Shown one piece after another: positions 1 to 64,000 of a stretch of 64,000 nucleotides of DNA. Origin of the DNA: Allomyces macrogynus ATCC 38327. Lineage: Eukaryota > Blastocladiomycota > Blastocladiomycetes > Blastocladiales > Blastocladiaceae. The stretch is from positions 1,033,553 to 1,097,552 of the forward strand of contig GG745343.1 in assembly GCA_000151295.1 (NCBI GenBank), given 5' to 3'. Both the position numbers and the translations under genes were made by a program. Position 1 is the first letter of the stretch; every line of letters starts with the position of its first letter. The notes beneath the pieces are model-generated. The model saw only the letters and a program-made list of their open reading frames with translations. It ran no database searches and was not told the origin of the DNA.

Positions 1-11
1 CGTCGCTCGAC

Positions 12-944
12 ATGATACGGTCCGGCGCGAGCTCGGGCCGCCCGGGTTCCCGTTTTGCGGGCGGGTACGCGCTCCCAGCCGCTACAAGCACCCGAGGTGG
101 CCCGACAACGCCGTTCGGCGGGCGGGAACGCTGTGACACCGACCCCTTTCTTGGACTCAGTCCCGCCGCCGCTCCTCTATGGCGTAACACGCCTCCGTTG
201 TCGGCGCTTGGGTCCCCCGCGCTCGGCGCGGCAGCGGATGCCGCGCAAGCGGAACTGATCCAGAACACGATTGCCGCGCTGCAGAAGTTGTTGGATGCCG
301 GGATTCACCTTGAGCCGTATATCGACGGCCAGTGGATGCCGGGCGTCACCAAGTGGCGGTTCTACAAGGAGAATGCGGGCGATTTGATGGCACCCGCCGG
401 GATTCCGGGGCCGGGAGGGGCGCCGCACTTGCCGGTGCCCGGCACGGGGCCCGCGGGGGTCGGGATGGTGCCGAATATGGCGGCAGCGATGGCGGCAGCA
501 GCAGCGGCCGCGGCCGCGGCCGCGGTCCAGCCACCGCCGGGGATGGTGCCTGTGAATGGTATGGTCCCGGTGCCAGCCAACGGTGTCGTCCCGGTGCCCG
601 ACGCGAGCGATGCGCAGGTGCCGCAACCGGCTGCAGCTGTTGAGGCAACTCCCGTGGTGCCGATGCCGGATCTCGCACCGGCCGCGCCTATGGACGTGGA
701 TGCCGCGGTTCCTGCTGCGACCGTGCCGCCGCCTTCGGCGCCTGAGACTGTTGCCGAGCCCGCCGCCGAGCCCGTGACCACGTCGGCTCTCAAGCGGTTG
801 CTCGACGACTCGTCCGACGCGGCCGAGCTCGCGCCGGCGATCAAGCGCGCACGGAACGACGGCTCCGATGCCGTGAGTGCTCAGGAGGCCGCTGAGACGG
901 TGCAGGGGGATGCGCAGGCGACAGCAGACTTGTTCACGGCGTGA
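12..944 (+). CDS. Uncharacterised Ala/Pro-rich protein, probably nuclear; 5' end uncertain
   Basis: I do not recognise this protein. The open frame runs from an ATG at 12 to a TGA at 942-944. A 96-bp GT-AG intron at 65-160 (donor gtacgc, acceptor after a pyrimidine-rich ...ctttcttggactcag) keeps the phase, so the N-terminus may be shorter than the plain frame. The most protein-like part follows: a predicted helix (AELIQNTIAALQKLLDAGI) and an aromatic segment (YIDGQWMPGVTKWRFYKENAGD). The rest is low complexity: a run of about 12 alanines, VPVP-type repeats and a basic nuclear-localisation-like KRAR near the C-terminus. The gene starts 12 bp from the window edge, so upstream exons cannot be excluded. 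No catalytic motif is visible. Confidence 0.42.
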   Translation: MIRSGASSGRPGSRFAGGYALPAATSTRGGPTTPFGGRERCDTDPFLGLSPAAAPLWRNTPPLSALGSPALGAAADAAQAELIQNTIAALQKLLDAGIHLEPYIDGQWMPGVTKWRFYKENAGDLMAPAGIPGPGGAPHLPVPGTGPAGVGMVPNMAAAMAAAAAAAAAAAVQPPPGMVPVNGMVPVPANGVVPVPDASDAQVPQPAAAVEATPVVPMPDLAPAAPMDVDAAVPAATVPPPSAPETVAEPAAEPVTTSALKRLLDDSSDAAELAPAIKRARNDGSDAVSAQEAAETVQGDAQATADLFTA

Positions 945-1507
945 GACAGCGCCGAGAGGAAGGAGCGTTTATTGGTTTGGGGTTGGTTTCACTGCCGTTA
1001 TTGTTTCGCCGTCGTTGGACCTGCTCAGTTTTGACCGTTGTTCAGTCCACGCGTCCACATAATTTATCGTTATCTCTCCGTACCGTGGGCCGCGATGCCG
1101 AGCCGGTCGTCTTCGTCGTCGCCGTCGTTGTCGCCGTCGTTGTCGTTGTCGCCGTCGTTGTCGTTGTCGCCGTCGTTGTCGTTGTCGCCGTCGTCGTCAC
1201 CGCGCGCGAGCAAGACTGATCGCCGGCGCCGACGCGAGCTGACAGCGCGAGACGCGCGTGTGAGACCGTGAGAGACGCGTCGCGGATGTCTCAGCGTCCG
1301 GCCGGCCACGCCGGCGTTTCAGACGGCGCGCGATCGGCGCGTCCAACACCGGCACGCGCGCACAACCACGTCGCCGATCGCGGCACGGCGGCACGACAGC
1401 GAGCGCGCCGCCATCGCGGCTCCCTCTTTCTCTCGCCGAGGCTCGAGCATCGTCCGCCCTCGAATCGTACTGCCGCAGCCACACCCATCAACCCACCACG
1501 ATCCACA
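945..1507. other. Intergenic region with minisatellite
   Basis: I see no gene here. It holds the 3' flank of the first gene, an 18-bp-unit minisatellite (1106-1199) and the putative promoter and leader of thioredoxin. Short open frames on both strands here are products of the repeat. Confidence 0.5.
1106..1199. repeat. Minisatellite, 18-bp unit gtcgttgtcgttgtcgcc
   Basis: Tandem imperfect copies of an 18-bp unit built from gtc/gtt/gcc triplets. It lies between two genes and makes long simple-repeat frames on both strands (poly-Val/Ala and Asp/Asn/Gly runs) that are not credible genes. Confidence 0.85.
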
Positions 1508-1939
1508 ATGGCCTGCAGCAGCATCATCGAAGTCAAGACGGCGCAGTCGTTTGATGACACGATCAAGGGCGACAAGCTCGTCGTCGTCGACGTACGCCGC
1601 TCTGCCGCGCTCTGGCTCTCCCCCGCTCGGACTCGCACTGCGCATCCCCCCGGCGCTTCGTCTCATCCTTGCCGCCGCCGCTGCCGGCCGCCGACCTAGT
1701 TTTTCGCGACGTGGTGCGGCCCGTGCCGCATGATTGCGCCCAAGTTTGCCGACCTCGCCGACGAGTTTCCCGGCGCCGTGTTCTTGAAAGTCGACGTCGA
1801 CGAGGTGCCCGATGTCGCCTCAAAGTGCGGCATCTCGGCCATGCCCACGTTCCAACTCTATAAGCGCGGCGAAAAAGTGGCCGAAGTCGTCGGGGCGGAC
1901 GCCAAGGCGCTGCGCGAAGCGGTCAAGGCCAACGCCTAG
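1508..1939 (+). CDS. Thioredoxin
   Basis: Small dithiol-disulfide oxidoreductase that reduces protein disulfides and is itself reduced by thioredoxin reductase. Exon 1 (1508-1591) gives [17 protein letters not shown] up to VVVD; a 108-bp GT-AG intron (1592-1699) follows; exon 2 (1700-1939) begins FFATWCGPC. The spliced product is about 107 residues, the usual length for cytosolic thioredoxin. The active-site WCGPC is at residues 33-37, followed by a MIAPKF helix and the cis-Pro region ([15 protein letters not shown]). No targeting peptide is visible, so it is probably cytosolic. It lies 1.9 kb from sulfiredoxin, another part of the peroxide-repair network, but on the opposite strand and not adjacent. 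Confidence 0.95.
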
Positions 1940-2311
1940 TGAGCCGTGCCGGCGAGCGCCGTGTGCGAGTGCCGGCCGCGCGCGAGGACGTGATGAGCAG
2001 GGAACCGGCGCGTTGGCCAGATAGTTTTTGGGGATTGGTGCGGGAGGTTTACCGCGATGTGAAAGAGCTCGATTTTCTTTGATCTCCAGCACGGTGTCTC
2101 CAGCACGGTGTCTCCAGCGTGATTTGCGACCAGGAGAGGGACCGAGAGGGGGGCGATCAGGTCCGTTGTCGCCGTCAAACTACACCATCAACGTCACCAT
2201 TGTCGTCGACAACGTTGATCCAGCCACCATCACGCACCACCAAGCACCGCGACTCGCTGCAATTCCGCCCGCCGCGCACCGCATCCATCCTCCAACGACC
2301 AAAACCCAGCC
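1940..2311. other. Intergenic region
   Basis: About 370 bp without a supported gene. It contains a small direct duplication (cagcacggtgtctc, twice near 2090-2115) and presumably the promoter of the next gene. Confidence 0.4.
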
Positions 2312-3762
2312 ATGCCGCCACCGCCAGCACCCTCCAACTCCACGCCGACTCCCGCGTCCGTCCGTGGCTCGATGCGCGTGCATCCGCTCCCGCCCGGCCT
2401 CACGCACGCCGCCAACGGCGGTGGCGGTACCACGCCGATCCCGGACCCGTTCTCCGCGTCTGACCGGCCCGCATCCGCGGGCAGCACAGGCAGCGGCGCG
2501 CGCCTGACGCGCCCGGCACCGTCTGCCCCACTCCCTCCACCCCCACCTGCAGCAGGCCGGATCGCGCCAGGCCTCGGGTCGCTCGGCGCGTTCCATGTCC
2601 GCGCGGACGTGCCAGCGGGGTACTCGTCGGGCGGCGTGGCTGGCGGCGCTGCGGCAATCGGGACTGCAGCCGGGCAGCAGCAACCGGCGCGCCGAGCCGG
2701 GTCGGTCGTGTCGGTCCCCACTGCCGCATTCGCACCATCCGCGGCTGCGGCACGGCCGCACGCCGATGCATACTCCCCCACCGCGCCGATTCCCGTCGAC
2801 GCAGGCGACGCGACCGACGCTGCCGCGCACGCGCGGATCCTTGCCACGCTACTCGCGCAACAACCGCCCCCCGGCCTTGGGTCCGCGACCGCGTCCGCGA
2901 CCGCGCTCCTCGCGCCGCTACCGTCGGCACCCGACACGCGCGTGAACCTGACGGGCGCGCCGCCCGACCGTCGCGCAAGTTTCTTCTTCAACAATGTCTA
3001 TGTCCCGCTCGGCATTCGGAAACTGAATGCGATGATGGCGCCCGCCGGTGGTAGTGGGAACGGGGAGATGGGGAACGCGTCTGGCGGGTTGTCGCGCAGT
3101 TCGGCAAATAGTTCGGGCGCGGATTTGGTCGGTGGCGGTGGTGGTGCGGGGGAGGAGAAGGGGTTCCTGTCGTTCAAGTTGCCGCCGAATTTCGGGTCGC
3201 ATGTGCAATTGTTTGCGCAGTTGCCGAGTACCGACCAGGTGCGTTGCCGGTGTCTGGTGGAGAGAGGCGAGTGGGTGGCACTGACGCGTGGGGATGGGGA
3301 TGGGGTAGAAATCGTTGGTCGTGCGCAAAAAGGAGATTTACGCGCAGCTGTCGCTGATTTTCGGCATGTTGCTGATCGCGTTTGTCGTGACGGATTACGT
3401 GTCGCTGCTCGTCTACTTGCGTGTGTCGGTGTTGCGCCCGTGGCTCATGAGTATCCAGGTGCGCGACGTCGCGATCGCTCGCCAGAGAAGCCGATCTGAC
3501 CGACGAGGGGGTGGAGAGCGTGTAGATTCTGCACGTGGCCGCGTTCTACCTGTTCTTGCTCTCGTTCATCTACGCCAACGAGGCCGGCGACCTCGCGACG
3601 CTGAAAAAAGCGCTCGGCGCGTTTGGTACGCCCATTCCCCGCTCTCTCCACCCGATCTACTTCCACTCACCCTACTCTGTAGTCGTCAACCTCGGCGCGT
3701 TCCTTGGGCGCATGGTTTTTGACATTCAATTTGACGGGTACATGCCGTCGTCGACGACCTGA
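2312..3762 (+). CDS. Uncharacterised membrane protein with Pro/Ala-rich N-terminus
   Basis: I do not recognise the family. Three exons join in phase: 2312-3238, 3309-3458 and 3526-3762, with introns of 70 and 67 bp (gtgcgt and gtgcgc donors), giving 436 residues. The first 220 or so residues are Pro/Ala/Gly-rich and likely disordered. They are followed by an ordered segment (FFFNNVYVPLGIRKLNAMM) and a short FLSFKLPPNFGSHVQLFAQLP. The C-terminal third has two hydrophobic helices: one in exon 2 (LIFGMLLIAFVVTDYVSLLVYL) and one in exon 3 (HVAAFYLFLLSFIYA). The protein ends in MPSSTT. Topology suggests a two-pass membrane protein with a long cytosolic tail. Function is unknown. Confidence 0.7.
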
Positions 3763-3802
3763 ACTATGGGCACTTTCACATCAATAGACGCATCAATGGA
3801 TA

Positions 3803-4472
3803 TTATTCCAGCTTGAGTTTGAGCGATGCGCCGAGGTACCCGCGCACCGTGTCTTCCGTGACGGGAATAATCCGCGCGCGAATCGTGTCCCGCCCAAGCC
3901 GCGTGTGCGCAGCCCACCGGTGGCACCCACCCATGGCAAAGTAGTAGTTGAGCGATTCGCCCGTGACTGGGTGCGTCTTTTCGAGGTACATCACTTCGAT
4001 CGGGGTCATGTCGGTGCCGTCCTATGAATGGGAAGAAGGTGAGCGGTGCGACGTGCAGGCGGTGCGGGCGGAAAGCATGTGCCTCGAGCAAAGTGCAGAA
4101 CCGGTCGACCTTGGCCGGGTCGAGGACTGATGGGATGGGCCGCGCGATGACGGAGATGGGGATCTCGTAGACGTCGGTCGACGACGTGAACATGGACTTG
4201 CTCAGGTCATCGTCGGGGTCGGCTGCAAGCGCGTCGGCTGATGGTACAGATGCAATCGCAGCGGCGGGTGCTGGCGGCGCTGGTGCGTCGTGCGGGACGG
4301 TGGAGAATGTCGATGGTGCGTCGGCGGGCGCAGAACTGGTGGTGGACATGGGGGTGATGGTGCGACGAATCAGTACAGGCGTGGTATGGTGGACAGCAGA
4401 GCGCGTGGTCGTGGCGATGGTGCGGGGGGTGGAAAGTCGAGCGGCCGTCGAGAGGAGCCGGTGCAGGGGCAT
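3803..4472 (-). CDS. Sulfiredoxin, possibly mitochondrial
   Basis: Sulfiredoxin uses ATP to reduce cysteine sulfinic acid in over-oxidised 2-Cys peroxiredoxins. The C-terminal exon (3803-4009 and just upstream) carries the family signature GGCHRWAA with the catalytic Cys, then TRLGRDTIRARI and YLGASLKL at the end. The upstream exon gives the substrate-binding VYEIPISVIARPIPSVLDPAKV. The two are in different frames and need an intron. The join that best preserves family spacing is a 62-bp GC-AG intron starting GAG|gcacat and ending attcatag; a 31-bp GT-AG alternative is improbably short. The start at 4472 gives an Arg/Ser/Thr-rich leader without acidic residues, typical of a mitochondrial presequence. 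A later ATG at 4349 could give a cytosolic form. Confidence 0.9.
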
Positions 4473-5529
4473 TTGATGGTCGCTGGCAGATGGAGAGGAG
4501 AGCGGCCGTGCACGGAGCAGCAGCAACGAGCCGACGGCGACCAGCCTGACCAAGCGGCGCGGCGCCCTTCGTGAGCCAATCAGTCAGCCGAATGGAAGTG
4601 CGAGACATCACGTGGATGTCATTTCCCCTTCATCGATGGCTGGACAATCCAGTGCCAACCTCGCGCCAACCTGACGACAACCTGCGAACCTCGGCGCTTG
4701 CACCACATCATTCGGCCATCCAGCTCGCCATCCCGCCACGCCCATCTCAGCAGCGCATCCCCATCCCATCCCCATTTCCACCAAGGCCCCGCGTTTCCAG
4801 CACAAGCGTAACGAGCACATCATTTCCGAGACGAACTGCGCCAGCTTCCCGCAGCGGTTGCACCGTGAACCGAGCACGTTCTTGGCGCCGTTTCCGATCT
4901 GATGCGATGCGCTGCTCTCTTCAGCAAAATTGATCAGAAAACCGTCTTCCGAGACCACGCCACGACCGCAACAAATGCTGACGGGGCGTTGCTGTTGCAG
5001 CCGTCCCACTCACGGTGTGGTTTGGTGCGGTAAGCGTCACGTGGAATGGCGCCATCGGGTCGCGGACCTGCGGGAAAAGCCCAAGACTATGGCGTGCTAG
5101 CTTTCGGCCTGCTATGATTGGCAAGCGTGCGTGGCTTGCCACGATGAAGATGACAGACCGCTATTTTCCGTGTCAAGGCTGGGGGGAAAAATGAAGTGTT
5201 TCTCAGCCAAGCACCGGGTGCGAGACTTTCCCCCCTTTCGTGCTTTCGTGATCACGGCCGCGAGCCGCCGAGCGCACACCAAGGAAGCCTCGGTTCATTT
5301 TCCTCGACGTTTTGCTGCCAGCGCGCCAGTGCGTGCAACACTGTGGAAGGCCCGCACCCAATAAATACCGGCACGGCCCCGTGCCTTCGGCCAGCTCGTT
5401 CTCCTCCTCTACGGTTGCACGCACCCTTCAACGTCGTTGTCGTCGTCGTTCCCGGCCACTTGTGCACTTTTGCTGCTGCTGCTGCAAGGACCGCTCCCTC
5501 CCTACCCAATCCAACCCCACGTTTTCGTC
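4473..5529. other. Intergenic region upstream of SAM synthetase
   Basis: About 1.05 kb with no supported gene. Open frames on both strands lack recognisable motifs and show no exon-like codon use. It separates the divergent sulfiredoxin and SAM synthetase genes and should contain both promoters, including the TATA-like box at 5360-5367. Confidence 0.45.
5360..5367 (+). promoter_or_regulatory. Possible TATA-like element of SAM synthetase
   Basis: AATAAATA in an otherwise GC-rich stretch, about 165 bp upstream of the SAM synthetase ATG. It is followed by pyrimidine-rich leader sequence, as in highly expressed fungal genes. Only the sequence supports this. Confidence 0.3.
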
Positions 5530-7093
5530 ATGGCCGCCGACAAGATCTCCAACGATACCTTCCTGTTCACGTCCGAGTCGGTCGGTGAGGGCCACCCCGA
5601 CAAGATTTGCGACCAGGTCTCGGACGCGATCCTCGATGCCTGGTGCGTGTCCGCCGCTTGTTCCACGATAGCGACCCCGCACGCGGGCGGGTGCAAGAGA
5701 AGGGGGCCGCCTGCGCAATCGCCCTGGCCTCGCTCGGTCGGTCGCTGCCTGTGCAAAGAGAACGACGAGCTCTTGCTCCTTGGCGTTGCTGCTCGTCTGG
5801 ACGGGTGGCACGGCGAGCAGCAGTTGGCGCAGCTCGACAATCTCGTAGAAGCCCAGTTTGCCACGTTCGATTTTGCCAGTCGAGCCCGCGACCCCGAGTC
5901 TGTGCGGGACCAACCACTGCGCCCCCTCCTCCCTTCTTACGAACCCGCGCGCGCGGGTCGCCGATGCCCCGCACCCCCAACATGTACGACCAGCAAAGAC
6001 TGACGGCCCTGTTCTTCCGTTTCATTCTAGCCTCGAGCAGGACCCGCTGTCGAAGGTTGCATGCGAGACGGCGGCCAAGACGGGCATGATCATGGTGCTC
6101 GGTGAGATCACGACCAAGGCGACGCTCGACTACCAAAAGATCATTCGCAACACGATCAAGAAGATTGGCTACGACTCATCCGACAAGGGGTTCGACTACA
6201 AGACGTGCAATGTCCTCGTTGCGATTGAGCAGCAGTCGCCCGATATCGCGCAGGGTCTCGTGCAGGACGGGTTTGACGTGGAGAAGATTGGCGCTGGTGA
6301 CCAAGGCATCATGTTTGGCTACGCGACCGAGGAGACGCCCGAGCTGATGCCGCTGACCATCATGCTCGCGCACAAGCTCAACGAGAAGCTCGGCGAGTGC
6401 CGTCGCAACGGTACCATGTCCTACCTGCGGCCCGACACCAAGACGCAGGTCACGGTCGAGTACAAGCTCGACAATGGCCAGCCGATCCCGATTCGCGTCG
6501 ACGCCATTGTCATTTCGACGCAGCACTCCGAGGACGTGACCAACGAGAAGCTGCGCGCCGACCTGCGTGAGAAGGTCATCAACGCCGTGATCCCCGCCAA
6601 GTACCTCGACGCCAACACCAAGTACCACCTGCAGCCGTCGGGCCGGTTCGTGATTGGCGGGCCGCAGGGTGACGCTGGTGTCACGGGCCGCAAGATCATT
6701 GTCGACACGTACGGCGGCTGGGGCGCGCACGGTGGCGGTGCCTTCTCGGGCAAGGACTGGTCCAAGGTCGACCGCTCGGCTGCCTACGCTGCGCGGTGGA
6801 TTGCCAAGTCGGTTGTCGCTGCCGGTCTCGCTCGCCGCTGCCTCGTCCAGACGTCCTACGCGATTGGTGTCGCCGAGCCCGTCTCGCTGCACATTGAGAC
6901 CTACGGCACCGGCCGCAAGTCGGACGCTGAGATCCTCGCCATCATCAAGAAGAACTTTGACCTGCGCCCGGGCAAGATCGTCAAGGAGCTCAACCTCTTC
7001 AAGCCCATGTACTCCAAGACCGCGTGCTACGGCCACTTCGGGCGGTCCGAGTTCCCGTGGGAGCAGCCCAAGAAGCTCGACGTGAACCTGTAA
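5530..7093 (+). CDS. S-adenosylmethionine synthetase (methionine adenosyltransferase)
   Basis: Makes S-adenosylmethionine from methionine and ATP. Exon 1 (5530-5642) encodes [17 protein letters not shown] and [20 protein letters not shown], the N-terminal ATP/methionine-binding signature. A 388-bp GT-AG intron (5643-6030) is several times longer than other introns here. Exon 2 (6031-7093) resumes with [19 protein letters not shown]. The product is 391 residues, matching the family. Other hallmarks are [33 protein letters not shown], the Gly-rich [15 protein letters not shown] loop (PPi/ATP site) and the [13 protein letters not shown] helix. The frame can be read for a distance into both ends of the intron, but only the spliced form matches the family. 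Confidence 0.96.
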
Positions 7094-7473
7094 ATTATTT
7101 GATGCGTCGTTGCTTTCTGATTTTGGGTGGGCTGCGTTGATTGGGTCGTGTTTTCGTTTCGTTGCGCTTTCGGTTCAGTTGGCTGCCTTTTCGGGTTTAT
7201 CAGTAGAAATCGTTACCTAGCCCTGCTGGTGCCGTCTTGTCTTGTTCACATTGTTGGTGCGGTTGCAGTGGCAATCGAACCAAAAACTCAAGAAAGGACT
7301 TCCGCAAGCGCCGCAAGTGCGAGTGGGACCCAAAGAGCCATAAGGTCGCCTAACCACGACTGTCCCATTCCATCTTCACGCTGCGACGATTCTCGAGCCA
7401 TCCGTCATCGTCGCGCACATCTTCACTTGTTGCAATCTATTCTCATTCTTGACCGTAATCAAGTGCCATCAAG
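7094..7473. other. Intergenic region
   Basis: 380 bp between SAM synthetase and the CEP19-like gene, holding the T-rich 3' flank of the first and a promoter/leader for the second. No gene seen. Confidence 0.4.
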
Positions 7474-10265
7474 ATGCCCGACACGACCTCGCCGTGGGCG
7501 GTGCGGTCGGCCACCGCGAGCCCACCGCCGCCGCACCCGCACCAGCTCGTCGTCGCGCGCACCGTCTACTTCCACCCGACCGAACCCGTCCTCTTTGTCG
7601 ATTACGACGTGCTCGCTGCCCCGCCATCGCCCGGGACCGGCAAATCCAGTCCTGCCGCTCATGCGCCGCACCACCGCCGGCGACGTCGCCGCATCCCGAT
7701 CCGTGCATGGCGACGCGCCAAGGCCGCACGATCCATTGCCGAAGCCGCTGCACAGCTCATGGACCGGCACGGTGACGTGTTCCGCAGTATCGGTGAACCG
7801 GCCGTGCGCGATTTGCTGGCCCGGCTTGACCGGATCAATAAGACGGCAGCGATTGCACGCGCTTTGGGGGTCGCGACGGCGACAGCACAGGCGATGCCGT
7901 TATCTGCGTCGTCGTCGATGTCGCTGCGGGGTGGTGCGCTCGAGTTGCGCGGTGGACAGGGGGAGACGGTGGGGAGACGCGGCGAGTCGGGCAAGATGTC
8001 GCCGACGCTGCCCACCAAGCACGTCGCGTCACCGCCGGTCGTGACGCCACTGACGCCGCTGCCTGCGCGTGTGGCTCCTCTCTCCACCGTGCCTGCTGCG
8101 CTTTCGGCCGTGCCCGTGGCTGTTGTGCAGGATGGGGTTACGACTCCTGCCGTCAAGACCATGCGGCAGATTCAGCTCATTGGGAGCGATGTGGACCTCA
8201 ACAAGCTCGAGTACGTTGGCGCGCTCATTTTGATTCAGCGCCGTATTTCTCACCGTTTGCGTGACACCTAGCGAAGAGCAGGTCGCGCTGATCAAGGCCC
8301 AAATGAACGCCGAGTTTGAGCAGATTCGCATCAAGCCAGGCGACGCTGAGTTCGAGTACGACAAGCGCGTACGTCTTCCGGCTCTCCTACGCGCGCTGGG
8401 CTTGATCAATGCTGATCCATCGTTGTTTCTAGGTCGAATTCTCCAAGGACGCCGACGCCTCCAACGACTGGGACGACAGCATCGACCAGCTGCGCGCGTC
8501 CAAGCCCTCGTCGCCGGTCCACAGCACGTCGAACGGGCCCGACGAGAGCGTCGTCGACGAGGATATCGTCGAAGAGTGCCTGCCCGAGACCTCAGAGCTC
8601 GACAAGTCCCTGTCGTCGGCGTCTAAATCCAGCAGCTCGCGCCGCGCGTGGGGACATCTTGCCGCTGACGCAGCCGTGTCTGCTCCCGTCGCACCAGTAC
8701 CCGCGGAACCGCGCGTGCTGCAAGACAACCCGGCCGCGGTGGAGAAAAACGATGTCGCTGTACTCGTGTCGTCGGCAATGTCGCCGTTCGCGCCGGCACC
8801 GCAAGCAGCACAACTGACCGAGCCCGCCGAGTCGTGGACAAAGCCGCGCACGGAGCCCGCCGCCGCCGCGCCGATCCAGTCGCCGTCGCTGTCCAGTATC
8901 GACATTGACGACTTGCTCGATGATGGCGACAACGGCGACTTGAGCCTGGTGGGTTGCCCGAGCAGTGCGGTCAATGCGTATGCGCTTGACATGCCGGCGC
9001 CAGCGCCAGAGCCCGCCCCTGTTGCTCCAGCGACGCTTTCGCCCGATCCCTCGCCCTCAACCGCACCCGCACCAGTTGCTCAACCTGCTCCAACTGTTCC
9101 CGCATCCGTGTCCGCGCTCGTGCCTGCACCTGCATTGGGTCTTTCCGTGCTCGGTCTGCCGCCTCTCGCACCGGTCGCGTCGCGCGCTGGCGGTTCGCTC
9201 CGGCCGGTGAAGCTACCCGGGCTCGACCAGCTTGCTGCACCCGTGCGGGTCGATACGATTGGCGAAGACCATGACCATCTGGATGCCGACAAGGCTACAC
9301 CCTTGGCCGCAACGGCGATGACCTCGCAAACGCAGCTCGCCGCTCCCGTGACGCCACCGACCGCAGCAAATGAAGCTCCCATCACCGCAAGTGCGACCAC
9401 GGCCGCTGCTTCACAGGCGACCCTCGAACCGGCCGCATCCGTGGTTTCGACGACGGCACCCCGCACCGCCGCGATTGCTGACGAGAGCGGCCTTGACAAC
9501 AGCATTGTGTCCGAGATCATCGACGAGGATTTGAGCGCGCCGGGCTCGCCGGACGCATCCATGGCCAAGCTCTCGCACCGGTCGGCCTCGCCCGACTCGC
9601 CGATGGCCAAGTCGAACAAGTCAGCACTCTCCCCTGACGCGTCTATTGCCAAGCTGGCCGCGTCGCCCGACGTGTCCATGGACAAGTCGGATCTATCTGC
9701 GATCTCGCCCGATGCGTCGTCCATGGCCAAATCGGACATGTCGGCGATTTCGCCCGACGTGTCGATGATCAAGCCGAGCCAGCCGCAGGCCGCCCACTCG
9801 CCGCCGCGGTCCACGTCGCCGGCGCCGTCGGACATGTACTCGGACGACTTTGGCGCGGGCGAGACGGCGTCCGAGGCCGACACGACGCGCACGAGCTCGC
9901 ACGCGACCGACGATGCGAGTGACGCGTCGTTTAGTGCCGGGCATACGGCGTCTACGCGGTCGGACGTCGCCGAATCAGACGATGACGAGGGTGAGGGCGA
10001 GAAGCGCGACGTATTGCCGACGGCGCCAGTGACTGCTGCTGCGCGGTCTCTGCCGCCACTTTCGGCTGCCCCCGCGCCGGCCGCATCACCGGTGATTGCG
10101 TCCACGCTGACCGCGCTCACGCCCGCCACGACCTCGCTGACCCAAGTCCCCGCGGTCCCGCTGACGCCGCGCGTGCTCGCGGGCGTCAGTCTGAGCGACG
10201 ACGAGGACGAGGACATTCCGTTGGAGATTGAGGGGTACGAGTCGGATGCAGCGAGCGACTTTTGA
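7474..10265 (+). CDS. CEP19-like centrosomal/ciliary protein with long low-complexity tail
   Basis: Three exons join in phase: 7474-8210, 8272-8368 and 8433-10265 (introns 61 and 64 bp), giving 888 residues. The N-terminal third resembles CEP19, a basal-body protein that in vertebrates recruits RABL2 and IFT complexes: a strand-rich start (VVARTVYFHPTEPVLFVDYD), a helical region (LMDRHGDVFRSIGEPAVRDLLARL), then DLNKLDEEQVALIKAQMN followed by FEYDKRVEFSKD and a NDWDDS motif. The last part matches the CEP19 C-terminal pattern (DLNKLD...Y-[DI]-x-VEF...WD). CEP19 itself is only about 165 residues; here more than 550 residues of Ala/Pro/Ser/Asp-rich sequence follow. These include imperfect repeats of SPDxSMAKS type (about residues 640-740) and acidic clusters near the end. 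The assignment rests on remembered family patterns. Confidence 0.68.
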
Positions 10266-10327
10266 CGACTATGGCATCGCACTGTTTCTATTCCAATGGC
10301 AAAAATACGATCCGTTCATTTGTCTCG

Positions 10328-11835
10328 TCACGATTTCAAAGTCACCGACAGCGTCTTGATCTTCTTCGAGAACCCGATTGCGAAATCGTTTGGAAAGTCC
10401 ACCGTGCCCTGCCAGTCCAGCAGCGCGTGCACGACCTTGGGGCCCACCAGGAGTTGCCCGCCCTCGGGGAAGAGATGCACGGAGAGGATAGGGAGGCTGG
10501 GGAGTTGCGGGACGAAGTGCAGGACGCGCGCATCGGGGAGGAGTTCGGCGGCGTACTTCCATTCGGAAATCTGGTCAAGACGTTTGAGCATTAGGAACAA
10601 CTCGAACCAGAATGGGACAAGCACACAAATCGTACCACATCGGCCAGCGGGAATGCCAGGACGCGCGTCGATCCCGAGCGCTGGTAGGCCGTGCGGCGAG
10701 CGCGTGGTGGAGCGGATGCGAGGAACTGCGCGACCATGCCGTCGACGCGAGCGGGTTCAGCGGGTTTGGGCGACGGTGCGAGTTGACGTGGTGGGGCTGA
10801 CGCGGGTGCACAATCCAACTTTGCTAGACCGGGGTCGCGGGGCGCTTTTGCCGCCGGCGTGAGCTCCTGGATCAGCGTCGTCGTGGAACCCGGTGGGTGC
10901 TTGCCGCTCGGCGTGTTGGTCGGAAGCTGCAGCTGGAAATCTGACGCGGTCTCGGTCTCATCGACCGCCGCACCGACGTGCGCGTGCCCAAGCTTGCCCA
11001 GGACCGACAACGGCGTGAGCCCCGCCGCGCCGGCCGCGTCGCACAGCTCGAGGTCGGTCTTTTGCGTTCCGCCGTTGTTCCAGAGCCAGGGCCCCTTGTA
11101 CGTGTCGAGCTTATTCCAGTCTAGATACGCGCGCATGGTCGGTCGAGATGGTAAGCGGATTGATCGGTCGAAGTTGCACAATGACAAGGAAACGCACTCG
11201 GAGCGACGATGGGGATCGACAGCTGCGTGCTCCGAACCGAGTCCCAGATGAGCGCGCGCAGGTCGGTGCGAAACTCGTCCTCCTTGGCTGCCTTCTCCAC
11301 CACATCAGGGTGCACGACGACGTCGATGACAAATGGCTTGGCCGACTCTGTGGTTGGGCAGCGAGCGATAAGAATCGCATTTCGCGTCACCGACGTTCTG
11401 AACCAGCTACCCCAAAGCGCACCATCGTCGAGGATTCGCGAGCGACTAATCATCATCGGAATCTCGGTCCCGACCATGGGCCGAATCCGGTCACTCGTGA
11501 GCACGTTCACGAAGCCGTACGCCGTCGAGTGCGGGTCCTTGGCCTTGAGCGTCTGCGCGTGCGTCAGGAGCGGCGCAGGCGCTTCCGTCTCGGCCGCATG
11601 GGCCGCAGCCATTGTATCGGCCAACGTCTTGCGGTACGCGGCGGGGTCCTTGGCCGCGAGCGTGTTGAGCTGGTTCCAAAACTCGAGTGCGCGACGCTTG
11701 GTGTCCTCTGCCGCGACGAGTACGCGGGTGGAGAGCGTCAGCAACTTGCCAAAGAACGGTTTACAGCGCTCGAAAACGGTTTCGGGTACCGTCGGCGCCC
11801 TTGAGGAAGCCCGTGGGGAGCTGGGCCGCGTTCAT
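10328..11835 (-). CDS. PIH1-domain protein (axonemal dynein assembly / R2TP type)
   Basis: PIH1-domain proteins work with HSP90 co-chaperones in pre-assembly of axonemal dyneins or, for PIH1D1, in R2TP. Exons on the minus strand are 11835-11790, 11707-11198, 11120-10636 and 10570-10328. Introns are 82, 77 and 65 bp, all GT-AG and phase-consistent; the product is 427 residues. The N-terminal region has EFWNQLNTLAAKDPAAYRK, like the PIH1D2/PIH1D3 start. It is followed by the PIH1 core with GFVNVLTSD, EIPMMISRSR and FVIDVVVHPDVVEKA, and a YKGP turn. A Pro/Ala-rich linker leads to a C-terminal CS-like beta segment (KTLSVTLKS at the end). It lies tail-to-tail with the CEP19-like gene (62 bp apart) and head-to-head with the C2orf81-like gene. 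Which PIH1 subfamily it belongs to I cannot decide. Confidence 0.75.
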
Positions 11836-12069
11836 GGTGGGATGAGTGGTCGGTTTGTCTGGCTGAGCTCGACTCTTCGGACACAAATTCTGGAGCATTT
11901 TCGTCGGCGACAGGTTCGCGTAGACTGATTGCAGCAGGTTGGCGCTGGTGTTGGTCAATATTTTGGGGTCGTGCTCAGCGACGACGACGACGACGATCGC
12001 TTGATTCAAGTCGCGTCTCACATCCTTTCTCCTGCTTTCAACCCGCAACATCAAGCAACATCCCCGACC
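11836..12069. promoter_or_regulatory. Bidirectional promoter between two cilium-type genes
   Basis: The 234-bp gap between the start codons of the PIH1-domain gene (minus) and the C2orf81-like gene (plus) must contain both promoters. No TATA box is evident. A run of gac/gat triplets lies near 11975-12000. Shared control of two flagellar genes is an inference from layout. Confidence 0.45.
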
Positions 12070-12907
12070 ATGACCGTCGACAAATCTGCACCAGCATCCG
12101 CCGGCCCGCCCGCCATCACCATGTTCGATCCGCTCGCGACGCGCGCGCATTTTGCGTGTCTCGACGAGGACGAGGCCGAAGCCATCGCCGCCGACCTCGT
12201 CGAGGACATTATGCAGAAATCACAAGATATCCTGTTTGAAAAGCACATCAGCTCCCAAGTCGTGCCGTACGCCGTGCAGTTTGCCAAGGAAACGTTCCTG
12301 CGCATGGCCATGGTGCGAGAATTCTCGCGCCAGCTCGCACACGAATATTGGCAAGAAGTTGACCAGATCGCACATAGTGGGCCTTCTTTGACGAGGACCG
12401 CGTCGACGTCAATCATCCCATGTGGAAGCCCGACGAGGGCACGTACTGCTTGCAATCGCGCGGTGATTCGGTCAGCTGCGCGCTCACTCGCGGAACGTCC
12501 CCCGTCCACAGTGCCGGCGCCAGTCGAGATTGATTCGTGGGCGCGCGGCACGCTCTTCCCGATCGACCAGCGCAACACCATCAAGCCCGTGATCCCATGG
12601 TGCTCGGATAGATCGGCGAGTCCCAGCACGGCGCCTGTGGCAGAAAGCAGGTGCGTTCTGCCGCTCCTCGCTGCTCAATACGAACGCGCATGGATGGGTA
12701 CCTCTGACCTTGACCGGCATTCTTTTTAGTGCTGTGACGACACCATCTTCGCCAAGGAAGTCTCTTCTCTCGGCCGCGACCGCGTCGTCACCGACCACGC
12801 CAATCGCGCCGCAGAGTCCACGGCGGTCAATCGCAACGGGCCGCGGATCGATGGCGGGAACGAGCGCGGGTGGAGCCGAGGCCCGGCCACGGATATGGCA
12901 GCCATAA
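12070..12907 (+). CDS. C2orf81-like protein (DUF4639 type)
   Basis: Four exons join in phase: 12070-12312, 12378-12462, 12512-12650 and 12730-12907 (introns 65, 49 and 79 bp), giving 214 residues. The N-terminal half is acidic and helical (EAEAIAADLVEDIMQKSQDI, then VVPYAVQFAKETFLRMAM). Exon 2 gives WAFFDEDRVDVNHPMWKPDEG and exon 3 VEIDSWARGTLFP. This order matches what I remember of vertebrate C2orf81: helix, then a VEW-like motif, then an acidic linker, then D-[AS]-WA-[RQ]-G. C2orf81 is conserved in ciliated species, but its role is not established. The last exon is Ser/Pro/Arg-rich (SSPRKSLLS, APQSPRRS) and likely disordered. Confidence 0.6.
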
Positions 12908-13263
12908 ACATGAGCATATGTCTTGAATCGTGGGGTTGCGTCGTGGGCAGGTTCCCGAAGGTTTCGTCACGTCTCGCACTGCTGATCCACAGTGTGAGAC
13001 GTTCGCACGGCCGCGTTGTCTCGACCATTCGTCTTTTCTCGTTCGCCATGCTCGTCATACCTCCGAGTAGCACCTGTTCAGAGGTGGAGAACATTCAACA
13101 ACGAATGGGGTCAATTCTGGAGGGACAGAGACCCAATGGGCCGCAGCTCAAGGACCCAACTGAACCGCAAGGCCGTTTCTTCCGCGAAGGATTTCTGAAC
13201 AGGGAATGGTGCAAGGCAACATGTTCAATCTTTGTCTACATCAAAAATCAATCTCTTCACGAC
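12908..13263. other. Intergenic region between convergent genes
   Basis: About 355 bp of lower-GC sequence between the stops of the C2orf81-like gene and the ABCC transporter. An open frame crosses it, but it is antisense to the transporter further on and has no motif. No gene seen. Confidence 0.4.
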
Positions 13264-16200
13264 CTACTCCACCAGCCCACTTCCATTGGCGAGCGCGTAG
13301 AACCGCGACGTCGGGTCGGCCAGCAACTCCTTGGGCGCGCCCACCTCGGCCACCTCGCCGTGATCCAGCACAACAATCTTATCCGAATCCATGATCGTGC
13401 CGATCCGGTGCGCGACCGTGAGCACCGTACACCCGGCAAACTCGCGCCTCACCGTCTCCTGCACGACCGCGTCCGTGACCGGGTCCATGGCCGCGGTCGC
13501 CTCGTCGAGCACCAGCACTTTGGACTTGCGCACGATCGCGCGCGCCAGGCACAGCAATTGTGCCTGGCCCGCCGACATGGACTCGCGCGTGAGAGGCGCG
13601 TCGAGCTGCCCCTCGAGCGACCGCACGTACTCGACGAGCGACGCGCGCTCAAGCGCATTCCACAGCGCCGCGTCGTCAATGGTCCCGGCCGGGTCGAGGT
13701 TGGCGCGTAGCGGCGCGTCAAACAAGACGGCTTCTTGCGGCAGAATCGTAAGCCGCGAACGCAGGTCTTGCAGGCCGACCGTCGCAATGTCGATTCCGTC
13801 GACGATAATCGAGCCAGAGGTAGCCTCGAGCACGCGGAACAGCGCGAGCATCAGCGACGACTTGCCGCTACCCGTGCGCCCGCAAATCCCGACCCGCTCG
13901 CCCGGGTTAATGCTCAGGTTGATGTGCTTGAGCACCGGGTCGAGTCCAGCGCGGTACGTTGTCGAGTAATCGCGGAACTCGACCGTGCCAGACGCGGGCC
14001 ATGCCGCGTCGAGCGCAAATGGCGTATCCTCGCGCGCCTCGGCGGGCACGTCCATGTACTCTTGAATGCGCTCCATGGACACGAGCGAGTTCTCTAGCAT
14101 CGCCGACGTTTCGATCGTCGCGGCCAAAATACCCGTGATCTGCATCGCGTACGTGAGCGCCGTCCCGAGAATCGCGGTGCCGGACACGGGCGTCGCGACA
14201 GCCAAGATCCCAAACACGCCAATCATGGCCGTGCTCAGCAGCTGCAGCTGCACCGACAGCCACCACCGCGTCGCGTTGAGCGTGTAGGTGCCCGACGCAG
14301 CCAGGTCGACCTTGGCCTCGGCGTCGGTCTGGAACCGTGCCGAGTGAGCAAACGCGCGAATGGTCGCGAGACCCGTCAGCGACTCGGTGATATGCTGGTA
14401 GACGGGCGATGCTTGCGCCATGGTGACGCGCTCCAGCTCGCGCGAGCTGGCCAGGTACACGCGCTGCACGAGCAAAAAGATGCCCGTGATTGGGATCAGG
14501 ACGACGAGGAACCACGGCGTTGCCGTGACGATCGTGATGACGGTGCCGAGCACTTGGAACACAAAGGCCAGGATCTGGAACGAGAAGCTCGGGATCATGC
14601 GGTCGACGGTGCGCTGGTCACCCGTCATGCGGTTCAGAATGCGACCTGGAATAACGGGGACACGTCAGGCCCTGTATCGAGAGACGAAAATAAGAGCGAC
14701 AGAGCGTACCGGCCGGCGTCACATCCCACCACGACATGGGCGCGCGCAAGATCGCATTGAGCAGCTTGGTCATTGTGATTTTCGCGACGCGGGTCGCGAC
14801 CGTCGCGAGAACAATGTAGAACGACGAGACGGCGGCAATCGCGCCGGCGATCAGAAGCCCGCCGTACCCACCAAGCCAATAGCCGACGTCGTCACCCTCA
14901 CCTGAGCTCGATGCAGAACCCCAAAGACCCTGTTGAGGACGGTCGACGAGTGAGCGCGGAAGATTGAGCAGCCCCAAATCATGAACGTACCAAGAAAATG
15001 GTCGAGGAGAACTGGAATCCCGACGTGACAACAAACGACAAGAGAACCACGACCGATAGCCAACCTCCGACGTAGGACAGGTAGGCTTTGTACGTTGCTA
15101 TTGGGCGGTCGGGTTGGGTCAGTCTCAACGCGGACGATTTGGGCAATGTCCAGGTTCATAGACGCACCCCACGCGACCTTGCCCGAATTTTTGGTCTCCT
15201 TGTTCTCTTCCTCGTCGCTGTCGTCGCTGGGTGGAGAAGATGCCGACCCGCTCTCTGCATCTTTTCCGTCATCCTGCTCGTCCTCGCGCGCTTCCGCGCC
15301 CTTGCCGTCACTTCCCTGGCCCTTGCGCGATGCGAGTTCACCTCGCCCACGAGCTCGGCCACGAGGCCGTTCAGCGCCATGACCTCGTCGTACGTGCCCT
15401 GCTCGATAATCCTGCCCTCGCTCAACGCCAGGACATGATCGGCCTGGTCAAGGTGGTGCATCGCGTGCGTGACCAGCACGACCGTCTTGCCGCGCAGCAG
15501 CCCCTTGTCCTTGTCAAACCACGCGTCAAACAGGTGCCGGTCGACGTGCGCATCGACGGCCGACAGCGGGTCATCGAGAAGCAAAACGTCGGCGTCTGCG
15601 TAGAGTGCACGTGCGCATGCGACGCGCGCGCGCTGTCCACCCGACAAATTCGTGCCCTTTTCACCGACGAACGTCAGGTCGCCCTTGGGCAGAGCGGCGA
15701 AATCACTCATCAGCGCGCATGCATGCACGACTGCGTCGTACCGCACCTGGTCGAGTGCACGGCCAAACAGGATATTGTCGCGAATCGAGACGTGCTGAAT
15801 CCACGGCTGCTGTGCAACGTACGCGACCGACCCGCGTACGGTCACTCTACCGTCGATCTTGTCCATTTCGCCGAGAATCGCCGTGAGCAGCGCGGACTTC
15901 CCGGACCCGATTTTGCCGACGACGGTCGTGACGGACCCGCGCGCGATCGCGAGCCGGTCAATGGACAGGACGGGCTTGTCGTCGGCAAACGCAAACCGCC
16001 CCGCTTCAATCTCGATCGCGGCGGGGTGATCGTGGTCGTTGGTGTCGTGGACCACGTACGCGACACGTTCTGGCGACTGCAGAAACTCGGACACGCGGTC
16101 CATGGCCGCCTTGGCATCGACGAGCGGCGTCCACGCCCACAGCATAATCTTGGTGTGCTGGTCGACAATATTAAACAGCGCGAGCGTCACGAACACGCGC

Positions 16201-17944
16201 TCCGACGTGAGCGCGTTCGCCGGCTGCGTGAGCGCGTATACGGCAAACGTCAAGAACATGGCGAGCGAGGGTACAATGTCGGACATGCTGACCGATGCAG
16301 CATTGAACCGCATCGACGTGATGGTCAGCTGCAGCTCCTTGTCGCGAATCGCCAAGATCCGGTCGCGCAGGTACCCAGTCCAACCGTAGAGCCGCAATGT
16401 TTTCATTGCGCCGACCGTCTCGGTCATGAGCTTGGTCCGCGCGCTTATTTGTTTCATGATCGCCATGCGCAGCGCCATCAACTTGCCGCCGAGCGATCCG
16501 ACGACGGGCGACGACAGCGTGATCACGGCGACGGCCATGAACATCGACCACCCAATCTGCAAGTAGAGCATGTAGAGTGCAATCGCGAGCGTGAACGGCG
16601 ACGGCAGCCAGCCGATCAGCGACGTCATGATGCTGGCGACCCCGGCCGCGTCCACTTGCGCGTGCGCCAACACCGCACCCGCATCGACCGACCGGTGGCT
16701 CGGCAGCTGCAGCGCCTTGTGGTAGACGACGCGCTGCACGGCGCTTTGCGCACGCAGTTGCTCGAGGTTCGACAAGTGCTGCTTTTGGCCGGCCAAGAAC
16801 GCGGCCAAGACCGACACGATCACGTAAGCTACGGCAACCACGACGCCCTCGGCCACGGACCGTTCGTCCTTGGTCCCGCGCGCCAAAACCAGCTTGATCA
16901 GGTACTGCACAAAGAGCGGGTTGACAAACTCGGTGAGCGCCACGACAATCGCCATGCCGCTGACCAGCGCAAGCTTGGGCGCAAACACGGCCAGGAACGC
17001 GTGAAGAAACGACGGCTTGCTGGTGCGCGTCGCGACTTGGTGGTCCCACGCGGCCTGGAGCAGGTCGCCCGTCGGGTGCGATTGCAGGCGCCATGGCAAA
17101 CTCCAGCAATCGGCGAGCACGAGCGTCTTGGCGCGCCCCTCGCGCAGCAGGCCGTGCACCCACCAGAGGCCGAGTCGCGACAGGTACGACGCCGACATTT
17201 CGGGCGACTCGTCTGTGGGCACGCCCGTCACCTCAGGGACCGCCGTGTAGGCTGCGGCCGGGTCGTTGCGCAGGTCAATGGCCTTGCCGGAAAAGCTTTC
17301 GGCCAGGAACAAGAGCACGGCCACTATGAGTGGCCGCGAGAAAATGTGCACAAGCTCGGGCAAGTCACTCAGGAGGAGTGTGCGTAAGCGCACGACGAGG
17401 ACGAGGATCAGAGCGAGGTAGAACGTGCATAGCGAAGTGGAGGGCCGACGACTGCGGTAATGCTCTGCAAAATCGGGTGGATAAGGTCAGTCTTTATCGT
17501 GGGTAATCATTCGTGCGAGAAATAGAGCGACGACAAACCGAAGAAGTGGGTCGGGACTGCAATGGCGAGTACTAGCGTGACCGTGATCCACCCAAAGTAG
17601 GTCGAGGATGCGGACTCGGCCGGGTCGATTTGCGCGAGGAGAATAATGGCAGCGGCTAAGTTGACGACGCTCAACACCTGTTTCCAAGTCGTGTTCGGTT
17701 GGTCAGATCTCATTGATCAGATCTTTTGGCCTGTGAATCGCAGCCTTCTCCGCACCATCTTGAGCCAGAACAGGACGCGATACGAGTGGGTCATGCCCTG
17801 TGGCAAGTCCTTGCGTCGCATGGTCACAAACCACAACCGGTTCCCGACTGCCAGAAGGCTGGCGATTGCGACGATGGGCAAGAGCACCCCGTCTTGAAAA
17901 CATGGGTCGACATCAATCTGCCCGGCATTCTGCGTCGTGACGGT
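13264..17944 (-). CDS. ABCC-type (MRP-like) full ABC transporter; first exon(s) unresolved
   Basis: ATP-driven multidrug or conjugate exporter with an N-terminal TMD0 plus two TMD-NBD halves. Minus-strand exons are 17944-17756, 17677-17539, 17464-15342, 15273-15168, 15097-14991, 14929-14710 and 14645-13264. Introns are 61-78 bp, all GT-AG and phase-consistent, giving about 1,421 residues. TMD0 begins with a CFQDGVLLP segment. NBD1 has Walker A GKIGSGKSA, signature LSGGQRARVACARAL and Walker B VLLLDDPLSAVD, with Asp where the catalytic Glu would be, as is usual in ABCC NBD1. TMD2 opens with VAWATYKAYLSYVGG, typical of the family. NBD2 has Walker A GRTGSGKSS, signature MSAGQAQLLCLARA and VLVLDEATAAMD. 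A stop in frame just upstream of 17944 shows that this exon starts at an acceptor (caatag). The initiator exon probably lies at 17,980-18,060 (an ATG at about 18,070 is possible) but does not join in phase in any way I could find. Confidence 0.93.
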
Positions 17945-19661
17945 CTATTGGCGGCAGCGACAAGAGGGAAGAACAATTCGCGTCCAATCAGACTTGTCGA
18001 TTATCCGCGCCGTAGAATGCTGCAACCAACGAACCAGCGGTAACCCGCCTTGACAAAAAGGCCGACCCATGGTGAAGCAGCTGGAGGAGCCCGAGAATCC
18101 AGCGATCGTATCCTAGCGCTTGTGCAACAAGATCTGTGCAGACGCGCGAGCACCTTGTCGCGTCGAGAGAGAGAGAGAGAGAGACGTGTGGAAGTGTGCG
18201 CGCTGGGATGGTTTTTGGTCCCTGAGATTGGGAGAGGCAGCTCTTGTAGGCCTGGCCACCGACATCCGCATGCGCGCCGGGGATTGGCCGGGTCAACGCC
18301 CGACCTCCACCCAAAAGCGGCGTGGGGCGCATTTGCGACGACAAGGTGGTACACGCGCGTATCAAACTTTGAATAACTCCACCGCGCCGACGCTGCTTTC
18401 CCACACTTTTCTGGACGACGAGACAACGTTGGACGCGTTCCGTGCGAACCCGAACCAAAGCATCGACGAGCCTCTGCTATTAGTGGCTGATCAAATCGTA
18501 TGAAGCGCGCCGCCGTTGCCCCCTGATGCCATCTGTGCCACAGTCGCACGGGTATTTGGTTCGTCTGCGAACCTTGCGACAGACCGAGAGGATGTTGGTA
18601 CATGTCAGGGCCCCGGTCAAGTTTAGCCGTGGTGCACATCGCACAACGGGGGTGGTCATGACAAAAGTGCGTTGCGACAAGTCCTGCGGGATGGGATGAG
18701 AAGGCGCGTGTGCGTGCCGTTGCGCGAGCAAGCACGCCGCGCGGCACAGAGGCGATGGAGGCGAGATGCGCGCCACACCAAACCTGGTCGTGGGGAAGTG
18801 CGCGCAAGCGAGAGACGCGACTGTGATGGACTAGGAACGGCCTGCAAAGAGCCCTTCTCGCGCAAGACTCCGACGTCAAGCAACCGGTCCTGCATGTGGA
18901 AGCCGTGTGGCGACACCGCACGGTTCATCGGCAAGCCTGCAAGCCGCGAGGAGGCACGGCGGCACTGCAGACAAGCAGGCGTCTCGCGCTAAATGTCGAG
19001 CTGCGTGATTTTTGCGTGACCGCGTTAAATTTGTAGGTACTACATGACCTATTCCCTGTTCTGCACAACCGGACATCGTCGCCAACTCGCACTGGCCGCA
19101 ACTTGAACGTTCCCGAACCTCAGCCCAACTTGCTGCAGTGTTCTCTTGTATAACGGCGAAGTCGCCTCGCGATCCGGCAACGACAGCCCGGGGTGGGCTG
19201 GTGGTCCAACATCGCAAGAGCCCAGAATAATCACCTGTTCACCATTGCCTCTCGTGAGACCTTTATCCATCTCACCATTACCGACTCGATTGGCGCGAGC
19301 AATACGGAGGTCGATCATGCCAGCTGAGGCCTCGCGCGGCTGGCTTGATCTTCTTGGCACGATTCCAGCCGTTGTGGCCGACGCCTTTTTCCAGGCACAG
19401 CGAGGTTCGCAAATTGTTCCTGTCCTCGTGTCGTGAGAGTTGCGCATGTTCTCAGCTCACGGACCCTCGCTCGCACAGACCCGTTTCTGGCCAGCGTCAC
19501 GCACGATTCTTCGCCAGGCTGGGCCGACTCGGTGACGAAACCGCACCAAGGTTCGCACTGTCATCGACTTGGATGCATTGCTCCGGCCCATCATTTGCTT
19601 GATCGAATTTGGTCATCGTCGAGTAGAACTGTGCCTGAACAGCAAGTGCGTCAACCCGTCC
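17945..19661. other. Intergenic region, 1.7 kb
   Basis: It presumably contains the first exon(s) and promoter of the ABCC gene and the promoter of the membrane-protein gene on the plus strand. I see no further gene. The open frames here are Arg/Ser/His-rich, overlap each other on both strands and show no motif. A GA microsatellite lies at 18,165-18,184. Confidence 0.4.
18165..18184. repeat. (GA)n microsatellite
   Basis: Ten uninterrupted GA dinucleotides. Confidence 0.9.
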
Positions 19662-21414
19662 ATGACGTTCCACGACAAGGTCGTGCTCGCCCCCAAACCC
19701 ATTCGCAGAACGAGCGCGGAGCCGTCCGACTGGGTGGACTCGCTCAGCCAGACGCTGACGGCGCCCATGGCGCAAACCACGTTTTCTCTGGTGCGTTTCC
19801 ACGATCTCGTCGCCGTGTCCCAATCGGCTCCAATAATCAAGTCCTTCTCCCCAGGTGCTTCTCTGCATCTGGGTATGGGCAACCCGAACCGCACCTCGAC
19901 GCGCCGCCGTGGCGGCTGCCAGAGCCGCGGTCCCTACACCCTCATGGCAAGCACTGGCGCGCGACCATGTCCCGCTCCTCGCGACAACCGTCCTCGTCTA
20001 CTTCCTCGCGTTTGCAACGCAGCACGACCTTCTCTACCTGCCCTCGCTCTACTCGTCCAGCTACCGCGTGCTCCTCGTCGACACGCCCGGTGCCCTCGTA
20101 TCTCTCGTTCCGCTCCTGACGCTTGCCGTCCTGGCACGTGTTCTCGCGTACAGCTCCTGCGCGTCGGCATCGGCCCTGCCCTCCGTGCGCGGGTACCGCG
20201 AAATCGCGCTCGCGACGGGAGTCTTGGCCGTCTGGTGCAGTGCCGGCGCCGTGGTCGTCGCCCAGAACTCTGGGCTCCTCGAGGTGACGCGCGGAGGGCT
20301 TGTCTCTGCAGCGCGTGCGGTCACGCCGTGGGTCGTCGCCGCGCATTCGTCTCGCTGGACACCACCCGTACTGGTGCTCGCGCTGTACATGGTCGTGTCG
20401 CGCGCGTGGACGCGATGGCGCGCTGCGCCGGACGCGGGGCATGTGGTCAGCGAACTGAGTCCGCCGTGGGGGTCGTGGGTACGCCATTTTTGCCTTCTCC
20501 TTGTCGCAAACCGGTGGAGAAGACTGACCATCGCCCTCACAGACCTGGCGTGACTCGGGCGACGCCGTCATCATCCTCTTCGCGCTCGTTTCCGCACGCG
20601 CCGTCGCCGATACTCGCACGTCCGTAACCGCCGCCATGGTCCTGACCGTCTCGACGGCGCTCGCGCTCGCCGGTCTCCAGAGCGCGACCGCGTCGGGCGG
20701 GCTCGCAGCGGCATTGTCACGCAGCGCATCGCGCGTCGGACTTGCGGGTATGTCGCGGTCGCCGTCGCGCACGGCTGCGCTCGCGACGATCGCAGCTGCG
20801 AGTGCCGTTGCTCAGGACAACGTGCCGCGCCCAGCTCCGAATCCAGCCCCGCTCCGGGTCCAACCGCCGACCTCCCATGATTCCTCCCCCTACCCATCTC
20901 CCGCACCGTTACCGGCACCGGCACTCGCGCCGGCGCGCCGCGTCTCGATTGCGTCCCCCACCGACACGCCCTCGCGCGCGTCCTCGCCGTTGGCGGAACA
21001 AGCGCGTCACCTGCCGCACGCCGCCGAGTACGCGCGCCCGCCGTCGCCGACCATGCAGCGCAAGATTTTGCTTGACCGGATCCAGCGCGATGCGGCGCCT
21101 GGATCCCGCCCGTCAACTCGCCGTCGGCTGCCACGTCGTCCCCGCCAGCGTCGACAGACCGTCGCGGGCGGGCACCTGTAGGAGGACAGGGACCGGGATC
21201 GCCGCGTCCGCGTGCGCTGTCGCCGCAGCGGAAGTTGCTCGAGGAGCAATTGACGGCGCTCGCGGGTATGAATGCGCGCGAGCCGCTCAAGGTGCCGGCC
21301 GCGCTGCGGGGGGTTGAGAAGATGGGGCAGCGTAGTCCGGTGGGGACGGGCCGGATGCGGTCGCCCGTACGCGGTGCCGGGTACCAGGCCGATCTGCGCT
21401 ACATCGCGCGGTAG
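19662..21414 (+). CDS. Uncharacterised multi-pass membrane protein with Ser/Pro-rich tail
   Basis: I do not recognise the family. Exons 19662-19790, 19855-20478, 20543-21122 and 21182-21414 join in phase (introns 64, 64 and 59 bp), giving 521 residues. The soluble N-terminus (about 43 residues from MTFHDKVVLAPKPIRR) is followed by five or six hydrophobic helices: VLLCIWVWA, PLLATTVLVYFLAFA, LVSLVPLLTLAVLARVLAY, IALATGVLAVWCSAGAVVVA, PPVLVLALYMVVS and DAVIILFALVSARAV. The C-terminal half is rich in Ser, Pro and Arg with SP-type sites (RSPVGTGRMRSPVRG) and one conserved-looking helix (RKLLEEQLTALAGMN). A nuclear-envelope protein such as NDC1, with six helices plus a soluble C-terminal half, has a similar layout, but I see no sequence signature for it. 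The last intron is the least certain. Confidence 0.62.
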
Positions 21415-21708
21415 AGACTGCCGAGGTGACGACGGACTGGCTGAAGCGACTTTGCGGGTAGAAGAATGAGATAGCAAATAATAAAAGACTTCCAATTCTT
21501 TGCAAGCTTTGGCAGACTGTGGACAAGAAAATGGAATAGAATGCATTTATGCTCAGCCCCAATTCGTCCTTCATCGAAATATGAAGATTCCATCGCGCCC
21601 AACATGAGCACAGACGCGAACATGCGCGCTAACACGCCCCAAAACGAGTCGCTCCGGGATTCTCAAAATGGTACATCGGTGGCCTCGTCGCTTGCGTCAC
21701 TGGCGCGA

Positions 21709-22189
21709 TCAGTGATCCGCCGCCGTCGTGACCGCGGCGGCAAGCGGCGGCTCCGGCGCGTGACCCGAGTCGGCGTGCTCCATCGACTTGGTCGCCGACA
21801 ACGCGTCAGTCGTGCCCTTGTCGGCCTTGGTCTCCATCGACGACACGTCCGCCATCCCCTTGTTGTCCTTCGTATCCACCGGCGATGGACCCTCCGCCGC
21901 AGGGCTCGACTCGGTGGACTTGCCCGCCGATATAGCGGCCGCCGAGTCGGTCACGACCTGCGGCCCGAGCCGCGACGTGACGTCGCCCTTGCCCGTCTTC
22001 TTGTGCTTGGGCGGCGTCACCTCCTTGGCCTTGCCCCCCGCGTCGCCCGTGCGCTTGCCGCCGCCGGTCCCCGGCGTCGTCGGGCTGGCCGACGTCTAAG
22101 GCCATCCACTTGGCGGCCTCGGCCATGGCCCTTTCGTCAGGCTCGCCCCACGCACGGCCCTTGCGCTCGCCCGGCTGCTTGGCCGGCAT
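21709..22189 (-). CDS. Doubtful small basic protein
   Basis: Two overlapping minus-strand frames look partly coding. One starts MPAKQPGERKGRAWGE at 22189. The other is the more GC3-rich frame KEVTPPKHKKTGKGDVTSR..., ending at 21709. They are offset, and a tag acceptor at about 22,096 (before ACGTCGGCC) suggests an intron, but I found no donor in the right phase. The product would be about 150 residues, Lys/Pro/Ala-rich, without a known domain. It could be a real nuclear protein or noise. Confidence 0.3.
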
Positions 22190-22477
22190 CACGGCCCGCC
22201 GATGGTGCGCGGCGCGATCGTGGGCGCCCAGCCCATGCCATACTGGAAGCGTCGTTGCCTTCCACACACGCGGTCACGTTCCAGCTGGACGCTTCTCCCT
22301 AGTTTGGCTCTCGCCAGTTTCGCTCTCGCCAGTTTCGCTCTCACTGCCACAAGTTCCGCTCTTCTCGCCGGTCAGCCTGCGCCGTCTTCGTCGTCGCCGA
22401 CGGCCCGTCCAGTCGGCCGCACAGCCGCACCGTCGACCCGCCGTGCACCGAGCCTGCCGCAAAACGCCGCCGCCAAG

Positions 22478-23829
22478 ATGATGGGCACCGGCTCCAGCCC
22501 GCACGCTGCCGCCGCGTCGGCGCGCACCACCAACGTCCGCCGTCACCCTCCAGTTCCAACAGCCAAGTCCAGTAACATGACCACCAGCTCCGCAAGCGAC
22601 CGTGCCGAAGAAAATGGAGAAGAAAACGACGATTACGATCTCCCGCCGCTCGAGGACATGTCACACGAGCTGCGACGGCTGCGAGAGCCACTCGAGGCAG
22701 CACGACGTGCAGCCGTACCGCCGGCAAACACCGCGACCTCAAGCAAGTCGCACAACGTGCCGATCACGCGAGATTCGACGTCGCTCACGGCCGACTTGGC
22801 GGTACGCCCGTGGTCAGCGGTTCTGGGACCTCGAACAATCGCTCACCGAGACATGTCCAAGTAGCCATCCAACCCGTTCATTCTCGGCGATCGCACCGCG
22901 GGGACCAAGCCGACCACATGCGACCCTGCTCCCGCAACCGGCGCGAGCAAGGCCGCGCCGCCAAAGACCACCAAGTCGACCACGCCGCCGTCGTCGGCGC
23001 CGTCGCTCGGTATGAAGCGCGGCTTCCTGAACGCGGCACCGAAAAAGACGGCCGCACCATGCAAGCCCGCCGGTGGAAAAGTTGCAGCTCGCAAACCCGC
23101 TCCGATCCCCGTCCTCGCCCCCAAGCCCAACACGACCAAGGATCACCCGTTCATGTTCAAGGAAGTTCAGGATGCGCTCAACGCGTCGCAGGGCTTGCTC
23201 GACAAGAAGGGTGCGTTCTTTTCCCGTTATTTACCTCAGCATTTTTCGCCGCTGACCCGGCTCCACCCTCGCCTCGATCTAGAATGGCTCACGCCCGACC
23301 TCCTCGCCGGCATCGACCAGGACCCCTCGCTCGCCTCCACTTTCGATGACCCCGAGTTTGGCCGGGTTCTCACCGCCATGCAGCGTGACCCGGCCGCCAC
23401 CATGAATGCCTACCGCACGCACCCGCGCGCGCAGCAGTTCATGGCCGCGATGCAAAAGGTGACGGGGATGATGGGCACACAACTTGACCAGCTTGCTAAC
23501 CGCGCACCCCCACCGGCCGCACCGACCACCGCAGCGGATTTGACGGAGGGACTGCCCGAGCACGAACGCAAGATTGTCGACGCCGTGCGCAAGGACCCGC
23601 GGCTCCAGGACGCATTGCGCGATCCGGGCGTGCAGCAGCTGATGCAAGACTTGCGGACCCGGCCGGGAGCGGTGCCGAGGTACGTTAGATGCGACGGGGG
23701 ATGGTCGTGCTGGGTTTGGGAGGCTAACGGTTGGTAATGTGTAGGGCGCTGCAGACGCAAATGTCCAAGGATATGCTCGCCAAGGTGCAGTTGCTCGTCG
23801 AGGCCGGAGTGTTGCAGCTGCAGTCGTGA
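22478..23829 (+). CDS. STI1/DP-repeat protein, possible chaperone cofactor
   Basis: Four exons join in phase: 22478-22801, 22865-23210, 23283-23679 and 23745-23829 (introns 63, 72 and 65 bp), giving 383 residues. Residues 1-110 are low complexity with an acidic patch (EENGEENDDYDLPPLEDM); residues 111-200 are Thr/Pro/Lys-rich. The C-terminal half has two STI1-like DP segments. The first is LAGIDQDPSLASTFDDPEF with VLTAMQRDP and NAYRTHPRAQQFMAAM. The second is IVDAVRKDPRLQDALRDPGV with QQLMQDLRTRP. STI1 domains occur in Hop/Sti1, Hip and ubiquilins and bind clients or HSP70/90. There is no TPR, UBL or UBA here, so it is not a standard member. The last exon adds a helix ending EAGVLQLQS. Confidence 0.65.
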
Positions 23830-23960
23830 CGCGCGCGAGAGAGAACTGGAGGTTGAGCAAACTGACGTGATGACAACTGTCACAAGTATTCAAACACACC
23901 GTCTTCTATTGAATCGTCTGCGGTTTGTTGGATTGTTGGACAAAGTGGAGAACGGAACCA

Positions 23961-24260
23961 TCAAACACTTGATCCTGCAGGTGCGGCCGCTGAAGCTGCG
24001 GACCCTTGCTGTGCTCTCCTCTGCTCGCACGCCTGCACCGCGCGGTTCAGCGCGTCGTGCGCGGCACGTAACCGGTCGAACCGGCACAGACCGGCAATCA
24101 CTTCGGTCGCGTCCTGCGCAACGGCTTTTGTCGAGTCGGTTTGTCTTGCCAATGTGTCGAGCTGGCCCTGCACGTCAACCACACTCCGTCGTCAGTTTGC
24201 ACCGCCCACTGCACTCCCGCAAAACTTAGTGAGTCTCACCTTGGTCTCCACCAACTGCCG
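23961..24260 (-). pseudogene. 3' half of a coiled-coil host gene interrupted by the viral element
   Basis: Minus-strand coding remnant. A short exon piece (24260-24240, ending ...QLVETK) is followed by a 72-bp GT-AG intron (24239-24168) and a last exon (24167-23961) encoding GQLDTLARQTDSTKAVAQD, then a predicted helix up to VQACEQRRAQQG and an Ala/Ser tail. Upstream of 24260 the reading frame enters the element's inverted repeat. The 5' half is at 46626-46939, and removing the element plus one TGCCG copy joins the halves in frame (GR|QLVETK). The pattern (short helices, LVE-K-x-x-L-D) loosely recalls BORC/BLOC-1 subunits such as KXD1 or BORCS6; I cannot assign it. Confidence 0.6.
24256..24260. 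repeat. Target-site duplication TGCCG, left copy
   Basis: TGCCG immediately precedes the first base of the left inverted repeat; the same five bases follow the right repeat at 46626-46630. Five or six bases is what retroviral-type (DDE) integrases of Polinton-like elements leave. Confidence 0.85.
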
Positions 24261-24286
24261 TGCGTATGCCCTTAAGGGCATACGCA
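24261..24286. repeat. Perfect 26-bp palindrome at the element tip
   Basis: TGCGTATGCCC-TTAA-GGGCATACGCA reads the same on both strands, and the mirror copy ends the right repeat at 46600-46625. In linear DNA it could fold into a terminal hairpin. Such ends suit a protein-primed or hairpin-primed replication mode. Confidence 0.9.
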
Positions 24287-25159
24287 CATGCCCCCAGGGC
24301 ACACCCTCAGTGCCCCCAGGGCACGCCCTGCCCGCAAGGGCAGCATGGGTAGAGTCCACCTATCGATGATTGCTCACCCCGAGTGAATTAGCGATACTCT
24401 ACCTTAGTCTACCTTGTGCCAATCCCAAGTCTACCTGCCCTCAGGGCACACCCTGCCCGCCAGGGCAGCAGTCAGTGAATAAAGGGTGTGTGCGGTAAGC
24501 AATCGAGGAATGCTCGTGGGTCGTGTCGATGATGGGCACAATGAGGTCGTGCCCTGGGGCACAATCGTGGTAGGTCAGGGCAGCGTCAGCAAACGTTGGT
24601 CGACGACCCCCCAAACGACTTGTAGTTATAGCATGTCCCGGTCAAAACCTATGTTATAGTCGATCAATGGCCCCTCGGATGACTTCGCGCGACCCCCCAA
24701 ACCTCCCTGGTTTAGCGTGACCGGGCCGTAACTTTTCGAAAGTTACGAACGTTTGGGGGGCGCATAGTCGCTATGCAAGCTGTTCACAGTTCACGGTTCG
24801 ACGGCCGTTTTAGAAAGTTTCAGAATGAATGTGGGATAAGCCCAGCGTCCTGTCCTTAATCCACATTCGACAGCAGAGGTCCCTAAATCCACCCCCAAAT
24901 CGTGAACATCGTGAACACCACACTGAGAGTTGGCCGCGGCAAGCTATCGGCTGTTCACTGTTCACGATTTCACGGCCATTCCAAAGTGTCCGGGGTAAGG
25001 CATGTCCTTAATCCACATTTGACAGCAGAGGTCCCTCAGTCCACCCATGAATCGTGAACCGTGAACACACTCGATAGCATGCCGCGGCCAATGGCGCTCG
25101 TGGCATGCCTGTCCTTGGCTGTCCTTGGGTGTACACGGTTTCTCTACAAGAAAATGAAT

Positions 25160-25362
25160 CGTGTACAGCTAAACGCTCGGGGGTCCAAACTGTACACGAT
25201 GTACACAGTTTGGGGGGTATTTTAGAAAGTTTTCTATTTCAATGTGGAGTAGGCTTTCATAATTGCGTGCTTAACCCACATTCATTTGGAAATCTTTCCA
25301 AAACCACCCCCAAACTGTGTACATCGTGTACATGCGCCACCCCGAGCAATTAGCTGTACACG
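25160..25362. repeat. Large fold-back module inside the left inverted repeat
   Basis: Left arm gtgtacagctaaacgctcgg, then tgtacacgatgtacacagtt. The right arm is its imperfect reverse complement (aactgtgtacatcgtgtaca, then ccgagcaattagctgtacac). Two related but weaker modules with gttcac/gtgaac in place of gtacac lie at about 24,780-24,920 and 24,950-25,070, each containing cttaatccacattYgacagc. The mirror copies are in the right repeat (45,524-45,726 for this module). Confidence 0.75.
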
Positions 25363-25495
25363 GTTTGGACCATGGCTCACGGCAGACACTGTCTTTGTTC
25401 ACGATTCTGTTCACGGTTTTATTGAAGGTCAGGGATTCGAGCCAGCCGAGGCTCCGCGTGCCGCAGGCATGTGGAGAAGGGTGCGCGAGGGGGTT

Positions 25496-27790
25496 TTATT
25501 CATCATCAAACACGACACTGGGGCCCTTGTAAATATAGACTTGGCACATTCGTCCGTCAATCCGCTTGCGGACCTTCTCAAAGAGTTTCTTGGTCTCTTC
25601 ATGAGGAACAACGTGACGACCAAGTTCACGACCAAACCCAACCATAGACAGGGTGTGATTGCCTGGGAAACGACGCTCGCGGTAGTCGCGGTAAATCTCG
25701 TACAGGTCCTGGATGTCCATTTCCTGCTCGACCGTCACAGCACCACGCCCGTTGATGCCACGCGCAAAGCCACCGTATTCGATAAAGTCCTTGACAAGCG
25801 CGCCAACTGGGTCAAGAGAAGCCTCCACCATTTCCTGGCGCTCCTCGTTCCGTGGGTAGTGGCTAATGTCGATATGCTCCAAGTCCAAATCGACGATGTA
25901 CGTGAAGATCGCATCAGCATTGGCCTTGACGAATCCTTTGAGTACGTTGAAATACTGCTTGTTGTTGCGGTACAAGTTTGAAACCAGCAGGGCCAGGATA
26001 CGACGACACGTTTCCGTGATGTTGAGAGGGTTGCTGTTGTTGGTCGCACCCACAAAGTTGTTGGTGTTGGCGACTTGGTATTTCTTGACGTACTTTTCGT
26101 TAATGATGCGGTAATCGTCGGTCATCACGTTTTTCATGACGTCCATAATCTCGTTGCGCTTCGCCTGCGACACCGCAGCAATCTCGTCGACGAGCACAAG
26201 AATCTTGTTTTCGAGCTCGCTGTTAAAGTCGCCCTTGAGGAATTTGCCAAGGTCGTTGATGGTCGTGCAGTTATGCCGGCCGAGAATAAACTCTGCGAGC
26301 AATGAAAAAAACATTCCTTTGCCTGCCCCCTCAAGGCCATGCATCATCAACATGACGCCAGACGGTTTCCCAGTCGTGAGAATCCACTGAATCCAGCGCA
26401 AGACGTACTGAAACTCGGCATCGCGTCCAGCACAGACGACGGTGCGAAGGTAATCCAGGTACAGCTTAATTTCCGACTCTTCGACTTTACGGTCGAGTTT
26501 CTTGGCAGCGAAACCAGAGAACGCGTTAAAGTATTCGATGATGAGACCGTTGTCAGCAGAGGGACCCCATTTCGGAGCGTACAGGTCAAACGTCCGCTGC
26601 TTCACTTGAGGAAACAACTTGTGCAGCGGCCGCGAGAACACAGCGTCGACAATCTTCTCCGAGACGTTGAGTTCCCACGGGTCATTAACCGTTCGCCGAA
26701 AGTAGTGCTCACCAGTCTTCAAATCTTTCCGAACAAATTCGCCGAGGTAAGCAACAAGCGCTGCCATCCACGACTCCTGGTCTTCTTCCGACTTGCGTGT
26801 CGACATGTGCTCAAAGAACTTCATTGCCAGGCGGTCCTTGTAAGCCCCGTCGCACTTTTCGATTTGCTCTGCCGCAAACTTCTGTGGGTCCTCGCAAAAT
26901 GCCGGGATTGCAGACTTGGCCTGAGCACCTGCAGGAATCGGCTTCTCGGCCCACGCAACGTCAAAACCAGTCTGCTCCGTCGTGTACGCGTGCAGCCCGG
27001 CCAGGAACTGGTCATTCACACGTTCCACGTCACGCTTCACCATGAGGCCATCAAACATGAGCACCGAGGGCACAACGTCGTTGGCGCGGCAGTAATCCAC
27101 CGCCCTGACCAAGATGACAGACTCGACTGCATTGAAGAGATTCGATAGCAGCGACCCCTTGTTGACTGCGCCGCCCGCCCGCGTCTTGCAAAACTTGACA
27201 ATATCCGGAAACTCGCGCTCAACACGCGGCGCAACCTCCTCGTACAGGACGCGGTGCATCTCAGTGACCTCAGGGTGCATGGCGTAGGTCGGGAATTCGT
27301 CAAAGAGAACAGCGAGGAATTTCTGTTTGTCGACCTTGTAGCGAGCAAGTGCCGCCGCCCGATCCGACACGTACAAATCGAGCGCATCTGAATGCTTGTT
27401 GTAATGCGCGAGAATGCCTCGCAGAATTGATGGCGCCGCCCCGACCATGTCCAGGTCCTGGAGCACGCCGTGCGTGAGTGGGTTGCGAAAGACTTCCTTG
27501 TTCATGCGCTGCAGCGACTCACTTGTGGGATAGAGTCGGCCAAACTTTTTCTCCAAGTTGCGCAGCGGCGTCTTGTGCTCGTAAACAGTTTCCTTGCCTT
27601 TCTCCTTTGAGTAGCGGGCCATGTACTGACTCTTGAACTTGCGTTTCTCCTCACGGTCCAGGCCAGAGTAGCGTTCGAGCAGTTCAGCAGCCCTCTCCAC
27701 CGAAATAAATTCGTTGAGAACGATGCGGCGACCATCGTCAAACTGGGTCTCAATGTTGGCGAGCGTGGCGGCAATCTTGGCGGCGTTCAT
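25496..27790 (-). CDS. Replication protein: family-A-like polymerase (TVpol type) fused to SF3 (D5-like) helicase
   Basis: 764 residues from the ATG at 27790. The C-terminal half is an SF3 helicase: Walker A GLEGAGKGMFF (about residues 483-493), Walker B ILVLVDEIA (about 525-533) and SF3 motif C NTNNFVGATNNSNP (about 568-581), followed by an LxxLxxxYRDYR helix. The N-terminal half has a polymerase-like pattern: a putative motif A DLDMVGAAPSIL (about 112), a helix KGSLLSNLFNAVES (about 205) and a motif-C-like VLMFDGLMV (about 244). This is the arrangement described for the transposon-virophage polymerase (TVpol) fusion. It should unwind and copy the viral genome. The gene points outward, with its stop 3 bp inside the left inverted repeat. 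The family-A assignment of the N-terminus is weaker than that of the helicase. Confidence 0.88.
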   Translation of the reverse strand: MNAAKIAATLANIETQFDDGRRIVLNEFISVERAAELLERYSGLDREEKRKFKSQYMARYSKEKGKETVYEHKTPLRNLEKKFGRLYPTSESLQRMNKEVFRNPLTHGVLQDLDMVGAAPSILRGILAHYNKHSDALDLYVSDRAAALARYKVDKQKFLAVLFDEFPTYAMHPEVTEMHRVLYEEVAPRVEREFPDIVKFCKTRAGGAVNKGSLLSNLFNAVESVILVRAVDYCRANDVVPSVLMFDGLMVKRDVERVNDQFLAGLHAYTTEQTGFDVAWAEKPIPAGAQAKSAIPAFCEDPQKFAAEQIEKCDGAYKDRLAMKFFEHMSTRKSEEDQESWMAALVAYLGEFVRKDLKTGEHYFRRTVNDPWELNVSEKIVDAVFSRPLHKLFPQVKQRTFDLYAPKWGPSADNGLIIEYFNAFSGFAAKKLDRKVEESEIKLYLDYLRTVVCAGRDAEFQYVLRWIQWILTTGKPSGVMLMMHGLEGAGKGMFFSLLAEFILGRHNCTTINDLGKFLKGDFNSELENKILVLVDEIAAVSQAKRNEIMDVMKNVMTDDYRIINEKYVKKYQVANTNNFVGATNNSNPLNITETCRRILALLVSNLYRNNKQYFNVLKGFVKANADAIFTYIVDLDLEHIDISHYPRNEERQEMVEASLDPVGALVKDFIEYGGFARGINGRGAVTVEQEMDIQDLYEIYRDYRERRFPGNHTLSMVGFGRELGRHVVPHEETKKLFEKVRKRIDGRMCQVYIYKGPSVVFDDE

Positions 27791-28366
27791 TGTGATTATA
27801 ATTGGTCGAGAAAATATTTTGCGTGTTCGTCTCAAACGCGTTTGCAAACGTGGGTTTGTGGTGCAAGGGTCGAAGCAAAAGTGCGCCGATGGGGGTCCAG
27901 AAACGTGGGCAAAAGGTCGACTTTATGCTGTTGCTGTGGATATCGATGAGCTCAGTTTCGTGGACGAAGTTTTGAAGTTTGAGAACTTGGTGTGAAACTT
28001 GGCGAGAAAGTTTGCAAAGTCGCGCGTGCAGAACCAAACGTTCAAAGGCAAAAGTGAGTGTGGCGCAGCAGACCCCCCAAACATGAAACTTGTTCGCAAG
28101 CCCCAACGCGCTGAGCCACAGCCTCACCCGCGAATTAACGATAATCCCTGCGGACATATAGCCGACCATTCCCCCTGTGTCTTTGCTCTTCAGATGTCGA
28201 CGACCCGGGTCGTTGGCATCTCTCCCATGAGAGGCGGCCTGGCCAGCTGCTTGGACATGGGTGGTCAGAAGACCGTGGAAACAGGGGTGGAACGAGTTGT
28301 GGTTATTGTAATAATTGGCCGTTGGGCGATGAAGAGCTTCGGGTCTCAAGGTATGTGGCCCGAATT
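27791..28366. other. Viral intergenic region without a supported gene
   Basis: About 575 bp upstream of the replication gene. Long overlapping frames exist on both strands, but none has a plausible start, motif or viral-type codon use. It probably contains the replication-gene promoter; AT-rich tracts lie at 27,790-27,830 (ttgtgattataattggtcg). Confidence 0.4.
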
Positions 28367-28504
28367 TCATTGGTTCACGTTGACGAAACGCTGGGTGTCG
28401 CGCACGTACAGGGGGACAACTAATCGTGGCGAGTTGAAGAGCTTTCTTCCTTGTTGGGCTGCGGAGAGTAGGTTTTGGCCGTTGGGCGCTGGAAACGAGG
28501 ACAT
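28367..28504 (-). CDS. Candidate 45-residue viral protein
   Basis: The ATG at 28504 opens a frame starting MSSFPAPNGQNLLSAAQQG, followed by a basic RKLFNSPRLVVPLYVRD segment and ending VNVNQ at a TGA (28367-28369). It lies in the otherwise empty stretch between the replication gene and the split gene, on the same strand as both. Composition looks protein-like, but no family is recognised and a chance frame is possible. Confidence 0.35.
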   Translation of the reverse strand: MSSFPAPNGQNLLSAAQQGRKLFNSPRLVVPLYVRDTQRFVNVNQ

Positions 28505-28662
28505 GATTCACCATTTCTTGGAGTTGGAGTCCCAGATTGGCTTGAGCGCGGCTTGGCGGAGCCTGCTGCTTGGTCATTCCGGGACTCCAAACTCGAGACT
28601 TGGTCACAACCGCCATTGTGATCACTTCTCGGGCCTCCTGCAACCGAAATCTATTGCTACAT

Positions 28663-29006
28663 TTATTCTGTGTCATCGTCAGCGGTGTTACTATGCTCTT
28701 CGGTTTTCTTCGGCAAAGGGGTCGAGCATGCGGTGCCAAGAATTTTCATGGCGTGCCACATCAACACTTTGTTGTACTTGACCACAATATCAATCCATTG
28801 TTCGTCGTAACTATGCAACCCAAACTCGGTCATGACCTTTCGGATGTCGACATTTGTTCGCTTCAATGCTCGTTCGCCAACAATCGATGTCAGTTCCCAG
28901 GTGTTTCGGAAGTGGTCAAAGGGAGTTTTCCTAAACTTTCGTGCAAGCAACTGTTCGGCAATGACGACCTTTGCCCCAAGTGCGCGGACAGTTTTCACAA
29001 AGTTGC
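28663..29006 (-). pseudogene. 3' part of a viral gene split by the copia retrotransposon
   Basis: Encodes ...NFVKTVRALGAKVVIAEQL, then WELTSIVGERALKRTNVDIR and ending in an acidic ADDDTE at 28663. The 5' part lies at 34710-34884. Removing 29007-34709 (retrotransposon plus one GTTGC) joins SCN to FVKT in frame, giving a protein of about 175 residues. No known domain is recognised. An open frame extends from here into the LTR but has no biological meaning. Confidence 0.7.
29002..29006. repeat. Target-site duplication GTTGC of the copia element, left copy
   Basis: GTTGC directly before the left LTR, repeated at 34705-34709 directly after the right LTR. Confidence 0.9.
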
Positions 29007-29193
29007 TTTCGCAAGGTTGAGCGGGAGAGGGAATGCATTTGGTGTGTGCACTCTGCACTTCAGCGGTGGTGGCAACCATAACCTAGGTTGCCACCATCAT
29101 TTACACAAGAATCCAACTCGAACAGCTCCAACAAGGAAACAATGAGGGAAGACAAATAACAAGAAACACAAATGCGAGACGAACACTTCGACA
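29007..29193 (-). repeat. 3' LTR of the copia element
   Basis: 187 bp, matching 34518-34704 except at 29010. It contains an internal hairpin (ggtggcaacc...ggttgccacc, about 29,063-29,093). Confidence 0.92.
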
Positions 29194-29252
29194 CTCCCCC
29201 ACGGCGAGCATTCCCTACGCGCGCGGAGAACAAAACAACAACTCCAATCATG

Positions 29253-31352
29253 TCACGAAGCTTGCGGAACGCACGAGTCAGCAAGCGGCTTGGTCAAAAT
29301 GTCGGCAATCTGGTTCTCCGTGTCCACGCGCCGCAGGTCAATCGTCTTCTTGGCAACTTGGTCCTGCAACCAGTGGGCGTGGATCTCAACGTGTTTCGAC
29401 GAGAGCAGCGCGTCCTTGGCAACACGCTCCGCCGACTCGTTATCTTCCATGAGCGGCGTCGGTCCATCTTGTTTGTACCTGAGCTCTTCCAGCAGCGCGC
29501 GTATCGTGAGGATCGTGTCGCCCGCTAAGCTTGCCGACACGTACTCAGCAGCCATGGTCGACTTTGCCACGAGCGTCTGCTTCTTCGAGCGCCAGGCGAC
29601 AGGGCTACCGCCAACCCGTATCACAAAACCCGATGTCGACTTGCGGTCGCCACGATCCTCGGCCCAATCAGCATCAGCAAACGCGTCAAGTTTCATATCC
29701 TTGCCCAAATACTTGATGCCGAGGTTCGACGTGCCCAACAGGTACCCAACAAGCCGCTTTGCAGCCTCGAGATGTAGCGTACCAGGTGCATGCATGAAAC
29801 GGCCAAGAATTGCAGTCGCAGCAGCAATGTCCGGCCGCGTTTTCGTCGCCGCAAAGAGCAGCGACCCGACAATGGCGAGGTACTCGGTCTTTACAACTGG
29901 ATCAATGATCTTGGGCAACTCGAGCAGCTCCTTGAAGTCGTTGGGTCGCATCGGGATCACCGGCCGCATCTTTTCGGGGATCTGGAACCGCTTGCCCATT
30001 GACTTGACGTACTGGCTCTGGTCAAGGTAAATCGACCCTTCGTCACTGTACGTAATCTTGCACCCGAGCAACCATGCCGCATCACCCAAGTCGTGCACCT
30101 TGAACTCGGACTTCAACTTGTCGACAATCCACTTGCGCAGCTCCTTGGTTGACGCGACAATCGGCAAGTCGTCGACATAGACTCCAATGAAGATCACGCC
30201 CTTGTCCGTCTTGTGCATGAACAGGCACTTGTCGTACTTGGACTCCGCAAATCCGAGTGAAATCAGGTAATCGGCCAAACGGCAGAACCACATGCGCGGG
30301 GCCTGCTTGGTGCCGTACAGCGCCTTAACGAGCATGCAGACCTTGTCCGAGTTCTGCTTGTCAACGAAGCCTGGTGGCTGCTCCATGAGCACGCGCTCCT
30401 TGATGTAACCGTACAGGAAGGCCGTCTTGATGTCGAGCTGCAGCGGCCGGACCTTGAGATACGCGGCGAGCGACAGAATCAGACGCAGCGTGTCAAACGA
30501 CGCAACGGGCGCAAACGTGTCCGTGTAATGCACGCCTGGAATGGCCGTGTATCCCTTGGCAACAAGTCGCGACTTGGCGCGCACAGGCTTTCCGTCTGCC
30601 CCGAGTTTCCACTTGAAGATCCAACCGGAGCGCATCACCTTGTCGCCTGGGCGGTGGTTGACGAGCACCCATGTCCCATTCTCGACGAGCGAGTTGTACT
30701 CGTCGAATGTCGGCGCGCGCCAGTCTGGGTGCGCTAGCGCTTCCTCGACCGTCTTGGGTTCCCAAACTGCACCCTGGGCGCCGACTTGAGCTGCGGCAAC
30801 GCATGCGAGCACCGCACTTGCCGACTCAACAGACTTGCTGAGATCCGAGTCCGGGTGCGCACGTAGAAACAGAGTCGGCAAATCGAGATCGACAATTCCG
30901 GACAGGGGCGAGCCTGAGTCAACGCCAGGGCCAGCTAGGGAACGAACAAGAGGGGCCGAAGCGTCAGTGCAATCACCATTCAGCCGCAACACGCGCACTT
31001 TCTCAACTGCGTCAGCAGCACGTTCGACGCCCCTTTTAGGTTCAGGATCCACCTCCCCCACGTCGGGCGTACTGCGGACGTGGGCAATGGCGTCGGGATC
31101 AAAACGGCGAGCGACCTCGGGCTGTAGGCCGCGCAAACGGCGTGATTGCCGTGCAACGGGCGCTTGAGCATCAGGTCGAAGAGCACCAACACCCCCATTG
31201 CTCACTTCTGGCGCATCGGCCTGACGACCGGGCTCCCCCACGTCCGCGAGGACCCCCCACTGGTCCCTGGTCCACCTGCGGCAAACCGGGCCTCTCGCCA
31301 ACTTGCAGATGATCGCGCTCCAACGCTGGCCCCGCCAGTGGGAGCTCGGCAA
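29253..31352 (-). CDS. Copia reverse transcriptase-RNase H segment
   Basis: Encodes the C-terminal pol. The RT part starts around WKLGADGKPVRAKSRLVAKGY and GVHYTDTFAPVA, followed by PLQLDIKTAFLYGYIKE and the catalytic VYVDDLPIVA (YVDD box). A tether follows, then copia RNase H with DAFADADWAEDRGDRKSTSG and AEYVSASLA. The stop is at 29253. The convincing similarity begins after about 30,760. The upstream part overlaps the integrase segment (31171-31352) in a different frame, so a frameshift near the C runs at 31,235-31,258 is needed to read through. Confidence 0.93.
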   Translation of the reverse strand: MPSSHWRGQRWSAIICKLARGPVCRRWTRDQWGVLADVGEPGRQADAPEVSNGGVGALRPDAQAPVARQSRRLRGLQPEVARRFDPDAIAHVRSTPDVGEVDPEPKRGVERAADAVEKVRVLRLNGDCTDASAPLVRSLAGPGVDSGSPLSGIVDLDLPTLFLRAHPDSDLSKSVESASAVLACVAAAQVGAQGAVWEPKTVEEALAHPDWRAPTFDEYNSLVENGTWVLVNHRPGDKVMRSGWIFKWKLGADGKPVRAKSRLVAKGYTAIPGVHYTDTFAPVASFDTLRLILSLAAYLKVRPLQLDIKTAFLYGYIKERVLMEQPPGFVDKQNSDKVCMLVKALYGTKQAPRMWFCRLADYLISLGFAESKYDKCLFMHKTDKGVIFIGVYVDDLPIVASTKELRKWIVDKLKSEFKVHDLGDAAWLLGCKITYSDEGSIYLDQSQYVKSMGKRFQIPEKMRPVIPMRPNDFKELLELPKIIDPVVKTEYLAIVGSLLFAATKTRPDIAAATAILGRFMHAPGTLHLEAAKRLVGYLLGTSNLGIKYLGKDMKLDAFADADWAEDRGDRKSTSGFVIRVGGSPVAWRSKKQTLVAKSTMAAEYVSASLAGDTILTIRALLEELRYKQDGPTPLMEDNESAERVAKDALLSSKHVEIHAHWLQDQVAKKTIDLRRVDTENQIADILTKPLADSCVPQAS

Positions 31353-32811
31353 TCAGGTTGACCGCGGGAAGTTGATCCGGAACCGCCATAGGCACTTGAA
31401 CTTGATCACGCCGCGCACCACGCCCGATCTCCTCATCAACAACTTCATCGCCACCAACGCCATCGACCACAGTCGACGGCACGTCCAGCGACCCCAAATC
31501 AACTCGCACGGGCGACCCAACCTTGACCTTGGCCGACGGCAACGTGCGAGGAGGACCAGCAACAACACGCGACTCTGCAACACAGAGCCGCTCGGCAAAC
31601 TTGACATCGCGCGTGACAAACACCTTCTGTCCGTCCCACACGCGGTAGCCGTCGCGCGTGACCCACGGCAACTCGTCTCCATAGCCAACCAAGCGCACTG
31701 CAACACCTGCAGCGAATCCGGACGCGCCCTGATGCACTTGCGTCGTCGGAACAACAGCGCCACCAAGCGAGCCCCACACCTTGCACTTCGACATGTTGGG
31801 TGACGCGCCGAAAACAACCTGGTATGGCGAGCGACCACTGAGCGAGTCACTTGGCACACGGTTGCGCACATAGCACGCCGCGCGCACACACTCTGGCCAG
31901 AGGGAATCCGGCGCCTTGGCGGCCGTCATGGCCGCACGCACCATCGACTTGAGCACACCCTGCGTCCGCTCGGCAAGCCCATTTGACTCTGGCGAGTTCG
32001 GAGACGTTGTCGACAAGTGCATGCGACGCGAGAGCAGAATCGAGCGTAAATTGTTGCCAATGAACTCGCCACCATGGTCGCTGTGCAGCCAGCCCGCAGA
32101 CACGCCGAAGAACGACTCGGCGTGCTTCAGCAAATCGAGAAACTGCGGTCCAAAGTCGCCCTTGCGCCGGAGAAGCAGCACGAAGCACCAGCGTGAGTAC
32201 TCGTCCGTGACCGTCGCAAAGTAGTTGACACCCCCCATGCTGACCGTCTTCATCGACACCAAATCAGCGTGGAGGACGCCAAATAGTCGATTCGCACGCA
32301 AATGGCGCAGCGGATGCGGCTGGCTGCGCGCGTTGGCCACAAGACACGTCATACACTCGTGTAGCGGCTTGGCCACACCCATGTCGTCCTTGATACCATG
32401 TTCGAGCGTACACACGGCCGAAACGCGATCATGACCAACGTGAAAGAGTCGCGCGTGCCACAGCTCGGCGAGCGACACCTTCTTGACCGCATCGGCGACA
32501 TGCGCACCAACAGGTCGCTTACCCCAAACGTCGAGCACCCGCGCGTCCTTGGTTGGTCCCTTCTCGCACACGCCTGGGACGATCCACGTATCCCCATGCC
32601 GCACGCCCTTGGCGAGCAGATCTCCTGTCTCGCAATGCACGAACTGGACGTCTCGATCCCCGAAGATGACTCGCACAGCAGTCCGATCGTACAGCTCAGA
32701 GACTGAGACAAGCGTCTTGAAGCCGGGGAATGTACCAGACCGGGTCGAGGTGAACAATGTTGCCCGAAGGGCGTGCGGATGCGCATCGTGCCCTTGCCAA
32801 TCGGACGGCAC
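31171..32811 (-). CDS. Copia GAG-pre-integrase and integrase segment
   Basis: Contains the pre-integrase HARLFHVGHDRV and zinc-type CMTCLVANAR, then the DDE core: first Asp in VLHADLVSM, second in WLHSDHGGEF, Glu in NSPESNGLAERTQG. C-terminal GVAVRLVGY and KVFVTRDVKF match copia integrases. The segment is in the gag frame, not that of the flanking protease and RT segments. Confidence 0.92.
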   Translation of the reverse strand: MPSDWQGHDAHPHALRATLFTSTRSGTFPGFKTLVSVSELYDRTAVRVIFGDRDVQFVHCETGDLLAKGVRHGDTWIVPGVCEKGPTKDARVLDVWGKRPVGAHVADAVKKVSLAELWHARLFHVGHDRVSAVCTLEHGIKDDMGVAKPLHECMTCLVANARSQPHPLRHLRANRLFGVLHADLVSMKTVSMGGVNYFATVTDEYSRWCFVLLLRRKGDFGPQFLDLLKHAESFFGVSAGWLHSDHGGEFIGNNLRSILLSRRMHLSTTSPNSPESNGLAERTQGVLKSMVRAAMTAAKAPDSLWPECVRAACYVRNRVPSDSLSGRSPYQVVFGASPNMSKCKVWGSLGGAVVPTTQVHQGASGFAAGVAVRLVGYGDELPWVTRDGYRVWDGQKVFVTRDVKFAERLCVAESRVVAGPPRTLPSAKVKVGSPVRVDLGSLDVPSTVVDGVGGDEVVDEEIGRGARRDQVQVPMAVPDQLPAVNLIAELPLAGPALERDHLQVGERPGLPQVDQGPVGGPRGRGGARSSGRCARSEQWGCWCSST

Positions 32812-33083
32812 ACGCGGTGGTCACCCAGTGAGACGAGGAACCCTTCGCCAGGCCGCATGTCGTTGAGCGTAGCAAACAGCGACTTGTCGCCGCAGAAGTG
32901 CGCGCCAGCGCCCAAGTCGACTTTCGGGCTCTGTGCAAGACGTGCGCGTGCCGACAAAGGCATCAGCGCGCGCGCACGATGATGGTGAGGATCCGGTCCT
33001 TCATAATTCGATGCATCGACATGAATGATGGGCGGGCATCGTGCCGGGACGGCGTCGCCATGCCTGATGGCTTTGACGTTCAA
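32765..33083 (-). CDS. Copia protease segment
   Basis: Short segment in the frame offset from gag and integrase. It carries a copia protease-like pattern KVDLGAGAHFCGDKSLFATL, with LGDHRV and IGKGTMRIRTPFG following. The expected active-site triplet D-[ST]-G reads D-L-G (codon ttg), so either the catalytic serine is mutated or this copy is inactive. The C-terminal half of the protease (ATLFTSTRSGTFPGFKTLVS) continues in the next frame. Confidence 0.7.
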
Positions 33084-34227
33084 GTCTCACGATTTCGGGG
33101 CGGAGGGCGACAATCGGGTAGTGCGCAAATCCGTCAAATTCAGCAGCACCAAAAACAACACCAGCGGCGTCCGCACCACGGGCAGACGCCATCAAACGCT
33201 CATACTCGTCCACCGACAAATGCACCATTGCATGTTCGTCGCCGTCCTTGGCCACAACATTCGCGCCCTTCTTTTTGCGCCAGTTCACGGTTTCAGCGCC
33301 GTTCTTGCGCTGGTGGTCCCGGTTCGGGCAGAAGCGCACGTAATGACCAATCTTGCCACAGTTGTGACAGGCGTTCGTGTCCTTGCGCTTCGTCACAACA
33401 AGCGCCTGCGTCTCAGTCCCAGAGCTGCGTTCTAGCTGGTCGGCAGCCCCCTCGAGAATCATCTGTAATTCGACGATCGCCATTTCCTCATAGCGCTCGC
33501 CCAAGGAGAGCACCGTTGGCGAATACTCGGGCGGCAGCGAGGAGAGCAGTGCGAGGACCAAGAACGAGTCGGCAAAGTCGGTGCGCAGATGCGAGGACGA
33601 CTTGGCACGTTCATGGCGCCAAATCACGTCAAAACGGCGTTGCAAATCGGCAATGTGCTCGCGAACCGCAGCAGCACCAGAGCCCGACATGGGCTTTGTG
33701 AACAGCCCCTTGACATTGGCGAGATGAGCTTGCGCGGAACGCTTGTCAAAACAAGCACGCAGCAGCGCCCACGCATCAGCGACACAGGTGGCGTCCGAGA
33801 AGACCGGCAGGAGTTCAGACGCAACGGCAGACGGCAAAACAACCTTGATGATGCTCCGGATGCACGACTTGGCCTTGTAGCTGTTGTGGGCCATGCACTT
33901 CTTGCGTTCAGCACCCGCAGGACCGTTCCAAAAGATCGCGTCGGCAACAAACTTGACGTCCGAGTCGAGCTCAATGAGTTTCTTGAATTGCGCGTCCGTC
34001 ATTTCCTCTTGCTGTTGCAGTGACACGACCTCGAAATCGGCGTCAACCAATATCTTGAAGGACTTGAGTTCGAGCAGGTCTTCGAGCTGGTCGGCGGTCA
34101 AAAAACCGAGAAAACGGTCGGCAAACGTCGGCCAGTTCGAGCCATCGGCCTTGAGCATCTCAATTGTCGCTGGTTGACCGGAGATCGGCGTCTTGACTGA
34201 GACAGACGAGGTCATGGTGACGGTCAT
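33001..34227 (-). CDS. Copia gag
   Basis: The start is taken at the ATG at 34227. It begins with a Thr/Ser-rich leader, then LKADGSNWPTFADRFLGFL, typical of the UBN2/gag domain. A central ADAWALLRACFDKRSAQAHL and a C-terminal zinc knuckle CHNCGKIGHYVRFC (CX2CX4HX4C) followed by a Lys/Arg-rich stretch complete the capsid/nucleocapsid. The frame shifts into the protease near 33,060. Confidence 0.88.
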   Translation of the reverse strand: MTVTMTSSVSVKTPISGQPATIEMLKADGSNWPTFADRFLGFLTADQLEDLLELKSFKILVDADFEVVSLQQQEEMTDAQFKKLIELDSDVKFVADAIFWNGPAGAERKKCMAHNSYKAKSCIRSIIKVVLPSAVASELLPVFSDATCVADAWALLRACFDKRSAQAHLANVKGLFTKPMSGSGAAAVREHIADLQRRFDVIWRHERAKSSSHLRTDFADSFLVLALLSSLPPEYSPTVLSLGERYEEMAIVELQMILEGAADQLERSSGTETQALVVTKRKDTNACHNCGKIGHYVRFCPNRDHQRKNGAETVNWRKKKGANVVAKDGDEHAMVHLSVDEYERLMASARGADAAGVVFGAAEFDGFAHYPIVALRPEIVRLERQSHQAWRRRPGTMPAHHSCRCIEL

Positions 34228-34517
34228 GGTGCAGGTCGAAAGTTGGCAAAAATTGTCGAAATCGAGTCGAAAAAATCGGCGTCGCGCTGTCTCGAGCGGA
34301 TGCAGCACGTTTCGGGTGGTGGTGGTTCGAGTTTTGGTTGTCGTCGTCGTCGTCGTGGTGACGGATGGGTCCAGCGTGGCCCCCACTCGGTCGGTCGGTC
34401 AAATCGGTCCGTTTCTCGCAGAAATCGGCGAGCACAGCAGCAGCGGGTCCACGACGAGGATATCAGCAGCGTTCGTTCGGTCCGTGAGCGCTTGGGATGC
34501 GCTCAGGGCTCATAACC

Positions 34518-34704
34518 TTTTGCAAGGTTGAGCGGGAGAGGGAATGCATTTGGTGTGTGCACTCTGCACTTCAGCGGTGGTGGCAACCATAACCTAGGTT
34601 GCCACCATCATTTACACAAGAATCCAACTCGAACAGCTCCAACAAGGAAACAATGAGGGAAGACAAATAACAAGAAACACAAATGCGAGACGAACACTTC
34701 GACA
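34518..34704 (-). repeat. 5' LTR of the copia element
   Basis: 187 bp, matching 29007-29193 except at 34521. In element orientation it is followed by ggttatgagccc, a possible primer-binding site. Confidence 0.92.
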
Positions 34705-34884
34705 GTTGCAAGACAATTCGTCGTAATCGGATTCGTTGAGAATGTCTTTTACAGAGTCGAGAGAAAAGTTCCTCACTGATTCGGGGTTGAACCGCCGCTT
34801 CTCCTCAAACACACCACACAGAAATATCAGGGCCGAGTCTTCCAACGAGTGCATTAGAACTTGGCGAGAGAAAAATCTTGTCAT
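34705..34884 (-). pseudogene. 5' part of the viral gene split by copia
   Basis: From an ATG at 34884: MTRFFSRQVLMHSLEDSALI, then FLCGVFEEKRRFNPESVRN and LNESDYDELSCN, where the retrotransposon begins. The upstream frame has no earlier ATG before the divergent tyrosine-recombinase start at 34957, supporting this start. See 28663-29006 for the rest. Function unknown. Confidence 0.7.
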
Positions 34885-34956
34885 TTTATCGATAAACGCA
34901 CTTGTGGCATAAATATTTCTCTTGCCCCCATTGTAAGGCACAAAGTAGGGCACAAC

Positions 34957-36144
34957 ATGAACAACACCGAACTTCTCCTTGTCCAGTTCGTCAACCGTCA
35001 GGTCGCATTTGAAGAGCAAGTCTTGGCGCGTTTGGCCAAGATTGAACGTGATGCGGCCACAGCAGCGACTTTCGCAAGCCAGATCCGTGCCACTTTCGCT
35101 GGGAACACCACTCCCGAGCCAGAGCCGGAAGTCGCTGCTGACGACGCCATGGAAATCGACGACACCCCCACGGAACGCGAGGAAACTCCCGAACCAGCAG
35201 CTGAGCCGGCTCTCCCAGAATTCGTGCTTCGTCCACTGCTGGACACGTATGTCGCTGCAAAGAACAACTCAGACGATTCGGCCAATACCAAGGAACAGCG
35301 GGTGCGCCTGGCAAAAGGCTTCCAGGGCAATGTCTGTTCGCTGACCGGCTGTAAGGGACTTGACATGGTCTCACAGTCGGGCGAGCTGTTCGACAAGATG
35401 ACGACCAAGTATTTGAAGGACATGGCTGCTGCTCTAAACTTAGTGAAACTGTCTGGCCAGCGATTCTCGAACGTCGACATTGTCAAGCTGCATGAAGAAT
35501 GCCACGCCCGCAAACGGACCAAGGAGCTGATTCGCAAAGTCGAGAAAGCAAACGAAGCGCTGGTTGTCTCGGTAGACCAGTGCAAGACTTGGGCGGCGAC
35601 TGTCCCTGTGCAGCCCTTGGAAGACGGGATGCTGGGTATTTTTCTGAGCGCCGTGACTGGTTTGCGTTGCGACCCGGTCTTCCTGCAGACAGAGCCCCAC
35701 GACGAGTTCACGTACCTGGAGATGCGTGACGACAAACTGTTCATTCGTGGCAATCGCGTGATGAGCGAGAAGGACAAGAACCGTGGCAAATACGTCATTG
35801 ACATTGAGATTGAGTCGCCATTCAAGGAACAGATTCTGGCCAACGTCTCCGAACGTGCAGCAGCAGGGCAGACGTTTGTGTTCGAAAACCTGGTTGTGGA
35901 TGGGGACGAAAAGAAGAGCCGGCGTAATTACTCTGAACTCGTCAACAAGACAATCAAGAAAATCAAGGAGCTCAACAGTGCAACCGTCACGGATTTCCGC
36001 AAAGCACACACAACGCGCGAAACACTGCGCTACAAAACTGGAGAAATCTCGTTTGTAGAGCTGACAGCGAAATTCCATGCACGTGGCCATGGCACAACCG
36101 TTGCCGACTACTACTACCGCCTTCAAGAGGACCAAGACGAATGA
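34957..36144 (+). CDS. Tyrosine recombinase
   Basis: 395 residues. The N-terminal 200 residues include an acidic linker (AADDAMEIDDTPTEREETPE) and a helical, presumably DNA-binding region. The C-terminal catalytic domain shows the tyrosine-recombinase order: Arg I in SAVTGLRCDPVFL (R237), a beta-hairpin with Lys (RDDKLFIRG, about 260), the H-x-x-R box AHTTR (H351, R354), a late His in RGHGT (H378) and the nucleophile in VADYYYR (one of Y385-387). Such enzymes integrate or excise DNA, or resolve concatemers. It is followed 18 bp later by a second, unrelated integrase. The short leader before its ATG is AT-rich, as for other genes of the element. Confidence 0.85.
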   Translation: MNNTELLLVQFVNRQVAFEEQVLARLAKIERDAATAATFASQIRATFAGNTTPEPEPEVAADDAMEIDDTPTEREETPEPAAEPALPEFVLRPLLDTYVAAKNNSDDSANTKEQRVRLAKGFQGNVCSLTGCKGLDMVSQSGELFDKMTTKYLKDMAAALNLVKLSGQRFSNVDIVKLHEECHARKRTKELIRKVEKANEALVVSVDQCKTWAATVPVQPLEDGMLGIFLSAVTGLRCDPVFLQTEPHDEFTYLEMRDDKLFIRGNRVMSEKDKNRGKYVIDIEIESPFKEQILANVSERAAAGQTFVFENLVVDGDEKKSRRNYSELVNKTIKKIKELNSATVTDFRKAHTTRETLRYKTGEISFVELTAKFHARGHGTTVADYYYRLQEDQDE

Positions 36145-36162
36145 TTTTGTTGACCGTTTGTA

Positions 36163-37311
36163 ATGAAGAAGCCAATTAAAAATAAAGAATCTGATTGGGA
36201 CAGTTATCCAAACCGCCAACCACTGTCAGGGCCACAAGAGGCGTTTTTAAAGCAACTGTACTACGAAAAATATCCAGGGGCCAGTTACCGCAGCCTTTAT
36301 GAAGCTGTCCAGCGCGAGGCACCGTCAAGTTTGCCACATATTTACCGCAACCAAGTCAACATGTGGCTGTCAGGACAGGAAATTTGGCAAAGGTACAAAA
36401 GGCCACCTGTTAAGCGCGATATTCGTCGCATCGTCGTGACAAGTCCAGGGCGTGTGTACCAGTGTGACCTGATTGATATGGGCGAGGGTCGGATGTGGGA
36501 CCGGTACCGCTATGTTTTTAACGTCGTCGACGCTGCCAGCCGAAAACTGTACCTCCGCCCACTGCGTTCAAAGAATCAGGACGCCGTGTATCTTGCGTGG
36601 AAAGATATATCCTCAACCAAGGGCTTTGCGCCGAATCCGGTCGTCCACATGGATAACGGCACGGAATTTCAATTAATTCGCCGTGACCCGAATGTCAGGG
36701 CTGTCAATGGCAAGCCTCACGTTCCAATGGGCCAGGGCCAAGTGGAATCCCTCAATGGGCAGGTGCGACGCTACCTCACAATGTACCTCGCGCAAGGCCA
36801 TCGAGACTGGCCCAAGTTCCTCCCGCAGGTGGAAGAGTCCTTGAATAACTTGTCACGTAAACCTATTGACGGTCGAACAGCAAATGAGGTCAATGACATG
36901 CCCAGGGCAGAATCGAAAGCCGTTCTCGAGACTCTGAAAAAGCAGCACAAGCGAAATGACGACACCATCCACGACACACTTTTGGAAGTCGGCACACAAG
37001 TCCGTTATCGACTGCCTTATAAAAACCCGCTCGAGTCAAAGTCCAAGCCAAGTTATAGCGACACGCTCCACACTATCACACATCGACGCAAAGGCACGGG
37101 GATTAGCTCGCCGTCGTACCGAATCAGCGGGATGCCTCGTTGGTACTCTGCAGCCGACCTCCAAGTGATTGATAAGGTCGAAACATACGACCGCCCAAAG
37201 AAACCAGCTGTGATTCCCAACCGCGTGCGTGGCACGTCAAACATTGTGATGGTTCCTGGCGAGCAAATCCTGCGACGTTCAGAGCGAATCAAGGCCAAGG
37301 CCAACACTTAG
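36163..37311 (+). CDS. Retroviral-type (rve, DDE) integrase
   Basis: 382 residues. The catalytic triad is visible: D102 in VYQCDLIDM, D164 in VHMDNGTEF and E195 in GQVESLNGQV, spaced as in Maverick/Polinton and retroviral integrases. The N-terminal 95 residues form a helical domain. The C-terminal region (YRISGMPRWYSAADLQVID) resembles the SH3/chromo-like DNA-binding tail, and the end is basic (RRSERIKAKA). It is the likely agent of the present insertion, because the 5-bp target duplication is of DDE type. Its stop overlaps the stop of the convergent fibre gene by 2 bp. Confidence 0.93.
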   Translation: MKKPIKNKESDWDSYPNRQPLSGPQEAFLKQLYYEKYPGASYRSLYEAVQREAPSSLPHIYRNQVNMWLSGQEIWQRYKRPPVKRDIRRIVVTSPGRVYQCDLIDMGEGRMWDRYRYVFNVVDAASRKLYLRPLRSKNQDAVYLAWKDISSTKGFAPNPVVHMDNGTEFQLIRRDPNVRAVNGKPHVPMGQGQVESLNGQVRRYLTMYLAQGHRDWPKFLPQVEESLNNLSRKPIDGRTANEVNDMPRAESKAVLETLKKQHKRNDDTIHDTLLEVGTQVRYRLPYKNPLESKSKPSYSDTLHTITHRRKGTGISSPSYRISGMPRWYSAADLQVIDKVETYDRPKKPAVIPNRVRGTSNIVMVPGEQILRRSERIKAKANT

Positions 37312-39509
37312 CCGATCCGGACAGCGTCAACCGTTCCGCTCAAGTAATATGATGTTAGCGTGCCGTTCCCGCACTGCACCTGCAAATTCAAGGCTTTACT
37401 CGCCGTTGGTACAGTGATGACCATGGTAAAGACTTGAGCCTGCATCGAGACGCCAAATGTTGACGCCACAGCCGATCCAAGGAACCCGTCAATGGTTGTT
37501 CCACTCGAATATGACACCACTCGGTAGTTCAAGACGACGTTTGCCGGGGCAGTCTGCGGCCCAGGAACGTTGAGCATTGACAAGTTGAACGTCACAATGA
37601 AAGTGCCTTTGGGAAAAATAAACTGCCCATTTGTTCCTGCACTGTAATTCGAAGCACCACCGCCACTGAATGAATTTGGTGTTTGATCGAAAGACTGCCA
37701 CGTCCCGTCAATCGTACGTCCAGAATTTGATGCGCCGAGGGCAACAGAGAAGCGACATGGGACGCCATAGAACGAACTTCCCTGGATTTGTTGGAGCGTC
37801 ACGCACTCATTTGCATTAACAGCATCAGATGCCGAGACCCGGCCAGCGACTTGCAGTTTGGGGCCAGACGAATTCGGAGCCACGCCAATGGACACATTAC
37901 CACTGGTAGCGAGCTGTATCGACGCTGAGCTTGCAGTGCCTATCTCGCCATACCCATATGACGCATTTGTGTTGAACGCAATGTTGAATTTCTTCACAGA
38001 GTCGGACATGATGTCAATGTACGCCACGCTGTTTGTACCCCCGCCCTCATTGCATTTCAACGTAAGCGAAGCGTTTCCTGGATTAAACACGTATGCGCCA
38101 GTGGTCGTCAGCCAACTACACCCGACCCCTCCGTTCGGCACGACAAGTGCACCCGTCGACTTGGACGTCGTGGCAGCAGTTGAATTGACAGTGACCTGGC
38201 CCGCAAACGTCCCTGTAGAGGCGACGTTTAAAGCTTTCGCCACGCCAACACCGCCAGCCACTGTCAGCGCTCCAGTTGTTGAGCTTGTCGCATCGGTAGT
38301 GACCAACAGATTCACTGCGGATGTGTTGGTGACCATCCCCGTGGTTGCTGTCGAAATTAAAGAATTTACTTGGTTGAGTGTCGTGAGATGTTGACCCGCA
38401 GACGCGGTGGCACCCGTCACATTGCCCGTGACAACGACGTTCCCACCAACATATGCTGATTTCGCCACGCCAACACCGCCTGCCACTGTCAGCGCGCCCA
38501 CAGTCGCACTCGTTGCGTCGGTCGTGTTGCTGAATGCAAATTGCTGGCCGAGACCAAGCAAAGACTGAGACACTGTTCCTGTTAATTTTGACGAACTTAG
38601 CCCTGCGATTTGACTGTCAACGACCTGGCCAGTGAGTTTCGATGCACTTAGACCGGAAATGCTTGCATCAGCGATTGTGCCGGTGAGCAAAGTCGTGGGG
38701 ATACTCGGTAGCGCTGCCAGCGCCACATTTCCAGTCAATTTAGCAGCGTCGAGGGATGCGATTTGGGTATTCGTGACCAGGCCAACGAGCTTGGATGCTG
38801 AAATAGAAGTGAGTTGTGGGTCATCGAAACTACCAGTTACTTTGGAGGAGGGAATTGACGGGATGATGGTCGTTGAAATCGTACCAGTCAATTTTGTACT
38901 GTCGAGGGATGCGATTTGGGTATTCGTGACCTGGCCTACAAGCTTGGTTGTGGCCAGACTTGACAATTGAGTGTCGTCGAAACTACCAGTGACTTTGGAG
39001 GAGGGTATACTCGGAAGTGCTGTCAACGCCACGGTCCCAGTCAATTTCGAAGCATCAAGGGAAGAGACTTGTGTACTGGTGACCGCGCCTACCAATTTGG
39101 TCGCCGACAAACTGGTCAACTGGCTATCCGCGAAGGTCCCGGTCACCTGCGTTGATGGAATTGTGGGTAATACGCTGAGACTCAAGGTCCCGGACGAAAC
39201 TTTGGCAGCATCGACGCTAACAATCTTTGCATTCGTGACAGTGTTGTCCAGCAGTTTGGCGCCGTTCACAGCCGAAATCTTTGCGTCGGGGACACCACCA
39301 TCCTTGACCGTAAGTTGGTTGCTCGCGTTCACAGCGAATGTTGCAGTGTCATATGCCAGGGTCACATTCCCGCTTGTAGCAGTGATGGGCGGAGTGCCGG
39401 TTGTGGAAGACGTCCCTGCTACCACACCTGCTATAGCTGCTTGTAGCTCAGCGTCGGTCGCATACTGGGAGTCGGCTGACAGACCAAACAAGTTAAGATT
39501 GCTGTTCAT
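37308..39509 (-). CDS. Fibre-like structural protein with tandem beta repeats
   Basis: 733 residues from the ATG at 39509. After a short N-terminus (MNSNLNLFGLSADSQYATDA), residues of about 95-330 consist of at least five imperfect units of about 43 residues of the type S-K-V-T-G-x-F-D-D-x-Q-L-x-S-L-x-x-x-K-L-V-G. Further on, two units of ALTVAGGVGVAK type follow, separated by a TLNQVNSLIST helix. Both kinds occur in phage tail fibres and large-virus surface proteins and favour trimeric beta-helices. The last 150 residues form a globular beta-rich head (IDGTWQSFDQTPN ... YYLSGTVDAVRIG). It probably mediates attachment from the vertex. It runs antiparallel to its neighbours and starts 24 bp from the next gene on the plus strand. 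Confidence 0.78.
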   Translation of the reverse strand: MNSNLNLFGLSADSQYATDAELQAAIAGVVAGTSSTTGTPPITATSGNVTLAYDTATFAVNASNQLTVKDGGVPDAKISAVNGAKLLDNTVTNAKIVSVDAAKVSSGTLSLSVLPTIPSTQVTGTFADSQLTSLSATKLVGAVTSTQVSSLDASKLTGTVALTALPSIPSSKVTGSFDDTQLSSLATTKLVGQVTNTQIASLDSTKLTGTISTTIIPSIPSSKVTGSFDDPQLTSISASKLVGLVTNTQIASLDAAKLTGNVALAALPSIPTTLLTGTIADASISGLSASKLTGQVVDSQIAGLSSSKLTGTVSQSLLGLGQQFAFSNTTDATSATVGALTVAGGVGVAKSAYVGGNVVVTGNVTGATASAGQHLTTLNQVNSLISTATTGMVTNTSAVNLLVTTDATSSTTGALTVAGGVGVAKALNVASTGTFAGQVTVNSTAATTSKSTGALVVPNGGVGCSWLTTTGAYVFNPGNASLTLKCNEGGGTNSVAYIDIMSDSVKKFNIAFNTNASYGYGEIGTASSASIQLATSGNVSIGVAPNSSGPKLQVAGRVSASDAVNANECVTLQQIQGSSFYGVPCRFSVALGASNSGRTIDGTWQSFDQTPNSFSGGGASNYSAGTNGQFIFPKGTFIVTFNLSMLNVPGPQTAPANVVLNYRVVSYSSGTTIDGFLGSAVASTFGVSMQAQVFTMVITVPTASKALNLQVQCGNGTLTSYYLSGTVDAVRIG

Positions 39510-39533
39510 TTTATTATCTGCCCATAAAAATAA

Positions 39534-39794
39534 ATGTCCTTTCAGACTCTCGACGAACTTGCCAAGGAAGTGGGGGCCCCGGCTGCGTTCTACGAATTGG
39601 ATGATGACGACGCAAAGCAAGAGTTTCTCGACAAGTTCATCGCCGCTCGCACAAAGATTCTCAGACGGTACCGCCTGCTCAAGGACACAAACGACCAAGA
39701 CAAAGCAGCCAAAATCCGGGACCGGATGCGTAGCAAGCTGAAAACCCGCGAACTCGCCCGCGACCGCCAGTTGCTGGACAGTCTGTGGTTGTAG
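39534..39794 (+). CDS. Small helical viral protein, 86 residues
   Basis: Starts in an aaataaATG context directly opposite the fibre gene. Acidic first half (MSFQTLDELAKEVG ... YELDDDDAKQEF), then a strongly basic helix (ARTKILRRYRLLKD, RDRMRSKLKTRELARDRQ) ending LLDSLWL. Possibly a DNA- or scaffold-binding protein. No family recognised. Confidence 0.65.
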   Translation: MSFQTLDELAKEVGAPAAFYELDDDDAKQEFLDKFIAARTKILRRYRLLKDTNDQDKAAKIRDRMRSKLKTRELARDRQLLDSLWL

Positions 39795-39795
39795 T

Positions 39796-39832
39796 TAAGT
39801 TGCACTAAGTTGCACTAAGTTGCACTACGTTG
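39796..39832 (+). repeat. Tandem 10-bp repeat taagttgcac, three copies plus a partial
   Basis: Three exact copies followed by tacgttg, in the 68-bp gap before the 494-residue gene and next to an AT-rich tract. It may be a promoter element; this is only positional inference. Confidence 0.8.
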
Positions 39833-39862
39833 ATTTATTTTGTTTTTACATTGTAAACAATC

Positions 39863-41347
39863 ATGGTGAAGAGCTCTGGCAGCACAACAAACGGCGGAGG
39901 CGTTAGCAAACGGCGGGCCATCAAATCAGACACGGCACGGACCCAGTTCCTAATCGAAAAGGCCTTTAGTGAACACCCGGACATTTTCGAGCGTGTAGAT
40001 CATTTATCTTTCAAAGTGATAGGCGACCCGACCAATGAGGGGCGACCCTTTCGTCTGCGTTCCTACAAGGCGCTATTGCAAAACCTCAATGCTGTGCTGA
40101 GGAACCGCGGAAAGAAAGCATACGGTGAGACCCCTATGGAGGTTGACGAGCAGTCACCAGCATCGAGTAATCCCAACGCTGAAATTCAATATCCGCCGCC
40201 CGATGACATGAAGGTATCTGCAGACCGACCTCAGCTCGAACTCGACGCAACCACAGGGTCTGACACAGAGAAGGCACTTGTGTTGAAGGGGACTGGTGAA
40301 CTCGTAAAGCAGGACCTCAATCTTCCACCGATTCTGGCTCGCCAAATGGCCGAAGTTGCCCCCACAGCTTTGGTCGAGATGCCAGGTGCTTTTGACACAG
40401 CAGTCGGTCTCGCTCGCAATAATAATGGTGTGGCAGGCCCCGTGAGTGCAAACTGGAATCCACAGGCTGGCGGGAATTACCAAGCCGTCATGCTCCAGCA
40501 AAACAACACACAGAACAACACACAGAACAATCTGTACCAAAACAACATGCAGCTTAACACCCAGAACATCCAGAATATTCAGACCATTATTCAAACGTAT
40601 CCCGGCATTGAGCCTGCATTGGGGCAGCTCTTTGCTGGGATTCAAGCGACGTTCCTGAGCGCGCAAGAACAGAATGCAGCACTGCTGTCTGCATTGAACA
40701 GCCTTGAGATGAATCTCAATGCGGAGGGGGGTAACGCAATGGCTGTTGTTGGCAATCTGGTAAAGAGCGAACTTGACAATCTCGCTGCCCAGCAGGCTCT
40801 TCGTGACTCTGCTATGATGGCGGGTGTTGACCGAAACACAAACCTGATTGCTCAAGTCGGTATGCTGAGTGAAGACATTCAAAAGGGCCAGCAAAAACTT
40901 CAAGGCGCTGTTTCAGACGTCCCGCAACAAATTGCTCAGGCGACAGACGCAACGACCGCGGCCATTGAAAGTATGCCTGGAAAAGTGGTCGACGTGTTGA
41001 ACAGGACAATGGCCAACCCACTAAACAAGTTGTCGAGCACTTTGGAGAAGGTTCAAGGCGCGGTCGGAAACATTGGCGGGGCTGGCGGGGCTGGTTCTAA
41101 TCCGTTACAAGACAAGAAAGTTCTCGGTGATGCTGTGAAGCAAATCGTCGAGGCCGTCCGCCCAACTCCGCGCGTGCCGTGGGAGGACCGTCAACGGGCT
41201 GTCGATGTGTATTTTGCCACTGTCCCTCGCTTCCGACGCAATCCGCGCGCGCCTGCCCGTGAACTTGGTGGAGATGAGCCGAAAGTCGTTCAGCCGCGTG
41301 GGCCAAAAGTCCATTACCTACCACAAGGATTCCAGGGGGTCCAGTAA
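39863..41347 (+). CDS. Uncharacterised viral protein, 494 residues, putative virion component
   Basis: I do not recognise it. The N-terminus is basic (KRRAIKSDTARTQFLIEKAF) with a small folded region containing FKVIGDPTNEGRPFRLRSYK. A linker follows, then an Asn/Gln-rich stretch (about residues 205-240, QNNTQNNTQNN type) and a long helical, coiled-coil-like region (about 255-410) of Ala/Gln/Leu heptads. The C-terminus is Arg/Pro-rich. Position immediately before the packaging ATPase and capsid genes suggests a minor structural or scaffolding protein. Confidence 0.72.
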   Translation: MVKSSGSTTNGGGVSKRRAIKSDTARTQFLIEKAFSEHPDIFERVDHLSFKVIGDPTNEGRPFRLRSYKALLQNLNAVLRNRGKKAYGETPMEVDEQSPASSNPNAEIQYPPPDDMKVSADRPQLELDATTGSDTEKALVLKGTGELVKQDLNLPPILARQMAEVAPTALVEMPGAFDTAVGLARNNNGVAGPVSANWNPQAGGNYQAVMLQQNNTQNNTQNNLYQNNMQLNTQNIQNIQTIIQTYPGIEPALGQLFAGIQATFLSAQEQNAALLSALNSLEMNLNAEGGNAMAVVGNLVKSELDNLAAQQALRDSAMMAGVDRNTNLIAQVGMLSEDIQKGQQKLQGAVSDVPQQIAQATDATTAAIESMPGKVVDVLNRTMANPLNKLSSTLEKVQGAVGNIGGAGGAGSNPLQDKKVLGDAVKQIVEAVRPTPRVPWEDRQRAVDVYFATVPRFRRNPRAPARELGGDEPKVVQPRGPKVHYLPQGFQGVQ

Positions 41348-41371
41348 AAGATTTTCCCTGTATAAGGTAAT

Positions 41372-42160
41372 ATGTTTACCGTAAAACCGCTCGACAGCCA
41401 AGCAAAGAGAGGTGGGCCGTACCTTGTCCCTAAAATCCCCGCCACGGTATGCTTGCTCGGACCAAAGGCTGCTGGTAAGAGTACCGTGCTTTTAAACATG
41501 GTGCTTTCGCCACTGTGCTGGGCACACTGCTTCGACAAAATCTACGTCTTCTCGCCCACAGCGCACCTCGACCCCAAGTTTAAGCTGCTCATGGAAACGC
41601 CCATCTTAAAGCACACGCCGGGAATGCCCTACGACCCTGAGCTGTTGAAGGTGTCGCGTGACTGCTTTATTAATAACGTCGACAAGTTTGAGGAGACGCT
41701 TCGTCATATAGAAATGCTGCAGGACCCAGAGAAGCGGGATTACGAAAAACACCCTGGCCAGCCTTACGACAATATCCTCATTGTGTTAGACGACATAGCA
41801 GGCACACGTTTCGCACGCAGTAGGTACCTCGATAGCTTTATCGCGCTGTCACGGCACCGCAAGTGCACCATGGTCATGTCGGTCCAGCAGTTCAAGGCAA
41901 TCAGCCCGCTTGCACGCAACAACATGAGCTACTACGTACTATTTGAGACATATAACAAAAATGAGCTGCGAACCATCTACGACGCGTGTGGCGGGCCGTT
42001 TTCATGGGAAGAGTTCATTGCGATATGCGACAACGTGTTTGAGACTCCCCATGCGACCTTGAACATTAATCTCCAGAATCCAGGCGTCGCGTTTCGGTAC
42101 AACAACTCGTTTCACTCGTTTATTCTTAGAGACAGGGACGCTGAAGAACACGACGAATAA
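41372..42160 (+). CDS. FtsK/HerA-type genome-packaging ATPase
   Basis: 262 residues. Walker A is LLGPKAAGKSTVL (residues 28-40) and Walker B NILIVLDDIAG (134-144), followed by a sensor-like MVMSVQQF. This A32-like packaging ATPase is a hallmark shared by Polintons, Polinton-like viruses, virophages and large DNA viruses; it pumps DNA into preformed capsids. It is the first of the usual ATPase-capsid-penton block. Confidence 0.92.
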   Translation: MFTVKPLDSQAKRGGPYLVPKIPATVCLLGPKAAGKSTVLLNMVLSPLCWAHCFDKIYVFSPTAHLDPKFKLLMETPILKHTPGMPYDPELLKVSRDCFINNVDKFEETLRHIEMLQDPEKRDYEKHPGQPYDNILIVLDDIAGTRFARSRYLDSFIALSRHRKCTMVMSVQQFKAISPLARNNMSYYVLFETYNKNELRTIYDACGGPFSWEEFIAICDNVFETPHATLNINLQNPGVAFRYNNSFHSFILRDRDAEEHDE

Positions 42161-42193
42161 ATTTTTTCTTGCGCATTCCTAAACATTCCCTAA

Positions 42194-43516
42194 ATGTCAT
42201 CCGCCGTCACAAACTTCTCGAATGTCCTACCGACCTCGGTGGGCAAAGAGCTGGTAATGAAACCACCCTCTCAGTCTGCCGCAGCCGACCGCCAGACTCT
42301 CAAATTTCCATGCACACAAGGTTCAGCGTTCTCGGCGTCTGGCAATGGTTTGAGCTCGGTCATCCGGTTCCAGCTCCCCGCAGTCAATCGTATCATCGAC
42401 TTGTCGGCCGGCGTGCGTTTTGCATTCAAGGCGTCGACGTACAAGGACTCAGCGTGTACTCAGCCCACCACTCAAGGCGATACCACTGAGCAATACTTCT
42501 CGGAAGGTATCTCGAGTGTCATCTCGCGCCTGCGTATTCTGACGTCGGCTGACCAGCTCCTCGAGGATATTGACGGGTATGGCTTAATTTCACGTATCCT
42601 TGCAGACGCTTCAACGCCGGCAGCAATGAAAGACACTGTCCTCGGTATCGCACAAGGTTATGGGTCACGTGGAAATCGCTCAGGACCCAACCGCCCGTAC
42701 CTCGTTCCTCTCCACTCGGCACTCTTTAGTCAGGACAAGTGGGTGAACCTCAAGCACACCTCGGGCCTGGTCGTGGAAATCACACTGGCTGCACCACAAC
42801 ACTGCCTCATCAACACGACTGGAACTGTCGGTGGGTACGTTGTCTCGGACCCTTATATCACGGTCGACTCAATCGTGCCGCACGCTGAACAGTTGAGTCA
42901 ACTCGATGCTGCGTGGCAAGCGGCTGGCGGTGTCATGAACACAGGTTTGACGTGGTCGCGCAAGAATCCCTCATTCGTTACGCCAACGGGCTCTGTGGTC
43001 ATTGCCGACCGACATGCACAGCAGCGAGCACTCATCATGGCGTTCCGCACCCCGCAATTTTGGGGCAAGGCAAACGTCGACCCCCTCGCTCGCGGCCAGC
43101 CTGGACTTACGTCGTACTCTATCAAAAACGGCGATGAGATGGTCACTCAGCGCCCAATCGATTGTACTTTCCCTGGTGTTGAGCCGCTGCGCGAACTTGA
43201 GATTTTTACTCGGGGCCACGTTGTTGGTGATGCTATCAATGCCAGCAAGTGGAATGACGGTGGCAGTGTCACGGGTGGTGCATTCAACCCTCCCAATGGC
43301 AGTTTCACCATCGCGCGCACCTTCGAGACGTCGTCGCTGGTTTCAGGCTCAGAGAAGGCCAAAAAGAGCGGTGTCGACATCGAGGTACTGACAACCGGCC
43401 AGCCATTCATGGTCGACTCGACACTTGGCACAGTTGCATGGCGCTGTGATGCATTTGTCGGTTATACCACTGCAATCTCATTCAACATCGACGGCTCAGT
43501 GGACGTCTTCAACTAA
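42194..43516 (+). CDS. Major capsid protein, double-jelly-roll type
   Basis: 440 residues. Position between the packaging ATPase and the penton-type gene, length, and beta-rich composition all fit a Polinton-like virus major capsid protein. Family-like features are the early FQLPAVNRIIDLSAGVRF, the helix with ISRLRILTSADQLLEDIDGY, the LVPLHSALFSQDKWVNL strand preceding HTSGLVVEITLA, and a C-terminal strand ending INIDG-like (FNIDGSVDVFN). The start lies in a cctaaATG context. The assignment is from pattern and synteny; a structure prediction should show two stacked jelly rolls. Confidence 0.85.
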   Translation: MSSAVTNFSNVLPTSVGKELVMKPPSQSAAADRQTLKFPCTQGSAFSASGNGLSSVIRFQLPAVNRIIDLSAGVRFAFKASTYKDSACTQPTTQGDTTEQYFSEGISSVISRLRILTSADQLLEDIDGYGLISRILADASTPAAMKDTVLGIAQGYGSRGNRSGPNRPYLVPLHSALFSQDKWVNLKHTSGLVVEITLAAPQHCLINTTGTVGGYVVSDPYITVDSIVPHAEQLSQLDAAWQAAGGVMNTGLTWSRKNPSFVTPTGSVVIADRHAQQRALIMAFRTPQFWGKANVDPLARGQPGLTSYSIKNGDEMVTQRPIDCTFPGVEPLRELEIFTRGHVVGDAINASKWNDGGSVTGGAFNPPNGSFTIARTFETSSLVSGSEKAKKSGVDIEVLTTGQPFMVDSTLGTVAWRCDAFVGYTTAISFNIDGSVDVFN

Positions 43517-43559
43517 ACACTGTGATTTAATTTGTTGAATTATTGGTAGAACACCCCAA

Positions 43560-43814
43560 ATGAAAATCTCCGATTTATGGACGTCGTTCAAAACAGCAAT
43601 TGCATCCCTTGGCGCCTTCGTATACAACCATCGCCGCGATATCACCCAGGGCGTGCGTGAAGTCGCCCGGTTAATGCATGGAATCCCTGGTTTCGCCGCT
43701 CCAACAGAGGCAGTGATGGCCGCGACCAACTGGGTGGACAGTGGCTTTGACTTGTGGGATTCGTGGAGAGGGACAACTGCAGATAGCGGCGGTGGACAGG
43801 CAGGAGGCGTCTAA
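43560..43814 (+). CDS. Small viral protein between the capsid genes, 84 residues
   Basis: MKISDLWTSFKTAIASLGAF begins an amphipathic helical region; the C-terminal half has WVDSGFDLWDSWRG and a Gly-rich tail. Small amphipathic proteins at this place in related elements are often membrane-active minor capsid proteins, but no sequence signature proves that here. Confidence 0.65.
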   Translation: MKISDLWTSFKTAIASLGAFVYNHRRDITQGVREVARLMHGIPGFAAPTEAVMAATNWVDSGFDLWDSWRGTTADSGGGQAGGV

Positions 43815-43836
43815 TTATTTTCTCAGCAAACTGTAA

Positions 43837-44613
43837 ATGACAAGCATTCCACGAGTCAAGTACGTGACGATTTCAAGCAAGGACCTGGACTCTAACAACT
43901 CGTTTCGGCTCCCACGACCCATCCAGGCCAAGGGAGTTAAAATTGTATCCGCCATGATTCCAAATACGTGGTACAACATCACGAAATACAACAATGTGTT
44001 GGGCATTCGTGGTAAAGTCGGGTTCTCGGCTTACGACGGTGGTGTTTTTATTCCTCCCGCCTACTACAACCCCACAACGTTGTGCGATAAAATCACCGAC
44101 CTTCTCAATGCTGCCAACGCAGAGTTTCACTGGCAGGGCGTGTGGTCCGTAACCTGGAACCAGGCCACAGGATTTGTGACAATCAGCAACTCGTCGATGA
44201 ACTTTCGCATCATCAGGAATCTGGACAATGGGATTGAGCGGCATCTCGGGTTCGGCTATGCACCTCTTGACACTTACACAATCGAATCATTCTCACAGAC
44301 GGGAGCTTATGCGCTCAACCTGGCGCCCATCGACACGCTGCATCTCAAATCAAATATCGGAAGCATGCTGGCCGACTACACCCACAGTTCATTCCCGAAT
44401 AATGGTTCATTGATGACGTCGTTTCACGTCCAAGGGTCGTATGGCCAGAGCTTCGTTTACCAGAACTTTGCAGGGAACGAATTCTTTAACTTTGACAGTA
44501 AAGGTATCGCCGAGGAGGTCCACGAGATTGACTTGGAGTTGTGCGACCCCAAACTCCGCCCTGTAGATTTTAATGGGAACTACTGGACAATTACCATCGC
44601 GTTCCTGACGTAA
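43837..44613 (+). CDS. Penton-type minor capsid protein (single jelly roll)
   Basis: 258 residues, starting in a gtaaATG context. It opens with a beta strand (VKYVTISSKDLDSNNSFRLP) and VKIVSAMIPNTWYNI. It then has GGVFIPPAYYNPTTLCDKIT, the typical 'iPpG-Y-t--el---in' strand-turn-helix of Polinton and Polinton-like penton proteins, followed by TGFVTISNSS and a C-terminal NGNYWTITIAF strand. It forms the fivefold vertices. The gene directly follows the major capsid block. Confidence 0.85.
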   Translation: MTSIPRVKYVTISSKDLDSNNSFRLPRPIQAKGVKIVSAMIPNTWYNITKYNNVLGIRGKVGFSAYDGGVFIPPAYYNPTTLCDKITDLLNAANAEFHWQGVWSVTWNQATGFVTISNSSMNFRIIRNLDNGIERHLGFGYAPLDTYTIESFSQTGAYALNLAPIDTLHLKSNIGSMLADYTHSSFPNNGSLMTSFHVQGSYGQSFVYQNFAGNEFFNFDSKGIAEEVHEIDLELCDPKLRPVDFNGNYWTITIAFLT

Positions 44614-44637
44614 TTTTATTTTGTTGTGCTTTTATAA

Positions 44638-44736
44638 ATGCTCGAAGTCGTTATTCTCTGCTTCCAGGTCGTCGTGCTGCTGTCCGAGTTTGCCATCATC
44701 GGGTACCACGCCCGCAAGCGCCATCCAAAGCACTGA
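44638..44736 (+). CDS. 32-residue single-pass membrane protein
   Basis: A short frame in a tttataaATG context 24 bp after the penton stop: MLEVVILCFQVVVLLSEFAI followed by a basic HARKRHPKH end. It is one hydrophobic helix plus a positive tail, like holin-sized or virion-membrane miniproteins. Spacing and start context match the flanking genes, which is why I accept so short a frame. Confidence 0.5.
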   Translation: MLEVVILCFQVVVLLSEFAIIGYHARKRHPKH

Positions 44737-44767
44737 TTTAATTTCTTGCCATTCGTTTAAACGCACG

Positions 44768-44953
44768 ATGTGCCTTTTTCTTTTCCCGTACAAGTTTAGA
44801 CGCAAGCACACGCGAACGAGAAACCATGAGTACCACTCAGATGACAGCGTCACAATCGAGCCTGCCACGCCAGAACCCAGGCGACAGCAGATTGAGAGTC
44901 CCAAAACTCGCAGGCCGCGTTCGCGCACCCGCGCTTTCTCATATCTTGGATAA
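44768..44953 (+). CDS. Small basic viral protein, 62 residues (frame overlaps the next)
   Basis: MCLFLFPYKFRRKHTRTRNH, then a short acidic patch and a Pro/Arg-rich end (KTRRPRSRTRAFSYLG). It overlaps a second frame at 44826-45020. Either or both may be expressed. No family recognised. Confidence 0.4.
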   Translation: MCLFLFPYKFRRKHTRTRNHEYHSDDSVTIEPATPEPRRQQIESPKTRRPRSRTRAFSYLG

Positions 44954-45020
44954 AGGCTACACGGGCATTCGCGGCACCATGCCTCCAGGAGAAGCCGTCT
45001 ACACGATTCGTTTCGACTAA
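44826..45020 (+). CDS. Small viral protein, 64 residues (overlaps the previous frame)
   Basis: MSTTQMTASQSSLPRQNPGD ... ending KGYTGIRGTMPPGEAVYTIRFD. The C-terminal segment looks folded. It shares 128 bp with the 62-residue frame, so one of the two may be spurious. Confidence 0.4.
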   Translation: MSTTQMTASQSSLPRQNPGDSRLRVPKLAGRVRAPALSHILDKGYTGIRGTMPPGEAVYTIRFD

Positions 45021-45061
45021 ATTCAAAGTAACTTTGTTACAATTACTTTGAATCACTCTCT

Positions 45062-45337
45062 TTACAAATATACGTGAGCGCACTCATCACAGAAATACGG
45101 TCGGTCAGGTCCTGGAGTCGCCACGAAGACATTTTTTCCAAGCTTGAACGCCAAACCACAACCGTCACAGTGGCCTGCTGTGATCCGGGTGCAATGTCCA
45201 CAACTTGTCGGTGTTGTGCTGTTCCCGCCAAACCAAAACACGGTTCTGCGAGCGCACTTGAGGCAGTACGCTGTGTCGCACTTTGAACATTCGTACTGAG
45301 TTTCGAGGGGGGTGTCGCAGCGATTGCACAGTGGCAT
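45062..45337 (-). CDS. Zinc-ribbon protein, 91 residues
   Basis: Begins MPLCNRCDTPLETQYECSKC and contains at least six CxxC-type pairs (CNRC, CSKC, CLKC, CGHC, CDGC, CDEC). This suggests two or three zinc-binding knuckles of treble-clef or ring-like type. Located at the far end of the element, 55 bp inside the right inverted repeat, on the minus strand. It might act in transcription control or ubiquitin signalling; the fold alone does not decide. Confidence 0.75.
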   Translation of the reverse strand: MPLCNRCDTPLETQYECSKCDTAYCLKCARRTVFWFGGNSTTPTSCGHCTRITAGHCDGCGLAFKLGKNVFVATPGPDRPYFCDECAHVYL

Positions 45338-45392
45338 TTACTGATGGCTGGCAAAATAAATCTAAAGTGCGTTTGACTCGTCACTCTCTAAC

Positions 45393-46625
45393 CCCCCTCG
45401 CGCACCCTTCTCCACATGCCTGCGGCACGCGGAGCCTCGGCTGGCTCGAATCCCTGACCTTCAATAAAACCGTGAACAGAATCGTGAACAAAGACAGTGT
45501 CTGCCGTGAGCCATGGTCCAAACCGTGTACAGCTAATTGCTCGGGGTGGCGCATGTACACGATGTACACAGTTTGGGGGTGGTTTTGGAAAGATTTCCAA
45601 ATGAATGTGGGTTAAGCACGCAATTATGAAAGCCTACTCCACATTGAAATAGAAAACTTTCTAAAATACCCCCCAAACTGTGTACATCGTGTACAGTTTG
45701 GACCCCCGAGCGTTTAGCTGTACACGATTCATTTTCTTGTAGAGAAACCGTGTACACCCAAGGACAGCCAAGGACAGGCATGCCACGAGCGCCATTGGCC
45801 GCGGCATGCTATCGAGTGTGTTCACGGTTCACGATTCATGGGTGGACTGAGGGACCTCTGCTGTCAAATGTGGATTAAGGACATGCCTTACCCCGGACAC
45901 TTTGGAATGGCCGTGAAATCGTGAACAGTGAACAGCCGATAGCTTGCCGCGGCCAACTCTCAGTGTGGTGTTCACGATGTTCACGATTTGGGGGTGGATT
46001 TAGGGACCTCTGCTGTCGAATGTGGATTAAGGACAGGACGCTGGGCTTATCCCACATTCATTCTGAAACTTTCTAAAACGGCCGTCGAACCGTGAACTGT
46101 GAACAGCTTGCATAGCGACTATGCGCCCCCCAAACGTTCGTAACTTTCGAAAAGTTACGGCCCGGTCACGCTAAACCAGGGAGGTTTGGGGGGTCGCGCG
46201 AAGTCATCCGAGGGGCCATTGATCGACTATAACATAGGTTTTGACCGGGACATGCTATAACTACAAGTCGTTTGGGGGGTCGTCGACCAACGTTTGCTGA
46301 CGCTGCCCTGACCTACCACGATTGTGCCCCAGGGCACGACCTCATTGTGCCCATCATCGACACGACCCACGAGCATTCCTCGATTGCTTACCGCACACAC
46401 CCTTTATTCACTGACTGCTGCCCTGGCGGGCAGGGTGTGCCCTGAGGGCAGGTAGACTTGGGATTGGCACAAGGTAGACTAAGGTAGAGTATCGCTAATT
46501 CACTCGGGGTGAGCAATCATCGATAGGTGGACTCTACCCATGCTGCCCTTGCGGGCAGGGCGTGCCCTGGGGGCACTGAGGGTGTGCCCTGGGGGCATGT
46601 GCGTATGCCCTTAAGGGCATACGCA
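45393..46625 (-). repeat. Right terminal inverted repeat
   Basis: Mirror copy of 24261-25493. It ends with the same 26-bp palindrome (46600-46625) and contains the same fold-back modules. Confidence 0.95.
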
Positions 46626-46630
46626 TGCCG
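46626..46630. repeat. Target-site duplication TGCCG, right copy
   Basis: Matches 24256-24260 and directly follows the last base of the right inverted repeat. Confidence 0.85.
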
Positions 46631-46939
46631 CCCCGTCGCGATCCCGATCGCATGCGCGTCAACCAGTGCCGCACTCGCGTCGGTATACACAGCGGCCCCC
46701 AGCTGCGAGACGCGGCGAACGAGCCGGCGTGCGGCGCTCGCGGGGGTCGTCGTGCCCGTCAGTTGCGCGGCCGGGTTCATTGTCGTCGCGGAGTCGACAG
46801 CTGGACGGCAGACTGGTGCAGTGACGCTCGAGCGAATGGTAGCGGGGTTGCTGGCAGCGGAAGAAGAACTGGAGCTAGAAACGTCGGCGGCGCTGTCGCG
46901 GCGTGGGGGCGACGCGAGTGCCGCGAGTCGCAGGGGCAT
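46626..46939 (-). pseudogene. 5' half of the coiled-coil host gene interrupted by the viral element
   Basis: Minus-strand frame from an ATG at 46939: MPLRLAALASPPRRDSAADV, a Ser run, then a predicted helical part RRLVRRVSQLGAAVYTDASA and LVDAHAIGIATG, where the TGCCG duplication and the element begin. The open frame extends upstream of 46939 without an ATG, so another 5' exon is possible. The 3' half is at 23961-24260. Host-like high GC contrasts with the element. Confidence 0.58.
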
Positions 46940-47222
46940 TGGAGCAGACACGCGCGCAAGCGGGGTGATATTTGACGTTTTCGAGCGCGGGTACGTGTTG
47001 TCGCGCTGGCGAGGCGGCAAGGAAGGCGAACGCAGACGCGATCAAGTGCGCGGGCGTGACCGCGTCGCCTTGCTTGTCAAAGTCCCTGCATGCTGGGATC
47101 GTTTGCTGGCCGATCATGAACCTGCTTGACTGCCGGTACTAACGACGGAACAGGACCAAAACGCCCAGCCAAAGCATCTCGACTTGCTGCAATTTGTTTT
47201 GAGTGAATGCTCGGCACCCACT

Positions 47223-50200
47223 ATGAAGGTTGGGCCAGTTTCGACCTGCTCAACCAGCTGCACCACATTTCCAGCAGCTGCAGCCGCCTACAAGCGCGAG
47301 ACATGGCTTCTGACCGCAACCGGCATTGCCAACACTAGCGCGCACATCTTATCGACAAAAAATCGCTCGGCGGCAATGGCACGGCGCCGCCGCTGGTCGC
47401 TTGGCAACCCGTGGTCGGAAGTTACATGGCCGTGGTTGCTGCGTAAGTGTTCTTGCGGCAATCAACAAGACGAAATAAGCGCAAGGAATCTTAACCCCTT
47501 GACGCGGTTCGATGCACTGCGTAGGTCGAGTTATTCGCTCCGCATCTATGACCGGCACGGCGAGCTGGTGGATGTGATCAACTTGACGAGGTGCGGGATT
47601 GAGTCCAGCCAGAACGATTGTCGTTTGGTAGACGACAGATTGCCTGATGGAACGCTCTCCACCAGTTCCTGCGCGGCTCTCGAGTGGAGCCCCGACGGCA
47701 GCTGCTTGGCCATTCTCCAAGCGCAGGCCAGCGCCATTTTGCTCTGGCGCGCCCAAGCCAGGTCCGAAGTGGCCATTGAATCGAACCTGCGCGGCTTCAC
47801 CTGCCTCGCATGGTCGCGCTCCGGGAACATGGTCAGTGACCCTCTTTCCCTTCTCGACACCCAATTCGTCCGACCGCTTCTGACCATTTCCTACCCTTAG
47901 ATCGCTGCCGGCACGTCCAAGGGCAACCTCTTAATCCACACGCTGTCGCACGGCAGCTCCGGCCCAAGCCCCGGGCGATCGATCCCGGTCCTCGGCAAGC
48001 ACAACCGCGCCATCACCTTCGCTGCCTGGACGCGACACGACACCGTCATCTGCTTGTCCGAGGACAAATCCTTCAGCGTCTCGACGCCCGACGGCGATGC
48101 CGTCTACCAACAGGCCTTGCGCGCCGCGCCCTCCGCTACAGCCTGCGCCGTCTTTGCCATGAGGCTTGACGGGAAAACGCACACGGTTCTCGCCACGGCG
48201 CTCGACGGCGGCAAGGCGCTCTACATGCACTCGGTCACGCAACCGGCAGCGACGCCGCCGATCGAGTTGGCGTTGCAGCCCAAGTACGGCGCGATCACGG
48301 GTGTCTGGCCGTTCCCGCTGTCGGCGGCCGCGGGCGGCAACGCGCCGTCGGGCCGGTCGGGAAGCTCGGCGTCGCTGGATGCGGGGCCCGTGGATGGCCT
48401 TGCGGTCGCGTGCGCAAACGGGTATATTGTCGCGCTCTCGCTCGATGAGGCCGATCTCGGCGCCGAGCGCGCTGTTGGGCGCCCGTTCAAACCCACCGTT
48501 ACTGCCAAAAACGGGTCGACCGCAACGGCTGGCGGACTCGCGGCAGCTGCCACGGCGGCGCAGGGTCTTCGCCGGTCGGGGAGCAACGTGCTGGTCGGGT
48601 CCAACTCGGCGCTCCCGCTCGCGGGTGCTGCGACAGCGCCTGTCGTGGCCGCGCTCGCGCAGGATATGACGACACTCGCGGTCGCGTGTGGCGCGCAGGT
48701 CAAGGTGATCGATTTGCGCGGTGATTTGCGTGACGTGGTGCATTCGCTCGTAGTGGATGACGCGGCAGCGGGCAGGGCGGGTGAAATGAGCAGTAGTATT
48801 CCGTCGTTGCTGGCGGATCCGAATGGGGTGATTGAGCGCACGGTGTGGTCGATGGACGGTAAGTTCTTGACCGTGTGCAAGGGGTACGTGACCAGTGATT
48901 GAATTACTTCGATCTGGCTTGTCGTGTACTGATACCTTGGTTCTCTTCAGTGGGGATGTGTGCTCGTTCGTATCGTCCGTGTCCACGCTGGCGGCGAGCA
49001 ACGGCACCGTGACGGTACGAGCTTGTGAAGCCGTTCGTATTTGGGTGAAGAATGCTGACCTCGTGCGATGGTAGGCGTTTCTGAGTGGGCTGACTGAGGT
49101 GACCGTCGGGAGCCTGGGCAAAATCCATCTCAGCGCGGAACCGCAGCTGCTGAGTCTCAGCAAATCGCAGGTACGCTTGCACTGCGCTTTCAGCATAGCG
49201 TTTCAACAACTGACGATTGAAACCGGCCTCGTAGATTTCATTTGCGATCCAAAAACAAGTCGTTGCGTACAGCCTCGACACGCTCGTGCTCACGGCCACG
49301 TTCGACGTGCCAGACCCGATTCTCGGCATTGAATGCAACGACCACATTGCCTGTGTGCAGACGCCCAAGGGAACGCTTCTTTACTCGCTCAAGGCACCCA
49401 AGGAAAAGCCCGTCCACCTCGAGCGCGCAACACTCATCGCCATCCACCCGCAATTTGTTGTTCTCGCCGTCCCCGGCGCCATTCGGCACTACGACCTCAC
49501 TGGGCAACTTCTCTCCGAGCTCAATTTCGCGCGCCCCGTCAAGAAACTCGTGCCGTCGCGACAGACCGCCAACGCGATCCTCGTCTCGGAACCCGAAAAC
49601 CTGCTCTACACGGCCGCGCGCAACCAAACGGTCCCGCTACCCGGATTGGGCGGCGCGTACCTATGGGACGCTGTGTGGCCCAACCTGCTGTATACGTGGA
49701 ACGACTCGACGCTCACGACCTTGGCCTACTTGCCGTACACGCTCGCGGGCCCGCCGACCGTCGTCGAAGTTTGCATGGCCGCGCTCCCGACCAACTGGAC
49801 GCCGCTGCATATCAGCGAAGGCCAAGTGACGTGCGTCGCCACCGGCCAGGTGCACGCGTTCTCGGCGCTCGACGCGTCGTTGCAGGCGCTCTACTACGCG
49901 GGCGACACGCCGAAACTACTCCGCGCGATTGCCGCGATGCGGCGCGTCTCTGGGAACGGCGTGCTCCCCAAGGGCACCAACGATGCTGGCGCCAAGCAAG
50001 TGTCGGACATGGACGCACGACAAGCCGCGCAGCTCGTCGATCAGTGCCTCCAGGCGCTCGATCTGACGACGCCCGCGCTCATCTACCAGCAACTTGGCGA
50101 CGCGGCCAAAGCCGAGTCGCTGCTGGGCCTCGCAGGGATCCGGTCGGCCACCGCCGCGGGTGACGAGGAACTGAATGTTCTCCGCGGCCACGTTTTGACA

Positions 50201-52553
50201 TGGCTTGGAGACTACACGGGCGCACAGGAAATGTACCTGGCAAGTTCCCGCGCCGTACTCGCGTTACACCTGCGCAAGGATTTGTTGCAATGGGAACAGG
50301 CGCTCTCGCTGGCCGCTAAAATCGCGCCGCGCGAGGAACCGCTCGTGTGTCGCGAGTACGCGCGGCAGCTTGAAGCCGATGGCCGATTTGCCGATGCGGG
50401 GGTCATGTATGCGCGGTCGCTCGAGTCGGCGGGTGCAAGGGTCGGGACGGACGCGCTCGAGACGTTGTTGGCGGACCTGGGGTTGCGCGAATGCTTGCAT
50501 GGCGTCGCGCGGATGAAGTTGCGCATGGGCGACTTCAAGGCGATTCGCACGATTCTCGAGTTCAATGACCGCAAGTTGTTTGCCGACGCGGCGGGGATTC
50601 TCGAGGAACTCAAGGAGTGGCACGAGGCCGGCGCGTTTTATGAAAAGGCCGCCATGTTTGAAAAGGCCGCAGCGTGCTTCTTGAAAGGCACGTTTTGCCG
50701 GGGATCTGAGTCCCGCACGACGCGACACTCACCTGGTACAGTTGCTCGTCTCCAGACAAGAATCTCGGCAAGTTGCAGCCGATCATCAAGCACGTGCAAA
50801 CACCCACATACCTGTCCGAGTACGGCCGACTCCTCGAAGCGCAGCAACGCCCCGAGGAAGCGCTTGCCGCGTACGAGCGCGCCAACGACGCGGCCAGCCA
50901 AACGCGCGTGTTTCTCGCCCTCTCGCGCATCGACGAGGCCGTGGCCGTCGTGCGCGCGTCGCGATCGCGCGACGCGGCCAAACAAGTCGCCGAGTACCTT
51001 GCGCGACTCGGCGACGCCAAGACCGTTCTCGAATTCTACTTGCTCGCCGACATGAAGTCCGAGGCGTATGCGCGCGCCAAGGACGCCGGATTGCTCGGCG
51101 AGTACGTGGACTTGCTCGGGTCCGACGCGACCGCCGACGAGCGGCTCGCCGCTGCCACGCACTACGAGCAGAAGCGCGACTCGTTCCGCGCCGGAAAGTA
51201 TTACTTGAAAGCGCACCAGTTCGAGGCGGCGCTCGCGCACCTGCTGCGGTCCGGTACCCGCGCAGCGCTCGACTTGGCGATCGAGACGGTCGGGCAGGCC
51301 AAGAACGATGTGCTTACGCACGAATTGATTGCGTACCTGATGTCGGGCGGGATGGCGCCCGGGGGGCTCGCGACGGTGGTCCCGCCCGGCGATAACGTGG
51401 GCGGAACAGGCGGCGATGGGTCTGGGCCGGCGCCAATTCGGGACCCGCGGTACATATTCAAGCTCTACATGAGTCTCGAGCAGTTCCGCGAGGCTGCACG
51501 GATTGCCGTGATTATTGCGCGCGAGGAATGGGTCGCGGGCAATTACCGCGCCGCGCGCGACGTGCTGTTTGAGACGCAGCGGCAACTGGTCGCGGGCAAG
51601 CACCATGTGCCGGCGCAGATGCGGCACATGCTCTTGCTGCTGCACAGTTACATTTTGGTCAAGGCACGGCGCGAGTTTGAAGCCTAATGGGTGGATTGTT
51701 GGGATCTCGACTCATTGCTGGCCATTGTAGGTGCTGGTCCGACAAGACGATCATTTGGGTGGGGCGCGCATGCTTGCGCGCGTCTCTCGCAACATTTCTC
51801 AGTTCCCAGCGCGTACGTGTGCGACCATCACTTGACGTTTGCGGCATCTCGGATTTACGCTTAATCAACCCCACCAGACGTGGTTCCTATTTTGACCTCG
51901 ACGGTGCTCGAATGCCTGCGATCCGGGCTCAAGGGCAGCGCCATCGAATTTGCGTCGCTTCTGATGCGGCCGGAATATCGCACCAAGCTCGATGCCAAGT
52001 ACAAGAAGAAGATCGAGAGCGTTGTTCGGTCCGTCTCCACCCTGATTTCCATCGCTCTCGCGGAAACTCACATCGCTTCCAATAACTTCAGAAAACAGCA
52101 AGACGAGGACCGCGACCCGCCCGAGCCGCAATCCAAGTGCTGCTACTGCGGCCACCTCATGAACGTAACCGACATGGACTGCTCCGAGTGCAAAAACACG
52201 CTGCCGTTCTGTCTCGCATCGGTACGTTGATTCTGACACGTCCTGTTGCCTTCTCCACTGCGCCAGCGCGTCCATCCGCGCTCATTTTCGCGCTCGGCTG
52301 AATGTAGGGCTACCACATGACGCTCGAGGCCTGGTCGCAGTGCCCATCGTGCCAGAGCCCGGCCTTGCTTCCGGCAATCATGGCGCTCGCCGAAAAGGGC
52401 GTCGAGTGCCCGATGTGCAACCAGCCACTCGACGCGAGCAAGATCGTGCCCGTGTCGGACGCGCGAAGTGCATTGTTGGACTGGCAGGGCGTATCAGCGC
52501 ACGACCAGGAGGAACCGGCGGGCGCATCAGCAGCAAATGGCCTCATTGGCTGA
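47223..52553 (+). CDS. IFT144: Intraflagellar transport protein IFT144 (WDR19 homologue)
   Basis: Subunit of the IFT-A complex for retrograde transport and ciliary entry of membrane proteins. I resolved 13 exons: 47223-47228, 47339-47442, 47525-47590, 47666-47831, 47901-48883, 48951-49014, 49075-49170, 49235-50687, 50756-51681, 51731-51812, 51878-52028, 52092-52221 and 52308-52553 (about 1,490 residues, slightly longer than animal WDR19). The first exon is only ATGAAG. WD40 repeats fill the N-terminal half (YDRHGELVDVINL; VLGKHNRAITFAAW). Then come TPR-like repeats (YTGAQEMYLASSRAVLALHL; AIETVGQAKNDVLTHELI; YRAARDVLF) and the diagnostic VPILTSTVLECLRSGLKGSA and MRPEYRTKLDAKYKKKIE. The C-terminal zinc ribbons follow (CCYCGHL, CSECKN, CPSCQSP, CPMCNQP). 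Introns at 50688-50755 and 51682-51730 use GC donors in this model. Confidence 0.95.
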
Positions 52554-52899
52554 TTATTGAGGGACTGTTCGGGGAAGCGGGACTTGCAGTGGCCAACATG
52601 GAGATCCAGCCAAATGAATTACATTTTGACAACGAAGACACTGCGAGCCGGTTTACAATAGCGAACAAAGGAAAGATGATTGCAATAAACGGCAGGAAAA
52701 AGACGATTTGAGCAAAAAAATCCGCGGCAATGATGGTGACGGGTTGAGGTCGCAATGATGCGGCCCGCGTGCGATGCGTTTGTGCAGAGGCGGGCGTACG
52801 TTGAGAAAAAATGGAGATCAGGGAACATGGAGCAATAAGGAGCAAATAAACGGTCTTGAGCGAGATGGGTTGGGAAAAGAGCAAGGAGCGCGAATTCGT
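52554..52899. other. Intergenic region between convergent genes
   Basis: 346 bp of lower-GC sequence holding the 3' flanks of IFT144 and the chitinase-like gene. No gene seen. Confidence 0.4.
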
Positions 52900-54537
52900 C
52901 TAGAAACAGAAGAAGGACGTGCAGAGCTTGGTCGTGGTCGTCGGTTTGACGGTGGTGCTAACCTTGAGCGACGTCGTCGTTGCCGGTTTCACCGTCGTAG
53001 ATGTGGTAGCTGGCTTAATTGTGGTCGTCGTGGCTGGTTTCGAGGTGGCCGCGGTCGTTGTCGCGGGCTTTGGCGTTGTGAGCGTGGTTGTGGCCGGTTT
53101 CGACGTGGTGAGCGTGGTGGTAGCCGGCTTGGAAGTGGTCAGCGTGGTCGTTGTCGATGGTTTTACGCTGCTGGTGGTCGCGGCCGTTGAGGTCGATGGT
53201 TTCGTGGTGCTGGAAGTCGGCGTCGAGCTAGTGGTAACCGTCGTTTGCGTTGTGCTGGCCGTACTCGAGCTGCTGGTCGTCGAAACCGTCGTACTTGTCG
53301 TGCTGGTGCTGCTGCTGGTCGTGCGTGTCGTCGTCGTCGTAGTGCTAGTCTGGTTCTTGAGCGCCTGGTACGCGTCGTTGATATAACGGAACCGCTGCTC
53401 GGCGCCCGGGTCGGCAATGTTACCGCTGATCACGTTGGAAATCAAACGCGCGCGCGTGTCAGCCAGCCGTCTCAGCCGTCTCGCGCCGCGGCCCTCAAGC
53501 CAACCAATCAACCAACCAACGCACAAATTCGAGCGCGAGGAGTCGAGGAAATGAAACGTACTAGATGCACCGGTTGACCTTGTCCAAGACGGCGCGGTTG
53601 TTGGTGTCCACGTTGAGCGGCTTGGAGCCGTCAAGCGCGTCGGCAAACGTGTACATGCCACTGCACGTGTTGCCCATGACAACGGACGCGCCTGAGTAGA
53701 ACCACCACCCGGCGACGCGGAACATGACGTTCGGGTTGAGCATAACCTTGCGGTTCGCGTCATTGTTGCCGTAGTTGGTCGAGTCGTACGTGAGCCCGAG
53801 CCCTTGGAACGCGTACTTCCAGTTACTCGGGATCATGTGCACTAGATGTAAAGCACGCGAGGGTTGTTGGGCGGCATGGTTAGGTTTTGACCTTGCCGCT
53901 CACGCTTTCCACCCACAGCGCGAAGAAAATCAAGAACGTACAAGCACCCGCACCGCCGTCTTCCGAGTTGAGGAACACCGTCAAACGAGCAGTTTCATGA
54001 GCTACATTGTCGCACCAACGTGGATGGTGAGGAACGGTGGGGAAGCACTCGGCGAGACATGTCGTGGACGTGCGAACCGATATTGCCAATAAACACGGCG
54101 AGGCGAAGGTCCGTGCACATGCTGTACTCGGACGCGCCGGCCGAAACGAGCGGGTACCAAGCGCTGTTGGTCGTGGCGAACACGGACGAGAATGCGGACA
54201 CGCTCTGCGGGCAACCATAGGTCGCACGCTTCCGCAGGTTCGCGATGGCCCGAACGTCGAACGCAATCGGCGCAGGAGCAGGAGTATCCTTGAGGGCAAC
54301 CGAAGCTGTGGTGGAAATGGCGGGCGTCGTCGGTGCCCACACTTGCACCAAGGCCAATAGGGCAACGGCGGCAAAGAACATGGCGCCCGACCGAGCGAGC
54401 CAGACCTTGAGCGTCGTGGTCGGTCGCACGGCAGCGGTCATGTCGGCGTCCTTGGCGGTCGTGATCACGGGCAGATGCTGGCTCGACGACGTGGGGCGCA
54501 CGGTGCCCGTGCTGGGCTGGATGCTTGGCACACGCAT
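52900..54537 (-). CDS. Chitinase (GH19)-like membrane-anchored protein with Thr-rich tail
   Basis: Minus-strand exons 54537-54078, 54001-53942, 53841-53571 and 53470-52900 join in phase (introns 76, 100 and 100 bp), giving 453 residues. A cytosolic N-terminus is followed by one hydrophobic helix (AMFFAAVALLALVQVWA), a signal anchor. The ectodomain has CTDLRLAVFIGNIAHETA with a candidate catalytic Glu (E156 in AHET, as in GH19 HET motifs). It continues with a Gly-rich loop, HMIPSNWKYAFQGLGLTYD, and NPNVMFRVAGWWFYSGAS, resembling the GH19 'P...F...A-W-F-W' strand-helix. The last 150 residues are Thr/Ser/Pro/Lys repeats (TTLTTSKPAT type), mucin-like and probably heavily O-glycosylated, ending in a Cys-bearing LCTSFFCF. 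Likely a cell-surface glycan-binding or hydrolysing protein. The position of the last intron's acceptor is uncertain by 9 bp. Confidence 0.6.
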
Positions 54538-55225
54538 CGGTGCTGTGCAAACAGGTGGAGGAGGGGGTCGGTGGGGAGAAAGAGTCGGGGGGCCTTGCTT
54601 GATTTGGGCGTTGAATTCGATGTGATGGTCATCATCAGGGACCCATCAGTGTTGAGCCCAGGCAGACGAGCGGCGAGCCTGCGTACCGGCCTGGCCTTCA
54701 GACTGGGCGAAGCACATCTGCGGTCGAGTCGGGTGGAAATGGGAAACCAGGCCCGGCTTAAGTTACGGCTGGTCACCGCTGGGAACGCCGGTTGCACGCC
54801 ACAGTGCAGGTATTGTCGAGGATGATGGTGATTCAAGCCGCTGGGACAGACATTGCGGTGCGCTCTCGACAACGCAATCGAAGGGATAATGACGCGCGTC
54901 TCGCGGGCGCGTGCGAGGCGCCGCGAGGCGTACGCCCACCGCTTTGCACCGCAACGCCCAAAAGCCTGAACGTAATGGAGGGGACCAGCCATCCCATCCG
55001 GCCGACCCTTGTTGTCTCTGTCTTTCTCAACCCCTTTTCCCAACATCAACACACACGCAAGCGCGCGTACGCGCACCATCCGCAACGGTCAGCTCACACC
55101 CCGCAATCGCAAAGTAATCCGCGATCAACAAGCCGCCGGGCGCGTGGCGAACCCTTGCATCGCCTGCCATTTGCTAGCTCCCGTCCCAAGGACTCTCGTC
55201 CACGTTTGCAGCCATCACGCCCACC
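54538..55225. other. Intergenic region between divergent genes
   Basis: About 690 bp containing two promoters. Open frames on both strands are motif-free. No gene seen. Confidence 0.4.
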
Positions 55226-56623
55226 ATGGTCGTCGTTACGTTATCCCTCATGGGCGCGTCGGCCACCATGCTTTGGCTCCGCCAGAATCGCTGGATTTAC
55301 TTGGCCGACTCGCCCAAGGCGTCTCGGACCGACGTTCCGGCGCCCGACAGCTTTGGCCTGCCGTACGACGAGTTGTGGCTCGCCGACTTCAATGATGGCG
55401 CCGTGCAACAGCACGCGTACTTCATTTATCGACGCTCATCAAGCCCTGGCCAGCTGGAACCGCCTGTGCCAACCATCTTGTATCTTCACGTCCGTACTCT
55501 TCGCCAATGCGAGTCCAGAAACATGAACAACCATTTTTCCGAGAGCGATGCATTCCATTTCCAAGAGCAAAGCATGTCTGACTTATCGTGGCCACCGCGC
55601 GCGGCGGAATGTCGCATGGACGAGATAGGATCGCGATGGGAACATGGGCCACCGTCTCCCGATTGCCAAAACGCTGCACCGCGACCTTGGATGCAATGTG
55701 ATGATGCTCTCGTACCGCGGGTTCGTTGCGATCGTTCTCCACCGGTCTGACGGCCGATTGAAGGGTGGGAAAAGTGCGAGGTTGGTGGGTGGAGCAGAAA
55801 GTGCTGACCATTCACGAACCGTCAAATCTCGATATTTTGTAGGTTCGGTAAGAGCACCGGCGTTCCTGACGAGCAAGGTCTCAAGGCCGACGCGCAGGCC
55901 GCGCTCGATTTCTTGCTCACGCATCCCGTGTCGAACCGCGGTCCGATTCTGCTCTACGGCCACGGACTCGGTGGTGCCGTGGCCATTGACTTGGCGGCAA
56001 GGAACCCGATTACAGTTGCTGGCCTCGTCGTGGAAAACACGTTTCTCAACCTGGTACGCGTCTCCTCCACCTTGATGGCCATTTTGATCGCGTATTTTCG
56101 CGTGTTGGACGACGTGGCTGACTATCCCGCGGACTCGACCCACTAGCCCAAACTGCTCCCGACCGTCTACCCGCATGCGCGCGCGTTCACGGCGCTGCTC
56201 AATCAGATTTGGGCGTCCGACAAGGCCATTGCGACGCTTCCAGATCAGCTACCGATTATGTTCCTGTCGTCGGCCAAGGACGAATTTGTGCCTCCCACGC
56301 ACATGGCCGAGCTCTTCACGCTCGCCGGTGGCGTTGCCCCGCAGCGTCCCGCGCCTCGGCCCAAGACGCTCAAGGAATGGAAGACTGCGCTCGCGGCGCC
56401 GCCACCAGCACCTGTCAAGCCCAACCCGTTCCGGCAATGGCACGAGTTCACAGAGGCGGCGCACAACAATGTGAGCGAGCAAGCCGGGTTCGTGGCGTGC
56501 TGGCGGTCGTGGATGCGCGCGACCATGGGCCGCGTCGACCCGGACCTGGTGGCGAGGTTGGCGCGGGAGCATTGGCGCCGAGATGATAACGGGCGTGAAT
56601 CAGATGGAGGGATGACCGGGTGA
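55226..56623 (+). CDS. ABHD13/Bem46-type alpha/beta hydrolase lacking the nucleophile serine
   Basis: Exons 55226-55489, 55629-55720, 55843-56053 and 56147-56623 join in phase (introns 139, 122 and 93 bp), giving 347 residues. An N-terminal hydrophobic helix (VVVTLSLMGASATMLWL) anchors it in a membrane. The core follows ABHD13/Bem46 order: VPTILYLH, GNMGHRLPIAKTL, VMMLSYRGFGKSTG, EQGLKADAQAALDFL, ILLYGHGLGGAVAIDLA and VVENTFLNL. The nucleophile elbow normally reads G-x-S-x-G; here it is G-H-G-L-G (Gly at residue 160, codon gga). The acid (SSAKDEFVPP) and base (EAAHNN) positions remain. The lid region has a Pro-rich insert (APPPAPVKPNP). It may be a pseudo-enzyme with a retained scaffold role, or a sequence error may be present. 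Confidence 0.85.
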
Positions 56624-57721
56624 CTGTTTTGATTTGTGACCAAACGCAGCTTTGCTGACAGGGCAGCTGAAACCATGAACGTGAGAGGCGAGGCAGCTGC
56701 GGCAGACCAGGAGGGGCCAACAAATATTCTGGGGTTCGAGCCGGGGATGGCTGACTGGCGAGCAGCGATGCATGCGCGAGCCCTACCGACGTGCGCGAGG
56801 ATGCGCGAGCTGCGGCCAGTTGCGCGTGCCGAACAGGTCAGCGCGCGACCCGGGTGCACGCGCGGTCCGCGGAAAATCAGTTGCGCACACACGATGGCCT
56901 CAAAAAATCAACACGGCCGGTGATCGTGGTTCGGACCCCGGTTGCGAGGTGGAAAATGAAGGTGTTGTGAGTGGTGTCCCCCGTGGGGACGCGACTCGTC
57001 CCTGCTGACGAAACAGTTGACCCACTGCTGGCGCCACGGGCCCACTACGCCGACGGGAAGCACGAAACGTCGGTCAGCCGAAGTCGCCAACCCTACTGTT
57101 ACGATTTTTGCTCCTCGCGAAAACGCGAAAGAAACCAGCAAGAGAACCTGGCGCGCGCGCCTCTGCGTGTACCGCGAGCTGCAGGCGCAGCAAGCCTGGC
57201 CGATCTCGCCCGACTCGACCTTTGTTGTCGTTGCCTCAGGTTGGCTTCGGCGCGGTTCATTCTTGTCGTCCATCGGTTGTGTTCTCGTCCACCCACCGAC
57301 TCACCGACACCTCAACCACCAGCGTCTCGGTCGGTCGACTTGCAAGTATATAAATCCCTGGCGCGCCCCCCAGCAGCGACCTGTATCTTTCGCATCAACA
57401 ACCAGTCGCGACCCTCGCTTCCCCGCGCCTGCAACGGACCCGACCAACCTGTCGCGCATCGATTGTCGGCCTGCAGCTTCACGCTTCCCGACCCGCCCGT
57501 CGTGCAATTACCGACTTGCTCGACGATTTGCAAAAGGTGCGCTCGCTGTGCACCTGCCCGCCCAAATCTTTGGGCCAAGGATTGCAGCGGTCCAGGCAAG
57601 GCTGCACGGATGCGAACAACTGAGCAAGAGTCTCACGCAATTTTGGTTGTCATCCATCGGAAAAAATGTAGTTTGCGACCTCGCGCGCATACCCCGCAAC
57701 TTCTCACTCGCTCGACCGAAA
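56624..57721. other. Intergenic and leader region of the ABCG gene
   Basis: About 1.1 kb. The TATA box at 57347-57355 suggests transcription from about 57,380, leaving a leader of roughly 340 nt before the ABCG start codon. An open frame in phase with the transporter runs through the leader, but its composition is not transporter-like. No separate gene seen. Confidence 0.45.
57347..57355 (+). promoter_or_regulatory. TATA box of the ABCG gene
   Basis: TATATAAAT in a GC-rich context, 367 bp upstream of the start codon; the best match to a canonical TATA box seen in the host part of the window. Confidence 0.55.
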
Positions 57722-59958
57722 ATGACCGCTGATTCCAGCTCGCCTCGTGCGGCGCCCGCTGCTGTGGCTGCGCCGCTTCTTGCCGACGTTGACGTCGTTG
57801 TCGCCGACGCACGGTCCCCACCAGTGCCTAAGACGAGCAGCGACTCGACGGCCGCATCGTCGCTGATTCCGCCGTTGCCCGAGGAGCGCCGCATCAACAT
57901 TGCCTTTGACCACATTGACTACCGGATTACCGTCGGTAGCGGCAAGAAGGCCGTGGAAAAGCACATTCTCAAGGACGTGTCGCTTAACTTCCGCGCCGGC
58001 AAGCTGACGGTCATTCTCGGCGCGTCGGGTGCGGGCAAGACGTCGTTGCTCAACGTCGTCGCTGGCGAGACCAAGCTCGGCAAGATCAACGGCAATGTCT
58101 ACCTGAACGGACAGCCCAGCTCGGGCGCCGAGATCAAGAAGGTGTCGGGTTTCGTGCACCAGGACGACGTCGTCCTCGGGACCATGACAGTGCTCGAGGC
58201 CATCACCATGTCGGCCAAGTTGCGGTTGCCGCACACGCTCTCGCCCGAGGACAAGGACCAAAAAGTGCAAGATATCATCCACATGTTGTCGCTCGAAAAG
58301 ACGCAGCAGTCGGTCATTGGCACGGCGACGGAAAAGGGCATTTCGGGCGGTGAGCGCAAGCGCGTGTGCATGGCCATGGAACTCGTGACGAACCCGCCGT
58401 GTGTCTTCCTCGACGAGCCCACGTCCGGGCTCGATTCCTACACGGCGTTTGCCGTTGTGCAGCTGCTGCGCGACCTGGCCGCGTCGGGCCGCACCGTGAT
58501 TGCCACGTTGCACCAGCCGTCGTCCGAGATTTTCCACTTGATCGACGATCTTGTGATCATGGCGCAGGGCGAGGTCATGTACTACGGCGACGCCGAGCAC
58601 TCGATCGACTACTTTGCCCGCGAAGGGTACCCGACGCCGCAATTCTCGAACCCGGCCGATCACTTTTTCATGTCGATTCTGAACACTTCCGAGGCCTCGG
58701 TGCAAAAGGACGCGCGGTTCTCGGCGCAGGAGCGGATTCCGGCGCTGCTCGACGTTTGGAAAAAGTCGCCCGAGCACTCAGCACTGCTCAAGGAGATCCA
58801 GTTCCCGTCGCGCACTGACGGCATCACGGAGCATTCGCTCAAGTACAAGTCGCGGTTTGTTGACCAGTTCCCCGTCCTGTTCTCGCGCGCGGCGCGCAAC
58901 GCCTTCCGCAACAAGCTGATTATCAAGGCCAAGCTTGGGCAAAATATCTTCCTTGGCGTGCTCATGGGTCTCATCTACTTGAACGTGCCCGGACGCAAGT
59001 TTGCCGCGCAGATCCAGGACCGTACCGGTGTGCTCTTCTTCTTGGCTGTCAACCAGCTCATGGGCTCGTCGATGGGTGTCCTGTCTGTGTTTGCCGCCGA
59101 AAAGCAAGTGTTCCAGCGCGAGTTTGGCGCCGGCTTCTACTCGCTGCCGGCCTACTTTTTCTCCAAGGTCGCGGTCGAGCTGCCGTTCCAAATCATCATG
59201 CCGTGGATCATGATCTCCATCATGTACTGGATGATTGGTACGCGCTTTTCAGTTTTCGTCAAGCGCAGGTCACGATTTGAGTCAACTCACTTGGCGTTCA
59301 CTTCCCTCATCTAGGATTGCAAAATGACGTCGGCAAGTACTTTATCGCGACGGGTCTGACGGTACTCATGGCGCAGTGCGGTACCGCGATTGGCATGCTC
59401 GCCGCGTGCGCCTTCAACGAGCTCTCGGTCGCCCTGGCGATTGTGCCCGTCATTTTGCTGCCGCTCATGCTCTTCTCGGGTCTCTTCGTCAACTCGGCCA
59501 ACATCCCCGTCTTCCTCGACTGGATCAAGTACATTTCGCCCGTCAAGGTACGCTTCACGATTTCAGAATTGCTCTCCACCTTCTCCACCCTTTGTTGACC
59601 GCCAACTATCTCCACCAAATAGTACGGTTTCGTCGGCATGACCAAGAACGAGTTCACGGGCCTGCAAATCTGCCCCAAAGACACGGACACGCCCGCGATC
59701 CAGCGTGCCGGGTGCAAGCCGGGCGAGGACACGATCACGAGTCTCGGGTTCGACGACCAAGGATCGATCCTCCTCAACTACATGGTCCTGCTCGCGCTGT
59801 GGGTTGCTCTCCTGATCCTGTCGTACATGGCGCTGTGGCGGATCGTGCGGTCGGCCAAGCGCGTCGACTTTGCGCCGCCGTCGGCCGACCAGCTGGCCAA
59901 GGCGAAGGCCGCCAAGGAGGCCGGCAACGAGCTTGCGGGTGTTGCCGTCGAGAAGTAA
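57722..59958 (+). CDS. ABCG (White/BCRP) half-transporter, copy 1
   Basis: Exons 57722-59237, 59315-59547 and 59623-59958 join in phase (introns 77 and 75 bp), giving 694 residues in NBD-TMD order. The NBD has Walker A GASGAGKTSLLN, a VHQDDVVLGTMTVLEA Q-loop region, signature ISGGERKR, Walker B CVFLDEPTSGLDS and the H-loop ATLHQPSSE. The TMD has six helices with the ABCG-typical FFSKVAVELPFQI and LFSGLFVNSANIPVFLDWI preceding the extracellular loop (YGFVGMTKNEFTGL), which contains cysteines (ICPKD, AGCKPGE). Half-transporters work as dimers exporting lipids or xenobiotics. It is closely similar to the gene at 62683-64000. The start is chosen because the NBD-proximal Ala/Pro leader begins there and the frame upstream is not protein-like. 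Confidence 0.95.
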
Positions 59959-60748
59959 GGAGGCGAGAGCGAGCGGGTTTTGCGCGGTGCAGTGCCGTTC
60001 AGTGTCGCGCGACGTGGTTTATTTTGCTCTTTGATGTTTGGTCGTGCTGTATAATATTTTTCCACTCTTGCGCTACGCTCTCTTGCTAATGAACACGTTA
60101 TGCCCTTTTTTTTGGTCGCGTCTATCCTCCCACGGGCGCGTAAGACGCAGCTCAGTTATCTACTGCTTGCGTTGGACGCGCTTATTTGCGCACCACCCAC
60201 TATTCCAACCGCCGCAGCGGCCGATATACATTTGCCCCAGTAATGGGCGAAGGCTCTCCACCTGGCAATTTTATCGGCGTGCACTTTTCGTGCGTCAAAA
60301 GCGTGCCGGTTCCAGCTGCTTTGGAAGGATGCATCGTGATCAGCACTGACCGCCGCCGCAGCAACAGAGGAGCTGCGGACGCTGTGGTAGATGCCGTAAA
60401 AGTTAAACTATTGTTTGGCGTCGGCCCCCCAAGTATCAGCGGCGAGGTGTTCGGCCCATACGAGTATCAGCGGCCAAGGCGCAATGCTCAGTGTTGGAAG
60501 CGAGGTGCGACGCGAACGGTCAGCAGGTTATGGCGGCGGTCGCGAGCGAAAATGGCCTGGTTGTTCCTGCATTCTCAATCATGAGCGTGCTATGGGAACG
60601 GTAACGCGGGAAAGGGTGGCCGCGGGCGGCAGCGTGTGGAGGATGCAGCCATACGCGGTCACTCAAGCTGGTCGGGGCATGCAGGTTGGTGGATGGTGAG
60701 AAGAGGCGTGAGATGGTTCTGCTGGCCGCTTCGCCCACGTGCAGGTAT
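59959..60748. other. Intergenic region
   Basis: About 790 bp with 3' flank of the ABCG gene and upstream region of the esterase-like gene. The open frames are short, mutually overlapping and motif-free. No gene seen, though an extra 5' exon of the esterase-like gene is possible. Confidence 0.4.
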
Positions 60749-62133
60749 GCGATGCAAGAGAACCAAGGTCGGCAGGTTCCTGGCCGCCGCCCTCGCCTCC
60801 CTCTCGCCTCAGCACCGAGAACTTGTTGGTCATCCTCCCAGACGGAACAGCTCCGCACCGTTGCGACGCTGCACGCCAAGGCAAGGAGCGCCCGAGACTT
60901 CACGCTGACACGCAGCTGGGCCAACGCCTCGCTGCACTGCAAGCTCGCGACCCGCTTGAGCTTCAACAACTCGCTGTCATTCGGGACTGGCAGAGCGTCA
61001 ACTCTTCCCCGCCTTGCTCCTCGACATTTGCGCGCTCAAGCCATGATCCGCGCACCGTGACGATCATGCTCAAGCGCAACTCGACGAGTCCAAACGCGCG
61101 AGTGCCGGCCGTCGTCTGGTGGCATGGCACGGGAGAGTACGTTGGGCCTGTGGAGCCAACTGCGTCCGCATCGATGCAGCACACCTGACCTGCTCCGCCC
61201 GCCTGCCTGCATCTGCATAGCCAACCGTTGCAGCACACGGAAATGTTTGACACGCTGCCCAGTGTCCTGTTTATTGCGCCGTCATCGGCGATTGGGCCGT
61301 CGCTCTTTGAGTGGTCGACGGTGCTCGCGCCAAAGATGTTTGATGTCTGGCTCATGGACGATTTGGCCGCGTGCCTTGCTCGGTCAAGTCTGGTCGATAC
61401 GAACCGGATTTACGCGATGGGGTACGGGAGCCGATTTATGCGATTTCCGTGATGCAATTTCCGTGATGCGATGCGACCGACCAAGTGACCACTTTGTAGC
61501 TTCTCGGCCGGCGGCATCCACGCGTCACATCTCTCGCTCCTTCGCCCGCACTACCTCGCTGCATCGATCCTGCACTCGGGCGGCCTCGTCTCCACCCCGT
61601 ACCCGCAAACCAACTCGGCCGACTCGTCCAGCTCCCCTTACGCCAAACAATCCACTCGCCTCCCCCCTGTCTTGGCCATCACCGGCGGCCCCAACGACAA
61701 GTTCCTGATCGTCAACTTCACGCAAACCACGTCGGCCTACGCGGTCACGTACCTGTCGCGCAAGCGCGCTCTCGGGCTCACGGTCGACAGCTGGTCGGCG
61801 CCAGCGCCACTCGCGCAGTGCACGCACACGGCCGGACACAAGATCGCGTTACCGTACCAGGCCGTGGCCATGGTCGCGGCCACGTCGTTTGCGGGTAACT
61901 TTGATGTGAATGCGCCGGCTGCGGCCAACTTGACGAATATGCCTGTTTGCAATGTCCTGCAGCAGAAGGATTACCCACTGGTCTTGGCGAACGCGACGGA
62001 CGCGACCAAGGCCGTGGCCGCGTCGAATCCTTCGGGGAATGGTGCGATGGGCATGAAGGGGGTGCCGAGGATGGGGGTGGGGGTGGGTGCGGCAGTGCTG
62101 GTCATTGCTGCGCTCGCGGTTTTGTTTTTGTAG
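60749..62133 (+). CDS. Secreted esterase/depolymerase-like alpha/beta hydrolase, probably GPI-anchored; 5' exons unresolved
   Basis: Resolved exons are one ending at 61136, then 61221-61421 and 61500-62133 (introns 84 and 78 bp). They encode TVTIMLKRNSTSPNARVPAV followed by VVWWHGTGD (oxyanion-type HG), an EWSTVLAPKMFDVWLMDDLA stretch and the nucleophile elbow RIYAMGFSAGG, formed exactly at an exon join. An ITGGPNDKF acid and a CTHTAGHK base follow. The pattern fits PHB-depolymerase/feruloyl-esterase-like secreted hydrolases. The last 60 residues are Asn/Ala/Ser-rich and end in a hydrophobic helix (VGAAVLVIAALAVLFL), the layout of a GPI-anchor signal. A signal-peptide-like frame starts at the ATG at 60749 (MRCKRTKVGRFLAAALASLS), but its join to the body (frame from about 60,820) is not resolved. 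Confidence 0.62.
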
Positions 62134-62682
62134 TCGGGGACTGGCTCTCCGCTTTGGTGTCGTTGTGTGTCGGGTCGGGGCCGGTTGTTTTTCTCATTCC
62201 CTTTTTGTCGTCGTTTTGCTGGTTCGCCCGTCCCACCGTCCATTCGTGTATCAGAACACGCTCATTGTTGCTCACGACGCTAGAGTTTGCTCAGCACCCA
62301 CAGATGATTGTAATGACACAAAGTGGCGCTGAGCATCCGATTTTCTTTCCCGGACATAACGAGCGAGCCCCTCTCGCACTGATTCTGTCGCGATTTGGCG
62401 TCGGCTTTTCCGGGTCGCTCTCTCCCTTTCTACCTTCTGAACCCGGTCGTGCCCCTGATCGTGCCCATGATTCTTACATCGCCTGTCGGTGTGTATTCTT
62501 GCTACGGCCTCTGAAAAAACTTCCCGAAAAACACCAGATGACGATTAACGGCAACAAACGATTTCAAACGCAAATCTCTTTGAAGTACAAGGACATAATA
62601 TACAGACGGTCCAAAACTGGCCAAATGGCACCCGACAACAGTAAGCAATAACGCACAAACCTCACACCAAAACGCACAAAAC
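62134..62682. other. Intergenic region between convergent genes
   Basis: About 550 bp of T-rich 3'-flank sequence; no supported gene. Confidence 0.4.
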
Positions 62683-64000
62683 TCACGATTTCGCCGCTAC
62701 CTCCGCCAACTCCTCCTCCTGCCCCGCCGCCGCTGCTGCCCTCGCGGCTGCCGTCGGGGCTGCTTTCCCGCCCTTCTTATCCGCCTTTGTCGACGGCACC
62801 ACCAAATCCACACGCTTGGCGGTCCGCACGATGCGCCACAATGCCAGGTACGACAAGAACACGAGCCCGACCCACAATGCGACCAAAATCAACACATTGA
62901 ACACGATCGATCCTTGGTCGTCGAACCCGAGGTTCGTAATGGTCGCTTCGCCCGGCTGGCACCCAACACGGCGCAGGATCGGGGAGTCGGACTCGTTCGG
63001 GCAGACTTTCAGGCCTGTGAACTCGTTCTTGGTCATCCCGACGAATCCGTACTGGAATTTGCGGATGGAGGTGATGGTCAATTGAAGAGGGGACGTAGGG
63101 AAGGGGGGAGGCGGGAGGGGGGGGGGGGGGAATAGGTGCGAACGGACCTTGATGGGTGAAATGTACTTAATCCAGTCGAGGAACACCGGAATGTTGGCCG
63201 AATTGAGGAAGAGACCCGAGAAGAGCCTATGAAGAAGCCGCGGCACAGGTCAGTCCAGTTTCAAGCAAACTTTTCCGCGAGCACGGCGCGGAGAGCAAGG
63301 AAACACGCACATGAGCGGAATCATGACGAGCGGCACAATCGCGAGCGCGACGGTGATATCGTCGAATGCGCATGCGGCGAGCATGCCAATGGCCGCGCCC
63401 GAGTTATACATCAAGATGCATAGGCCCGACGCGATAAAGTACTTGTCGGCGCCCTTTTGCAATCTACACGAGGGCAACAAACATGAGTTTCTCGGAACCG
63501 TGATGGCTCGCAGCCCGAAAAAGAGAAAAAGACACGCACCCGGTCAAAAAGTAGAGAATCGAGACCATCAACCATGGCATAATGATCTGGAACGGCAGCT
63601 CGACTGCGACCTTCGAGAAAAAGAATGCCGGGAGCCCGTAGAACCCACCGCCAAACTCGCGCTGGAACACTTGCTTCTCCGACGAGAACACTGTCAAAAC
63701 GCCCATGGCCGACGCCATGAGCATGCCAATCGCAATAAAGAACAGTACGCCCGTGCGGTCCTGGATCTGCGCGGCAAACGACCGGTCCGGGATATTCAAA
63801 TACGTCAATCCGAGCAGCAGGCCGAGGAACGTCATTTGGCCAATCTTGGCGGTCACAATCAACTTGTTGCGGATCGCGTTGCGGCCGGCGCGCGAGAAGA
63901 GCACAGGGAACTGGTCGGTGAAGCGCGACATGTACTTGAACGACTCGGTCGTGATCCCATCGGTGCGCGACGGGGACGCGATTTCGGCCATGATCGCCGC
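62683..64000 (-). CDS. ABCG half-transporter, copy 2 (3' part; 5' end outside the window)
   Basis: Minus-strand exons: from beyond 64000 to 63540, then 63463-63311, 63226-63148 and 63051-62683 (introns 76, 84 and 96 bp, phase-consistent). They encode the transmembrane half: PSRTDGITTESFKYMSRF, FPVLFSRAGRNAIRNKLI, GVLTVFSSEKQVFQREFGGG, FFSKVAVELPFQI, LFSGLFLNSANIPVFLDWI, YGFVGMTKNEFTGL and CQPGEATITNLGFDDQGS, then a Lys/Ala-rich tail. It is nearly collinear with the ABCG gene at 57722-59958, but has one more intron (63227-63310), so the two are paralogues in inverted orientation. The NBD lies outside the window. One intron (63052-63147) contains a 14-G run. Confidence 0.93.
63117..63130. repeat. 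Poly-G run, 14 bases
   Basis: Homopolymer of 14 G inside an intron of the second ABCG gene (C run in the transcript's polypyrimidine region). Confidence 0.9.

Follow-up and report, generated by a model that had tools for sequence, protein, structure and literature searches.

Integrated Polinton-like virus (PLV) genes for a major capsid protein (MCP), an ATPase and a helicase have already been reported from Allomyces macrogynus by Bellas and Sommaruga 2021 (PMC7805220), in a host that is the same species as the one considered here or very near it. As far as the accessible parts of that article go, fungal and oomycete PLVs are described there with terminal inverted repeats (TIRs), rve or tyrosine integrases and target duplications of 5-7 bp. 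For the Allomyces genes the ends and duplications are not given in those parts, and palindromes, hairpins and excision are unmentioned in the main text. A D5 helicase is recorded from A. macrogynus in the available part of PMC5294986, and fungi were excluded from a large protist survey, according to the portion available (PMC10120064). Retrotransposons inside integrated virophages are likewise already known, from Cafeteria, as described in the accessible sections of PMC8547959.

The window, meaning the whole 64,000-nucleotide stretch of A. macrogynus ATCC 38327 DNA that was analysed (C60:1033553-1097552), belongs to a genome that was searched as 54.0 Mb in 75 contigs, labelled C15, C69 and so on. 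Positions 24261-46625 of the window (22,365 bp, a nested copia insert included) are occupied by a Polinton-like element that is integrated in the genome of Allomyces, a zoosporic fungus, that is, one with swimming spores. The element is bounded by TIRs that are identical over 1,233 bp counted from each terminus (left, 24261-25493, plus strand; right, 45393-46625, minus strand); the repeat listing gives 1,236 nt, at 100% after rounding. Directly outside the TIRs are two exact copies of a target-site duplication, TGCCG (24256-24260 and 46626-46630), and the match between them ends at 5 bp. Both the 1,233-bp repeats and the duplication had been described in an earlier, sequence-only reading of this DNA, and re-measurement gave the same values. 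The homeologous site in C69 (locus L067), aligned to both window flanks, is empty, with a single TGCCG and no break at the junction; the left flank aligns to this homeolog at 80% identity, the alignment extending exactly up to the element border. Hence the element is genuinely inserted into host DNA, joined to it at both borders as had been proposed, and an assembly chimera is ruled out by the empty homeologous site, which is read through without a break. The TIRs, the duplication, the empty site and the zoosporic host together also bear out the description of the element as Polinton-like, with its ends intact and a flagellated eukaryote as its host. GC content in 2-kb blocks is 0.60-0.68 before the element, 0.51-0.54 in the element outside the copia insert, and 0.59-0.61 in the insert.

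The nested insert, which the sequence-only reading did not spell out, is a Ty1/copia retrotransposon of 5,698 bp (29007-34704, minus strand), flanked by a GTTGC target-site duplication (29002-29006 on the left, 34705-34709 on the right). Its LTRs, of 187 bp with 1 mismatch, occupy 29007-29193 and 34518-34704. Between them, overlapping minus-strand frames encode gag, integrase and RVT_2 in copia order, with a gag frame at 33001-34386, integrase-side frames at 32349-33083 and 31171-32811, and a reverse transcriptase frame at 29253-31352. The retrotransposon entered after the element's own insertion and split one small gene, of which the C-terminal piece lies at 28663-29006 and the N-terminal piece at approximately 34705-34886, both on the minus strand. 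An uninterrupted relative of the split gene (P0024), with no Pfam match, is found in the copy of the element on C59. When the copia insert and one GTTGC are subtracted, 16,662 bp remain by arithmetic, so that the element proper is about 16.7 kb long.

A replication protein of 783 aa is encoded at 25496-27847 on the minus strand. Its C-terminal half is an SF3 helicase, matched by PF19263 at 7.7e-20 and by phage primases in PHROGs, and a 3-member profile of the protein compared with solved structures retrieved primases at 2.5e-20. In the N-terminal half, three motif blocks (D-x-D-M-V-x-A-A-P-S-I, N-K-G-S and S-V-L-x-F-D-G) are kept in 3/3 aligned relatives, and these polymerase-like motifs we take to be those of a family-A-like polymerase of the transposon-virophage type. 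Where the sequence-only reading had seen a fused polymerase/SF3 helicase, the helicase part is thus upheld and the polymerase part stays a presumption from these motifs. An rve (retroviral-type) integrase is encoded at 36163-37311 on the plus strand (PF00665 at 1.3e-7; phrog_157), with a PF00665 score of 32.2 bits, just under the gathering cut-off of 32.6. Neither DNA_pol_B_2 nor an Ulp1-like (adenovirus-type) cysteine protease was matched among the window frames scanned with Pfam, in keeping with the earlier statement that the element has no type-B polymerase and no Ulp1-type protease, although a very divergent copy of the latter could escape such a scan. Two conserved proteins are encoded on the plus strand, one at 34957-36144 (from the first ATG), with no Pfam match below E 0.9, and one at 39863-41347. 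A 91-aa Cys-rich, zinc-finger-like protein, for which every Pfam match fell below the cut-off, is encoded at 45062-45337 on the minus strand.

The packaging ATPase claimed for this locus is present as an A32-like protein at 41372-42160 (plus strand; PF04665 at 3.2e-8). Downstream on the same strand lie a 440-aa MCP candidate (42194-43516), proposed from synteny and purifying selection, a small conserved protein (43560-43814, start approximate) and a 258-aa penton or minor capsid candidate (43837-44613). A repetitive fibre-like protein without a Pfam or PHROG match is encoded at 37308-39698 on the minus strand. The arrangement recurs elsewhere in the genome: at the 20 capsid-candidate loci L009-L028, drawn from the families A and B described below, the ATPase stands alongside in 20/20, and the small protein and the penton candidate share a block with the capsid candidate in 19/20. 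For the penton candidate, DUF5901 was matched in 6/7 aligned members, the window's own included, with a best value of 1.4e-7 and the window protein itself below the cut-off. Its match to a lysozyme at 0.013 among solved structures was taken as chance.

The capsid candidate gave no meaningful Pfam match across 12 aligned members, in which two stray families appeared in one member each at E 0.098 and 0.15. An AlphaFold model built from 4 sequences was poor (mean pLDDT 44.7, pTM 0.39) and contained strands plus several helices. Among solved structures the candidate matched sea-anemone cytolysins (E 0.13-0.15) and a beta-lactamase (0.0033), all taken as chance hits. Of 8,000 candidates that were scored in the protein collection, 3 proved to be relatives of it, and a 12-member profile recovered these 3 again; they were from Allomyces arbusculus (65% identity), from A. 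macrogynus ATCC 38327 (60%) and a third at 42%. Among viral contigs, relatives were confirmed for none of the capsid candidate, ATPase, helicase and integrase. The poor model, the lack of a Pfam match and the small number of relatives would suit an element that is no more than a DNA transposon, its viral life lost and its capsid-like genes mis-assigned. That account is considered improbable, since the ATPase gene remains linked to the capsid and penton candidates, with purifying selection on these genes in family A at dS of about 0.7-2.0, and since MCP, ATPase and helicase genes of this kind are reported from A. macrogynus in the accessible parts of PMC7805220. The MCP family of that article, compared here by its description, is likely the same as the capsid-candidate family. 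Particle formation by this copy, which the sequence-only reading thought possible, would have to reckon with the gene split by the copia insert and with a capsid protein that is a candidate; the guarding of the host against a larger virus, which that reading also raised, is a conjecture.

Genome-wide, at least 36 matches to the capsid candidate were found and grouped into 26 places; the replication protein had 37 matches and the integrase 32. Judged by the capsid candidate, family A consists of 3 copies, namely those in the window, on C59 (92%) and on C67 (91%). Family B comprises 18 places at about 49-70%, and 5 more distant places stand at 29-31%, 4 of them termed family C. The family-C element on C41 also carries a relative of the penton candidate at 31%. 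In family A, the capsid candidate had a dN/dS of 0.06-0.07 and the ATPase one of 0.05-0.06, with dS at 1.1-1.5. Values within 10 copies of family B were 0.10-0.32, with stops in two of them, and in family C three close pairs gave 0.10-0.13 and the remaining three were saturated. With dS high and a simple method, this pattern is more in keeping with selection while the elements spread than with decay where they sit. The family-A copies are mosaic, with block identities that switch between about 65 and 99%; between the window and C59, dS is 0.012 for the integrase, too few changes for a useful ratio, and 1.19 for the capsid candidate. The helicase is matched in three frames in the C59 copy; in the copy on C67 it is matched in two, as is a 494-aa protein.

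Each terminus of the element in the window is a perfect 26-bp palindrome, TGCGTATGCCCTTAAGGGCATACGCA, located at 24261-24286 and, as a second copy, at 46600-46625. The 64 kb were scanned for palindromes with arms of at least 10, one mismatch being allowed in longer arms and a loop of up to 4, and only the element's two termini passed. A simple calculation puts the number of perfect 26-bp palindromes expected by chance in 64 kb at about 0.001. The family-A copies on C59 and C67 have identical 26-bp ends, with target duplications CAGTG and ACAGT. A family-B element on C48 (TIR of 674 bp at 98.7%; duplication GGTGG) ends in TGGCGCCGACCTCARGGTCGGCGCCA, with pairing at 11/13 positions on the left and 12/13 on the right, and the family-C element on C41 (TIR of 1,699 bp, identical; duplication GTTCA) ends in TGTCACGGACTGTCAGTCCGTGACA, where 12/12 positions pair. 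Including a second family-B element on C74, with duplication GTGAG, target duplications of 5 bp were present in 6/6 elements for which both ends were read; for a family-B element at C42 the second end was not found in the sequence examined around it.

The terminal palindromes of families A, B and C are 25-26 bp long and differ in sequence from family to family. Within family B, the ends at C40 and C47 show one change per arm relative to the right end on C48, and the two changes pair with each other; the ends at C31, C42, C59 and the left of C48 carry changes without pairing. Overall, the ends appear to keep their shape while their letters change, a pattern drawn from two families compared with A in one genome, with family B pairing imperfectly (11-12/13). 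Because the ends stay palindromic though their sequence differs by family, function probably resides in the palindrome as such. It may act as a fold-back end for genome replication, as a symmetrical integrase or nuclease site, or as both. Palindromes are unmentioned in the main texts, as far as accessible, of PMC7805220, PMC8547959, PMC10120064, PMC11071308, PMC12220804 and PMC12721341, and the main text of PMC12220804 does not mention hairpins either. A literature search at the level of titles and the opening of abstracts, with subscription journals thinly covered, found neither palindromic ends nor solo scars described for Polinton-like elements. Within the literature so covered, the conservation of the ends by shape, and likewise the solo scars described below, appear to be new.

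When the family-A palindrome was searched genome-wide with up to 3 mismatches, 10 places were found, of which 6 were element ends and 4 were solo copies; the reversed control gave 0. The solo copies at C38:328006 and C44:473240 are perfect, that at C27:139127 has 1 mismatch and that at C26:56441 has 2. All four lie between perfect 5-bp repeats (CGACG, GAGCT, CTGAC and AATGC), and in each the TIR sequence beyond the palindrome amounts to about 5 bp at most. At C44, exactly these 31 bp of palindrome and repeat are absent from the homeolog, C15, and at C38 exactly 31 bp are likewise absent from the homeolog C49, so that both copies are exact 31-bp insertions. A clean empty site was not obtained for C27, where the duplicate sequence diverges at the solo copy, or for C26, where the homeolog (C32) could not be aligned. 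The copy at C44 sits in a DAO-type oxidoreductase with a shifted frame, and the oxidoreductases of two sister species, A. javanicus and A. arbusculus, continue unbroken through the corresponding point. The host fragment is 99% identical to a protein of A. macrogynus ATCC 38327 (over 79% of the query), 92% to that of A. javanicus and 88% to that of A. arbusculus, in line with a host that is A. macrogynus or a strain very near it. In the ATCC 38327 gene model, residues are skipped just past the point of the C44 copy, a hint that the scar exists in that strain too.

We read the solo palindromes as scars of lost elements. They might otherwise have been inserted as such, if the integrase had linked a single terminus, or a very small piece of an end, to the chromosome. 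The palindrome ends in CA-3' on both sides, so that one terminus resembles a complete substrate, and target duplications are present at the solo sites. However, TIR sequence past the palindrome never exceeds about 5 bp in the solo copies, and a length of 26 bp would be very small for the synapsed substrate of an integrase; insertion of lone ends is accordingly judged very improbable. No solo palindromes of family B or C were found with up to 3 mismatches, all places (10 and 3, respectively) being element ends. The idea that families B and C also leave scars is thus unsupported, and scars are known for family A only.

Taken as a whole, the locus is best explained, with good though not complete confidence, as a Polinton-like element with probably functional palindromic ends, whose relatives left scars through loss of the interior and which itself suffered a later copia hit. 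Its integrase would insert a linear genome with 5'-TG...CA-3' palindromic ends at a 5-bp stagger, a chemistry suggested by the anatomy of the insertions. The palindromic terminus would offer a symmetrical site that is able to fold back, and an end that primes itself or forms a hairpin would be a plausible copying route for a linear genome that lacks a protein-primed polymerase. Both ends bear the same palindrome, which is the same on both strands, and the ends are therefore also direct repeats of each other. Loss of the interior between the palindromes would leave one palindrome flanked by both target duplications, and this is the arrangement observed at the scars.

The loss may have come about by passive host processes, namely homologous recombination, single-strand annealing or slippage between the palindromes, aided by TIR pairing, much as solo LTRs arise. 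Two palindromes that are direct repeats would be expected to give one palindrome between both duplications, as seen; against this, 26 bp is short for a repeat acting over 16-22 kb, and no scars were seen for family B, which has more copies. On balance, an even chance is given to passive loss. Alternatively, the scars could be excision footprints, if a nuclease of the element or the host cut the palindrome centres, the chromosome rejoined and the genome was freed with half-palindrome ends in the form of hairpins or a circle. Such cutting would yield the same product and would also account for ends that preserve their pairing and not their letters, yet no such nuclease was identified in the element, and no scar was found for family C, which has an element with fully identical TIRs. 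Excision is regarded as possible but rather unlikely. Passive recombination and central cutting give the same product, so sequence alone cannot separate them.

A stronger reading is put forward only tentatively and is rather doubtful: the terminal palindromes may be the working ends of a fungal group of Polinton-like viruses, folding back for replication and being cut centrally on excision, with each departure leaving a 26-bp palindrome between 5-bp duplications. If this were true, the scars would record provirus excisions in a fungus in a form that can be counted. To our knowledge, it is not settled how linear Polinton-like genomes copy their ends without a protein-primed polymerase, or whether integrated copies ever exit chromosomes. 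Both questions can be tested on DNA sequence, given ends that are conserved as a fold and, in the duplicated genome of a fungus, scars whose homeologous sites are empty. The apparent scars also allow the arrivals and departures of such elements to be counted.

Several features of the Allomyces element are shared with described systems. Cryptophyte PLVs, as presented in the accessible parts of PMC12220804, likewise have many integrated copies, TIRs, an rve integrase and target duplications, although their rve integrases typically give 6-bp duplications as against 5 bp in 6/6 elements here. EMALEs of Cafeteria burkhardae are, according to the available sections of PMC8547959, similarly small, integrated, multicopy elements of a high-GC host with TIRs, target duplications and interrupting retrotransposons, but there the intruders are Ngaro retrotransposons, in contrast to the Ty1/copia in the Allomyces element. 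With Maverick/Polinton elements, as known in general and in part from the accessible text of PMC12220804, it shares an rve integrase, an A32-type ATPase, TIRs and a duplication of 5-6 bp. Unlike them, it has no DNA_pol_B_2 or Ulp1-type match in the scanned frames and has an SF3 helicase protein instead. Linear genomes with hairpin ends, such as those of poxviruses, and the telomere sites of N15 have a palindromic terminal sequence that is able to fold back; the likeness of the Allomyces palindromes, which are known from chromosomal sequence, to these ends is one of possible working only. Solo LTRs are formed when one end repeat is left between target duplications once the interior has been lost. 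The Allomyces scars are comparable in outcome, but the ends of the element are inverted with respect to each other, and a direct repeat is available only in their outermost 26 bp, which are palindromic.

Three pairs of homeologous segments, C69/C60, C15/C44 and C49/C38, were aligned at 80-88% identity, and they point to a duplicated or hybrid genome. The homeologs on C69, C15 and C49 serve as natural empty sites for the element on contig C60 and for the scars (solo 26-bp family-A palindromes between 5-bp duplications) on C44 and C38. A further scar, at C27:139127 (L063:1774-2469), sits within an open frame that continues without interruption across the palindrome, and a weak DUF6604 match lies just upstream. 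An inverted second copy of the left side of this scar, 633 bp long and 100% identical, was observed at C27:167104-167736 (L071); this copy stops among the palindrome's first bases.

Inside the window element, the stretch at 27860-28690, between the helicase and the small minus-strand gene split by the Ty1/copia retrotransposon, has little or no match in the other family-A copies, on C59 and C67. The polymerase domains of the retrotransposon (29253-33083) fall in different, overlapping frames, so this copy may itself be damaged.

Additional matches to element proteins were seen elsewhere in the assembly. The 440-aa capsid candidate is matched at 49% at C65:1241959-1242573 (G000), where the enclosing open frame is listed at 4,145 aa, and the integrase at C40:134842, within a 5,321-aa frame; these frame lengths possibly reflect masked bases. 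In the protein collection, the capsid candidate has a relative at 42%, P0003, whose coding sequence lies on a 7.6-kb contig.

Capsid candidates of family B (n=9: L012, L014-L021) are depleted in CpG relative to those of family A (n=3), with observed/expected ratios of 0.45-0.77 versus 0.86-1.07. In all four family-B capsid-candidate copies compared with that on C42, changes from CpG to TpG ran away from C42 more often than towards it. Together, the depletion and this excess suggest that these family-B copies have decayed at methylated CpG or through a RIP-like process.
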